NCBI GenBank assembly: GCA_021018995.1
Contig: CM037584.1
Location: 45,645,811-45,709,810, forward strand
Length of the DNA: 64,000 nt
Source: Chloranthus sessilifolius
Taxonomy: Eukaryota; Streptophyta; Magnoliopsida; Chloranthales; Chloranthaceae
Reading direction: 5' to 3'
A model generated the notes under the pieces. That model made no database searches and was not told the DNA's origin. It saw only the letters and a program-made list of their open reading frames with translations. Below, piece by piece: positions 1 to 64,000 of this stretch. The position numbers and the translations under genes were made by a program. Numbering within the stretch: the stretch's first letter is position 1; each line of letters starts with the position of its first letter.

Positions 1-185
1 GGTTGAGGTTTCTTGACTTCAACCCGACCAGACCCGTCTTGATCCGACTCCCTCCCTTATATTTAAATCCAACCCGACCTAAGTTTTTTCTAAACAAGAG
101 AGTTTGGGTTCCGATTGAGGGTTCCAATAAACGGATTGGGTCGAATTAGGTTGATGTCTACCCAGCCCAAACTTGACCAGTTTCC
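1..185. repeat. Dispersed 'ACCCGACC' repeat, copy 1 (truncated by window edge)
   Basis: The stretch is rich in AACCCGACC / GGGTCGGGTT words and has the phrase 'gagggttccaataaacggattgggtcg' type layout also seen at 43255-43565 inside a SPIKE1 intron. The shared order of words shows one dispersed non-coding family. The class is unknown; such repeats in plants are usually non-autonomous DNA transposons. The left end lies outside the window. Confidence 0.55.
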
Positions 186-1716
186 ATGTGATTCAAACTG
201 TTTAAATGCCATTACATTAGCAGAAAAATAGAGTTGCATTTTCCAAAAATGAGCCATTCTCAATCTTGCTTGGGAAATGGTAGCAGTTCTACACTAAAAG
301 GGAGGGCCCTAAAAAAACTCAGCCCTAACCTGTAGGGTATATTTCATTTCATTCTCTTTCGCTCTTTCCTTGTTGAGTGGACCCTAAATTATTACAAATG
401 GCTTTCCTTTGCTTTTCTTAACATTCAAATTGATAAATTAAGAGGAGGAATACTTGCACATTTGTACCTTTTGATACTACCGATGCTTTCTAAACAGCTG
501 TAGTGATGGATGCTTGCAAGCTTATTGAACCTGATCATCCAATAAACTCATTCAAATGTCATTTTCATAAGTGAATGTGTCGCTTGGGAGATTATGGGTG
601 TATGTTTCATTCTCTCTTTTGGTACAGAATAAATAAAATTGTATGTTTTATTCTCTTACATATTGTAGGACATAGAGTTTCTTAGCTTCTCCTTGGATGG
701 CTCTTCTCACCATGTTGAAATTTGTTCATGGGTCTAGAGGTTGTTGGAGTAGGGTTCATGGCACTTTCTGTGATGCTTCTGGGACAATGGGTAAGCACAA
801 AAATCACTCATACCTAAGAAAATTGCATCTAAGTATTGTTACTCTCAATTACTCCTCGCACCATGACTCATTAGAGAAAACTTCAACTCACCATGACTCA
901 TTAATGAAACCAGTCCCGCCCCACCACCCACATCCAACACTATCAAGTTCTTATTATTAAGACCTGTTGGTGCCTCATCTTGCATCTCCTTCGTCCAATG
1001 CACAAGATTTATGATATGATCATAAACTATTGATAAGAATTTGCGAAACAAATAGGCCTCCTATAGGATAAATAGATTACATACCTAATCATCATATTTT
1101 TAGGTGGGATGTGGATCCTCAGATTTTATCAGCTTCGGTTATATAGATTAAAACTGAAAGGGACACTTTTTACTCACATGAGAAGAATTATCAACCTACG
1201 CAGCTACTGATCCTGCAATATGTTAATAATGAAATTACATTGTACATTTTTGTGGCAAATCACTAATATACTTTGTTTTGATTTTTTGTTCTATCGCAGT
1301 TGTAATGTGGTATCTTCGTTCTTGTAATTTTCTAATTTTGATGTCAGAAATTTGGCAAACACTTGAAGCTACTGCAGCCCCTCATAGATAGTGGTTATTA
1401 TTGCCACTATCAATAACTCCTCGTGAAAGGTAATGCTTTTAAAGGATGGCTTGTGTGAACTAAGTATTCATCATCATATTGTTCAAACATGATGCGATAT
1501 ATTCATTGTTGGGGAATCAATTCACCATTTCGCTTTGTGTGATTGTGAAAAATTGTCATATATATGGAAGTTTATTCTTTTGACTCTCAATTCTATTTTT
1601 TATATGATATTTCTTTGTGCTTAGTGTTGCCCAACTCAATAATCAAATTCTGTGAAGTTGTCTTTGGTCATTGAAATTATGGTTTCAGTTTTACCATCAA
1701 ACTTTTTCTCTTTTAG
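186..1716. other. No gene recognised (1.5 kb)
   Basis: AT-rich sequence with only short chance reading frames that lack recognisable motifs. A short direct repeat of 'caccatgactcatta' occurs near 860-905. It precedes the PUR2 fragment and could include decayed intron sequence of that gene, but no second exon was recognised. Confidence 0.5.
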
Positions 1717-1918
1717 GTGGAGTATGCATTCAAAGTTGTTGATTCTATGTTGGTAAAGGGTAGTTTGGGGCTACTGGTTGCCGAGTCGTCATTGAGAAAT
1801 TTCTTGAAGGTGAGTTCTTTCTTTGCTTTAGTGGATGGTGAGAAGCTTCCTTCTTTACAGGACCATAAATGAATTGACGATGGCGATACAAGTCCAAATA
1901 CTGGTGGAATGGGGCATA
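1717..1918 (+). pseudogene. PUR2: Fragment of phosphoribosylamine-glycine ligase (PUR2/GARS)
   Basis: Conceptual translation from 1717 reads VVDSMLVKGS, then SFFALVDGEK, then DGDTSPNTGGMG. These match in order the ATP-grasp region of plant GAR synthetase, the second step of purine synthesis, normally plastid-located in plants; the family reads SFFALVDGE and DGDTGPNTGGMGAYSPAP here. The fragment is not functional: the acidic stretch between the two blocks (family EFLEGEEASFF) is shortened, a stop codon follows the QDHK motif, and similarity ends after GGMG. A TTTTAG acceptor-like site directly precedes it, so it probably descends from a genomic copy with introns rather than a processed transcript. 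No neighbouring PUR2 exons were recognised. Confidence 0.75.
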
Positions 1919-2246
1919 TCAAAGAAGTTTTCGCTGATGAAAAAAATTACAAATCTAGAATATGTTACGTATGCTTATTTTGTAATACTATAGCAAGAAA
2001 AAAGGGGAGTCGTTGCTTGTACACATAAATTTGTTGTGAATGAAATTGTGTTGTTGTGAATGAAAATTTATTTTTGTAAATGAGCTTTGAGCATGTTAAT
2101 ATGTTTATGCTAATGTGAATGAAAATTTGAGCATGTAAATACAGGTTATGGATTTTCATTTTTTTAAAAAATGCAGGTTGTGGATGTTGGTGCTTGGGGC
2201 AAAAAAAAAAGAAGCTATGCATTTAAAAATAAATAAATAAATAAAT
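1919..2246. other. AT-rich spacer with short GTGAATGAAAATTT repeats
   Basis: No gene. Degenerate copies of 'gtgaatgaaaattt' recur between about 2035 and 2140, and a short (AATA)n run lies at 2226-2250. Confidence 0.5.
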
Positions 2247-2568
2247 AAACAACGGACCATAACCATTATTTTTGGATTAAATTAACAACGGTTCATTGGC
2301 GTTGTCTTCATATACCACTGACTTAGGCCGTAGTTTATGCTGAAAAATAACAATCCTTTTTTCGTTATAAACAACGCCTAAAAACGGTTGTTATTTTGCA
2401 ACGGACATGAGCCGTTGTTTATTTGGAATATAAACAACAGTTTTCGGCCGTAGTTTATGAAAATCACTACGCTATAAATAACGTTCGTTACCACAGCTCA
2501 TAACCGTTGTTTATGAATTTTACAATGGTTTTGGGCTGTTGTTTTTTATCGATTTTCACGTAGTGTTT
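2247..2568. mobile_element. Non-autonomous CACTA-like element end
   Basis: The right edge reads, on the - strand, CACTACGTGAAAATCGATAA, a CACTA-type terminus (CACTA plus GTGAAA). Inside are many inverted and direct copies of AACAACGG / CCGTTGTT, the kind of subterminal repeat that CACTA transposases bind. No matching CACTA start was found on the left, so the left end is missing or decayed. Confidence 0.65.
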
Positions 2569-2930
2569 CTTCTTTTCTCACTAAGTATTTTTTCAAACTA
2601 ACTGCTACTTTTATAAAAGTATAAAATATATGATCCAAACGTAAAAACTCATTTTCAAATTCATTTTCAAAGATACTAATCAAACACTGGAAAATTCATT
2701 TCTAGAGAAAATCATTTCAAAGGAAATCAACGAAGAAATTGATTTCATTTCCTCTTTGGAGTTTCATTGCTATCAAACAGGGCCTAAACTTCAACATGCC
2801 ATGCACGTTTTGGAGAGATTTGAGCCAAATCACGTGGACAATTGAACTGAGTGACGTGGAGTAGAGAAATGCCTGCTCTCTGATACCATGATAAATTTGG
2901 GTATCCATCTCAAAACCAATTGATTATGAG
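2569..2930. repeat. Decayed repeat sequence with an LTR/PBS-like junction
   Basis: The stretch 2740-2790 ends in 'caaacagggcc', a terminus typical of plant MITEs. At 2877-2890 the - strand reads TCATGGTATCAGAGAGCAGG, resembling an initiator-Met tRNA primer site next to an LTR end, with 'tttgggtatccatctcaaaa' beyond it. It looks like the leftover edge of a reversed LTR element. No coding sequence is recognised. Confidence 0.4.
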
Positions 2931-3298
2931 TGGAGGGGCTTAGGATATTATAAGGAGAGAGACAATGCTATAATTTACTGTAGTGAAGACATACTTTGCA
3001 TTCCACTAATTCATCTTTAAATATTTCTACTTTTATAGAAGGAAGATCTGATAAAAATTGATCGTAACAAATTTTGAAATAATAGCTCTGACGAACATTT
3101 AAATGACCTTACACCATTAAAATATTCTTTTAATCTTACACAGTTAAAGTGTGGTTTCTTATTATTTACTTTTTTGAGAAGAAAGTGTGGCTTACTATTA
3201 TTCCACATAACAAAGTTATGTGATTAATATAAACTGTCCAAGTGGCAATCCACTATTGGGCAATGCTCAACCAAAGAATATGCTTAGGAAAATTATGA

Positions 3299-3441
3299 AC
3301 ATTGGACAATTTTTGGTAGATAATTTTGGAGATAGCTTATGTGGTGTGACGTGACTGGCTGCATTGCTTGGAACGTGTGCAGCCAATCACATCGCACCAC
3401 ATAATTTGCCTACAAAATTGTCTACCAAAAACCATCCGATT
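3299..3441. mobile_element. Short foldback MITE
   Basis: The two halves are near-perfect inverted repeats: the left arm runs TTTTTGGTAGA...ATGTGGTGTGACGTGACTGG and the right arm is its complement around 'cagccaatcacatcgcacca'. The segment is absent from the related repeat copy near 24050. Superfamily not determined. Confidence 0.65.
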
Positions 3442-3631
3442 AGTGAAGTTTAATATCAGCTATTAAAACCTAAGAAACAACAGTTGGTATTAGGGAGTGC
3501 ACAAATCGGATGGTTCAAATCTCTCAAAAAGTGATATTTTTGGGCTCATCATCCTTCAATATATGATCTATCTCTTTGACCGCATAGATTATCCACATCT
3601 TAAACCATTAATGGTGCAAGATCATTTAAAT

Positions 3632-4637
3632 CAAGGTATCAAAAATTGATTGATACTTATATGTATCAGCGATACGTATCGGTTTCTCGGCAAACCGATA
3701 CGTATCGTTGCTGATATGTATAAGGTATCACCCATCTCTGATTTTGGTTTATGCTTTATTTGTTTTTTATGATACGTTTTTCAGTTGTTTTACGCTTTTT
3801 TTTATTTTATAATATTTTTCTATGGTGTCAATCTTATGACGTGACAATGCATACGTTGGCTTTTTCTGTGTTGTCATTTGTCAATCTCGCCAGTGCATAC
3901 TTAGCAGGGAAAAGGGTTCCTCTGGTCGCACCCACCTATTTAATTACTAAAAGTATCATGTATCAGACTCCTAAAACATTGTTGATTGCATTAGATCAGA
4001 TGATGGAGGTCGAATTTCACCCATATCTTTTACAAAATAGATCTTGAGATTATAGCGCACCTATCAGACGGTCAGTGTTTTATTAAATGTGTCATAGATC
4101 CCTAAAAATTCTCTTGAATCATGTAACACATGTCACCTTCAAATGTGATTTTAAGGTCATTTTTGGGGATCTATGTTACGTGGAATAAAAAACTTACCAT
4201 CTAATAGATGCACCATGAACTCAAGATCTATGGATGATATAGGTGAAATGAGATTTCCATCATATGATTTTATAGAATCAATGTTTTTCAAGGGGTTAGA
4301 GACCGGGGCGCTTTGAGTAAATTAGTAGGCACCAACATAGGTACCCGGGTTAGGAAGTTTTGCCTGAAGTTGCGTTGATTTTCAAGTATTTCTTCTGTGT
4401 TGTGACGTCAGTTGTCTCTAGTTAAAATAGTTTTATATATTATGCAATTAAAAGTTTACAGCTATTCCTGCATAGAGTCTTTTAATTTTCAAATAAACAA
4501 GTATTAGAAGTATAGCCTCTATATGAGGTACCGTCCTACACAGTCTACCCTATGGACTGATATGTATCGGTATCGGCCAATTTATATTGGCCTCGGGCAA
4601 ACCAATACTCGAGATCATTACTGCCATTAATACCTTG
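3632..4637. mobile_element. hAT-like non-autonomous element of the 'GTATCG' family (long copy)
   Basis: The ends read CAAGGTATCAAAAA and, on the other strand, CAAGGTATTAATG. An exact 8-bp duplication, ATTTAAAT, flanks it (3624-3631 and 4638-4645), typical of hAT transposons. The related repeat near 24290 shows the unoccupied site. Both subterminal zones carry palindromic CCGATACGTATCGG words. It is longer than the ~200-bp relatives at 38429 and 60053, partly because another foldback element is nested in it. No transposase was seen. Confidence 0.75.
4005..4263. mobile_element. Foldback MITE nested in the hAT-like element
   Basis: The left arm GATGGAGGTCGAATTTCACC pairs with the right arm GGTGAAATGAGATTTCCATC, and the complementarity continues inward through 'agatcttgag' and 'catagatccc'. 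The arms cover nearly the whole 260 bp, so the element would fold into one long imperfect hairpin. No open reading frame of note. Confidence 0.65.
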
Positions 4638-4690
4638 ATTTAAATACCATTTTAGTGTTTAAATGGGGATTGAAAGAGTTGGGGTCACAA

Positions 4691-5353
4691 TTGGGCCGCT
4701 AGGCTCACCTTCCACAAACCACGCCCAGCTGAACGGCACACAAAACACCATTTAACTATAGTTGCATAAGGTCCCTTAGAAAGTGCGCAAACCGCACCTC
4801 AGGATTGACTTTCTTTAGTGGCACTATAGACTATCAGTCTAAGAAATAGCCTGATAGCCGCATAATTCAATCAAATGAAAGATTTTTTGGATTTTAAAGC
4901 ATTAAAATATGCGAAAGTCAATTGGCATAAAATAGTATTTATAAGCTAAATAATCTATACATCAATAGATTATTTAATAGGGTGTCCTAATGGTTGTATT
5001 AAAAAATCTTGAATACTTTCAGGACCCAAAATTCTACCCAATTTAAAAGGCCTAAAATTTTGTGTTATGATACCGTACATTTATTAAGGCGATAAACGAA
5101 TATACATACAATTCATAACTTAACTTAGAAAATGAGATCGAGACCTTTAAACAATAATTTATAATAAATGACTCATAAGTAAAAGAAAAAAGCGTAGTGA
5201 ACAATTAGGTAATTGACATCACGCATGTAAGATAATAAAAAAAATATAACTAAGGTTTCTCGTAAGGTAAAATCATCCTATATGAAAACACAAAATCAAC
5301 TAATAAAATATCCCTCATGGAAAAATAATCATGTGTAGAAACTAAATAAACTC
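4691..5353. other. AT-rich intergenic stretch, nothing recognised
   Basis: No coding motif, RNA gene or clear repeat seen. The left end of the reversed LTR that follows may lie within it, near 5.05 kb, but I could not define it. Confidence 0.4.
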
Positions 5354-6855
5354 TCATTGATCATAATAATCCGTTGGATCTACTCCCTCATCCAAGTGGT
5401 AGCCAACGTCCTCCTCCTCATAAGTTGCCTCGGGTACAGATACATCCACGTCCTCAATAGTAGAATAATTTATGTTCTCACCTGCAACTATTAGCTTTTG
5501 TGGGGCGAGTTTACTTAGACACGTAAACTCAGTGAGTTGCACAATCGATCCACCATAATTTATCCAGGTGATATTGTGTATAATCGTTTGAGTTGTGGTG
5601 ATTTATGAAAATAAAGTCAAACATTTTTACATGATTACAAAAATATCTACAACCTCATAACATACTATAATAAAACTAAAAGACTATATTGTAGTAGGAA
5701 ATATATATGATGCATCACTTTCTTATCTTTCTCCTTAACTTATCCTACATGACATATCTTTAGATCTTATTTTAGCTTGAAAAGCCTGCACAACGTATTT
5801 TGTATCTCACATAACTTACATAAATGACCTGTGTCAGTAAAATAGGTCCCCTTAAGTCGAAACCTCCAGTGTCCCCTTAGTTCGAGACAAATTTAAACAT
5901 ATTATTCTTTAGGCCTGTCTTGGCTGCAGACATTGTACCCTTACGGCGGCTCGTAAGGTATGACACGTGTAGAAATTAATTCGTGTTCAGCTAAACTTCA
6001 CAACGTGTCTTATCATATCATTGTTCGATTTTGGGCTTAGGTTCTCGCCTCGATTTCATTATTGATGTGGGCTTAAGTCCCCACTTTTCTTATCGTATGT
6101 AATGTTTATATAACTTATTAGATTCTTTATTTAAAACGAGTCATAGTGAGATAGACTTCATAAATCATGTCTCCCAAGGGATGAGTTTCTTAGTAACCTA
6201 GATGTACTTCATGTGACAGCCCATATTTCAATAAAAGTGTTGCGTCTGTACATAAACGCCTACATTCCAAGTTTCACGTGACCGTGAAAAGAACTCCACT
6301 ATGGCGAAGGCATATGTCATGTGTCATATCTTATTCTCTAATTTATCATGCATATGATACATCGTATTTTCTACATGAAATTATATGGTAAAGATGAAAC
6401 ATATCACAGAAAGTGAAACTATTGCATGCACCTTAAGTATTGTGTGCTCATAATAAAATCGATATGGAGCATAGAATATAGAGCATTGAGTAAAATTGAA
6501 GCATAAGAAATATTTTAAATAATAAGGAAAAAGACATGTGAATAATTTGTATCAACGATTTGAAGATTTATCATTTGTAGATAGTTTAAAGGTTAAGTAT
6601 CATGATTCAAGAGTATCTCGAGATGTGTGTTATGAGGTAACGACGAGTTAATTTGATCAGATAGATCATCTAAATCTAATGATGATGAGTCACTCATATG
6701 TGTGATTCTGATTAGAATTGCACCATACATGACCTAATTAAGGATAGACCATCAAAATCTAATTTTTACAATTTTTTGGGCAAAAAATATCTTGTTTAGA
6801 TCGATCTAATCCTACTAATGTTATCGCTGGAATGAGTGTTCTGGAACTGTCAATC

Positions 6856-6867
6856 TCGACTGGTTGA
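6856..6867. repeat. Palindrome of the TCGACTGGTCGA array (left of the split)
   Basis: TCGACTGGTTGA lies at 6856. After removal of the younger insertion and one target copy, the next unit of the array (at 21529) begins exactly 21 bp further on. The array therefore existed before the insertion, and the younger element landed on the edge of one of its palindromes. Confidence 0.7.
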
Positions 6868-6872
6868 AGTCT

Positions 6873-6877
6873 CATAT
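6873..6877. repeat. Target site duplication CATAT (left)
   Basis: CATAT precedes the first LTR (TGTAATATCC) and the identical CATAT follows the second LTR at 21525-21529. A 5-bp duplication is the signature of LTR-element integration and fixes both outer ends. Confidence 0.9.
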
Positions 6878-9469
6878 TGTAATATCCTAAAAATTTGACC
6901 GTTTGACTTTAACCTCGAGATCCGTGCCCGATTGATCGTAGGTTTGACTCAGTAATGGTCAAACATTGAGTTCATGAAGTGATGAACTGATGTGATGAAC
7001 TGATGTGAATCCATTGTGATTAGGAGTGTTGAATAGTATTAGTTTTGAGCTACATACACCTATCTCTGGTGTATGCGCTAAACACCGAAACCAAAAGAGA
7101 GGATATAAGGGTTTAATAACCCTAGAATCCTTTTGTTTTGGTTGCTGAAGAAAGAGTTAAGAGGAGAGAGAGAAAGAGGAAGAGATTAATTGTCGAGTTA
7201 TTGTGGTTGGATTGAGGAAAGATGGATAATTGATTGCCGGATTCAACGCGTTTAGAGCTATTGAAGCAAAAGCTGGAGCCCTAGCCATTCCAACCTAGAT
7301 CTTGATCAATTTGAGAATTGATTGAGGTGAGTTTTAATTAAAGTTAATGTTTGTATTGTAGACGAATTTAATTCAGTCAAATGTGCTTAAAAGGAGTAGA
7401 TTAAAGGCTTAGAAAGAAAAGAAATGAGTTTTGGAAGAATAACCCGAAAGGGGGTTGAATCTGGCCAAATCGATTAATCGAAATTGGGATTCGATTAATT
7501 GATTTTGGCCCAGAAGTTGAAAAGTCATGAGTGCCTGATTTCGATTAATCGAATTGGATTTCGATTAATCGATTTGGATGTTCGATTAGTCGATTTGGAA
7601 ATCGACTAATCGACTGGGTACTTCTAGCGGCTGGAAAACAAGACCTGGGGAAATCGACTAATCGAGTTGGGAAATCGATTAATCGATTTTGGATTTCGAT
7701 TAATTGATTTGAGATCGACTAATCGATTTCAGACTTTCGACCACTCGATTTGAGAATCGACTTCATTATATTAGAGACTTCGATTAATCGATTTGGGATC
7801 GATTAATCGAATTCAAATCTCGATTAATCGATTTTGAGAATCGATTAATCGATTTGGGTTTCTATTAATCGATTTTGGGAATCGATTAATCGAATTATAT
7901 TTCGATTAATCAATTTTGAGAATTGATTAATCGACTTTGACAGTTTTGCTTAACTTTCTAAGTTTTCTTTGAGATTCATGAAGGGTTCAGGACCTTCTTC
8001 ATTACATCTTTAGTGATGTATTGCATGTATTGTGATGTATCATAGGTGATACGTGTGAAAGCGAGCACAAGGAGCCGCGTGAGACCTTGATGCTTGGACC
8101 TTCAGAGAGTTGAGGTAGGGAACACCTTGAACATGTACTTTAACTTCAAGAGCATGTATGTAGTGATATAATTATCAGATTTGAAGTTGTTTTAATTACG
8201 AAAAACTTTATGAAAATGGGTGTGTATAATACCAAAAATATGAAAAAAGCATCAGTGTGATGCAAGTGATTAAGATCAAGTAATCTAATAAGAATGAGAC
8301 ATCCCCAGGGGATGAGAAAGTAATAAAGGCATCAGGTGTGATGCGAGTATGTATACATCCCAAGGATATATATATATATATATGATTGAATAATTACTAT
8401 TAAGGCCTAACTGATATAAGATAGCACACTTACACGGTGAACAACTATATGTAAAGCGCATGTTATTTTGTTATTTGAGGTTTGATAGGATACCCCACTG
8501 ACGTGGCGGGATACCCACGACTAACGCGATAGGATATCCGTGACCGGTACGGCGGCTAATCCGTACACCAATGCGGAGGTTTATCCGTAACAGTAAGCAC
8601 ATCCCAGGGATGTTGAGATGAGTTTTAACCCCGCCGCCTAGTGAAAAGGGGCTTGGGTCGTATTCCCAGGAATGCTATATGTATCTATTTGAAGGCAAGA
8701 TGAAGGGTATCTCATCGGGGCTCGATGCTATATTACTTGGGGATTACTTAAGTTGAAGATTTAAGTTTTGCTTTAGGCCTGTTCAGTGTCATTCATGATA
8801 AATCAAAAGTAAAGTAAGACATGCTAATTACCAGTAAACTTGAATGTAATTCATCAGCCTTTAAACTATTTTCTAGCAAATGCATAGACACATCATGCTT
8901 AAAGTATCATGGAATATATGTGAGTCTTAATTTATATGTACATTGTGTTTGTTCCCTATTGAGCTAGGATGTAGCTCACCCTTTAGACTATACGTCGCAG
9001 GTCCACTGATAGCAGCAGTTGAGGCTTCAGGAGACGTAGATCCGGGTGATTCGGATTATGTGCCTGGAGACGAGTTGGAGCCTCCACCCAAGGACTTCTT
9101 CTAGGAGACTCTGCTATGTACTTTGACAGAGAGTAGTTTGAGAGCAGATTTGTACGGCTTGGTATGTCAAGCCTTTATTTTTGATAAACATGTAATTAAA
9201 TTAGATTATTCATTTGGCGAGCCATCTGGGGTGATCTGTTTATCACCGATGGTTCGGATCGGTTCTCTGTTCATGCAGTGGCAGGAAAGTAGAACTGTCT
9301 TTTGCATATGCCAATTGGGCATATCAACAGTTTTCGCTTTATGAGATTATTTGCTTTATTTATTTGATTGTGCTTGTTATACTAATGTTTCATGCATAGT
9401 TTTGGGGCACGGTCTGGAGGATCGTGCTGATGGCACGGGTTTTGGGGTGCCGAAATCCGGGCTGCCACA
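6878..9469 (+). repeat. 5' LTR (2592 bp)
   Basis: Starts TGTAATATCC, ends GGGCTGCCACA, and matches 18930-21524 along its whole length. It holds the TCGATTAATCGA array at 7470-7934, repeated 'atcccagggatg' words around 8300-8610 and a short TA run at 8367. Compared with the 3' LTR it has a short duplication of 'gatgaactgatgtgat' near 6980 and a shorter TA run. Confidence 0.9.
7470..7934. repeat. Phased palindrome array, core ATTAAT (5' LTR)
   Basis: About twenty copies of TCGATTAATCGA and close variants (TCGACTAATCGA, TCGATTAGTCGA). Starts at 7470, 7491; 7541, 7561, 7582, 7602; 7654, 7675, 7696, 7715, 7737; 7780, 7799, 7820, 7841, 7861, 7882, 7902, 7923. Within each run, start-to-start spacing is 19-22 bp, mostly 20 or 21, so the sites lie on one face of the helix. 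The ~9-bp spacers are AT-rich and often contain TTTGG. There is no long reading frame through it, so a protein-binding or chromatin role is more likely than coding. Confidence 0.85.
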
Positions 9470-9485
9470 GTTAGTATCAAAGCGA
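9470..9485 (+). promoter_or_regulatory. Primer binding site (initiator Met tRNA type)
   Basis: Directly after the LTR end is GTTAGTATCAAAGCG, a diverged form of the TGGTATCAGAGC site complementary to the 3' end of initiator-Met tRNA, which primes minus-strand synthesis in most plant LTR elements. Confidence 0.75.
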
Positions 9486-9572
9486 TTTCTTTTAGAAACT
9501 CTGACAATCATTCCTTTGTCAGAATATAGGGACTTCTGCTAATGAAAACTTTGTTTTCACGTGTAGACAGTT

Positions 9573-10900
9573 ATGTCTTCTAGAGGAAGGGGCCGACCTA
9601 GGGGCGGTCATAGTAAAAGCTTGCGTAGTCGAGATGATTTTATCTCGGATACCAATAGAGTTCCCATAGGAGATGGAGGGGCTTCTGGCAGTGGTGGCCA
9701 AGGAAGCCAAGATCAGAGAGAGAATCAAGATCGAGATCTACAGGATCAAAATCAGAGAGAACAGGAAAGAGTTAGAGAACGAAATGAGGACAGAGAAGAG
9801 TGTTAGAAGATGATGCACACCATAGAGACCATGGCGGCTGCTATGGCCCAACAGGCAGCATCTTTGGCAGCTCATACAGCTCATGAGCAGCATCAGCCAC
9901 CGACACCTCTAGTGGCTCCGACACCGCCAACATCTTCTACTTTTACTGAGTTTAGGAGGATGAGACCTCCTAGCTTTTCTGGACAGGGAGAGCCCATAGT
10001 GGCAGAGCATTGGCTGAGTGAGATGGAGAAGGTATTCAGTGTATTGACGTGCACGGAGGACAAGAGCGTCCGTTGGGCAGCCTACATGCTAGACGGAGAG
10101 GCTGGGCCTTGGTGGAAGTCCGTTTCAAGGACTAGGGCTCAGGAGACTCCGGATTTGCCCTGGACTTGGGATGAATTCGTTGAGGAATTCAATAAACAAT
10201 ACTTCCCCGAGGTTGTGCGAAATCAGATGGAGATCCAATTTTTGCAACTCGTACAGGGGAAGATGACAGTGAGAGACTATGGAGTGGAGTTTATGCAACT
10301 CGCTCGCTTTGCGCCCGACTACGTCGTCACTGATATGATGAAAGCAAAGAGCTTTCAGCAAGGTTTGAAGCCGGACGTGAGGGGAGGAGTAGCACCATTC
10401 CAACTAAGGACCTATGGGGAGGTCATGAGCAAAGCCTTGGTGGTAGATGAAGAAAATAACAACAAGTACCGTCAGAGGGAGCAACAAGGAAGGTGGAACA
10501 CTAATCAGAGCAGAATGGGGAATTATGAACCGATGAATAAAAAGTAGAGATTCGTACCAAATAATTAGAAACCACCGTTCCAAGGAGGCTATGGGAGACC
10601 GGCACAGCAGAGCAACCAGCAGAGATTTCCATTGCTCATGTCGGGGAGACCGATACTCTACGAGAGCCCTGCTATCACTACCGGCGCTTCTGATCCACCA
10701 CACCTCGTGAGACTTGTGCCAAGTGTGGCAAGCCTCACAAGACAGCGAACTGTAGGATAGGCACTCGGGGTTGTTTTCGATGTGGCAAGGTGGGCCACTT
10801 GATCAAGGAATGCCCTGAGGTGAACAAAGGAAAGACGGCTTCAACACCTATTCCACGACTTATACAAGCGAGGAAGCCGATCGTCTAAGGGAGAGCCTAT
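9573..10900 (+). pseudogene. gag: Ty3 gag region (capsid and zinc knuckles), broken
   Basis: Encodes a charged N-terminus rich in R, G, Q and E. A capsid-like domain follows (FRRMRPPSFSGQGEP, AEHWLSEMEKVF, FVEEFNKQYFPE), the retrotransposon gag fold of plant Ty3 elements. Two zinc knuckles at 10715-10813 follow, CAKCGKPHKTANC and CFRCGKVGHLIKEC. In a live element this protein forms the particle that packages element RNA. The region is interrupted and treated as a fossil. Confidence 0.85.
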
Positions 10901-11137
10901 GCAGTCACAGCTCAAGAGGCTCAGAATACAAATGACGTGATTCAAGGTGAGCTTCTTTTTAAATAAAGAATTTTAATTCTTGAAATTTTTAAATAGAGGA
11001 GGTGCATCTATATTTAGAAGAATATAAGAAGAAACTTACATGTGATAAATTCTAGTATAATGATAGAAACTACATATATATATATATGTATGTATACATG
11101 AGTAGGTACGTTATAAATATATAAGAAGGAAAGCGAC

Positions 11138-14100
11138 GTGACATACGAAGCTCGAGTGTTGATAGACCCGGGGTCTACCCACTCATTTGTTACACCTTGC
11201 TTCACGAAGAGGATGAAAGTCGACCCAGAGGAGTTAGACTTCGTTTTAACCGTGACTGTTCCTACTGGGAAATCGGTTGATACTGAAAAGGGTTGCAACT
11301 CTGTGATCGTGAGGGTCATGGATGGAGATGTATTTGAGCTACCGGCAAACCTAATTCTATTAGACATGCAAGGATTCGACGTAATCCTTGGCATGGATTG
11401 GTTATCGACTCACTGTGCTATGGTAGATTGTGAGAACAAGGTCGTCATCTTCAGACCCAACACGAGGAGATCATTTAGATTTAGAGGAGAGAGGTCGACA
11501 CACCTACCACTTATCTCAGCAGTTAGGGTCGAGCGATTGATCAGAAAAGGGTGTAGTAGATACTTGGCATTTTTGAAGGAGCATAAAGAGGAGAAGAATG
11601 TTATCTTTGAGATAGCAGTTGTGCGAGACTTCGCCGATGTATTTTCGGAGGAGTTACCTGGATTACCTCCATAGAGAGAGATAGAATTCGCCATCGACTT
11701 AGCACTAGGAACGGAGCCTGTTTTTAAAGCACCATACAGAATGACTCCTGCTGAGTTGAAGGAGTTGAAATAGCAGCTACAAGAATTAATGGACAAGGGT
11801 TTTGTTAGACCGAGCGTGTCTCCATGGAGAGCACCGGCCTTGTTTATAAAGAAGAAAGATGGGTCAATACGTCTGTGCATTGACTATCGACAATTGAACA
11901 AACTTACCATCAAGAATCGATACCCTTTGCCTAGGATAGATGACTTGTTTGATCAACTGTAAGGAGCGAAGTATTTCTCTAAGATCGATCTGAGATCGGG
12001 ATACCATCAGTTGAGAGTCAAGGCAGAGGATATTCAGAAGACTGCATTCAGGACTCGATACGGACACTATGAGTTCCTAGTGATGTCGTTTGGGTTGACA
12101 AATGTCTCGACGCCATTCATGGATTTGATGAATAAGGTGTTTAAACCACACCTGGACTCTTGTGTTGTAGTATTTGTTGACGACATCCTGATTTATTTAA
12201 AATTAGAGGAAGAGCATGAAAAGTAGCTCTACAGACTCTACATGAACATCAACTGTATGCCAAGCTCAGCAAATGTGAGTTTTGGTTAGAAGAAGTTAGC
12301 TTTTTGGGACATGTCGTCTCAAAGCTTGGTGTCACTGTAGATCCAACAAAGATCGAAGCAGTAGTAAATTGGGAGCAACCAAAGACTGTGACCGACATCC
12401 GTAGTTTCCTAAGATTAGCAGGTTACTATCGGCATTTCGTTGAGGGTTTTTAAAAATATCAGGACCACTCACGAGACTTACACGGAAAGATGCAAGGTTC
12501 GAATGGAGTGAGACATGCGAGAAGAGTTTTCAAGAACTCAAGAAGAGACTCACTTCAGCTCCAGCGTTAGCTATACCTTCAGGCAGTGGAGGGTTTGCAG
12601 TGTATAGCGATGCTTCGTATACTGGTTTGGGCTGCGTGCTTAATCAACACAGAAAAGTGATAGCTTACGGGTCGAGACAGTTGAAAGAGCATGAGAAGAA
12701 TTATCCGACACATGACCTGAAATTAGCAGCGGTCATTTTGTGCTGAAGATTTGGAGACATTATTTGTACGGTGAGACTTTTGAGATTTTCACCGATCATA
12801 AGAGCCTCAGATATTTGTTTACACAGAAGAAACTAAATATGAGGCAACGCAGATGGATGTTCTCAAGGACTATGACTGTTCTATACAGTACCATCCAGGC
12901 AAGGCTAATGTAGTGGCCGACGCCTTGAGCCAGAAGAGTTCAGCTCAGTTGGCTAGTCTAATTTTGGGTATGTACAGATGGAAATTGTTTGAAGATCTGG
13001 CACTATATGATGCAAACATTGAGTCACAGGCTACAGGAGCCTTCTTGGCTAATATCTCAGTGAGACCGGTGATATTTCAGCATATCCATGAACTACTGAT
13101 GAATGACCCGGCGCTAACAAAGATTCATCAAGATGTAAATGAAGGCATTACATCTGAGTTTTTGATCAAGGAGGATGGTTCCTTATTGTTCAAGGGTCGT
13201 CTCTGTATTTCGGATAACGCCGATCTGCGGCGAACAATTCTGGATGAATCACACAAGTCAAGCTATGCTATCCACCTAGGAAGCACAAAGATGTATCAAG
13301 ATTTGAAAAAGAACTACTGGTGGAGAGGCTTAAAACATGATGTAGCAGAGTACGTGTCACGGTGTTTGACGTGCCAACAAGTGAAGATCGATCATAGACA
13401 CCCCGTAGGTCTATTGCAGCCTCTACCTATACCGGAATGGAAGTGGGAATCGATTTCTATGGATTTCATCGTTGGACTACCGCGTACTGTAAAGAAGTAC
13501 AATGCCATATGGGTAGTAGTCGATCGATTGACCAAGTCAGCGCACTTCTTGCCTTACAACACGATGTATACGGCGGGAAGACTGGCGGAGCTGTATATGA
13601 AGGAGATTATCCGTTTGCATGGGATTTCGAGTAGCATTGTTTTCGATCGGGACCCCTTGTATACATCAAAGTTTTGGAAGAAATTTTAAGAAGGAATGAG
13701 AACGCGACTAGATTTCAGTACGACATTCCATCCGCAAACTGACGGACAGACTGAGAGGGTCAATCAGATCATTGAGGACATGCTTAGGGCATGTATGTTA
13801 GAATTGCAAGGATCGTGGGATCAGCACCTACCCTTGATCGAGTTCGCATATAATAACAGTTTTCAGATGAGCATTGGGATGGCACCATATGAAGCTCTTT
13901 ACGGACGGCGATGTAGATCGCCCATCAATTGGGAAGAAACGGGTGAGAAATTCGTTTTGGGACCTGAAATACTTAAAGATAATGCCACCTATGTTTGTAT
14001 GATAAGGGCAAAACTCAAAGTGGCTCAGAGCAGACAGAAAAGCTATGTCGATATCAAGCGGACGAGTGTAGACTTCAAGCTGGGTGAACACGTGTTTGTC

Positions 14101-14505
14101 AAAGTGTCACCTATGAAGGGGGTGATGAGATTTGGAAAGAGAGAGAAGCTAAGTCCCCGCTATCTTAGACCGTTCGAAGTTTTGGGTCGAGTAGGGGAAG
14201 TTGCTTACCGCATTGGATTGCCACCGTTATTCGATCAAGTACATAATGTGTTCCACGTGTCTATGCTCAGGAAGTACCTTAATGACCCTGATCACGTGTT
14301 GAGCGGTCAATCATTTGAGATGCATGAGGACATGACTATGATCGAAGAGCCGGAGGAGATTTTAGATCGAAAAGAACAAGTGTTGAGAACAAAAGTGATT
14401 CCATTAGTGCTTGTCCGATGGAAGCATCATCCAGCCGAGGAAGCTACATGGGAACGAGAGGCCGACGTGAAAGAACAGTATCCAAGCTTATTTGCGACAA
14501 CTTGA
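11138..14505 (+). pseudogene. pol: Ty3 pol region (PR-RT-RNase H-IN-chromodomain), broken
   Basis: In order: aspartic protease (VLIDPGSTHSFV, about 11150-11470); reverse transcriptase ([20 protein letters not shown] near 11855-11920 and FVDDILIYL near 12172-12200); RNase H (about 12540-12850); integrase with an H-H-C-C zinc region (about 13230-13390) and core (MDFIVGLPRT, FHPQTDGQTERVNQIIEDML); and a C-terminal chromodomain (about 14350-14500). This order is typical of chromoviruses, whose chromodomain directs integration to chromatin marks. Several interruptions are present. No function is expected from this copy. Confidence 0.9.
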
Positions 14506-14773
14506 AAGTCGAAATTGTATCACCGCAAGCATGTTTGTGGATTTGAACTATGTGTTGTAATTCAATTTTGATCTTATGATCAATTTACTTAAGAGAACAA
14601 TTTTATCCACATAGAGTCTCAAACGCTGTGTTGAACGCAAAATTAGAATTCATCATGGTCACGACATGGCCATAATGATGTATTTTGTAGAACCAATGAC
14701 CAGCTGGTCATAGTTTACCATGAGAAATCAAAGAGACATGAAAAAATTTTTAATCTGAAGAATCTGATCAAAA
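14506..14773 (+). other. Non-coding spacer after pol
   Basis: No reading frame or known motif. It joins the integrase/chromodomain end to the internal palindrome array. Confidence 0.6.
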
Positions 14774-15371
14774 TCGATTAATCGATTTTGGTCAATTAGT
14801 CGTCTGGCAAGCACCAGTGAGTGGAAATTGGAACAAGATTCAGAAAAATGACAAAGTAAAATTTCGATTAATCGATTTTGGTTTCGATTAATCGATTTAT
14901 GTTTTTGATTAATCGAATTGGGGATTCGATTAATCGAGTAACTTGAGAATTCTAGAAGAACTTGAGAATTCTAGAAGAACTTGAAGGATTTTTATATGAT
15001 TTCGATTAGTCGAGGAAAAATTCGATTAATCAATTTGAAATTTTGATTAATCAAACTGAAAGTTCGACTAATCGAGTAACTTAAGGATTTTAGAAAAAAA
15101 AAATTTGAAGGACTGCACGATTTCGATTAATCGAAGTGAGTCTCGATTAATCGATTTTGGGATTTCGATTAATCGAAATGAGACTGGCTCACGCCAGTGA
15201 GCTCCAAAACTTAAAATTTTTAGCGGATACGATTTCGATTAATCGATTTTGAGTTTCGACTAATCGATTTTGGAATTCGAATAATCGATTTTGGAAATCG
15301 ATTAATCGATTTCGTGCGGCTTAGCCTAATTATAAATCTCAATTAATCGACTTTGAAAATCGATTAATCGA
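14774..15371. repeat. Phased palindrome array, core ATTAAT (internal)
   Basis: A second array of TCGATTAATCGA-type palindromes. Runs include 14864, 14884, 14905, 14926; 15002, 15022, 15043, 15064; 15123, 15143, 15165; 15235, 15256, 15277, 15298; 15339, 15360. Spacing within runs is again 20-22 bp. It ends about 10 bp before a TATA run (15381) and precedes the accessory gene region, so it occupies the place of an upstream activating region. A 17-bp word, AGAATTCTAGAAGAACT-like, is tandemly repeated near 14945-14985. Confidence 0.85.
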
Positions 15372-15380
15372 GCCGGGGCC

Positions 15381-15392
15381 TATATATATAAA
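15381..15392 (+). promoter_or_regulatory. Candidate TATA box of an internal promoter
   Basis: TATATATATAAA lies just after the palindrome array and is followed by a CT-rich leader (cttctctccttcctcctct, 15431-15449). Together with the downstream accessory reading frame this suggests a second, internal transcription unit. Inferred from sequence layout only. Confidence 0.45.
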
Positions 15393-15504
15393 TTGAGGGG
15401 GATTTCTCCCCATTCGAAATCATTTGCGCCTTCTCTCCTTCCTCCTCTAATGACCGAGGTACCTAGGGTTTGGGCATTCGAATCGATTTCGGATTGAAAT
15501 CGCG

Positions 15505-15522
15505 TGACATCGGATCAAAAAG
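15505..15522. repeat. 18-bp direct repeat flanking an insertion (left)
   Basis: GTGACATCGGATCAAAAA occurs here and again at 17067-17084. Taking out everything between them restores a continuous leader (..gcgtgacatcggatcaaaaacctaagg..). It is read as a target duplication. Confidence 0.75.
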
Positions 15523-17066
15523 ATCTATTACAATATAGCAAGAACAAGGGTGTCGAACCCACAAGGAAACGTGAATTTTTAATTAATTCTTCAAAAGATT
15601 TTAAAAACGTCCTTAAGAAAGTACCAAAGGGCAGATTCAGTTTATCAAAAATTTATCACACTTTTCCTAAATGCAAGAAAAATAAATTAATTAATCTAAA
15701 CAACTAATTACTGATGAATCTAAGAACAATATTTAAATATGATCAAGGAATATGCTATCCCAGATTAGTACCCTTTTTCTATCATTAAAATCCACAGTTT
15801 CATTAAAGCATTATTCACACCATCATTCGTCTATAGAGATGATTCGTAATAAAATATGATCATAAATCCGGCATACCCTATCTAAAAACAATCACTCAGC
15901 CTATCATTGCGGTATGAGTCATGTAAGAAGCATAGCGTATCTCATGATGTTTAGATCACAACAGTAAAAATATAATCGCTCCGCAGCCTAGATCAGCCTG
16001 CAGGTCCAGATCTAGCGATTATAGCCGTTGATATGTGCAATCAACGGACATAACAAGCATTCAATATATTTTTAATAACACAAATTTTTAGCAAAACGAT
16101 TCCATGATAATAATAATAGACTGCGGTATTAATCATAAAAAATTGCTACTTATCTGGGGATCGCATCTTCCCCGATCAACTGATTTAGCCGCTCATCTGT
16201 GGTGTATGATCTGCTTGTTCATTCAAAGTCATTCCTCTTTTCATTTCTTCTAAAAGATCTTTGTTTACAATGTCTTTTCCTAAATACAATCTATGAATGT
16301 AAAAGAGAGACAGTGCAAATCCTAAGTACAATCTACCCAGATCAAACCCTAGAAGAAGGGGAAGAGAAGAACTCTTAAAAAGATGCCTAGAGAAGTCTAA
16401 AACCAAAAATAATAATAATGAATAATAATCCTCAAAAATTCTCTCCAAAAATAAGTCTCCTCCCGAAGTGTTTGATTTGTCTTTAAATAGCATCCACGTC
16501 GCGTAGGTTTCCCAGCCGCAGAGGTGTTCCAACTCGACAATTTAGGGTCGATTAATCGACCCAATAGGGTTGATGCATCGACCCTAAAAAGATCCCTAAA
16601 AATATGCTTTAAAGTGTCAGGTCTGTGTCAGACTCCTTTTTGTGGCTCGATTAATCGACCAAAAGGGTCGATGCATCGACTCCCAAAAGTCCGTGAATTC
16701 CAGCCCACTTTTTGTATCAGACACTGCTTCAGTATTTCGGCCATAACTTTCTGTCCCGAACTCGGATTGAGGCGATTCTTGACCGTTGGAAAGCTGACAG
16801 AAAGATCTACAACTTTTGTGTTTTGACAATTTCATAATTCGGCCGTCTGAGAGGTTCAAATTGAGCTGCAAGTTGCACCAAGTTCTCGATGTCCCAAAGT
16901 TGCAGTGTTTTGACATTATTTTCAGAATTCTTGGGCTATTTTCTGCACTTGGCTTGTATTTACCTGAAACACTTCAAATCTAATAATTCTTATCAAATAG
17001 CCTTCATCGGATAGCCAAATGTAGGTATTTAGGGGTGAAATATTATCATATTTCACTACTCATCAG
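15523..17066. mobile_element. 1.5-kb non-coding element inserted in the Tekay element
   Basis: Bounded by an 18-bp direct repeat and with no recognisable protein. It starts 'gatctattacaatatagcaa' and ends 'tttcactactcatca'. The long, variable-length target repeat favours a retroposon or an unclassified element over an LTR element or a hAT. It carries its own palindrome pairs (16548-16679) with a mixed core. The true superfamily is unknown. Confidence 0.6.
16548..16679. repeat. Two hetero-pairs of phased palindromes, cores ATTAAT and ATGCAT
   Basis: GGGTCGATTAATCGACCC (12-mer core starting 16548) is followed by TTGATGCATCGA at 16570 (22 bp). TCGATTAATCGA at 16647 is followed by TCGATGCATCGA at 16668 (exactly 21 bp). 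Unlike the other arrays, each pair combines two different palindromes. Confidence 0.8.
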
Positions 17067-17160
17067 TGACATCGGATCAAAAACCTAAGGTAAACCCTAG
17101 ATTCGAGTCTTTCCTTCAATTTGAGCTATAAAACCCTAGTTTTGAGCTATTTGCACCAAG

Positions 17161-18657
17161 ATGCCACCTAAAACACGATTGTCTTCGAAGAAGGTAACCT
17201 CCAAGCTTCCGGTTCGGCGTTAGAATGCCGCACCGCCACCACCTACCCCATCATCGGTGAGGACTCCATCACCGTCGGCATCGGAGACCACCTCCGATTC
17301 GACGAGCGCGGCTTCGTGCGAGTCTATGTCCATGCCACCGCCACCCACCAATGTACTTCAACCCAATGAATGGTGGGCGGCTAAAACTTTTGAGATCGAG
17401 TATATTATCAATCAAACCCTATTTACAAACCCCGATGTATCGGGCGAGACCTAATGGGCTCGTAATTACTTTCAAAAAGCCGGCCTCAGCAACATCTTGA
17501 AACCAATCTGTGGGTCCTACTACCCTAGGATGGTTAGACTATTTTACCAAGGGTTGACGGACAGCCCTACCGACGACATAGTCATGACCAAGATAGAGGG
17601 TCGTGACTACACATTCACTAGTCGCCACATCCACGAGGTTCTTGAATGCTACCTCGACTTCGTACCCGAGACCACCCTCTTCCCACCCTTTGAGGAGGAG
17701 GTGAGATTTGAGGAAGTAATGACCTGGATGACCAACGAAAAGAAGGGGTCGGGATCCTCCATTAGGAGGGTCGACCTTCCCCATTATATGTGGATGCTTG
17801 ATTCTATAATCAAGTGCAACCTATACCCGTTGCGTCACGACACCGAGCGGGTAGAAAAAGTGCAGCAGACACTCTACGCGGCCTTTTGTGGCCGTTGGTT
17901 TGACGCCACGATGGTCATCCTCGAGGGGATGAGGTACATCAAGGGCAAGTAGATGAAGGGCAACTTGAGGCCCAAGGAGAAAATGCCCTATGCTCGGCTC
18001 ATCTCGAGCATGCTGAAGTGTTATTCCTACGCTCCAGAATACGCGATATCGCCCCATGAGGAGAGGGCTACGTGCCGAGTGAAGATGTTCTCAAACTCTT
18101 CATGGATCCGTAGCTACAACCTACTCAAGCGGACCCTACCGGCTCCGGGTCCAGCACCAGCAGCAACAGCACCTCCACCACCCCCACCACCACATCAGGA
18201 CCCACCCATGGGTGGGGCACACCCAGTTGATCCACCAGTGGAGGGGACGCCCTCCCATACCACTGCCTCACCTATGCCGCTAATGCGGTCTGCGGCAGCG
18301 ACACCAACATCTTCTTATCGCTGACGAGCGGCTCACCCGGCGCCCTCTATCAAGAACGTGTTGGCTAGGATAGAGGCCAACAACAAGAGGATGAACCGAC
18401 GGATGGACTTTTTGATGTTCCATACATTACGCTACATCTATCCGTTGGACTACAAGCAGTGCCTCGCGCAGGAGGCGGAGTGGACAGCAAGATGGACCGC
18501 CTTCCATACGGGTGCCGTTTTCCATGGGAGCACATCTGCTGCTAACGCATCTGGCTCGGCGCCACAACAGCCGGAGCAGCCGACGGAGACGCCCCAGCTA
18601 GTACCACCAGAGCAGCCTGCCCCTGCATCAAATCATCCAGGGGAGGGGACGGCGTGA
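17161..18657 (+). pseudogene. Accessory gene region between pol and 3' LTR, broken
   Basis: Begins with an ATG (MPPKTRLSSKK), then a proline/serine-rich stretch and a globular part (WWAAKTFEIEYI, ICGSYYPRMVRLFYQGL, LPHYMWMLDSIIKCNLYP), then proline-rich and helical tails (MLARIEANNKRMNRRMDFL). The globular part resembles the 'putative plant transposon protein' domain found in extra genes of some large plant LTR elements; this assignment is from memory and moderate. Its function is unknown. The region is on the sense strand, preceded by a TATA-like box and palindrome array, and is interrupted in a few places. Confidence 0.6.
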
Positions 18658-18910
18658 GACTGAGATGAGGATGTTTTGTTTTGTATGACTGATTTTGAGA
18701 GTTTTGATGTAATTGAAAAGAAGTAATTAAACAAGTTGTAAATTTTGAAAATTTTAATGAAATACAGAAAAATTTTGTGGATGTGCTTGAATTAATTGTG
18801 TTTACTCACTTTGCGTAATGTATCCGTCAACTTTTACGTGTGTGGTTACGTGCTACCCCAGTGTGTGGGGTACCCAAGCGAGCACCTTTGGGTTATTTTC
18901 GAGGACGAAA
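18658..18910 (+). other. Non-coding spacer before the polypurine tract
   Basis: AT-rich sequence after the accessory region, with no motif until the polypurine tract. Confidence 0.5.
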
Positions 18911-18929
18911 ATTCCCAAGGTGGGGAGAA
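18911..18929 (+). promoter_or_regulatory. Polypurine tract
   Basis: CCCAAGGTGGGGAGAA abuts the 3' LTR start (TGTAATATCC). Such a purine run resists RNase H and primes plus-strand synthesis in LTR elements. Confidence 0.85.
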
Positions 18930-20407
18930 TGTAATATCCCGAAAAATTGACCGTTTGACTTTGATCTCGGGATCCGTGCCCGATTGATCGTAGGTTTGAC
19001 CCAGTGATGGTCAAACATTGAGTTCATGAAGTGATGAACTGATGTGATGCCATTGTGATTAGGAGTGTTGAATAGTATTAGTTTTGAGCTACATACACCT
19101 ATCTCTGGTGTATGCGCTAAACACCAAAACCAAAAGAGAGGATATAAGGGTTTAATAACCCTAGAATCCTTTTATTTTGGTTGTTGAAGAAAGAGTTAAG
19201 AGGAGAGAGAAAGAGGAAGAGATTAATTGTCAAGGAGTTATTGTGGTTGGATTGAGGGAAGATGGAGCATTAATTGCCGGATTCAACGCGTTTAGAGCCA
19301 TTGAAGCAAAAGCTGGAACCCTAGCCATTCCAACCTAGATCTTGATCAATTTGAGAATTGATTGAGGTGAGTTTTAATTAAAGTTAATGCTTGTATTTTA
19401 GATGAATTTAATTCAGTCAAATGTGCTTAAAAGGAGTAGATTAAAGGCTTAGAAAGAAAAGAAAAGAGTTTTGGAAGAACAACCCGAAAGGAGGCTGAAT
19501 CTGGCCAAATCGATTAATCGAAATTGGGATTCGATTAATTGATTTTGGCCCAAAAGTTGAAAAGTCATGAGTGCCCGATTTCGATTAATCAAATTGGATT
19601 TCGATTAATCGATTTGGATGTTCGAATAGTCGATTTAGAAATCGACTAATCGACTGGGTACTTCCAGTGGCTGAAAAACAAGACCTGGGGAAATCGACTA
19701 ATCGAGTTGGAAAATCGATTAATCGATTTTGGATTTCGATTAATCGATTTGGGTTCGACTAATCGATTTCAGACTTTCGACCACTCGATTTGAGAATCGA
19801 CTTCATTATGTTAGAGACTTCGATTAATCGATTTGGGATCGATTAATCGAATTTGAATCTCGATTAATCGATTTTGAGAATCGATTAATCAATTTGGGTT
19901 TCGATTAATCGATTTTGGGAATCGATTAATCGAATTGTATTTTGATTAATCGATTTTGGGAATCGATTAATTGACTTTGACAATTTTGCTTAACTTTCTA
20001 AGTTTTCTTTAAGATTCATGGAGGGTCCATGACCTTCTTCATTACATCTTTAGTGATGTATTGCATGTATTGTGAGGTACCATAGGTGGTACGTGTGAAA
20101 GCGAGCACAAGGAGCCGCGTGGGACCTTGATGCTTGGACCTTCAGAGAGTTGAGGTAGGGAGCACCTTGAACATGTACTTTAACTTCAAGAGCATGCATG
20201 TAATTATATAATTATCAGATTTGAAGTTGTTTTAATTACGAAAAGCTTTGTGAAAATGGGTGTGCGTGTGTAATACCAAAAATGTGAAAAAGGTATCAAT
20301 GTGATGCAAGTGATTAAGATCAAGTAATCTAATAAGAATGAGACATCCCCAGGGATGAGAAAGTAATAAAGGCATCAGGTGTGATGCGAGTATGTATACA
20401 TCCCAGG

Positions 20408-20455
<48 letters not shown>

Positions 20456-21524
20456 TGAATAATTACTGTTGAGGCCTAACTGATATAAGATAACACACTT
20501 ATATGGTGAACAACTATATGTAAAACACATGTTATTTTTGTTATTTGAGGTTTGATAGGATACCCCACCGACGTGGCGGGATACCTACGGCTGACGGAAC
20601 AGGATATCCGTGACTGGTACGGCAGCTAATTCGTACACTAGTGCGAAGGTTTATCTGTAATAGTAAGCACATCCCAGGGATGTTGAGATGAGTTTTAACC
20701 CCGCCGCCTAGTGAAAAGGGGCTTGGTTCGTATTCCCAGGGAATATTTTATAACAACTGTCTATTTAGACGATGATGAAGGGTATCTCATCGGGGCTCGA
20801 TGCTATATTGCTCGGGGATTTCTTAAGTTGAAGATTTAAGTTTTTCTTTAGGCATGTTCAGTGTCATTCATGATAAATCAAAAGTAAAGTAAGACATGCT
20901 AATTACCAATAAATTTGAATGCAATTCATTAACTTTTAAACTGTTTTCTAACAAATGCATAGACACATCATGCTTAAAGTATCATGGAATATATGTGAGT
21001 CTTAATTTATATGTTCATTGTGTTTGTTCCCTATTGAGCTAGGATGTAGCTCACCCTTTAGACTATACGTCGCAGATCCACCGATAGCAGCAGTTGAGGC
21101 TTCGAGAGACATAGATCCGGATGATTCGAATTACGTGCCTAGAGACGAGTTGGAGCCTCCACCCGAGGACTTCTTCTAGGAGACTCTACTATGTACTTTG
21201 ACAGAGAGTAGTTTGAGAGCAGATTTGCACAGCTTGGTATGTCAAGCCTTTATTTTTGATAAACATGTAATTAAATTGGATTATTCATTTGGCGAACTAT
21301 CTGGGGTGATCTGTTTATCACCGATGGTTTAGGTTCGTTCTCTGTTCTTGCAGTAGCATGAAAGTAGAACTGTCTTTTGCATATGCCAGTTGGGCATATC
21401 AATTGTTTCCGCTTTATGAAATTATTTGCTTTATTTATTTAATTATACTTGTTATACTAATGTTCCGTGCACAATTATTGGCTGATGGCACGAGTTTCGG
21501 GGTGCTGAAATCCGGGCTGTCACA
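18930..21524 (+). repeat. 3' LTR (2595 bp)
   Basis: Starts TGTAATATCCC, ends GGGCTGTCACA, and is colinear with 6878-9469. It has a TA run at 20412-20452 that is much longer than the one in the 5' LTR. A CATAT target copy follows directly. Confidence 0.9.
19510..19974. repeat. Phased palindrome array, core ATTAAT (3' LTR)
   Basis: The counterpart of the 5' LTR array with the same site order and 19-22 bp spacing. The two LTR copies have mutated independently yet most palindromes remain recognisable. Confidence 0.85.
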
Positions 21525-21529
21525 CATAT
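21525..21529. repeat. Target site duplication CATAT (right)
   Basis: Matches 6873-6877. The last T is also the first base of the next palindrome in the host array. Confidence 0.9.
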
Positions 21530-21930
21530 CGACCTATCTAGATTATAGAAGAAAAACATAAACACAATCAATATCGTTTGGTCGAGTTCCATCTCGACTG
21601 CTTTTTTGAGGAAAAGAGAAGAAAGCATAAATAAACAGAATTCGACTGGTCGAATTTGAATCTCGGTCGGTTGAGTTTCCTGAAGGAAATATAAGAGAGT
21701 CAATCTCGACTGGTCGAAACTGGATATCGATCGGTCAAGATCAAAGAAGAATAATTCTGAAGAAAAGACAAAATTCGACTGGATAAAAGTGGATTTCGAC
21801 TGGTCGAGATTTCCAAACAGGGGGCGCAAAGCCTTATATAAAATCGACTGGTCGAGTTTGTAACTCGACCTGTCAAGTTACATCGATGAGATAAATCTCG
21901 ACCGGTCGAAGTTGAATCTTGACCGGTCGA
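21529..21930. repeat. Phased palindrome pairs, core CTGGT/CCGGT type
   Basis: Pairs: 21574/21594, 21642/21663, 21706/21727, 21775/21796, 21844/21865 and 21898/21919. Nearly all are exactly 21 bp apart, and pairs recur every 54-69 bp. The units are TCGACTGGTCGA, TCGACCGGTCGA and one- or two-base variants. Confidence 0.85.
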
Positions 21931-22704
21931 TTTTAGTATTTCAGGCACAAATTGAGTTTTTTACTCCAATCCTAGATTTCCTTCTTTCCCGATTTTTACT
22001 AGAGTTATTTTAGGGTTTCCTTTTTGAAATAACTGAATATTTTAAGATGGATTGAAGGGCACTCACCTGTTGAAGCGTGAACAGTGATTCTGTGATAGTT
22101 CAGGTTGATGTGGATCAATGATTAGAAAGTCGATTTGCTCGAATCTTCACGCAAATAAACTTTTCTTACGAAAAATTATGTTGCAGGAATGAGGAACCTT
22201 GTTGGTGGTTGATTGGGCTCTATAAAAGAAGGCTAGAGCCGCTGTTATGATAGTGGTCTGAACTCGTGGAAATGCTCGGTGGTGGATCTTGTTTAAAGAT
22301 GAGATGGTGGTGTATTTGCAGAGAAAAGATAACAAGAGAGAGACAGATAAAAGAGAGGATGAAGTAGGGAATTTTATTTCTCTCTAGATTTTCTATTTAT
22401 ATAAAAGAGGTAGTTAGAGAAAGAGCCTAATTGGATAAGTTGATTAGCCAAAAGGTAAGAGTCCATAAACACTCTAATTGATTGTAAATCAATTCCATGA
22501 ATTTTGAGATTTAATTCCCTTAGTTGTTAAGGCAATAGGTCTTTTGGGATTCGGTTACCATTTTTAGTGTAAATCGGTTCTTATATTAGAAATAGCTTAA
22601 TTTATTTGTGTTGGCTATGATAGGGTGTGGGCACATTCACTTAAGTCGGTGCTCTACTTATCTATCACCCTAGAAAGGATAAAAAAGGGGTCCGGGTCAT
22701 AACA
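21530..22704 (-). mobile_element. Old reversed Tekay-like LTR, right part
   Basis: On the - strand it begins TGTTATGACCCGGACCCC at 22704, a typical LTR start, and contains the TCGACTGGTCGA array. It joins 5354-6877 once the younger element is removed. The array sits about 0.77-1.15 kb from the LTR start, close to the 0.6-1.06 kb position of the array in the younger LTRs. Confidence 0.55.
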
Positions 22705-22839
22705 AATATTGACTGGTGATGATCCGAGTTGAGATGGTTTATACTCGTTTGATCACTTTACGTATATGCCACCCGATATTTAAAAACTCTTGAAAAATGT
22801 CAGCTGGTATTTTTCGATATTTCCAAACTTTATTGATAC

Positions 22840-23126
22840 CATGGTTCAAAATATCGACCGACATGTATCGGTTTCAGCCAAATCCGAAATGAAAATATGA
22901 AAATTATGGCCGAAATGTACCAACCTTCAAATTATCGGCCGATAATTTGAATACTGTTTAAAATACCAATTTTTTCAATATATATATAAATAATATAATA
23001 TAATATAAAAAAAATAAAATTTCACTGAAAATTGATTGAAATCCTTATATTATTTCGGCCGATAATTCAAATTTTTGGTTTCGGCCAAGGATGAAACTGA
23101 AATTTTTGCCAATATTTTGATCCTTG
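22840..23126. mobile_element. hAT-like MITE of the GTATCG family (diverged copy)
   Basis: The ends CATGGTTCAAAATATCG and (other strand) CAAGGATCAAAATATTGG match the termini of the copies at 38429 and 60053. The interior holds TCGGCCGATAATT palindromes. The flanks attgatac / tttgatat are a degraded 8-bp duplication, so this is an older copy. Confidence 0.6.
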
Positions 23127-23879
23127 TTTGATATACATTGGTCTATTGTATTTTAATATTTTATTACTTAAAAAAAATTACAATTATTCATGACATGAAA
23201 TAGTAATTGTTGTTAGAATATCTTTTAGTAGGTCTATCACGCAAAATAATAATCATCTATCACCAACAAACTGATCTTTAAGTATCACTCACCATCTTAA
23301 AAATAAAATATAGAAAAGAAAAGAAATTAGATAAACACCAAATAAGAAAAGAAAAGAAAAAATAAATAAACGAGCAAGTAAATTTCCTCTTTTCAAGAAA
23401 TTCAAAACTGAAGCATCTCTTTCATTTGTTTAATATTGAACATCTTAATATTTTGTCAGGCGCTAGAGCTTATAAGTATCATTTAAATTTTTTTTTTAAA
23501 ATCTTATAATAAAAAAGAAAAGAAATATAATTATTTCAAAAAATATATATATATATTTAAATTTTAATTATACAGAAGATTCGTTTTCGCACGTAATATG
23601 GGTTATTAGTTTTGCCCTCGATATAAAAGAAAGAAAAGTTTTAGCTACATAAGTCCAAACGTTCTCTCGATTTCACTTTTTTTACCGCCCCCTTTTGCTT
23701 CTTCCAATGGACAAGGTTGAAAGGGCGCATAAATTGCAAATTATTTAGTGCAAGCTTTCCTTATAAAAATCGTAACCCTTCATCCTTCGGCAATCAACCC
23801 AACCTATGAAAATCTCTCAACGTGGGTTGATTTCATCAACTCTGAAGCCCGTCATCAGGTTTGAAAGGGAAAAAATTAA
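23127..23879. other. AT-rich intergenic stretch
   Basis: Poly-A and TA-rich sequence without coding motifs. A small 'ccgcccccttttgcttcttcc' block near 23686 is the only GC-rich part. Confidence 0.5.
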
Positions 23880-24320
23880 TTTTGTAGCACTAGTGGCTCT
23901 TGACTGAACATTTAAACACCAAATATATCATTAAAATGTTACTTGTTATTTCACACTATTAAATTGTGATTTATCATTATGCTATATGGTATATATATTT
24001 GATTAATCTAAGTTTTTCAAGTGGCAATCCACCATCGGAACATATCCCAGCCGAAGGATTATGCTTCTAAGTGGATATAAATTATCTGATCGGTGAACTT
24101 TAATATCAGCCATCAAACTTAAGAACAATCATTGGTATTAGAGTGCACAGATCGGATGTTTTGAATCTCCCAAAAAGTGTGATTTTTGAAACCATAGCCC
24201 CTCGATTGATGATATATAAATGTGACGGTATGGATTTCCAAGATCATAAGCTAATAAATGATGTACGATCGTTTAAGCACCATTTGGTGTTTAAATGATG
24301 ATCAGGAAAGTCGGTCCCTA
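23880..24320. repeat. Dispersed repeat, copy B (without the MITEs of copy A)
   Basis: Colinear with 2931-3631 plus 4646-4690. At the place where copy A carries the 1-kb hAT-like element, this copy reads on continuously (gatcgtttaagcaccatttg). No coding content. Confidence 0.65.
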
Positions 24321-24580
24321 TATTTTTTGTTATTTTTGCCAAGCGTATTTTTTGTTATAAACTTATAATGATTAATATGATTCTCAATTAATAGGCATAT
24401 AGTTGTTAATTGAGTCATGGTTATGGGTTTGGCACTCCATTTTTTAAAAACTTGATAGGTATATTAGGTTCAAAATTATGGAGGGGGTATTTTTCTCTAA
24501 GATATATATCCACGACATTGTAATTCATGCGATATTTATAGATTTTTAGTTTATTCCACTAACATTTTATAGGAGATAAG

Positions 24581-24672
24581 ACATGCCCACGGGCATTAAG
24601 GGAAGGAGCGGATTCGAACTCAAAAATCTTATTTTTGAAAGCAAGTGCCTAGCCAGCTGGCCTCACAGCTTG
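24581..24672 (-). mobile_element. tRNA-derived SINE-like fragment
   Basis: On the - strand, GGCTAGGCACTTGC is followed by GAGTTCGAATCC, an RNA polymerase III B-box, at tRNA-like distance. No matching tRNA cloverleaf or 3' tail was defined, so this is only a probable SINE remnant. Confidence 0.45.
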
Positions 24673-24899
24673 AAGTTTATCTAAGAAAAATTCTCATGTA
24701 TTTATCTTTATTTTCAACTCTTGTTTTATATGTTTAAATCATTGACCACTTTAACGTATGCCATAATCATATTTATTTTTTAGATGTGTGAAATCAAAAT
24801 CTGGTGGAATGTTGGTATGTATGCCTATGATGTTAGGAGCCATTGTGTTTAAAGATAGGATTGGAAAATAATCCCTATTGTCTGACTCAAATTGTTTAA

Positions 24900-25030
24900 G
24901 CACTTAAAACACAAGTTGAGGGATGATTTTAGAGTTAAAATAAAGGTGCCTTTAATTTATGGACCGCACTTAAAACACAAGTTGAGGGATGATTTTAGGG
25001 TTAAAATAAAGGTGCCTTTAATTTATGGAC
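24900..25030. repeat. 66-bp tandem duplication
   Basis: The unit beginning GCACTTAAAACACAAGTTG is present twice (24900 and 24966), with a single difference seen, so it is recent. It lies about 1.2 kb upstream of the NCA1 start codon. Confidence 0.85.
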
Positions 25031-25394
25031 CATTCTTATTCTTTCATTAGGACAAAAAAGCCTTCGCCAAATGTAAGATTATCGCTTTTCTATAAATGTC
25101 TTAAGTCATGAGAATCTTGTACACGTATCGACGAAGATGTGTGCCAGTTGTACAAATCTTAGATGATGCTGGCAGTACCGGTGGTACGTGGGCCGTCCAC
25201 CTAATACCAACCCAATTTGCTTCTCGTTGCACGCCACATGCATTTCTATGTCGATTCACCAATCTTCTGCACGCGGTGTACGGGTGCTCTCATGCTGTGC
25301 GCGCTTCTCTCTGCGCCTTTGGACACAACCCACGCGTCCGTGTCGTACAGTTGGACATTTATATGACTAAAATAGCCCTTCCATTTTCTTAAAT
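25031..25394. other. Upstream region of NCA1
   Basis: More GC-rich than its surroundings in 25130-25350. No gene was recognised in it. It probably contains the NCA1 promoter, but no core element could be assigned with confidence. Confidence 0.4.
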
Positions 25395-26121
25395 TAATTC
25401 AGAAGAAAATGCCAGTGTCAGCCATTATCCTTTTCTTTAAGATTTTTTACAGTACCCCCCTGACCCTGATAAGTTTGCCGCGAAGAGAGGAAGAGGGACG
25501 CTCTCAATCGAATCGACGGCCACGATCTCACTCTGCGATTACGACGCCCGAACGATAGATCTAGCACAGCAATCAATAGCACAGTATTCTCAAAATAAAT
25601 TTGAAAATAACAAAAAAAAAAAAACAAAGGATTTGGGAGAGGGCTTTCGATTTCAGGTACTCTCCTTTCTTGTCGAAGATGTTGAATTTGTGCCCTAGGT
25701 TTCGTATCTCATATTTTTAATTTTTGGTTAATTTCCTTCCTCAGGTTTGAGTTAGGGTTTCCACTCGATTCATAGGATTGTTATGTAGATTGGCTGAATT
25801 TTTTATTTTTTTTCAGGACACGTTGATTATTATCCATATATTTGTATGATATATGTCTCTGATCGACGAATTTGTTATAATTCCACATATCTTTGTTGAA
25901 ATTTAATAAATGTAGTAGTAGTATAGTGTAACTGATAAATCCCTTATTTGATTAAATCTGTTGCTGTGTTTTTCCCTCGTTTAATTTATTTGAAGTTTTT
26001 TATTGATATTGTTAAAATGTTGAAGAAAGTATTTAAATTATAATGAGCTTGGCCACTAAGAGTTTATATATCTCAAACATAATGCAAAGGTTTTATTTTA
26101 CGTAATTCTGAAACAGGGACG
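25395..26121 (+). promoter_or_regulatory. NCA1: NCA1 5' leader with a probable intron (25657-26116)
   Basis: A leader-like region ends TTTCAG and is followed by GTACTC (donor at 25657). AAACAG occurs at 26111-26116, five bases before the ATG. The interval is T-rich like a plant intron. The transcription start is unknown. Confidence 0.5.
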
Positions 26122-27926
26122 ATGAGTTTTGTTTGTCCATTTGCTAAAGCAGCGCGGCCTGGTGAAGAATGTCAAAGAAAAATAGGGGAAAACTATGCAA
26201 AAGATAAGCCCAAACACATCGACAATGAGGTTAAACAGGAGGGCGAAGAATCTGCCGTCGTATCCCCAAAGTGCCCATTCGGATACGATTCTCATACTTT
26301 TAAATTGGGTCCCCTCAGCTGCATGATTTGCCAGGCCCTTCTCTTTGAAAGTAGCAAATGCATGCCTTGTTCGCATAAATTTTGCAAGTTAGTAGTTCAA
26401 CTCAAAATTTTCACCTTTTTTTTAAAAAAATTGCTTTGCTCATTTGCATCTTTTGTTGAATTTCGTTGTGTATCAATTAGTTTAACGCGATTGCTTTCGT
26501 GTCTGACCAGAGCTTGTATTTCACGCTTCCGTGACTGTCCGTTATGTGGAGCTGACATTGATAAGATTGAGCCCGACACTGATCTTCAGGAAGTAGTAGA
26601 TCGCTTTATTGAAGGCCATGGTAGAATTAAGAGGTCCCAAATCAATGTGGATCCAGAGGAAGTTGGTGATGAGCATAAAAATGTGGTATATGAGGATGTT
26701 TCGTTGGAACGAGGTTCTTTTTTGGTGCAACAAGCTATGAGGGTGAGTTTGGCGGGAGTTAAGTAACACCGATGGATTTTTTCACTGGGCTTATATTCTA
26801 TGCAAAATTGGTCAATTGTTTTGTCTTAATTTATATTATGTGTTGTTTACCTGCTTAACTATAATAAATTTGATTGGTAGCTGTTTTGTACTTATTTAAC
26901 TATATTAAATTTGATTGGTAGCTGTTTTGTACTTATTTTATATGCAGGCATTTCGTGCTCAGAATATAGGAAGTGCCAAATCAAGGCTTGTTATTTGTGC
27001 AGATGACATCCGAGAGCAATTAGAAAGATTTGGTAGCACCCCGGAGTTATGCTCACAACTTGGAGCTGTCCTTGGAATGCTTGGTGATTGCTGGTTTGAT
27101 TCTTTTCTTTATTACTCTTCATTTTCTAAAGCATGCATTCATAGGATTTAACCAATGATAAAAGAACAGTATTTATGGTTCAGAAAAATGAGAAATCTGA
27201 ACTTTATGTTTACACCATTAAATGGATATTGGTATTTTTTCTCCATGCCAATTATGAAGTAACTCTATTCTCGGACCTGATAAAGATAAAGGGGATTTGT
27301 TGATAACTTTTTCTCCATGCCAATTAGCATCAATGACTAGTGAGGTAGGTGCTAGTGTAGTTCTAGATTGTCTGTGGTTATTTCCAGTGTTTTAACAGTC
27401 AGCCGCCCGGACGGTTCGGGTCCTCAAGTGCCCCGATTTAGGCCGGGGCATCCCCCGGGGCGGGCCGGATTTGGGGCGCCCACCCAAGCCACTCGGGCAG
27501 CCGCCCCGCCCCAATCCCCAATTTTTTTAAGTCGCTCAAGCGACTTTGGTTTCCGCTCGAGTGACTAGTGCACTTTTTTAAGGGTGATTTCTCTGGTCTA
27601 AGTCCCTCGAGCGACTTTGGTTCCCGCTCGAGCGACTCACGACCACCCAATTGCGTTTACACTCCGTATTTAGGATTTGTGGACCCCGATAGAACCCCAA
27701 AACCCCTTTCCACTCCTCAGGTGGCTGCGACCCTCCGGCTACGGCTCCCTGACAACGCTCCTCGACGACAACCTTCTGGCGACATGTGAGTTTTTTTTTT
27801 TTCTTCTTGTTTCTCCTTTGTTTTTCTTCTTCTCCCTCAGTTTTTTTTTTCTCCTTCCTCTGTTTTTCTTCTTCTTCTTACTCAGGTTTTTTTTTCTTCT
27901 TAAAATTTTCATAGATATAAAATTGA

Positions 27927-27982
<56 letters not shown>

Positions 27983-30900
27983 CGGCCACCCGGATCTTGG
28001 GGCGCCGCCCAACGATTTCTGTCCGAACATCCCCCCAACCGTCCGAACCCGCCCAACGATTTTAAGAATACTGGTTGTTTCATTCGTCTTGATACAAACC
28101 TAAAATTGTGTTGGGGATTCTTTCAACATCATTAATTGAGCATCAAAAGGGTTCATATCCATGGAGGCTAGCAAACATTGTGGACAAATTTAGTAATATC
28201 CTCCTCCCATTTTGAAAGATGACATTAAGATAGTAGCTCAAAGCGTTCTTGTCACTATAAAATGTTGGATTGAAACAAAGAAAAATTTCTGTTCTCTTGG
28301 ATATTTGAAAATCAGCTTCGAGGTTATTGGTGGGGAAGGATACTCATCCAATTTTATTGGTTGGTTAGACAAACTTCTGTGTTTCTTTTCATTATTAGGT
28401 GAGCTTTTATCTAACCGATAAGCCTGACATTGTTAGACCATGTTAGGAGCATAGTTAAAAAACTTGGGGGGTCAGAGGTATGGACTCCAAACTCAACCTC
28501 ATCCAATCATATGATTTTACCTATAAAAAAAACCATGGTGAGTCAATTTGGAATTCGTTGAGGTTGACCCAACCATGTCACTGACTGGGCCATACGAGTC
28601 TAGTGAAACTCGTCCAGTCCTGTTTTGACTAAAACCAGGCCGAGTTTCTCTACTAAACGTAGGACTCCCTCGACTTGGCAGGGTCATACTAGTTCAACTG
28701 AATCCCTTCTATTGTATTTTTCTCAGCCAATCACAGTTTTACAAAATTGTCTAGGGATTCTATTTCAAAAAGTGTTTTTTTGTACGTTTTCCTCTTTGTT
28801 TTTTTTTTCACTTGTTGTTGCTTCTCTCACATAATTGGTAGCTATTGATGGCTTTCTTTCTTTCTTTCTTTTTCTATTCTGTTTGATTGGAGCTTATGGC
28901 TATAAGATTGATAGCTAATGATTAGTCATTGAATCTTTATGAAATTTTATTTGGATTAGATTGGTGATGTGCCTCACTGGATTTGTGTGATTTGAACTCC
29001 CATGATCATCCATCTCATAATATTTATATTTGATCTTTTTTATTTAAAAATCTTTATTGTTTGGATTTATTCTCTTTTCTTTTTCTTTGAGCCTTACAAT
29101 TATTATTTTTTAAAGGAAATTCTGGATTTTCTTTTCTAAAGCATTGTATGATTATATAAGATAATTAAAATTTGTATGAAAACCCAATGCTTGACTCTGA
29201 CTGTTGACTCTTCGAGTTTCGAGGATCTACCCAACCTATTAATAGTTGTGTCTAAGTTTGGGTTTCTGAACTATGGCCATGAGAGAAGCTAATAGTACCG
29301 CAGACTCATGGATTAGGGAAGGAACTTCCACGAAATCTTTTATGTATTGGGGAGAGTCACCCCTCATTTGATGTTATACTTTTGTATTTGTTTCCTTATG
29401 CCTTTTGGTTTATTATAATAAGATCATTATTCACAGATAATAATGAAACAACACCTTCCCTCACTAAAAAAAGAGGAAAAAAGGCAGATCTATTGGCTAG
29501 GGAGATCTATCTAGGATCTCTTTGTGTTGTAGAGTCCAAGCCTTTCTATAATTTTGTTAATTTTGAGATTTGGTGAAAATTGTCAAATCATCCAAACATT
29601 CGAGCTATGATTCTGATTCAAATAGGATTGCTAACCAAATCTACATTTTGCTGCTTATTTCAAAAGCTTTTTCATTTGTATGTCTAGGCCTTTTCCATCT
29701 GTGATAAATAATAGTTGTACTGATAAAAAAAGGAGCAGGGAACTAAAAAAGAAAGGTTAAATAATCCCAATCATATAGGGGCTGCCTGGAAAGACCCTCC
29801 CTGGCCAGTGAATCAGCAACTGCATCCCTTATTTCACACACACAGAATCTGTTCCACTTCATTAAGTGAAGGACCTGCTGATAGAAAAAGAAATACAATC
29901 ACCTTCCACAAATACGGGCTCAGCAAAGATTTACCCTAGCTAATCATGAATTTACCTTGATGACTGAATCTCTCTCCATTCATCATGTTGGATAATGAAA
30001 GGGTTGCCATTTCTACTATTTTATTTATTATCGAAGTATCCAACTATAATATTTGTTACAAATATAAAAGACTACCATACCTATTGCCATTATTAGCCTT
30101 CCTGTATATCCAAAGAGTGGATATTATCGCATTTTTAATCAAATTGTCTTTGCTTCTAGTCACAATTTGTAAGGTTAGTACACATAGCATCTTTTTTTGT
30201 GGTTTGTAGTCTAGCTTCCATTCATAATCATGCACATAATTTTACTGTTTTGTATATCTTGCTGACCACCCTTTTATTCGATAGATTCTTTGTTTCTGAC
30301 ATTCATATCGTTCATCTATGTATATTACTGCTTTGCTAAATTTTGGTATTCTTGCTCTTCTGTTATGATATCGCAGTCGAGCGCTGAGAGATGCTGTTTC
30401 TGCAGTTACTTATTATGAAGAGAGTGTAGAGTTCCTTTCAAAATTACCTGCAACTGATTTGGAGGTTTGTGATCTCGATCTTTACATCTAAATTTTGAGT
30501 TTGAAAAGATCCTAGTAGACACTGTTGCTAATACTTGTGCTTATTACTTGTAGGTGGCTCATACGCTCTCTGTATCTCTTAATAAAATTGGGGATCTTAA
30601 ATACTATGACGGAGACCTGTCAGCTACCAGACCTTACTATGCCCGTTCTTTGGATGTCCGCCGCAATGCGGTTAAAGACAATTCAAGTGCCTCATCCCAG
30701 GTTAGGATTTTTTTTTTAGTTTTATTTGTATCGATCTGTTGGTTTTAAAGTCTAAGAGTATCGTTAACATGGTTTATTAAACATCTATACAAGGAAACAT
30801 ATGAGCGCACAAAGTTCACAAAACTTGTTTGACATTTTTTTGTCAGATTTTTTTATTTTTATGTTCTGATATAGAGAGTGGTGCCACGGATGTAGATATT

Positions 30901-31806
30901 TGAGTTGGGCTTCCACCTTTAGTCAACACACTTTTGTCATATATAATATATGACAAAAGTTACAAAATGCCATTACTTTTCTATGACAAAGGTCCCTTCG
31001 TCTCAAACCTCTCTCGTTGGTTCTCTGTGAAACCTGATCTGTCTCTACTTCAAAACAGAAATAGACAAGGTGATTCTAGGATTTGGAACAAGGAATCATG
31101 ACTTTGGTTCCATGGAGGACTTGGTCATCACCAAAACCGGTCGACTGATTGAAAAAGAGCAAGCTGCTGATCCGTTATGGTTTCCCTGTGAGAAACAGCT
31201 ATGCAACAGATACACAATAGACGTGGTATAAGGATTGCTATTTATTGTGACCTGTGGAGATCTATTCCTGATGAAACACCCTTCTATGGAAAGAAAACAG
31301 AGATTAATAGCTGGTCAAATTTGTGAAAACCATCTGCGTAAAAGCCAACTGCAATAGAGTTAACCTATTGTTCAACATGAAAATAAAAGACTGCCGTAGT
31401 ATTTGAAACGATTACATTAAATCAGGTTTTTGTTTGCATCTGATAATTCACAAAAGGTGGAAAAGCAGTTATGACTTATAAAATGAAAACAAAAAGAGAT
31501 TTTTTTCTACAAATCAATGTTGGAGTTTGAATTAATGTAAATACCATATACAAAAAAAAAATCTAAAATCTTCATCTCAGATCTATATTGCTTCTACAAT
31601 TTCATTGTTTTTCCCAATTAGTTCGCATATTTTTGAACTATACAAGCTCTCTGAATGCTTAATTTCTACAACTTTTGGCATTTTGTTTGTTCCTGTATTT
31701 CTGATTATTTTAATAAAATAGGGAATTGGACCATGTCTGTGATCCTGTAGAAGTGATGCAGATATGTAACTTGTTACTTTTTCCTCGTAATGGAGTAGAA
31801 AAACTT

Positions 31807-31856
<50 letters not shown>

Positions 31857-34800
31857 TACCATCTCTCAAAAGTAAAGCAAAAATACCCGGTTAACTCATG
31901 CTCAAGGTGATGTAACTTTAACACATCCTCTTCTCAACTATCCTGATCCCTATATTTTCACTTCACAAGCCCTATTCAGATTTTTTTAACCCTTATGGAA
32001 AACTATCAGTTGCTACAACTATATGATTGATACATCATATAATCAGTGGCGATCTTGTTCCTTGGATCTCGATAATACAAAGAAAGGAGCTAATTATTAG
32101 TTCTAAAGCTAAAAGTTCCGCGAATGAGATGAAATAAAAAAGGAGGAAGGGACAAGGCTGTCTATCTTCACCAAGAAAACTCAGAAACTTGGAGAAGAGG
32201 TGATAGAAGAGCAAGCCAAGAAAGGATGCTTGAAAATAGATAGGTCTGATTGGGAATGTCACATTCCATGATCAACCAGTGGGTATTGAAACTATTAGGT
32301 GAGTTTTTAGTGCAAGCCACATAAAACCCCAGGCAGACCCACCAAAAAAAAACAGTTTTGTTTTTCTCTGATCCCGACCTGCTTAGTTGGCTTGGTTTGA
32401 TTAGCTAAATCAGCTTTCTCTGTACTTGAAGTCAACTTCCTGATCTAGCTTGACTTTAAGGTACTAGAAGTCAACTTCTGAACTAATGAAAACATTTATG
32501 AAGCAAGATGCTATATGATAAAGTGTAAAGTTGTATGCCATCATTTAAATCCATCCATCTCATGCGTAGGCACCCTTTGCGCTTGCACCTTGAAATTAGG
32601 CGCAAGTACAGTGAGGTGTGCGTAAGCGTGTGCAAAAGTGCGCTTAGGCATGCCTCGAGTTCCTTTAATAACAAGGGTTAATGGCGGGGACGCTGACATT
32701 GTAGACATCCGATATGGACCTTTTCGCGTGTACCAATGTCGGAAGAAGCGGAATGGAAGTCAGAACTAGGCGAAAGATGAGATTTTGGAGAATTGGAGGA
32801 ACAAGACAAATTCGATCGATCGAAATCCTCGATCGATCGAAGTCCAATTTTGATTGATCGAACAATGTCGACAGAAAACACTATTTCTAGAGTGACATAT
32901 ATATATAATTCGATCGATCGAATGTCCATTTCAATCGATCGAACTCAGTTCGATCGATCAAATTTCAGCGGCGATATATTGATATATATATATGTGTTTC
33001 GATCGATCGAGTTTCACTTTCGATCGACCGAATTTCAATTTCGATCGATTGAGTTTCACTTTCGATCGATCAGAATCGCACATAGTTATTTTAAAATTTT
33101 AATTTCGATCTTAAGTTTTAGGGGCTTATTTGTCTTTTATTTAGTATTTGTTTTAGAGTGTTCTTTTATTGTAAGACCTCCTATATAAGATCCTTAAGAA
33201 AAACATTGTAGTTAGTTGATGATTAATGAAAAGAGTTTTTGCTTGTGTGCTTGAGATGAACTTCTATGAAGAGTGAATCTTCTTCCCGAGAAGGGTTTGG
33301 TGTGAAGCCAAGGGTGCGAAGCCCACAATCCATCATTGTCTATTTTATCCCTTTTAATCTATCTTCGTTGCTTGAATTCAAACAACCCGAATCTGCCATA
33401 TCTCATCCAAATACTCGACTCCCAAAACCCTAGCTTTTCCCTAATCCTTTGAGCCGATTCGATTTAACAACCGTAGATCCCAGCAGAGTTATTAAACCCT
33501 TCCGCATCAAATACTCAGAGAAAACCAGTAATCCCATCATTGAATTGTGAGCGCCCTAATCTGGAAAGACCTAGAGTTCTATCTCTAGGACCGATCTACA
33601 TTGCTATTCTAATGGATTTAGCGCAAAGGCTGAACCTTACTTGAACCAAACATGATCTTTCACATGGAGGACTACAAACGCCTAAGGTATTCGTTATATT
33701 TTTGGATTTATTGCTTAATTTAATTCAATTTAATTTCGGCAAGCCATTAATCATCGCATTCACGTAGTTTAGGGTGTTGTCCTGCGCTAGTTTAACCCTT
33801 ATACAACTTACTACTTTTACACGAGTTTTAAGTTGATATCTCTTTAAGTCTTAACTCTTAAAACTTATTTCTCATAAATTTATAAGCTATAGTGCTCCAC
33901 TCGAGAGTCGAGGATTAGGGCTCACTTTCTAGTTACTTACCCCTATTGGCCAGTTTGTTAAATTGTATTTTTTTTAGTGCACATAAATGATAAATACATA
34001 ATGTTCAATTCTCTATGATATTCATTTGTTTGTTGCATTTCATATTTGTTGATTACTGTATTGCTATTATACATTTATAGTATTATTTTTTAATTTTGAT
34101 ATACATTTATGATTTATGTTTAAAAACTAAAAAATTTGATTTATAAATATAAATTTTAAATATCACACATTAATAGAAATATAAAATATAATTTGTTGAT
34201 TAAAATGTATTATTTTTATATTAATATGTAAATATATAATAATAAAAAATATAAAAAACTCTAAATTAATATGCGCCTCGAAAAAAAAAGCTATGCGCCT
34301 AAGCCTCGCCTAGCCCCAAGGACCCTTGTCACCTCAGGTGTGCCTAGCACTTTTGACAACAAGGAATCTAACTGGACTACATTTGTGCTTCCTCAAGCTA
34401 ATTAAGGACAGCCAAGGGGATCTTCTCATCTCCCTCAGTCACTTGATATCACTAGAAGAGTCATCTTCTGCTTTAACCTGCTAGGCGGCACTAACTTCAG
34501 CCTTCAATGAATTCACTTAATGCATATGAAACCAGAATAAGCTATAACAAAATTGACCTGAATTATTATGGATGGAGTTGTGCCCTCCTGAGGACTTGGA
34601 TTGCCCAACGAGCATCTGTCAAGTTCAATCCATAAGCAAACCAAAAGGGAGGGGCGGACTAGCTAATCTGAGGCTTGTTGATGATTATACATTCTGAAGA
34701 ATGGTTACCTTAAAACATTTTTCAAAATTAGAGGAGCGCTAACTACAAGGAACTTTCAAGGGAGATCGCATGAAATTATCTCGACCATCAATGTTTGAAT

Positions 34801-35195
34801 TCAACAAATTAGGAACTGATGAAGTGCCTTAAGATATCTGGTTGTTTCTCATGCCAAATGGACCTCTGTGATATATGGTCCATCTCAGATCAGGCTCTGT
34901 GACAGCTCTTTATATTGTTTTGGCCATCTGTAGATTTATCTTTTTCTCCAGATCATTGAATGACAAATGTAGTCATTAGCTTGAATAATTTTACATAAGA
35001 TTACTGGTGCTAATTAGACAAAGGGTATGACTGCTATTGGAGTTCTTTTGGGAATGTTACCATTGTTATCAACTTTACTTTTTTACTTTTTTGAAAGAAA
35101 TCAAGAGTTCTATATTTTTGGGTTTACCATTTCTGGGATGTGGTCTATTTGCATGAATTGTATCGTTCTAAAACTAATGTACAAAGCCATCTATT

Positions 35196-35253
<58 letters not shown>

Positions 35254-35606
35254 TGAAGCCCTATTTTTGTAAATGACTGCAATTTTTCTTGTCAATTCAG
35301 ATTGTAGACATAGCAGTTTCTCTCGCCAAAGTTGCCGACGTGGACAGGAGTCTTGGCAATGAGGATGTAGCTGTGGATGGATTCCAAGAAGCTATAAAAT
35401 GCCTAGAATCCTTGACTCTAAATTCTAACGAGACTGATTTAGAATGCCGAGTAATACATGCACTCACTTCTGGTATTTGCATTCTACAACACCATGAAAT
35501 TGGACCTCACCTTTCTGGTTTTCTCTTGCAGCGGCTTTCAGTGCTTGAGTTCCTCCACGGTCAACTTACGGAAAATCAGAAGCCAGCTGCCGACTCTTCT
35601 GGCTGA
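26122..35606 (+). CDS. NCA1: NCA1-like catalase chaperone (RING plus TPR), 7 coding exons
   Basis: Predicted exons: 26122-26387, 26511-26742, 26948-27093, 30377-30464, 30554-30700, 35301-35450, 35532-35606. All junctions are GT-AG and in phase, giving 367 residues. Seen in the product: N-terminal CPFAKAARP and CPFGYDS; a RING-type C3HC4 set (C67, C70, C83, H85, C88, C91, C98, C101); a core RGSFLVQQAMRAFRAQN; then TPR-type helices (TPELCSQLGAVLGMLGDC, THTLSVSLNKIGDLKYY...). This matches Arabidopsis NO CATALASE ACTIVITY 1 along its length. NCA1 binds catalase in cytosol/peroxisome biogenesis and is needed for its activity under stress (established for Arabidopsis). The ATG is followed directly by the conserved CPF motif. 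Introns 3 and 5 (3.3 and 4.6 kb) are swollen by transposons. The last intron (81 bp) is in frame and stop-free. Confidence 0.92.
26854..26940. repeat. Tandem duplication in NCA1 intron 2
   Basis: A ~42-bp unit (taaatttgattggtagctgt...) is repeated twice just before the exon 3 acceptor. Confidence 0.7.
27385..28073. mobile_element. hAT-like non-autonomous element in NCA1 intron 3
   Basis: Ends CAGTGTTTTAACAG and, on the other strand, CAGTATTCTTAAAAT, with 8-bp flanks GTTATTTC / GTTGTTTC (one mismatch). This is a hAT layout. It is strikingly GC-rich at both ends (gccgcccggacggttcgg; ccgtccgaacccgccc), inside an AT-rich intron. It includes two palindrome pairs, CT-rich tracts and a 50-bp TA run (27931-27981). 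No transposase. Confidence 0.7.
27532..27635. repeat. Two phased palindrome pairs, core CTCGAG (in a hAT element)
   Basis: TCGCTCAAGCGA at 27532 and CCGCTCGAGTGA at 27553 (21 bp); TCCCTCGAGCGA at 27603 and CCGCTCGAGCGA at 27624 (21 bp). Both spacers begin CTTTGGTT. Confidence 0.8.
28074..30376 (+). other. Rest of NCA1 intron 3
   Basis: AT-rich. A possible MITE spans about 28450-29277 (ends CATAGTTAAAAAACTT and, reversed, CATAGTTCAGAAACCC), rich in 'gagtc/gactcg' words. Otherwise nothing is recognised. Confidence 0.4.
30701..32560 (+). other. NCA1 intron 5, first part
   Basis: No gene. Contains a TA run at 31810-31853 and otherwise AT-rich unique-looking sequence. Confidence 0.5.
32812..33073. 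repeat. Phased palindrome array, core ATCGAT (chromovirus LTR)
   Basis: Units TCGATCGATCGA and variants start at 32812, 32829, 32850; 32910, 32931, 32950; 32999, 33020, 33041, 33062. Spacing within runs is mostly exactly 21 bp. Read as codons the 21-bp period gives a seven-residue repeat (..FRSIEFH..), which explains an open but meaningless frame across it. Confidence 0.85.
33182..33188 (+). promoter_or_regulatory. TATA-like box of the chromovirus LTR
   Basis: TATATAA about 110 bp after the palindrome array. The related LTR at the right edge of the window has TATAAAA at the same relative place. Confidence 0.5.
33796..35300 (+). other. NCA1 intron 5, last part
   Basis: Very AT-rich at 33960-34260, then unique-looking sequence. 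A (CT)n run at 35199-35251 lies about 50 bp before the exon 6 acceptor and forms its pyrimidine-rich context. Confidence 0.5.
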
Positions 35607-36950
35607 GTTCTCTCTTTATCAAGTCAATAAAGATTTCCATCTGCTCTGCCATGGGTGGTTTCAACGTAAAATGTGCATGTATTATAACCTTGATTACGAC
35701 TGTATAGTTCATTGAGCTACCGAGGGTTCGGCCAACCACGATTTTATATTCATGACCTCCAACCAGCAGATACTGGTAACCTGTAGCAATTTTAACATGC
35801 TACATGTATACACTATGGATGATTAAATGGATGTAGGCCAATTAGTAGTTTGTATGCTTTGTTTTCATGCATTGCATTCTTAAAATAAAAAGCGATTGTA
35901 AATATACTATAAAAGTGGCTAAGGTACTATTAATTATTTTTGGATAATTAATAAATGTTTAGAAGAACAATTATTCTGTGCAGCGCTGCACATAATGCAT
36001 CGAAGTTAGTGATCGGGCTTGTGAGCGGTCACTATGTTTTTCTATCCAATCAGGCAGTCGTTTGCAATATACAGGTTTTTCTTAAAATCTTCGACAAATG
36101 AAATTATGGTTTGCAATGTTGAAATACCATATGTTGTTTATGGAATGTCAGGCGCCCAGCATGGTCCGTTCGCGATGTTGCACAGTGCAGCATGTGGATT
36201 ATGAGAGGTACACGAGGATTTAGAGCCCTCAGGACTGTGCGCATGGACTTTGCGAGGCACACAGATGTAGACCCCTTTAATCTGTGCTTGCACGCTCGTG
36301 CCACAGGTTCAGGCTGGTCACATAAACTGTATGCCTATGATTCATTGAATGCAGGCTGCTCGCAAAAAAGGATTCTTTCTCCCGTTTTATGATTTTTTCT
36401 CCTTGCCTTCCCTGGTTCATCTTCAATTTCTGTGTGCCGTGAGGGAGTTGAGGCCCCTTTTAAGACCCCCTTTCCCCAGTCACTCATACGTTTAGTTGTT
36501 TAGAGTTGGTAATTTGGTATTAGTACCCGGCCTGCTGCACGGATTAATCTCTCCCAGCCTTCGGGGATGCACAAATATCGGATAATTTTTCCGACCATAT
36601 ATATTGAATGAATGCCCATATAACGACCTAAATTTTGTATTGGCAGTGTTCTGAAATCAGTTATGCATGGTTTGGGTTTCCTCTTAGCATATGGTTTAAG
36701 AAAGAATGGGTATGAGGTGCCCAACCCCAAGCACCAACTATGGCTTCCCAGTTTAGATATCCTGCGGATGGGGCTCACCCAGAAATAGAAACATGTTTCT
36801 TTGACTTTTGATGATGAGCAATGCCAGCTCGCAGTTGTTTGGCGACAGACGGAAAAGAAGAGTGATTTCTTCCCCTTCAAATTGGAAGGATTTCTCAGCT
36901 GGGATTTTTGTTTAAATTGTGCAATTAGTAAGAGTACAACAGCCATGTAA
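35607..36950 (+). other. NCA1 3' region and intergenic sequence
   Basis: The NCA1 3'UTR runs from the stop codon; AATAAA-like signals occur near 35884. Beyond about 35.95 kb there is sequence with no recognised gene. Reading frames at 36104-36392 and 36500-36946 lack motifs. Confidence 0.5.
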
Positions 36951-36957
36951 TAAAAAC

Positions 36958-37775
36958 GGGTAGTTTTTTTAAGGATACCTCTATTTGCGATTACTGATTA
37001 CTGAAAGCGCACTTAATTTGTTAAATTTATTGGTGGGCTCCTACTATATGTTTTTCCTTTTATCCAACCTGAAAGCACCCACCATCCTTCTTGACCGCCC
37101 TTTTTCTCCGGTCATTGCTTGACACCATCACTAAAGTTCTAACTACCCTTTTTCACCGGCCATGACAACACGTCATCACCGAAGTACTACCTTCTTATTT
37201 TTCTTCTTCTTCTTCTTTAACTATGACGACTCACAGTAAGACAACGTCACCTAAACTTAATAAAATTTGAAGACAGTGAGTAGTGAGTTGGAAAAAAACT
37301 GACCGTGAGCACTCACTGCCAGTATTCAGTATTTTACATCTGACAATAGGTGCCCATAATTATGAATTTTAAGGTATTTTTAAACGTTTTCATTGGAGTT
37401 GAAGAAGAAAAACAAGAGATTGCTTCAATGATCTCGGCATCATTATTGCGATTCACCGGAGTTGAGGAACAAGAAGAAAAAGAGGGTGCTTCAGTAATAC
37501 AGATATCGTATTTGCGATTGGTCGGAGTTGAAGAAGAAAAAAAAAATGGTGCTTCGGTGATGCTGGCGTTATTGTTGTGACTGCCGTAGTTGATGAGGAA
37601 GGAGCAAGAATGAAGAAAAACTACTTATATATGTGAGTGCTCTCCAGTAAAAATACATGAGTGCCTCTTTTTTCTCAAAAGAACATTTTCTATACATGGG
37701 TTCCTCTTTTTTTCAAAAGAACATTTTTCTTTTGCATGACAGGTGCTGCGCAAATAGAGGTACCCATTTTTCAAA
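36958..37775. mobile_element. Foldback element with inner tandem repeats
   Basis: Outer inverted ends: GATACCTCTATTTGCG on the left, and CGCAAATAGAGGTACCC on the right (about 37749-37765). Inner arms 37073-37230 and 37390-37590 are also inverted relative to each other (catcaccgaagtac / gtgcttcggtgatg). The right arm has three copies of a 63-66 bp unit starting GGAGTTGA (37395, 37458, 37524). The 76-codon frame across it (37350-37580) is a by-product of these repeats. Confidence 0.65.
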
Positions 37776-38428
37776 TTCTTATTTCTCGTGTGCCACCAAG
37801 ATAATTTGGATTGATGACCATGTGCCCCAAGGACAATATCAATGAGTTAAGCACCACGCTAGCCCATACAATTTTTTCCACAAAAACGAATAAGGTAACA
37901 TATAATGCTTTAATATTAAGAAATTGCAACAAAAAAAAACAATTATATCAGTAGGCATTCTGAAGCGAAGTTACTTAGTTCACTGGTTCGCTACATATTC
38001 AGGTTCGCAATTGGCTACTATCAACCAACTCTGATTCGGTAGGGGTCGGATGAGTTGTAAAAGTAATTATCAGTTTTGCAATATAAATTTGCACTCTTAA
38101 GTAAAGAAATGCAAATGATCACTTGCATAGCCATAAACCTTAAAAATCAGTCTTTAGGTTCAAATCCCTTCTTTATGCTTTTAAAATTTTATGTTAAAAC
38201 AATATAACGAGCATTAACTGATCAATTTGTTTTTCACGCTGAATCAGATTGAATTGAATTCCGAACTGGTTTGCTTACCCAATTCACGATTTGCTAGGTG
38301 AACAAGAAAATTAACATAGTTTCAAAGCACACTGAAGATAATTGATATGTCTGGCAAAATTGGCGAAATCTTCGAGGGAATGCCCATTGATCCCTAGTCT
38401 TTTTGGGTTTCTACCTCAGTGGCCTCTA
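37776..38428. other. Intergenic sequence
   Basis: No gene seen. It ends at the 8-bp target copy GGCCTCTA of the next element. Confidence 0.4.
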
Positions 38429-38629
38429 CATGGATCAATATATCGTCTGATACCGATACGTATCGGTAATAGACGTGAACGATACGGTACATTAAATGTA
38501 CCGTATCGTTAAAATATATGTATGTATCAAACAATACATTCAATGTATTGTTCGATATGGACCGATACCGATACGTACCGATTTTTTGACCGGACGATAT
38601 GTAGCGATTTTCCGGCATTTTGATCCATG
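38429..38629. mobile_element. hAT-like MITE of the GTATCG family (201 bp)
   Basis: Begins CATGGATCAATATATCG, ends CATTTTGATCCATG, and is flanked by an exact 8-bp duplication GGCCTCTA (38421-38428, 38630-38637). It contains two hairpins, AACGATACGGTACATT with its complement, and ACAATACATT with its complement, plus CCGATACGTATCGG. The intact duplication means a fairly recent insertion. Confidence 0.8.
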
Positions 38630-38819
38630 GGCCTCTACATCCCATTATCAATAATCCTTTCATGTTCTTTCAAATCGATTAATAGGTCTTGCAGAACACT
38701 CGCACTAGGTTCCACTTCAATTTCAGTTTCTTCTTTGACTACACTGATTTTACCGTTTTTGTTACTCTGAAAGTGATTGATGGGATTAGATTTTAGTGAA
38801 GAAAAAAGGATCTCCATTG

Positions 38820-38992
38820 TGTTAGAATAGTCCCACATTGCCTGCGGGCTTGGAGGTCTTGGGCTATATATAATCTGGGTACTCCTCACCTTACAAAACA
38901 CCTTACAAGCAGGTTTTTCAAGGTCAGGAGTGCCCAGATTATATATAGCCCAAGACCTCCAAGCCAACAGGCAATGTGGAATTATTCTAACA
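38820..38992. repeat. Near-perfect inverted repeat with TGTTAG..CTAACA ends
   Basis: The left arm TGTTAGAATAGTCCCACATTG runs on through 'cttggaggtcttgggctata'; the right arm is its complement to 'attattctaaca'. The arms are about 68 bp around a ~35-bp loop. The 5' phrase 'gtcccacattg' is common at starts of small plant LTR elements (TRIMs), so this may be two head-to-head TRIM ends or a foldback DNA element. Confidence 0.7.
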
Positions 38993-39250
38993 CATTAATG
39001 GGCTTCTTTCATAAGAATTGGTGAAAGAGTAGAACCACGAGTTCATGGTCGACGAATCGCACGATATAGCATTAGAAAGGTGGTTGAAGGGTTCGAGTTT
39101 AGATTTTTTATTTTATTTTTATAACATAGGGTGTCCTAAAGCTTGCACTTAGCCCTACGGGGTGCCCCCACCAATCACGAGTATTTCAAGATTTACACAC
39201 CTTACATAGCCCCCATTTTCGCAGAATATTGAGCCGTTTCAAACTCACAA

Positions 39251-39306
<56 letters not shown>

Positions 39307-40924
39307 AATGGCTCACATACATATAGGATCGTCATCCTCGTCAAAATCCTGTCTTATTTATTTGGGGTTGGCTTTGCGAGTCTTATTTCTCCAACCAAAT
39401 CTGTCCAAAGGCTAACCTCTAGTACTCCACAATCCTTCATATTGTTTTTTATTACTACTAAATTTTTATTTATCTTCCTCTTCTTCTCCTTCGTACAAGG
39501 TCTGCCTCAGGTCTTCACTTGATAAATCCAAACTACCTTTACGAGAATTTTCAAAATTCTCTTTTTGGGGGGTCGTTCTTAAACTTTTCCTTATGAACTC
39601 ATTTAGATTTTATCCTTGTTATTCCATGCATCCAGCTCAGCATAGCCACGTGAATTTTATCTTCTAGTTGCTTGCAGTCCAACAGTCCACCATACACTAA
39701 TAAGGTCTTACTATCATTTTATAAAAGCATCATTCCATCGAAGTGGCACCTGTCGATCACACAGTACACCACTTGTTTGTTTACATTTAACCACCTTACA
39801 TTGATCTTGTTTAAGATGTCCTCGAATCCACTATCAAGTTGAATAGTAGAATCTAAATATTGAATTTTATGATGTTATGACAACGAAAAGTTTTCTTGAC
39901 CAACCTCTATGACTTGGATCTCGTGTTCATAAATCTTATATACCATATTGTCTTTGTTATACTTAATTTTTAGAACCAGTTCAGTCTAAGGTCTTTCTCT
40001 GAACTCACATCTTGTAGAAAACAGAGCCCAACTCGATCATCGATCTGCTTCTTCGCAGCTCACCACTTTGCACTACATAATAATGGAGGTTATACTTATA
40101 TCGCCAGCTTACAAGCCACTCGTCGATCACACAACACACCACTAGTCTATCTCCACTTCAACCACACTGCATTGATCATGTTAGAGGTGTCCTCAAATCC
40201 ACCATCGCAAAACTCATATACCAAAATTTATGACATTATAGCACTAAATGGCTTTTTAGTTCACTAAATAATCATTCAAAATCATGTTCACTAACCTTGC
40301 ACTCCATGTATTCCTTCCTTGTTCTATTAATTTTAAACTCCCATATTTTAAGGTGTTTTCTCTAAAGTCACACAACTCATCATTCACTTGTTTTCCTTAT
40401 TTAGCCAATTAGCAATACATCCTCCACAAATAAGAGAAGTCCTCATCTTTGTATATATGCTGTCAATTCAACCATAACCAAAGGAAACATAAGTAACATA
40501 ATATTTAAAATGCCAACCAATCTGTGATTAAGCACTGTTGATATGGTAGACCCACCTAAGTTTTCAGGACATAGCTATACGTTAGATTTACTTATATCTA
40601 GCTTAGAATTTATGATCATTTATATCTAGGTTATGCACATTTCATTATCACAGCTCTTTCATTGATGCTAAGCTGGGGCTAAATTCATGTCTTCAATAGT
40701 TTGCAAAAAAAAAAAGGGTCCAATCAAGCTATTGACTCGACCACAATTGAATAAAAAGGAAAAAATGAATACATGGTTTCCACAAAGTTAAAGAACTGGA
40801 TTAGACAATTTTATCTCTCTAAGAGAGCAATGCAATAACATTTTACAGGGCACACAGAAATATACACCAAAATATCTAATTTACAAAGCAATATGAACAA
40901 ACTCACAGGAACGCCTGAATAACA
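38993..40924. repeat. Intergenic dispersed repeats between the convergent genes
   Basis: A TA run lies at 39254-39302. From about 39330 a phrase 'tttggggttggctttgcgag' resembles tails of plant non-LTR repeats and recurs in altered form near 53010. Within it, 'gtcgatcacaca-acaccac...cattgatc-tgtt' occurs twice (about 39750 and 40130), an internal duplication of roughly 0.4 kb. No reading frame of note. The SPIKE1 3'UTR occupies the right end. Confidence 0.4.
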
Positions 40925-43900
40925 TTAGAGCTCTGAGAGGATGGCAGGAATGTAGTGGGAAAGCTCTGCAGTGAGGGACTGAAATCCATTTACGAGCTGT
41001 GTGTGGAAGTCTTGATCTTCCTCCCCAATCAATCTGAAATGTACCCGGATTGCGCGCTTGCATACTGCCATGAATTCAAGAAGCGCTGCAATAAGTTGCT
41101 GCAGTTCTTGTGACCGGAGCCTAGTTGCCGGCTCCCCCGACAAAAAGGCAGTGCAAACGCTCAGAACCCCGCTATTTACCTGCAAAATTGACTGTTAGAT
41201 AGTAACCAAATAAATAAGAGAAAACCCAGCTTATGATAATAACGTATGGGAGAATCCAATCAAATATTGCTCCATTTGCTAAATGAGATATAACCTACAG
41301 GAATCTTCCAGATTGACTACTCATTCGTAACCACAATTTCATTTTGAGATTATTATTTTTTTAACACTGAACCATAGTTGATCCACCATCTGGGCTTGTG
41401 AATCAGACATTCTGTGAAACCCATGGTAGAAACTAGAAACCTGTGTACGCAAGTATCATCTTCCAAAGGGACACAACTATGGGATTACAGTGGTGGGGAA
41501 ATGACAATTGAAAAGTTTTTATTTTTATTTATAATTATATATATTTTTTTAATCCGTGGGTGCCCGGGCTAGCTTGCTCGCACCTCGACTAATCCCACGG
41601 GGCCCTGGAGCTAACGACCAGGTAACACTCCAGTGACCCTGAGGGGACTCGAACTGGTGACCATTGGGGAGGAAACCCAAGGGCTGACCAACTGAGCTAC
41701 CCCTCCGGGTTATTTTTATTTATAATTATTATTGTCTTTCATTGCAGATTCATATGTGGGATTCTATGACTACGTATATACAGGGGGGCTCTTCACATAA
41801 TGAGGTTTCAGAAAACTCACTTGGACTGCAACACTGCCATGCAGTATTCTTTGTAGACTCTGGAGTCTCGGGAGTTGGTCACCTTCCAGATTGACCACTC
41901 ATTCATAAACTCAATTTTATTTTTGAGATTTTTTGGGTTTTTTTTTTTTTTTTTACACTGAGCCATAGTTGATCCACCATCTGGGCTTGTGAGTCCCATA
42001 TGGTAGAAACTAGAAACCAGTGTACGCAAGTATCATCTTCCAAAGGGAGACGACTATGGGATTACAGTGGTGGGGAAATGACAATTGAAAATTTTTATTT
42101 TTATTTACTGTTATTATTTTAATGATAGGAAAATGACAAACAAAATCACTTGTCATTCATTGCAGATTCATTTGTGGGATTTTATGACTACTCATATATA
42201 GGGGGGCTCTTCCCATAATGAGGTTTCAAAAACTCACTTGGACTGCAACACTGCCTTGCAGTATTCTTTGTAGACTCTGGAGTCTCGGGAGTTGGTCGCC
42301 TTCAGAGCTACGAGGCTCTTCAAGCTCATTCCTCAACGCAGCCGTCCTGGTTTCAATCATCCCGATGGCATTTTCCACCGGGGAGAACTCAAGTGATTCG
42401 GATTTTACTACCAACAGCCGGTTCACTAGAGCGGGGAACGAACCCTCAGTTTGAAGAACAGTTCGGCGTTTCCACTGATCTTCCAAGCCACCTTGCGTTT
42501 TTCCGTTTTTCGTAAATGGGGTGTCAAACAAGAAACGATCGAAGACACGTGCACGCAAGCTTCCGGTAGAGAGAGAGAAGATCCTCTCTCTTCTGCTACC
42601 TAAGTCCTCATCTTCCATTACAGGGTCTGCTGCCGTTATCTGCAAATAGCATACTCCAGACTGCAACTCATCTGCATTGACTTGTCTAGAGTCCGGTATT
42701 ATATGCAAGGTGTGACTGCCATCCATCCTAGATTCGTAAATGTGACTAAGCTTTTCCATTATGTCACCCAATCGCACATCCCGAGGCTCTCGGTATATGT
42801 ACTCCTTTTTGTCTAGCTTTCCAAACCGATCTCCATAGAATCCAACTCTGTAGTAAGTAGCATCCGTGAATGGTATAGGGCTTGATTCTTGCTCAAGGAT
42901 CGACTCATAGATGCTCGTGAGGGATGTGTGGCATTTTGCAAGCTGCCCAAATGCCCTCCGGCTTTTATAGACTGGAATTATGAGTTCTAGAATACTAGCA
43001 CAGAAATGATGAAGCTCTGCTTGTGAGAAGAGCTTATTTGCAAGCTGCAGGTATTTCACAGCAGAGTCGACTGTGAGTTTTGACGCGCCGTATCCTTCGA
43101 CTTCAGCGGCAGATGCTTCACCTGTGATTGCACTGCTAACCATGGGGCAGATTTTACGTAAGGCCGCCACATGATCTCTGCCCCAAATGGCATCATTTCT
43201 TCCCACCAGAGCCTAAAAGGAAAAAAAAACAACGGTAATGCAGGAAGATCTGGATTAGCGGTGCAAATGGGTTGGGTCAATCAAATGGGCCAAGCGATTT
43301 GACCTGCCACAGGTCGGGTTTGGATCGGCTAGGCTTAAAAATTCCGACCTGTTTATTAACCAGGTTGGGTTAGGTTGAGAGTTCTTGGTCCTGACCTGAC
43401 CCAATCCCTACCTTATATTTTAACTAAGTTTCCTCAACCCGACCTGAGTTACTTTTCTAAATGGGTCTGGTCGGGTTTGGGTTGAGGGTTTCAATAAACA
43501 GGTCGGGTCAGGTTGGGGTTGAAGGTTTTAGCAAACGGGTTGAGCTTGACCCTACCCTACACATTTGGAACTCTGAGCAGGAGTGATTAAAAATTAATGC
43601 ATGTATATGTCAGCAGGGCATGTGGCCTTTGGTTTGTGCCTATAGCTATAGCATTTTCACCTGCATAATGACACCAGCGACAGCAACGGCACACTCTGCA
43701 GCTTCGGCCCAAGACTGCATCTCCTGATGTGCATCACATAGATGCAGCAACCACATTATGTGAAGATCTGGGACTGGGGCATAAGCCATTGCAAGTCTAT
43801 AAAAGCTCTCTGCTGCTGCATATTTATCTACTGTCATTACAGAACCCTACCAAATGGCACCAAGGAGCATTTCAGCATATAGAAACCGTTAAACCTCAGA

Positions 43901-46900
43901 CCAAAGCAGTGAATAAAATGTTAGGGCTTCTTTACCAAGAGGGCATGTTCAAGGCCTGCATCAAGGGCCTGAAGCAGATTATCAGACAGATGTTTCACAT
44001 CTGGCCAGGACCATCGGTTGTCACCCGATGAATCAGGAACAGCCTCAAGAGCATTCTCAGGAAGTCCACAATCTTTTAATAGGTCATGGCTCCTACCTTC
44101 ATCCGCCATTTCCTCCAAAGATTTTCTAAGACGCCGAGCCTCACCACTCTCTTCGAGTGTTCCGTCAGACTTCATCTGAGTGACTTGTACATCGGACATT
44201 AACTCTGACAAGGTGATTGTCAGCATGACCCTCAACCGGGTAGTATGCATAAAATAAAAGAAAGAGCTCTGCAAAAAAATAATAAAATAAAATGAAAAGG
44301 AAGATTTAGAACCAGAGCGTGCAAGTATGATAAAGAACAGCAAATCCTCTAAAGATGAGAAGCCCACCCTAACAAGTATCTGGAGTCCGATAACTGCTCT
44401 TCTTCTGATAGATTCATTCCGAAATACTGCTAGGCGAAGAAGATGGAATGCAACTTGCTTCAAAAAGCGATCATTTTCCCTCGCCATCAATGTTGCTCCA
44501 TGAAGATAAAAAAGATTGTTGAACACAGGAATCAAAGCTTTCCAAAAGGCTAATGGTTGGCTTCGAGAAAAAAAGCTCATAAATATGGATGTAATGCAAT
44601 CCAGCTTTCCATAATCAGTAGCAATACTGTGGGATGCTGCAGCCATGGAAAAATTTTCGGTTATCTCCAGAACTTGAAGACTGACAGCAGCGCTCAGATT
44701 TTCTTCCCAAAGTTCCTGATTAAAATGCACAAGGCATCAACCCATGTTCACGAACCAGATTAAGGTAACTACACCAATATGTTGTGGAGAAAGATTACCA
44801 GTTTTTGCCTCAATATTGGGTGTAGAGATTCTCTCAGTGCTCGGGCTGAAGCACCTATTCTAGAGGATTGGGCCTGAGCAAGGGCTTCTCTTAAGGAATA
44901 TGGCTGGCTCGGAGAGCTTAACTGGGGACTGACTCTATTCCACAAATAACTGTTTTCTGAAGTTGCCTGTGGCTGCATTACAAAGTTCAAAGATGTACTT
45001 CTCAGTGCAACAGAAAGTACGCCATTTCTAACTAATGAGAAATGGTTTCTGTGTTCAATCAGCAAATTGAAGTAACTTGAACAGTGAAATGGGTCTAGAT
45101 ACTTTGCAGAAAAAGATAAAGGAAAAAATACGAAGCCTTATTTCTATTTTATTTATTTTTTGCTTAGCAAAAGCATTATCAAGGTTTTTTTATGCTAACA
45201 TTATACCAGTTAAATTAGGTGTTTGGCTGGCCATGAATTTGCAAACGAAGTGACATTTAAATCATTTCATTTGCACATTGGGGCATCGGGTGAGTTTGGC
45301 TGCTGCCAAAGCAAGAGACAGTTGGTCAATTCATTTGGAACGAATCAAATAATTGATACATGTCTTCGTCTCTTTTGTGAATTTCATATGCACAAATGAG
45401 ATGAAGCACCAATTATGTAGGCAGCCACACAAAGTATGGCATCAGTAGAAAACATGAAGGAACTTTCGTCTTCATTTCCTCAGATTGATTTATAGGATCA
45501 AATTAGCTTTCAAGTTACATATGAAGTGATATTTACTGAAAAACAAGGACGTCCCTATCATCTGATCAACAAGTAAATGGCAATTCTACTTCTTTATAAG
45601 CTACACAATCAGCATCAAAACTATAAGAGAACAAAGCAGAAGAAATTTGAAGAGGAAAATATACTCTAACATCTTGCCGAGAGGCCTCAGTCAGATAATT
45701 GTTGATTGCAGGGGAAAGCCTATCAGTATACTTTGGGGAAATCGGTCCTTCAAGGTCAGGGCTGCGGGAACTGCATCCTATAAGCATGCTGTCAGTTGGT
45801 TTTCTGTGCTGTAACATATACAACATCACATTAGTATACTAATTAAAACCAATCTGTGCTCTAACATATGGAATATGGCATTATTATACTAATTAAAACC
45901 AATAGATGACAAATACTATAGTCTATAGATACAGATTATCTCTATATTTTTGCAAATTGTCAAAAAAACAATTAGAGTCGAATATAAAATGCAAAACTAT
46001 CTTCTGCAAGTCACAGTAATCAAACTAACATCTTGAAAACCACGATGGTGATGGGGTACATAAAAGCTACAACACAACTTAGCAAGATAGAAAACCAACC
46101 TACCCGCAATTAACTATTTTATGAAGGTAATTACAACGTAGACAGATTATTCAGAGAACAAAAACCATGTGCCAATTAGCTACTTTAAGGGTACAAACCT
46201 CAAAAAGAATGAGGCATTCTTCGAGGAGTTTGAAAAATAATCTGGTTCGAGCAATGCTCTGTTGCCACGCTTTGACTAGGGAAACATCATCCAGATTGCG
46301 TACAATTTGCATGATCACAATTAAAACTTCACGCTTTTCAACCACATTTAGGTTATAGAATACCGGCATCTCATCTAGTATCTGCGAACAGCACGTCTTA
46401 TAAGATTAGATTACATGATAAAAGACTGAAACTTTCTTGAAATGACTTCCTTTTACAATACACAATGCTTCTTAGAGCTTCATACATTCTCATGGAATTT
46501 TGAACTCAATCAAATATGTACTGTCAAACAAATGAGTCCGATTACTTCAAAAGGAAAGACTGAATTTTGTATGCAAATGTTAGAATAGCGCATTTCTCAC
46601 TATATGATTGCCAGACAAATGATTTGATCCTAAACTCATGCCAAATAAAAATTGGCAGTTTAACGAGCGAAAAATAAGCACACTAAGCAATCAAGCTTAC
46701 TTAACTGTATTCAAGTATGTTGATATCTTAAAGCATCTGTATTTGCTATCTATTCAAGATAATAACTTATAATGTATGTGCAAACCAGACACTTGTTCAT
46801 GCACTTAATAAAAGACCAAACCTTTTAAGTTTGAACATCAGGTGATATGGAAAGTAGCCAAGATGTTTCATTTTGGTGAGATTTTCTGAAGCTCAGATCT

Positions 46901-49366
46901 TTGCATTTTTTGGAAGATTCCATACGTTCTTTGATGATGATGTAACCAGTATTATCTAGATAAAGTAGTACGAACTGCTTTCTGTTCCAAATAATTAGAT
47001 TTTTCTACTAACAGAGAGAACGACACATACTTGGCCTTAAACTAAAATACAAGGAGAAACAGCACAAACCTGCTCTTTGCTTATTCTCCTTGTATAGTTT
47101 TCATTAATGCATCCTTTTCAATATCAATAAATATAAAGAATAAAACAGATATATACTCGGCCTGTACCAATGTAAAGATCTTACAGAACACGAGGAACAT
47201 TAAGGAACAAAGTTAACTGAGGAAGAAGGTAGAACAATTATATATAGAAAACAGTCCGGATTTGGATAAAAGAGGGTCTGTAGAATCTGCCATTTTAGAA
47301 CCATATAAAAGCCAACTTCTGAGCAAAAGTATTGAATGTACACATATGTTGAGATGATAAAAATGAAGGGAATGAGGCTCACCCAGATTAAACTGAGCAA
47401 GCCTCAAAAGGACCAACATAGTGTGCCAATGCTACTAGTCATCATCGAAAATCTATAAAGCTATTAAAAAAAGGTCATTGTTCTAAACAGTAGTAAGCTC
47501 CTAAACTTTTCTCAGGGTTATACCTAACTAGAATCTAATTTTCTAATTCGGTCAACTGCAGGTGTAAAATTTAGTAGCCATAGAGATTAATTTGCTAGAA
47601 ATCCTCAACATCTTCATAAAAAATAACAAGATTTTGCACCTGCCCTATAAGAGAAAAATATAGCAGGACAGTGTACAATGTGTCTTCATTTCCCCATAAG
47701 TGTTATGACTAATAAGAAATTAGTTTTCAATTTAGTCAACTGCAGGTGTAAATTTAGTAGCCTGTAGAGATTAATTTGCTAGAAAATTTTCATCATCTTC
47801 AGAACAAACAAACGAGATTTTGCACCTGCCCTATAAGAGGAAAATAGAGCTGGGCAATATACAATTTGTCCTCATGCTTCTGGTATCGAGCATCAAACTC
47901 ATGCTTGCACATAAGGACCACCAAGATTCGAGCTGCCTATAGAAATCAAAGAGCACATTGTTATATGAAGTTCACTTTACCAAGTACTAAAAACACAACC
48001 ACCATATGTATCTTTATAAATCACTCATAAAATAAGATTTATAAGGACTCACTTTGGCACGTTGAGACAAATCGTCATGATCCCAAGTGAGGAAAAGCTC
48101 CTGTATTAAGACAGATGAAAGATAGTTCCTGTCCAAAGAGTGGATTTAGCAAGACATTTGCATAGTCATAGAACTAAACTGCTATATTATGAGATAAAAA
48201 CCTATTGGAAAGCCACCGTTACTTATGTAAGAAATACAATACCTTGTAACGGCATTCAACGGGTTTTAGAGCCTGTGGGTAAAAAGGGTTTTTACATGGA
48301 AAGTACTTGCACATGAACCCATGACAGTGGAAGCTGTGAAAGTTGAGATTCCCTTATATCCAAGGGTTCTAAAACCAGGTTGAGCCCCACATCGAACTCA
48401 ATCCGGTTGCACTTGACCATTTCCCTCTTCAAATAATGACAATAAAAAACAGTGGATTCAAAAAAAATTCTAACTATAGGAGAAAGCTTCAACTTCTCAT
48501 ACTATGCAACTAAAAGCAAGGGAAATGTACAGAAATTGATTTTCTTCTTCAGCAACTTGATTATCCATAGAGACAAACTGCAGCACTTGGTTCCATAAAG
48601 ATGTTTGAACTGTAAAAATTCGTGAAATGAGGGATCCAATGCCTCAGCATTTTTTCATTTCCACATATCAGAATATTATAGATTAGAACAACTGAGTTTT
48701 AGGCGAAAAGGGTGATGTGGTGCTAATTGTATAGACAAGGAAGCAAGCAAATGAAAAGTTGGAATTATGGAGAGAAGCTTTAGAGTTGAGGCCTTCAGGA
48801 ATTTGAGTAGGACCAAGAGAGAAAGTGTAGGATGAGGGTTCAGTAAACATGAGGGCAAGGATGATTTGGCTGAAATAGAAAATAATTTAGTGCAACACGA
48901 TGCTAGGTTTGAGAGGATCTTAAATAGGATCGATGTAAGATGGATAAGTTAAGATAGGTAAGTGGTGATTCACGTGTTCAATGAGGGTCGTTTTGATTGA
49001 TGGGACATTTTTATAAGATGGCGATAATACCCTCATTGTTATATGGTGTAGAGTATTTGGCATTGGGAAAAACAAAAGGAACGAAAACTTAATAGGCTTC
49101 CCTCTTTCCTGTAGGCTCCACCGTGTTGGTGCTTGACTTGATGTCAAGATCCACTATCAAGGTCGTTACAAGGCCATTTGGGCAGAGTAACAACAATAAC
49201 AAAGGAATGTGTTTGTGCAAATATCAGAAAGAAAATTTGGCAGAGTATCCATTTTACCCGAAGGAATGGTCCACAAAGCTAAGCTCCAAACCTGCGATAA
49301 TTTTGACAGAGTGGGGCCTTAGAAATGAGGCAAAGTGAGACTATAAAAGAAAATAAATGCAATAAA

Positions 49367-49403
<37 letters not shown>

Positions 49404-52059
49404 ATCTTGACCGAAACTTGAACCGGGAGGGTTCGATTTAGGTGTAAAAATGATGGGGTGTCCTAGATCTAGGGCTAAGGTTGGGAAATTAGGATTTTTA
49501 GAATGGAGGAAAAGATGGATATGAGAGAACTAGGGTAGGGTTCCACTAAGGGTTCAAAATTCCGGCACTTTGAGAGGAGAAATGGCCTCCATTTATAGGA
49601 AAATGGACCAATGGGGCTTGACAAGTGTTAAACATGTATCAAGCCCCTATTGGTTTCTTTAAGGCACAAGGATTGTGCTTATTCTCCTCAAGAGAAACCG
49701 TTGCATGTGAAAAATCGCATCCATCCATGAATTTTTTTAGAAAGGGAATAAAGAAAATAGGTGACTAAGTGAGGATAGTTTAGTAATTTCCTAAGCTCTA
49801 GGGTTTGTAAGGTTCCTAAAGGATTCGGGTTTGCTAATTGAGTAGGTTTAGCTAAGTTAAAATGTGTTTAATAAAGGTTTGGAGGAGGAATGAATAGAGA
49901 TAAGAAAATTTCAAAGATTCCAAGTTTTGGACTAACATATCCATCTCAGGGTCCCTTGAGCAGTTTTGGATATATAGGTACTAAGATTGGGTTGGTTCAA
50001 CATCAGATCGTCACTCGACTTCTGGTTATTGCGTATTTCTTGGACAACCAAATTGAGTGGAAGAGTAAAGAGCAAACAATTGCATCTCGCCCAAGTTTCG
50101 AAGTTGAGTATCAAGCTATTTCCCATGGCACTTGTGAAATCTTATGGCTTAGCTCCCTTCTGTTTGAGTTGGAATTTCCTACTAGTTGCTTCATACCTTT
50201 ACATTGTGATAACGAACTCACCGAGAAGGTTGCAACTGATTTAGTGTTATTTGTGCAAACCAAGCATATAAAAATGGAGATACACTTCCGAAAAAGTGTG
50301 GGATGATTCTTTAGAGTTGATTGATGTTTCCACCTCTCTATAGCTCGTAGAGATTCTTACCAAGGTTATTGGGTCCGGTCCTCTTTATGATACCACTATC
50401 AAGCTAGGCATATTTGATGTTCATGCTCCAGCTTGAGGGGGAGTGTTGGTGTGTCTAATATGCAGATAATGTGGGTATGAATAGTGTAAGTCGGTGTCTA
50501 TGTAATATGTTTCTCCTTAATATAAAAGCTGGTGAGATACAATGCTAAGCTAAGCTATTTTGCTACTAATCTCTCTGATTCTCTTATGTTCTTCGTTACT
50601 TGAACCCTAACAATTAACCCTAGAATCCTTACAAACCTAATTATTAAAGTCTAGTCATACGCTTCTCCTCTCCTATTCTACAAATCTTCAACTCTCTCCC
50701 GCAATTGCTTGAAGCTCTCCGCAATCAATGCTATACAAAAGCCCATTTCTGATCCTGAGAAAGTGCTTATTATTGACTCTTTTTTCTAGGTAAGCTGGGC
50801 TCGAACCTGCGACCTTGAGGTAGCAATATTGTCAACCTTCCATTGTGCTACAGGCCTAAGCCCAAGTGCTTATTATTTTCAGCATACTTGGGGAGGAATA
50901 CAAAGTGTTTGTACCCTTGGTTTGTATATGGGTGTGTGTGTAAGGAAATATTCAACAAACAAAGCTATTCACTAATTTACTATTGAATTATTGATTAAGC
51001 CTCCTTGTAGTGATTATTTATGTTTAAAAAGTACCTAATTATTCAGATATGTCTAACATTATACTTATATTTAAGAATATATTTGAACGCCTTTCTAGAT
51101 TTGTCATACTTATTGACCGATATGTGGATGCGACAAGGTATTGATGATGATGATGATGGTGATACTATGAGGTGTATAACAGGGGCTAGCATCTGTTGAA
51201 CAACCTAGCCGGTATTGGTGTGTGGCACCAGCAAATTGAATAAGTGGTATATTGATGAATTTTAAAATATACAAGTGCGTATAGATCATTGGATAGAACA
51301 CTGACATTGTAGATCTTCATACGGTGAAGATCAGTTGATAGAACCCCTCACATTGCCTTTCGGCAGATGTAGAAGCACAGTTCAATCATCACTCCACATA
51401 ATTCCTAATGAAAGGTAATGGAACTCAATCATGAGAATAAAATGTTAACACAGTCCAAAGCTCTCTAGGTTAATGCAAATTTTAAGATTTCATGTTTCAG
51501 TTACATGTTACCAGCAATACCCAACTATTGAAAATAGTATTCATGCATGCCATTAAAAAAAGATTGACAACATACTACTATCTTCGGCCTGGAGCACTTT
51601 AGCTATAGTCTTAGCTAAATATGGCATTCTATGAGGAAATATACATTACAAAACCTAGATTTAAGATGAATTTTGGTCTATGAGCAAGGATATAATAAAT
51701 ATATCTTTGAAACTCTTACACCCTGATTAAACTTGTTGATGCTCCATAAGGACTAAGTCTCTTAAGCAATGTCTACTTATTAAAACATTAATGGTACCTA
51801 CTAGTGCTGTATAACTCAGATAGGACACGGAGATTGCCGTCACTGACACAATACAAATTAATGCGAAATCTAAAGGAATTTAAATTCAAGATTGGCAATG
51901 GAGTGCTGCAGATATATGATTGACTTACCTATCTGAAGGATCTCTCCCAGGCATTTCCACAAAAAGATCATGATCACATATTATCTGTAAGAAAGTAAGC
52001 TTGCAGTCATGCAGAACGGATTGGCAAACACCAGCAAACTTGTCCATGTACAAGGATAC
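40925..52059 (-). CDS. SPK1: SPIKE1-like DOCK guanine nucleotide exchange factor, 3' part, 11 exons
   Basis: Exons from 5' to 3' (all - strand): 52059-51929, 48128-48053, 47936-47826, 46381-46199, 45808-45665, 44972-44799, 44715-44368, 44268-43936, 43846-43661, 43212-42238, 41179-40925. Junctions are GT-AG and phases agree, giving 971 residues ending LSHYIPAILSEL. This is roughly the C-terminal half of a ~1830-residue family. Diagnostic stretches include SLYMDKFAGVCQSVLHDCK, EMPGRDPSDRNYLSS, DARYQKHEDKLYIAQLYFP and, in the catalytic DHR2 (DOCKER) domain, YGASKLTVDSAVKYLQLANK and RRTVLQTEGSFPALVNRLLV. SPIKE1 activates ROP GTPases and through them SCAR/WAVE-ARP2/3 actin growth in trichomes and pavement cells (known in Arabidopsis). 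Upstream exons are not in this window, so the intron before 52059 is at least 11.9 kb or the gene is cut. The intron 44269-44367 is in frame and stop-free. Confidence 0.92.
41304..42300 (-). repeat. Tandem duplication including the end of a SPIKE1 exon and its donor
   Basis: 41304-41881 repeats 41882-42300 (apart from a SINE in the first copy). The shared part includes the last ~60 bases of exon 43212-42238 (coding GDQLPRLQSLQRIL-GSVAVQ) and the following GTGAGT donor, so an exon-end copy lies at about 41821-41881. It has no evident acceptor and is expected to stay in the intron. Confidence 0.8.
41539..41709 (-). mobile_element. tRNA-derived SINE with 20-bp target duplication
   Basis: On the - strand: GGGTAGCTCAGTTGGTCAG (A-box), then CCAGTTCGAGTCCCC (B-box), a body ending GCCCGGGCACCCACGGATT, and a T-rich/A-rich tail. 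Flanks 41519-41538 and 41710-41729 are the same 20-bp word. Head and tail resemble widespread Au-type plant SINEs. It is inserted in the first copy of the exon-end duplication, so it is younger than that duplication. Confidence 0.85.
43255..43565. repeat. Dispersed 'ACCCGACC' repeat, copy 2, in a SPIKE1 intron
   Basis: GGGTCGGGTT / AACCCGACC words dominate. It shares the sequence 'gggttgagggtttcaataaac' with copy 1 at the left edge of the window. Confidence 0.6.
45066..45560 (-). other. SPIKE1 intronic sequence
   Basis: AT-rich intron between exons 44972 and 45665 (true interval 44973-45664). No insertion recognised. Confidence 0.5.
46382..47522 (-). other. SPIKE1 intronic sequence
   Basis: AT-rich; no element or exon recognised. 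Confidence 0.5.
47523..47878 (-). repeat. 186-bp tandem duplication including the end of a second SPIKE1 exon
   Basis: Two copies, about 47523-47690 and 47706-47876, offset 186 bp where they align best. The right copy contains the real exon end (..AQLYFPLIGQ then GTGCAAAA). The left copy keeps a diverged version of those ~50 coding bases and the same GTGCAAAA donor. The copies differ at many sites, so this duplication is older than the one at 41304. Confidence 0.8.
48129..49889 (-). other. Large SPIKE1 intron, lower part
   Basis: Intron of 3.8 kb (48129-51928). This part has a (GA)n run at 49371-49400 and no recognised gene. Confidence 0.5.
49890..50612 (+). mobile_element. Ty1/copia 3' end fragment (RNase H, PPT, short LTR), fossil
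   Basis: Encodes a copia RNase H tail (EWKSKEQTIASRPSFEVEYQ, HGTCEILWLSSLLFELEF), then a polypurine tract GCTTGAGGGGGAG at 50431-50443, then a 169-bp LTR, TGTTGGTGTG...CCCTAACA (50444-50612). The rest of the element is missing, so it is a decayed partial copy, opposite in orientation to the SPIKE1 gene. Confidence 0.8.
50444..50612 (+). repeat. Short copia LTR (169 bp)
   Basis: Starts TGTTGGTGTG directly after the purine tract and ends CTAACA. A TATA-like 'taatataaaagc' lies near its middle. Confidence 0.7.
50778..50862 (-). mobile_element. tRNA-derived SINE-like fragment
   Basis: The - strand reads TAGCACAATGGAAGGTTG then GCAGGTTCGAGCCC, an A-box and B-box at tRNA spacing. Body and tail are not defined. 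Confidence 0.5.
50863..51928 (-). other. Large SPIKE1 intron, upper part
   Basis: No element or exon recognised; AT-rich with a short (GAT)n run near 51145. Confidence 0.5.
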
Positions 52060-53419
52060 CTGCAGCAAATGACATGAGCCATTATTTAGATATCTGCAAA
52101 AAGTAAAATGAGTAGAGGCCAAACAATGAAAAATATTGGAAGGAGAAGACTTCAAAAAAATTAGAGTCCAAACAATGCAAAAAAGAATAAATGACATGAG
52201 CCTCTCCATCATTTTGATAGTAAATGATAAATTCTTGAAACTCTTTGAGTTAACTGTGTTTTCATGCTCAAGCTCATGCTTTAACAGTTTGGATGCTGGG
52301 ATCACAACTTCAATAGCATATCATCAAAATTTTGGTAGAAGAATACCCGAAAATGTTAGCCTTTTATGTTAAAGTTAAGTCATCATTTAGGGTTCTTGAC
52401 AGCAACAACTTTAGAGATAGTGACAGAGGCTAGGCTTCAATATGTAATGCTTTTCTGCATGTATAAAGTGCATGATCTACATGGAAATTGGAAGGAGATT
52501 ATATTTACTAAAGAAGAAAAAAAAGATCTTAGAGCCTGGCAAGCTTTTCTTGTTGGGTGATTAAAGCTGAATTTTCATGAGAAAAAAAAAGCACTCCAAC
52601 AGTTGACCTTGTGGGTTCTTCATGGCCCTTAGGTTCATGCTCTTCTTTGCGGTCATTGGATCTTCACTTCATGGTTGGAAGGACCGATCGTTGTGGTTTG
52701 TGGAGAAGAAGCACTAGAAACATGATGAATAAGTATGAAAAGTAACTCCCAATGGCCAATACACAGGGAATGCGATAATGGGCTGAAAATTTGATCTTTG
52801 TGACGGATTGCCAATTATGTTCAACAACATGAACATCTTAGGCTAATGATGAAGCAGACTCATACCAAAAAGGGCTCAGCAGACTCCCTAACCAATCTCA
52901 CTCTGACCCATCACAAATAGAGAACCAATATAACAAACTCAGTAGCTAAGTCAGGAATGTAGAAAATATTGAACTATTTATATGATTGTCCTTATCATCG
53001 CGTTGTCCCATATATTTGGGGACAACTTTGCAAGTCATGTTTCTTCACTCAATTCTATTTAGGAGTAAAGACTAAACTCTGACACTTTGCAATCCTTAAT
53101 CTCGCTTCTTACTACTTCCCTCCAAGATTGATGTACCTTCTCCCACTATGTTGTGCATGTACCGTTTCATTCCTCGCTCTAGGGGCTTTCAAGGTCTCCA
53201 ACGGACGTGTCTAAACCATTTCAAACAACATTCCCTTAATTATTTTTTATTGGTCCCTTAATTATTTTTTATTGGGACAAGCCCCAAACACCTCTTTTGA
53301 ACTTTCCTAATTTTATATTTCCTTGAGTGTTTTTTATAATTTTCATTTTATCTTGGCACTCCACAGTCCACACATCCCCTCCTTACCATGCATCGCACCC
53401 ATATTCACTCTTAATTAGT
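52060..53419. other. Intron or upstream sequence of SPIKE1
   Basis: No further SPIKE1 exon was recognised. 52990-53410 is a dispersed repeat resembling the one near 39330 ('tttggggacaactttgcaag', 'gacactttgcaatcctt'). Confidence 0.45.
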
Positions 53420-53449
53420 TTTGGAGATTAGGGTTTGGTGAGATTGAGC

Positions 53450-53490
<41 letters not shown>

Positions 53491-53675
53491 ACAAATGGAG
53501 AAGTAGAAGAGAAGAAACAAGTTAAGGTTACGGGTGTATACTATCCCAGACCCTTTATCATATATACTCGTTATAAAAAAAGTTCTCATGTGAACAACTA
53601 ACACTTTAAACCATGACAAATGAATGTTATATACACCTCTAACAATTATTAGCGACAAACTCACTTACACCAACA
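53420..53675 (-). repeat. 3' LTR of the outer copia element
   Basis: On the - strand it starts TGTTGGTGTAAGTG at 53675. It contains a (GA)n run (53453-53485 on +). The inner end is approximate. Confidence 0.55.
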
Positions 53676-55065
53676 CTTCTCAAGTTGGAGCATAGATATC
53701 TACCATGTCCAACTTGGAGGTAATATCGTGTAATCTAATCTTCCAAATAGCCTTGATAAGGATGTCAGCAAGTTGATCTTTAAATGCAACTCGGAAAGTG
53801 CAAAACTCGAGAGACTCCACCTTTTATCGTACGAAGCGGCAATCCACTTCAATGTTCTTCATTCTTTCATGATAGATAGATTTCACAATAATGTGAAGAA
53901 CGGCCTCATTATCTTCATACATGGTCATAGGAAGTTTCACATGGATCCAAAGGTCAAAAAGGGTTAACCAAATCCACATGCCTTCATGAGCTCCTTGCGA
54001 CATGGTATGACCCTCTGCTTCGGCACTAGAATTTTCCACAACCTGTTTTTTGCTTTTCCATGTGAAAAGGTTATCTCCAAGAGATGTACAGTGTCCTGTA
54101 GTGGACCTTCTATCATCGTGAGACCCATCTCAATCTGCATCAATGAAGACCTCCACATCAAAATGACCATGGTTTCCATACAACAGACCCTTCCTAAAGT
54201 TGCCTTTCGAATATTTGAGATTCCTATAGACAACATCCAAATGGCAACTCAGTGGAGAGTTTGCATATATTGGCTCACAACACTCATTGCATATGCAATG
54301 TCAGGACAGGGTAATGATGAGGTATATCAGCTTGCTCATAAGGCATCGATACATGCAGATGTCTTTGAGAGGTTCCTCATCTTCAGTATTCATCTATGAT
54401 TCACCTCCACAAGAGAACCAACATTCCAATTTTTCTTGAGCAGAGCGAGAGTGTACTCTCTTTGAGAGATAACTATTCCCGTTTCCGATTTAGCGACTTC
54501 AGCACCAAAGAAATACCTTAGTGGAAGGTCCTTAATGTCAAAAACTTGACACTTGAGTCTCATAATCTCCTCATTGGCATCTCGATGACCACAATATCAA
54601 CATCATATATTGAGGGCAGTGACATGTAGTCTTTTCTTGACAGAAAGACTGATAAACCCACTTGCACCCAACCAATTTCCTTCCTTCTTGAAAAGGAGCT
54701 ATCACTCAAATTCCTTGCATAAATGGCATGGTAGGAATCAAACTTACTTGGCGAATGAGATGTACAAGAGCGAGATCCATTGAATAGCATAATAGGTTTA
54801 TCAAGAATAGATGTAGGAATCAAACTCATTGGACCTGCTTCCAAGGACAAATTTTGCTCCATGATCTAAGTGTGAGTGGGCTTATTTGTTCTCCACATCT
54901 CTCAAGCAAAAGTCTTTTTTATCCGAAATTTCCTTTTCCACTCTTACTTGCTTCGGGCCACTAGTTTGCACAACAGTTTCCATCATCTCATCATCATGTT
55001 GGTCATTATCAACATCAACTCCAGGTAAGTGCGGTAACAAAACAATGCACTCTTTCTGACTTGTA

Positions 55066-55127
<62 letters not shown>

Positions 55128-56538
55128 GAGTGCATTGTGAGGGAAGGGAAGGGGAAAAAAGAAAGTTGTGCACTCACAAAAGGCAACGTCCACAGTGACA
55201 AATTTCTTTCCTAGAGGAGGGATTGTAGCACTTGTACTCCTTTCAAGATGGAGGTATCCAATGAAGCTACACCAAATAGACTTAGGATCCAACTGGTCCC
55301 ACCAGATGCTAGCATGGGCGAAACAAAGGTAATCAAATAGACAAGGAGGAATAAAAAAGAAAGGAATCTTAAGACAGAGCACATGAAAGATGGATTTGCC
55401 ATACGATTATTGAGAAAGCGGGCAGTGAGGATATCTTCAGTCCATAACCTTTCCGAAGCATATCTTTCAAGCAATAAGGATCGGGTAAAGATGACGATTC
55501 TTTCGATCGAAACTCCTTTTTTGCTCTAGTGTATACGGGCAACTAGTTTTTTGTATAGTACTATGAGCGAGAAAATATGATTAATGTTGATGAGAGGAGT
55601 ATTCTCCTCCATTATCAAATCAAAGAAGCTTTAGAGGAATATCTCCACCATTATCAGATAGAAGAACCTTTACGCAACATTGATATTGAGTTAGGACTAG
55701 CTTATAAAATAAAAGAAAAAATAGTGGCAAACTCATCTTTGGGATTCAATATATATATCATTGTAAAACTAGTGTGGTCATCAATAAATCTAAGAAAATA
55801 ACGATAGCCATTAAAGGATGTAACAAGAGATGGTCCAGAAACATCAGAGTGAACAATCTGAAAAGGCATATCACGTCTACTATCATTATGAGGAAAGGAA
55901 GTTCAACAATGTTTACATAATTGACAGGTTTCACAACATAATTTTGAAGTATCTAAGTTTCGTAGTTGAAGAAACTAAACACGCATACGAGAAACTGGCA
56001 CATGTCCAAACGTGAGTGCTATGAGTGGATGGTATTTAGAGAAACAGTAGTAGTAACAGCAATCTGAGTAGGCCTCTCTTTCAGTTCACCAAGCAAGTAA
56101 AGCCCTATCACCTCAAGACTACAGCCAAAGGTTCTCCCCATCTCCAGGTCTTGAAAAATACAATGGATTGGAAAGAAGGTTACACATATCACTGAAGATC
56201 AACAGGCATATTAGGGACATGAAGAGTAGAGTCGAATGACATGAATCCCAAGTGAACATTCCCCTTCCCAGCAACAAGAACAAGGGATCCATTAACAATA
56301 CGAGCAATGCAAGGATTAGATAAAGCAAACATAAAATGGAACCATGAAGACATACTATACACATGGTCAATTTCCCCGAATCAATGATCCAGGGGAATTG
56401 AGAGGATGACGAAGATATGCAAAATGTTGGTACCTCAGTCGAAGACATGAGATCGAGAGGATGAGCCTGAGATGAAGAGGAAGCTTATTGCACAAGTCAT
56501 TATACTCCTTCAGGGTGAGTGTGATGGCCTCAGATGAG

Positions 56539-56543
56539 GAAGG
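56539..56543. repeat. Candidate target copy GAAGG (left of inner copia)
   Basis: The five bases next to the inner copia LTR end. The partner copy is expected beyond the right edge of the window. Confidence 0.35.
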
Positions 56544-56756
56544 TGTAAAATAAGGTTAGGGAGAGAGATAGAGCGAAGAATAGAAGTTAGGAGATATTAG
56601 GGGTGAGTCAATATCCTCATACCCACATATCACTAATATTTATATCATTTACAAATCATTATTGACACCCACTACTATCTAAACACACTCACGCTTACAT
56701 AGAGTAACACCCATACACACACCAACTAAGAACACAATACTACAAACACACCAACA
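56544..56756 (-). repeat. 3' LTR of the inner copia element (213 bp)
   Basis: On the - strand it starts TGTTGGTGTGTTTG, after the tract AACTTGAGGGGGAG (56757-56770), and ends TTATTTTACA. Its end resembles the visible part of the 5' LTR at 61589-61644. Confidence 0.75.
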
Positions 56757-59700
56757 CTCCCCCTCAAGTTGGAGCATGTACATTGGTCATGCCCAACTTG
56801 GAAGTGATGTCAAAGAGTCTCTTTCCGCCAACACCTTTAGTGAGAATGTCGGCCAGCTGATCTTCAGAACGAACTTAGGGCATGGCAAGGTTGACATGAC
56901 AGTCAACTTCGGTAAGTTTTGTCCTTTCTTGATAGACCGGATTCTCCGTGATATGATGTTCAACCTCATTACCACCATATAGGATCATACACAAAGTAAC
57001 ATGAACTCCTAAATCAGGTAGAAATATATTTCAACCACATACCCTCGTGAGCTCCTTGAGACAGCTCTATACTCCCCCCCTCTGCACTAGAGTTGGATAC
57101 CACATGTTTCTTCCACCTCCATGTCCCTAAATTCCCTCCAAGGAATGTTCATTATTCAATGGTAGATATCCAATTATCAAGAGATCATGCCCAATCTGCA
57201 ACTGTAAATATATCAATATCCAAGTGGCCATGACTATTGTACAATATTCCTCTGTCGGGACTCCCTTTCAAGTATTTGAGAATCCTATAAACTACATCAA
57301 AATGAGTATTGTTGGGTGAGTGCATATACTGGCTAAAGACACTTACTTCATAGGCTATATCAGGACGAGTCATGGTGAGGTAGATTAGTTTTCCAACTAT
57401 CTATGATAACTTGTAGGATCCTTGAGAGGTTCAAGAACCTCTCCACTCAACCTATGATTCTGCTTAATAAGATTCACAGCAAGCTTGTACCCCAACAATC
57501 CAGTATCATGAAGGTGTTCTTTCAATGCAATCCCTTTCTTGGACCTTGCCACCTCAATACCTAGAAAGTATTTTAGAGAGCCCAAATCCTTGATATCAAA
57601 GGCCCTATGAAGGTGTTCTTTCAAGCATACTAGTTCTTCGCTATAATCTCCTGTGATGATAATATCATCCACAGAAACTGAGGTGGTTGTAGTACGCACC
57701 ACTTTCTTCACAAACAAGGCGTGATCGTAATGACTTCTTCGACATCCATAACTGATTATGGCCTCACTAAACTTCTGAAGCCAAGCACATAGAGAGTGCT
57801 TTAACATATATATATGGACTTCTTGAGCTTGCACACTTTTCCAATCTCCCTTTGTTTAACAAAGTCAAGTGGGAGTGTCATACAGACTACATCCTTCAAA
57901 TCGCCATGAAGGTCACATCTTATGGTATTTGATTTTACAATTGGAGCAAATGTTTCATGATAATCAACTCCATGTGTTTGTGTGAACCCTCTTGCAACTA
58001 ACTTTGTTTTGGATCTCTCAATGGTCTCATCAAGTCAATATTTTACAGTTTAGACTAACTTGCAACCCACTACTTTCTTTGTCGATGAAAGATCAACGTC
58101 TCATGTCTTGTGTTTTTAATGTCTGCATTTCCTGTGCCATAGCTTTTGTCCATTCGGGTTGAGATAGGGCTTCAAACACAAAATTATGTACAGTAATAGA
58201 ATCCAAAGATGAAATAAAACTAAAATGAGAGACAGATAAACCTTTAGAGGAAATAAATTTTTGGATAAGATGTCTTGTACCTTTATGTTGGGCAATAGGA
58301 AGATCAATATCGGAGGAAGGATTTGTCTCTAGAGAAGGTTCGTGGTCAGTGGCCAGGATTAGAGACTCTACTTGAGGCTCTTCCTGAACTTCTTGAACAT
58401 CTTCCTAACAAGAGGTTTCCTAACCTTCTTTCTCACATAGATTTCTCTGAAATGGTTTTCCACACTTACCAACTTCAATTTGGGTTTGCTCTTCTACATC
58501 TCCTTCCCATTTTTACCCAAATGTATCCCTTCATCCTGATCTTCCCTCACATCCATGATGGGAATGATGGGGAGCATGTCAAGGCTCTCTTCCATTCTCA
58601 TAACGCTCCCCTCCAGAAGAGGGCACTGGAGTTTTTCTTCTTGAATTTTTGAGAAGGGAGTATCGTAAAAAAATGTGACATCCATAGTCACGTACCGCTT
58701 TCCAGAAATAAGATCATACACGTTATACCCTTTCTGTGATGGAGGGTATCCAACAAAGATACATCAAGCTGCCTTGGCATTCAACTTGTCATGGTGAATA
58801 TTGGGGATTTGAACAAAACATAGGCAACCAAAGATTAAATTGGAAAAAGAGGGTTGGAAGCAAACAACATGTTCTAAGAAGACTTTCCTTGAAGGACTGT
58901 TGTAGGCATTTTGTTAATGTGGAAACTTGCAGTGAGCACCACTTTACTCCACGAGTTTTTGGGAATATTTCTTCCAATCAATAATACCCTAGCAACTTCC
59001 AACAGGTGACGTTTTTTTCTCTCTGCAACTTCATTTTGCTAGGGGGTATATGGACATGATGTTTGTCACTCAATACCATTTTGCTGGAGATAAGACTGAA
59101 GGACGAGAAGAATATTCTCCCCCATTATCAGAACTAAGGATCTTCAGAGATGCGTTAAATTGGTTTTGAAAAGGTTTATGATACATAGGGAAGATAGAGA
59201 CAATTTCATCCTTAGTCTTCAAAATGTATAGGGTAGTGAGACGGGTACAGTCATCAATGAAAGACACAAATTAACGAAACCTGGAAACAGAGGTAACCAG
59301 AGAAGGTCCCCCCACATTTGAATAGACAATCTCAAACGGTATATCATTTCAATTTCTACTAGGAGAATATGAAGCTCTTGTATGTTTTGCTATCTCACAA
59401 ACGTTGCATTTGAAGGAGATGATGTCAACGTCCTTGATTTTTTATGGGAATACCATCCTCAACTGTTGTAAAGGAATATGACCACACCGTGCATGCCATA
59501 ACTCAACCTCCTCAACAGGAGTAGCAACAGCAGCTACATGCTTCTAAATACTCAGATCTCCACTAGCTTGTGAGCCTTCAAAGATATACAAGTCTCTACT
59601 CTCCTAACCATGACCAATCACCTTCCCTATTGACAAATCTTGAAAAATATAATGGGAAGGAATAAAGGAGACACTCCAACTTAGAGTTTTTGTAAGACTA

Positions 59701-60052
59701 CTAACAGAAAAAAGATTTATGGGCATTTTAGGAACACATAAAGAGGAAGTTAAGGAAAACATGACCAGCATGAATTGTCCCTTTACCACCAATAGGGATA
59801 AGAGATCTATCTGCAACCCGAATGTCACATTGATTAGACATAGGAGATACTAATTGGAACATTGAACAAGAACCTGCCATATGATCCGTGGTCGCAGACT
59901 CAACAATCCACACGGAAGAAGAAATAGATGTATGAGAAGCTTGAACATCTATCTCTGCCCCGCCTTTTCCAAAAAAAAAAAAAAACTATCTCTGTCTCAA
60001 GAATACGATATTTGTTTGTTAACTCTATCATGGAGCAGCTATCACCCAACAC

Positions 60053-60275
60053 CAAGGATCAAAATGCGGTTTTTCCGCAGACGTATCGTCCAAAACGACG
60101 ATCGTGTCGACACGTCATGAACGATATATAATACCGGACGATACATTGAATGTATCGTCCGGTATTAGCCTTATAAATGGGCGATACGGTACATTTAATG
60201 TACCGTATCGCCCACCTCCGATACCGATACGTATCGTCCGATACGTATCGGTATCGGACGATATTTTGATCCATG
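60053..60275. mobile_element. hAT-like MITE of the GTATCG family (223 bp)
   Basis: Begins CAAGGATCAAAATG, ends ATTTTGATCCATG, flanked by an exact 8-bp duplication CCCAACAC (60045-60052, 60276-60283). Two near-perfect hairpins: ACCGGACGATACATT with its complement around one central base, and GGGCGATACGGTACATT with its complement likewise. It is in reverse order relative to the 38429 copy. Confidence 0.85.
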
Positions 60276-60283
60276 CCCAACAC

Positions 60284-61574
60284 CACTCTGAAATTTGTCA
60301 TAGTGCAGATCATGTGACAAAAGCAAATCAACACTTATCTTGCAAAAAAAAAGTGCTCATCCATTTAATAAGAGGTTAAGGGTTCATGCAGGCCCGGTCA
60401 CCTACTCGATATACTTCCGGTCAAAAGACTTTCTCCAGTATTGAATAGGGTGATCCTTTCACAATCAACAACACTCTCGCAAAAGGAGGTGGCTGGACCG
60501 AGTACTCGGATCGAGGGGAAACGGGTGAAAAGAGAATAACCCACTGCGGCTACAAAAACTGGGTATCACACCTCAAAAACCACTGCAAAAATAGATATTG
60601 TGCACAATACCGTTACACAACCCACTTCCAAACTGCAACCACCACCAGGCTGCAATTAATAATTCTGAGCAGCAAATACTGAATCTGGTCACAAAACTCG
60701 GTTACACAACCCACTGCAATACCACCACCACCACAGGGCTGCAAATAATAAATCTGAGAAGAAAATCGGGTTACAGGATCCCCACAAGGTCCTACAACCT
60801 TAAGACAACTGCAATTAATACAAATGAGGGGTCTACACCTACTTTCCACGGCTACACAGCCCACAATCAAACAAAAAACCACTACTAACACAGCCACACA
60901 ACAACCATGCATGGAGTTAACATTGAGAAATTCCATTTTAAATCAAACTACACCACAAGGACAGCCAACAACCACACAAAATAAGGCTGGAAATTAAGTA
61001 TACAAGCTCATAAACATGTTACCAGAGTTTCGGTTGTTGTTATATTTCGGATACAAAGTAATCACATAATATCCTCCGAGATATCTCTTTCTTGAGATTC
61101 AAGTACAGTAACCGATTCAATAAATCTATTGAATTCCTCTGGCACATAAACAGAGGGTTCCGGCAACGCTATTCATTTTCCAGTGACTGCATTTTCCGGC
61201 AAGACAGATTCACTTCCAGTAGTCCAAAGTCTCAAATTTACCTAACGAATGAACTGTGGAAGCATCAAAACATGATTTAACAAACTTTCGATGGCTCACA
61301 TGCCCTTGAAGTCGATGCAAGAAGGCTGGAGAGAACCTTTTAGGGTTTCAGCAATAGACGAAATGTTGGAGAATCGAGGAAGAAGATGATCAAGAACTCA
61401 GTCCTCCAGTCTTCAAATCGATTCGACCGAGAAGAGAAAGTGACTCAGAATAAAAAAAACAACCAACCCCTCAAAGTTTCAGACGAATCCGGTGATCTCC
61501 AATGAATGTTGACATCAGTCACTTGTCAATGACGTCGGCTATTGCAGCGATCCGTTTTGTCCTAGATCAATGCC
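60284..61574 (-). other. Inner copia gag/leader region, heavily decayed
   Basis: No clear gag motif remains. 60590-60930 is rich in 'aaccac' and short repeats that keep frames open on both strands without protein-like content. It lies between the protease and the primer site, where gag and leader belong. Confidence 0.45.
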
Positions 61575-61575
61575 C

Positions 61576-61588
61576 TGCTCTAATACCA
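61576..61588 (-). promoter_or_regulatory. Primer binding site of the inner copia element
   Basis: The - strand reads TGGTATTAGAGCAG next to the LTR end, close to the initiator-Met tRNA complement TGGTATCAGAGC. Confidence 0.75.
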
Positions 61589-61644
61589 TGAAATTAGGTT
61601 AGGTAGAGAGAAGAAAAGATCGAAGTTAAGAAGTTAGGGTTGAC

Positions 61645-62106
61645 CAGTGTTGTTAAATGGCATATGCGAGGGTATGCGATGGCATGGCCCAATCACATAT
61701 GCGAATTACATATGCGATTGTGCCATGGCATACATTTTTTTTTCCAAAATTTGAAAAAATATAAAACAAATCCCATAAATTCCCAGAAAATCCCCAATAT
61801 AAAAAACCACTATATTGTTAGTTGTGTGCTCTATATTGTAGAATGAGGATAATTTATCCCATAAGGTTGAAGGGAAAATATAAATTTCATTAAAAAATAA
61901 GTTAAAATAGTACAAAAATATAGTTGACCATACAAAAGAGAACGAAAAGACTAAAGAGAAAAATTATTGTAAGAATGAGGAGCATTAGGAAAGAAACCCC
62001 CTACTTATAGGGCTTGGGGAAGCTTGAAAACAAAGACAAAAAAAAAAAAAAAAACACCTTCCAGTGGAGAAGTATGTTATCGCCTACATTGTATGCGATG
62101 GTATAC
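61645..62106. mobile_element. hAT-like element end, interrupted by a chromovirus
   Basis: Starts CAGTGTTGTTAAATGG, the same type of terminus as the hAT element at 27385, right after GGGTTGAC, which should be the 8-bp target. It has repeated 'tatgcgatgg' and 'catatgcga' words. It is cut at 62106 by the chromovirus LTR; its other end is not in the window. Confidence 0.5.
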
Positions 62107-62665
62107 TGACGCGGAACAAAACCTAAACTACGTGAATGACTATGAGGTGATAAATTTGCTGAAATTAAACTAGATTAATTGAGCAATAAATATGAAAATA
62201 ACGTGAATACCTTAGGGTTTCATAGTTTTCCATTTGGATGATCGCGTTGTGATTCAGATAGGGTCCGATCCGTTAGCCTTGCGGAAGGAGGATCCTAGAG
62301 GTAGAACTCTAGCTACTTCCATATTAGGGCTCGCTCATAGATCAACGATGGAATCACCGGGTCAATCTAGGGTTCTTGGAAACAAATCAATTTAATGGTT
62401 TATGGCTAGGGTTTATAATTTCAGGGTATTTTGAAAGAGTAAAGGCTGGATTTAGGGTAATGGAAAACAAAATAAAAGCATGGAAAGATAAATCAAAGGA
62501 ATAGAAAAAGGATAGAGAGAAATCATAGGCTTCACACCCTTGGCTTCACACCAAACCCTACTTGGGAAACGAAGAATCACTCTTCGTAGAGGTTCATCTC
62601 GAGCACACACAAGCAATAGTTTTTCATTAATCAATCAATCATCCCAATTACAATGTTTAATGACC

Positions 62666-62672
62666 TTTTATA
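62666..62672 (-). promoter_or_regulatory. TATA-like box of the chromovirus LTR
   Basis: TATAAAA on the - strand, about 125 bp downstream of the palindrome array, at the place corresponding to 33182-33188 in the related copy. Confidence 0.5.
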
Positions 62673-62795
62673 TGAGGCGCCACAATAGAAAACCCTAAAA
62701 TAAATAATTACGAAACTACCCTACAGTACTTAATACGAAACAAGAGAAACCTAGGGTACAAAAAAAACAAAGAAAAAGTCAAAACTCATCTTGTC

Positions 62796-62949
62796 TCACT
62801 CGAGCAACTTATTCCAGAGAAAATTCACATGTCATCTTCAATATCTCGCTCGAGCGACCACCAAAATCGCTCAAGCGACTTTTGGCCGAGAGTTTGACCA
62901 TTATTCTGGAGCATTCTCGCTCGAGCGAGAAGTGAAGTCGCTCGAGCGA
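62796..62949. repeat. Phased palindrome pairs, core CTCGAG (chromovirus LTR)
   Basis: TCGCTCGAGCGA at 62846 with TCGCTCAAGCGA at 62867 (21 bp), and TCGCTCGAGCGA at 62917 with the same word at 62938 (21 bp), plus a lone TCACTCGAGCAA at 62796. The related LTR at 32812 has ATCGAT cores in this position. Confidence 0.85.
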
Positions 62950-64000
62950 TCTTGGGCAATGAGCTTGGAGCTTGTATCCTTCTTTAAACTTGGTTCTGGC
63001 TCCCGTTCCACTTCTTCCGCCATCAATATACACGATATGGTCCATAACCAATGTCGACAATGTCGGCGTCCCCGTCGATATACACGATATGGTCCATAAC
63101 CAATGTCCATCACCGATGAAGCGGAGGGATGATATCGATCGAGCATGTCTAGGTTGAGGCAACGAACTTCGTCTTCATGTATCCACATGTTCTCTGAGTC
63201 TGGCTTGCCCATCCATTTCACCAAGTATTTTTTAAATCCTCCGTCATGGGTGGATACCACGAGATCATCCAAGATCCCTTCAATTTTATCTTTCCACTGC
63301 CTATTTGGAGAAGGAAGGGGTTGGGGCTGCAAGGGTGGGGTGGTTGTATTGGCAGGGGATGTTTGGAGAGGATTGCAAGGAGGTGGGGTGGAGCCCAAAG
63401 AAAGGGAAAAGTCCTCCACATTAAACGTACGCATTAGGTCTACTCCTTGCCACAATTCTAAAAGGTCTAACGCCGCGGGCTTGGAGCTTTTTTGCGACTC
63501 CTGATGGGAGTTGTTCAGGCCTAACCCGAACCATCACATAATCCCCAACTTGGAATTCTTTGAAACGCTTATGCGCATCCGCCGTTACTTTGTAATGTTC
63601 ATTGCTCGAATTAATTCTTTGTCTAATCTCGGTATGCAAGTTATGAATGTGTTGTGCAAATGCATTGGCGGACTCAGACATTCGATGTGATGCAGACATG
63701 GGGATTAAATCAAGGGGTGTGCTAGGCCTATGACCGTACACAACCTCAAACGGACTCATGCCTATGGACCTCTTGACAAAATTAGTGTAAGCAAACTCGG
63801 CTATAGGCAAAATAGAATCCCAAATCCTAATATGATCACCAACAAGACAACGAAGGAGATTTCCTAAGGTTCTATTGGTGGTTTCCTTTTGGCCATTGGT
63901 TTGAGGATGATAGGCTAATGAAAACTGAAGCATGGTGCCCATCACGCGCCACAAGGTTTTCCAAACATAGCTAGTGAACTTTACGTCCCTCTCTGACAGA

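Follow-up and report, generated by a model that had tools for sequence, protein, structure and literature searches.

Rows of 12-bp palindromes set about 21 bp apart, alike in frame and different in their six-base cores, recur across a 64,000-nucleotide stretch of the Chloranthus sessilifolius genome (here, the window), and raise the question of which elements carry them and what they do. A preliminary description of this DNA had read them as binding platforms shared by unrelated mobile elements. Here, we report that several plant mobile-element lineages carry such rows, with a near-fixed 21-bp step, near likely promoters.

The window contained 65 TCG-N6-CGA sites (mean, 4.4; maximum, 10 in 200 dinucleotide shuffles), 39 of them perfect palindromes (mean, 0.075; maximum, 2), and 27 pairs spaced 19 to 22 bp apart (mean, 0.005; maximum, 1). 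TCG-(6-bp palindrome)-CGA arrays with several cores are present as first described, far above the shuffles; the count of at least eight arrays came down to seven, two being LTR copies of each other. These seven held 88 sites at up to 4 mismatches, a threshold at which the array B word TCGAC(T/C)GGTCGA is matched by chance at 0.0013 per 12-mer, and every called site had a neighbor no more than 22 bp away. Neighbor steps were 19 to 22 bp in 59/81 cases and exactly 21 bp in 38/81 (44/63 and 30/63, respectively, without the A 3' LTR copy). One more site with the array B core, degenerate, was located at position 6856 (Table 1). The words of the array system were TCGATTAATCGA, TCGATCGATCGA, TCGCTCGAGCGA, TCGTTCGAACGA, and ACGGACGTCCGT. 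CpG observed/expected was 1.6 to 3.2 in the arrays measured, in part because the words themselves contain CpG. Phasing on one helix face, as originally proposed, was supported by short steps only; over longer gaps, it gave P values of 0.05 (A 5' LTR), 0.52 (A internal), 0.50 (B), 0.12 (C), and 0.47 (D), and helical phasing of whole arrays was not upheld.

Table 1. Features of the window, by element
Feature	Position	Strand	Basis or detail
5' LTR of Ty3 chromovirus A, TGTAATATCC...GGGCTGCCACA	6878..9469	+	LTR pair ~92% identical
Array A-5'LTR, 19 sites of TCGATTAATCGA, core ATTAAT	7470..7934	+	≤4 mismatches; runs of 2, 4, 5, and 8 at 19-22 bp
gag, protease, and integrase pieces with C-terminal chromodomain, A	9807..14505	+	Pfam Retrotrans_gag, RVP_2, Integrase_H2C2, SH3_Tf2-1, Chromo
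Array A-internal, 19 sites of TCGATTAATCGA, core ATTAAT, between chromodomain and accessory ORF	14774..15371	+	Site calling
TATA-like box CCTATATATATAAAT, ~10 bp past last palindrome of A-internal	15381..15393	+	Consensus match
Accessory ORF region of A, interrupted by stops	17161..18658	+	17455-17952 resembles Transposase_32
3' LTR of A, then CATAT	18930..21524	+	LTR pair comparison, ends read
Array A-3'LTR, 19 sites, core ATTAAT, copy of 5' LTR array	19510..19974	+	Site calling
Inserted LTR-like piece N (1.5-kb element)	15524..17066	-	16548-17065 84-85% identical to LTR start of Ty3 element L121/L122
Array N, two doublets, TCGATTAATCGA with T(C/T)GATGCATCGA, cores ATTAAT/ATGCAT	16548..16679	-	Site calling; 22 and 21 bp
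LTR-like segment B, first part, minus-strand start TGTTATGACCCGG	21530..22704	-	Sequence read; LTR assignment inferred
LTR-like segment B, second part beyond A, minus-strand end ...TCATAACA	5063..6877	-	Sequence read; LTR assignment inferred
Array B, six TCGAC(T/C)GGTCGA doublets, cores ACTGGT/ACCGGT	21574..21930	-	Members 20-21 bp apart; one partner mostly degenerate
Array C, TCGATCGATCGA sites, core ATCGAT	32812..33073	+	Site calling; within-run steps 17-21 bp
TATA-like box CTCCTATATAAGATCC downstream of array C	33182..33189	+	Consensus match
Array D, four TCGCTCGAGCGA sites, core CTCGAG	62846..62949	-	Site calling; one site with one mismatch, two 21-bp doublets
TATA-like box CTCATATAAAAGGTCA downstream of array D	62665..62672	-	Consensus match
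C-terminal ORF of D with chromodomain, overlapping 2/4 palindromes	62901..63533	-	PF00385, E=7e-7

In element A (5-bp target-site duplication CATAT on both sides), the two LTRs shared a single word, which recurred ahead of the internal TATA-like box and accessory ORF. Its relative L110/L111 had the same layout, with the word in the LTRs and ahead of the accessory ORF; the L111 array (1389-1865) was placed as A-internal is and followed by the same TATA-like box. No consensus TATA box was found within 400 bp downstream of the A LTR array. The accessory ORF matched Transposase_32 (PF20167; E=1.1e-9) at 38.9 bits, short of the curated cut-off (45), and differed from L111 and L109 at 22/9/53 and 25/13/65 codon positions 1/2/3, so that a third-position excess was retained. 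Neither the accessory ORF piece of A nor the chromodomain ORF of D had homologues in the protein collection at E≤0.001.

The other carriers were also LTR elements or resembled them. Piece N, absent from L111, had been described as unclassified; its array was confirmed, and its partial match to the start of a Ty3 LTR supplies a class. The N family showed Ty3 domain order, and no chromodomain was found in the related Ty3 element. Segment B, from its sequence, looks like an LTR: its first part held no detectable coding domain, a relative in L125 likewise ended in TCATAACA, and TATA-like boxes occurred upstream of and within its array. A hAT transposon had been named as a carrier, and this origin of array B was rejected: no hAT domain was detected in 38 ORFs (≥70 amino acids) from 2.5-6.9, 15.5-17.1, 21.5-26, and 27-36.5 kb, a search that a noncoding, nonautonomous hAT would escape, and the ends TGTTATGA...TCATAACA suit an LTR better. 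The assignable carriers (A, N, C, and D, in Ty3 sequence) were Ty3 LTR retrotransposons, B was LTR-like, and the claim that they are unrelated was not upheld.

The strongest result is a swap of words between aligning flanks. Alignment placed C (~32.7-33.8 kb), as a relic, in the same Ty3 lineage as D. Within this one chromovirus lineage, the interval from the pol tail to the TATA-like box held TCGATCGATCGA in C and L114, TCGCTCGAGCGA in D and L120, and ACGGACGTCCGT in L129. In the pairs compared, sequence on either side of the arrays aligned across C/L114, D/L120, and L129, whereas arrays of different words did not; the D and L120 arrays also gave no match in the comparison, though their word is the same. 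Derivation of all arrays from a single ancestral repeat, an outcome that would have undone the earlier reading, was not seen in these pairs, and the idea of the core as a changeable address was strengthened. TATA-like distances were taken from nine segments as consensus matches only. Among the five whose lineage is fixed by alignments, the first match lay 90 to 124 bp beyond the final palindrome of the array (C, 109; D, 124; L129, 90; L114, 118; L120, 90 bp); in others, the distance was 84 (L112), 84 (L113), 109 (L127), and 11 bp (L128), the lineage of L112, L113, and L127 not being established. L129 had a chromodomain and Ty3-type pieces, as did A and D. In L128, matches to copia-type gag were weak and below the cut-off, and a Transposase_32-like ORF adjoined an array.

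The spacing was sharp throughout the 2.17-Gb host genome. TCG-N6-CGA pairs numbered 97,896 at a 21-bp step (638 in the reversed control), 5,191 at 23 bp (114), and 313 at 16 bp (31). The CGG-N4-CCG frame gave a weaker form of this (21 bp, 2,137 versus 46; 16 bp, 311 versus 37). ACG-N6-CGT, picked as a negative control, came out positive (21 bp, 2,567 versus 181), and CAC-N6-GTG, run next as a control, was negative (21 bp, 80 versus 749). Each reversed control is also a palindromic frame, one that lacks CpG. A 21-bp excess confined to a single element family would have counted against the preliminary description; it was instead genome-wide and present in more than one element lineage. In collections beyond the plant, TCGANNNNTCGA doublets were found in 100 stretches of viral contigs (in eight of them, 3 or 4 sites followed one another in phase) and TCGATTAATCGA doublets in three stretches of prokaryotic contigs, and no stretch was found for the B word; these stretches were taken as unrelated to the plant elements.

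Signs of constraint were mixed. Between LTR copies, CpG positions differed less in arrays than elsewhere (26/294 versus 82/581; Fisher P=0.03), although not in 2/5 LTR pairs, and non-CpG positions were not lower in arrays (63/1507 versus 376/8894). In A, palindrome columns were kept in 432/456 cells and spacers in 95/144, a comparison biased by the choice of sites for likeness to the word; a site-blind +21-bp test, blurred by variable steps, showed no difference (63/108 versus 41/81 and 44/120 versus 37/90). Constraint from palindrome versus spacer columns was accordingly dropped. Hairpin and self-dyad constraint were likewise abandoned as a contrast, as the site sequences fail to separate the two.

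We lean, with modest confidence, toward the arrays serving as promoter platforms that dimeric DNA-binding proteins, probably of host origin, would occupy. Each 12-bp palindrome would be bound by a homodimeric, probably host-encoded, protein; a 21-bp step, equal to two helical turns, would set adjacent dimers on one face for cooperative binding; and the bound array would drive the nearby promoter, that of the LTR and, in A, also a putative internal promoter of the accessory ORF. The word would select the reading protein, with elements changing the word and retaining the layout. Of the interpretation that we inherited, the 21-bp spacing survived the genome scan and the changeable core gained support; the unrelated carriers and the hAT element were not supported.

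An RNA-level role is unlikely by our estimate: adjacent palindromes would pair (12-bp stems, 9-nt loops), giving an RNA structure or a source of 21- to 24-nt silencing small RNAs. Relative to shuffled sequence, folding was much stronger in two arrays (A 5' LTR, z=-11.9; B, z=-6.6), a property common to any palindrome array, and the close partner of each called site suits such pairing, as does the small-RNA excess reported for palindromic clusters of maize Sireviruses (PMC10760457); in the part of that study drawn on here, however, Ty3 elements had no obvious peak of such structure. Adjacent sites showed no clear gain in complementarity over sites at large (A 5' LTR, 0.933 versus 0.902; similar or lower values in the other arrays), a stem-loop has no need for a 21-bp over a 16-bp step, and for the A-internal, C, and D arrays the closest TATA-like box is downstream. 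Tandem duplication could instead have made the arrays as minisatellites carried without function. Parts of arrays do score as tandem repeats, and in the site-blind comparison the palindrome positions of A were kept no better than spacers, a result that therefore slightly lowers the platform reading and slightly raises this neutral one. Even so, we rate neutral descent as improbable, given one geometry common to several words across lineages, a step that is sharp genome-wide, and flanks that align while different-word arrays do not.

By analogy with VANC proteins, which bind motif arrays of VANDAL transposons (PMC5735166), the reader might be encoded by the element itself, the Transposase_32-like accessory ORF of A or a similar protein binding its own array. 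The placement of arrays both in the LTRs and ahead of this ORF in A and L110/L111, its retained third-position excess, and the similar ORF beside an array in L128 favor such a reader. We nonetheless think it improbable, as the C, D, and L129 arrays directly follow the pol tail or chromodomain end with no intervening space for an ORF, A and N share a word across different lineages, and Transposase_32 is the sole Pfam match of the accessory ORF.

Sister elements whose promoters can be aligned, and whose words differ, are natural experiments; if the words address host proteins, they could be used to fish for the readers, testing how plants recognize or service retrotransposon promoters. A broader proposal, possible but doubtful, is that plant LTR elements of several lineages, Ty3 and probably Ty1/copia, share one promoter code, in which 12-bp palindromes bearing CpG form doublets or longer rows spaced by two helical turns, and the few words in use are exchanged wholesale; each word would address one host-family protein, and a swap would bring a new regulator or escape from a repressor, in arms-race manner.

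Among known systems, the VANC21 motif YAGTATTAY of Arabidopsis VANDAL elements is used in one orientation and read by the element's own protein (PMC5735166). From the portion of that work considered, the arrays here resemble it in family-specific short motifs, dense noncoding arrays, and words that vary among relatives, and differ in being palindromic, with a putative reader, where the VANC21 motif is nonpalindromic and self-read; the assigned carriers are LTR elements, and no MULE/VANC family was among the Pfam matches listed. Sunflower Athila and Tekay elements carry additional ORFs, one Athila ORF partly matching Transposase_32 (PMC11728184), and share with the elements here extra ORFs of that resemblance in Ty3 elements; unlike in the parts of that account considered, the ORF here has its own palindrome array and TATA-like box. 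Closest are the RM palindromes of Ty1/copia Sireviruses, which cluster ahead of the LTR TATA box and a second time ahead of ENV, with a CGG-CCG core in 12/13 listed motifs (Tnd-1 lacks it), and termed Sirevirus specific and missing from classic retrotransposons (Bousios et al. 2010, PMC2829016). The sections of that paper used here give no 21-bp motif step, their sole "21 bp" concerning an integrase signal, and no 21-bp palindrome register was found named for Ty3 in titles and abstract openings of open-licence literature; the assertion that no published description exists is right only in part, the layout having been described for Sireviruses. To the extent of those sections, both sets are palindromic, multicopy, CpG rich (here in part through the words themselves), different in word by element, and placed before the LTR TATA box and the third gene. 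Here, palindromic LTR motifs precede TATA boxes as consensus TATA-like matches (the A LTR not in this form), and copies precede a third gene in A and L111, where the ORF resembles Transposase_32 and need not be an envelope gene. The Usier word GTCGGACGTCCGAC and the L128/L129 word, ACGGACGTCCGT, which carries the CGG-CCG signature, have CGGACGTCCG in common. Comparable rows in one other retrotransposon group therefore look like a shared mode of switch-on or recognition, and one measurable geometry joins the Sirevirus (copia) palindromes to Ty3 elements. Unlike in Sireviruses, no Ty1/copia carrier was identified (A, D, and L129 are Ty3 type with a chromodomain, and the N family has Ty3 domain order), the carriers including Ty3 chromoviruses and an LTR related to a Ty3 element that yielded no chromodomain; TCG-CGA is the main frame, and the window words lack the CGG-CCG signature. 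Beyond the Sirevirus account, the arrays here show a genome-wide 21-bp step and a word swap between aligning flanks.

Placed at C1:45645811-45709810 of the 2.17-Gb host genome, the window holds genes of plant-like appearance, among them presumably SPIKE1 and NCA1. TCG-N6-CGA occurred 65 times (mean of 200 dinucleotide shuffles, 4.4), 39 of the 65 sites were perfect palindromes (shuffle mean, 0.075), and 27 site pairs stood at 19 to 22 bp (0.005). Two copies of TCGANNNNTCGA with an 8- to 10-bp spacer were matched 21 times, and never in 100 shuffles. Allowing up to 4 mismatches gave 88 sites in seven arrays, with neighbour steps (start to start) of 19 to 22 bp in 59 of 81 cases, or 44 of 63 with the 3' LTR copy of element A excluded. 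Every called site had a neighbour within 17 to 22 bp; in segment B these partners bear up to 4 mismatches, at which its word (palindrome sequence) is matched by chance at 0.0013 per 12-mer. The array words were TCGATTAATCGA, TCGATCGATCGA, TCGCTCGAGCGA, TCGATGCATCGA, and TCGAC(C/T)GGTCGA; TCGTTCGAACGA was added from outside the window (L124).

Genome-wide, TCG-N6-CGA pairs numbered 97,896 at 21 bp (reversed control, 638), 5,191 at 23 bp (114), and 313 at 16 bp (31). Across 20 stretches, 190 kb in total, lying in the first 1.36 Mb of C1 and picked for holding a 21-bp pair (a choice biased toward 21 bp, not toward its multiples), site distances peaked at 19-22, 40-43, 61-64, 83-84, and 103-106 bp. 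Like-word perfect 12-bp palindromes in 280 kb formed 54 pairs at 19-22 bp, 27 at 40-42 bp, and 22 in all at the remaining distances from 13 to 60 bp, some pairs being entered twice because L130 overlaps L121 and L122. The ACG-N6-CGT frame, intended as a negative control, itself gave 2,567 pairs versus 181, mostly ACGGACGTCCGT variants among the places listed. CGG-N4-CCG preferred 21 bp (2,137; control, 46) more weakly than TCG-CGA, with 16-bp pairs also above control (311 versus 37), and CAC-N6-GTG showed no genome-wide excess (80 versus 749).

Coordinates of arrays and associated features (each sequence in its own numbering)
Feature	Sequence	Position	Remarks
DHR-2 domain protein	window	42.2-43.2 kb	
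CGATACGTATCG, five copies	window	3670, 3696, 38454, 60225, 60239	palindrome outside TCG-CGA frame; twice closely paired, at 26 and 14 bp
Element A	window	6878-21524	Ty3 chromovirus
Third array of A	window	14774-15371	
Piece N, inserted in A	window	15524-17066	
N part like LTR start of L121/L122	window	16548-17065	84-85% match
Direct repeat GTGACATCGGATCAAAAA flanking N	window	15506-15523, 17067-17084	18 bp
TATA-like box TTTTATATAAGGC inside array B	window	21840	minus strand; few bases from palindrome
TCGACTTTGCGA/TCGATTAATCGA pair, 23 bp	C1 (L116, relative of A)	229261, 229344	
Chromodomain piece	L111	to 1099	
Internal array	L111	1389-1865	
TCGTTCGAACGA array	L124	609-882	from LTR start
TCGATTAATCGA counterpart	A LTR	592-1056	
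Transposase_32-like ORF	L128	7747-8298	minus strand; E=3e-5, below cut-off
ACGGACGTCCGT array	L128	8311-8490	
Four TCGATATNTCGA-like sites	L020	9610-9685	21-22 bp steps
Four TCGATATNTCGA-like sites	L022	6918-6993	21-22 bp steps
TCGATTAATCGA doublet	L102	796-827	20 bp step

Element A has LTRs about 92% alike, a CATAT duplication, and a chromodomain, with a TCGATTAATCGA array in each LTR and a third directly 5' of a TATA-like box, followed by an accessory ORF (sub-threshold Transposase_32 match). A relative, represented by the host stretches L110/L111, follows the same plan: array in the 5' LTR (L110), chromodomain piece, internal array, TATA-like box, ORF (82% amino-acid identity to that of A), and 3' LTR with array. 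No internal array was found in L108/L109, where the chromodomain piece is truncated and the ORF comes next. Differences between the ORF of A and its counterparts at codon positions 1/2/3 (22/9/53 of about 165 each for L111; 25/13/65 for L109) are distributed as would be expected under purifying selection. The mixed pair of L116, in which TCGACTTTGCGA is a non-palindromic partner within the array, recurred at other listed places. N is absent from L111; between the LTRs of L121/L122, matches to gag, RT, RNase H, and integrase lie in Ty3 order, with no chromodomain match at E <= 0.001, and sequence 3' of the L121 LTR looks like a candidate Athila/Tat primer site. For an LTR element a repeat of 5 bp would be expected, which the one flanking N exceeds. 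B is classed as LTR-like, an inference from its ends, no coding domain having been found; its promoter may sit within the array, as the TATA-like box adjoins a palindrome there.

C and D, of one chromovirus lineage, aligned upstream (79% over 82 bp) and downstream (77% over 189 bp, 68% over 279 bp) of their arrays but not within them. The same held for L129 and L120 (78% over 88 bp upstream; 72% over 190 and 77% over 265 downstream; no alignment within). L129 is a chromovirus by RNase H, zinc-binding, and chromodomain matches; the segment that holds its array is present at either end (89%), and L129 matched C or D on both sides of the array (38-68 bp, 74-84%). Between C and L114, which have a word in common, alignment ran through the array (76% over 1,121 bp); the contrast between same-word and different-word pairs rests on this case, since the short arrays of D and L120, also with a word in common, gave no match. 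Among nine segments examined, the distance from last palindrome to first TATA-like match was 90-124 bp in C, D, L114, L120, and L129, 84-109 bp in L112, L113, and L127 (kinship to C not established), and 11 bp in L128. In the other lineage, L124 is a solo LTR (duplication AAATC) whose end is shared with that of the A LTR (66% over 836 bp), and it carries TCGTTCGAACGA at the place occupied by TCGATTAATCGA in A; adjoining copia coding pieces are taken as neighbours. In L128 the ACGGACGTCCGT word lies just 5' of the TATA-like box, inside a repeated segment. Spread of arrays to Ty1/copia is likely rather than established, because the copia-type gag matches downstream of this array were below cut-off. 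The L128 ORF starts beside its array, an arrangement like that in A, where an array of A's own word precedes the accessory ORF.

The commonest base filled 432/456 palindrome cells in A and 95/144 spacer cells, with sites selected by likeness to the word; in a site-blind comparison 21 bp from perfect sites, blurred by other steps, palindrome and spacer were equal (63/108 versus 41/81; 44/120 versus 37/90). Site choice being biased and the site-blind match equal, palindrome constraint inside A is not demonstrated. Array CpG observed/expected ratios were 1.6-3.2, in part because the words themselves contain CpG. Across five LTR or LTR-like pairs, CpG positions differed at 26/294 in arrays and 82/581 elsewhere (P=0.03), and non-CpG positions at 63/1507 and 376/8894 (P=1). 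Two of these pairs showed no lower array values, and L116/L117 may not represent both LTRs of a single element, so this is no more than a hint of lower methylation.

Like dyads two helical turns apart would suit cooperative dimer binding on one face of the helix near a promoter. The layout outlasts the word; the former would thus serve a shared mechanism, and the latter would specify the reader. A host protein fits best as reader, because elements without room for the accessory ORF also carry arrays. Function at the RNA level would agree with the strong RNA folding seen, but such folding follows from palindromes in any case.

The TCGATATNTCGA-like chains of four sites in the AT-rich viral contigs L020 and L022 are reminiscent of protein-binding repeat arrays in phages; five further contigs hold chains of four. 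The doublet in bacterial contig L102, directly 5' of an ORF resembling by eye a helix-turn-helix regulator, may be an operator sharing the geometry of the arrays. The closest known system is the RM boxes of Sireviruses. As described (PMC2829016), these are CpG-rich palindromes with words varying by element, placed in the LTR before the TATA box and before the third gene; among the 13 motifs listed, that of Usier, GTCGGACGTCCGAC, has ten bases in common with the L128/L129 word. The logic is the same, so this kind of array was already known; what is new, as far as literature searches show, is that Ty3 elements carry such arrays, that the 21-bp step was measured across the genome, and that words are replaced while the flanks still align.
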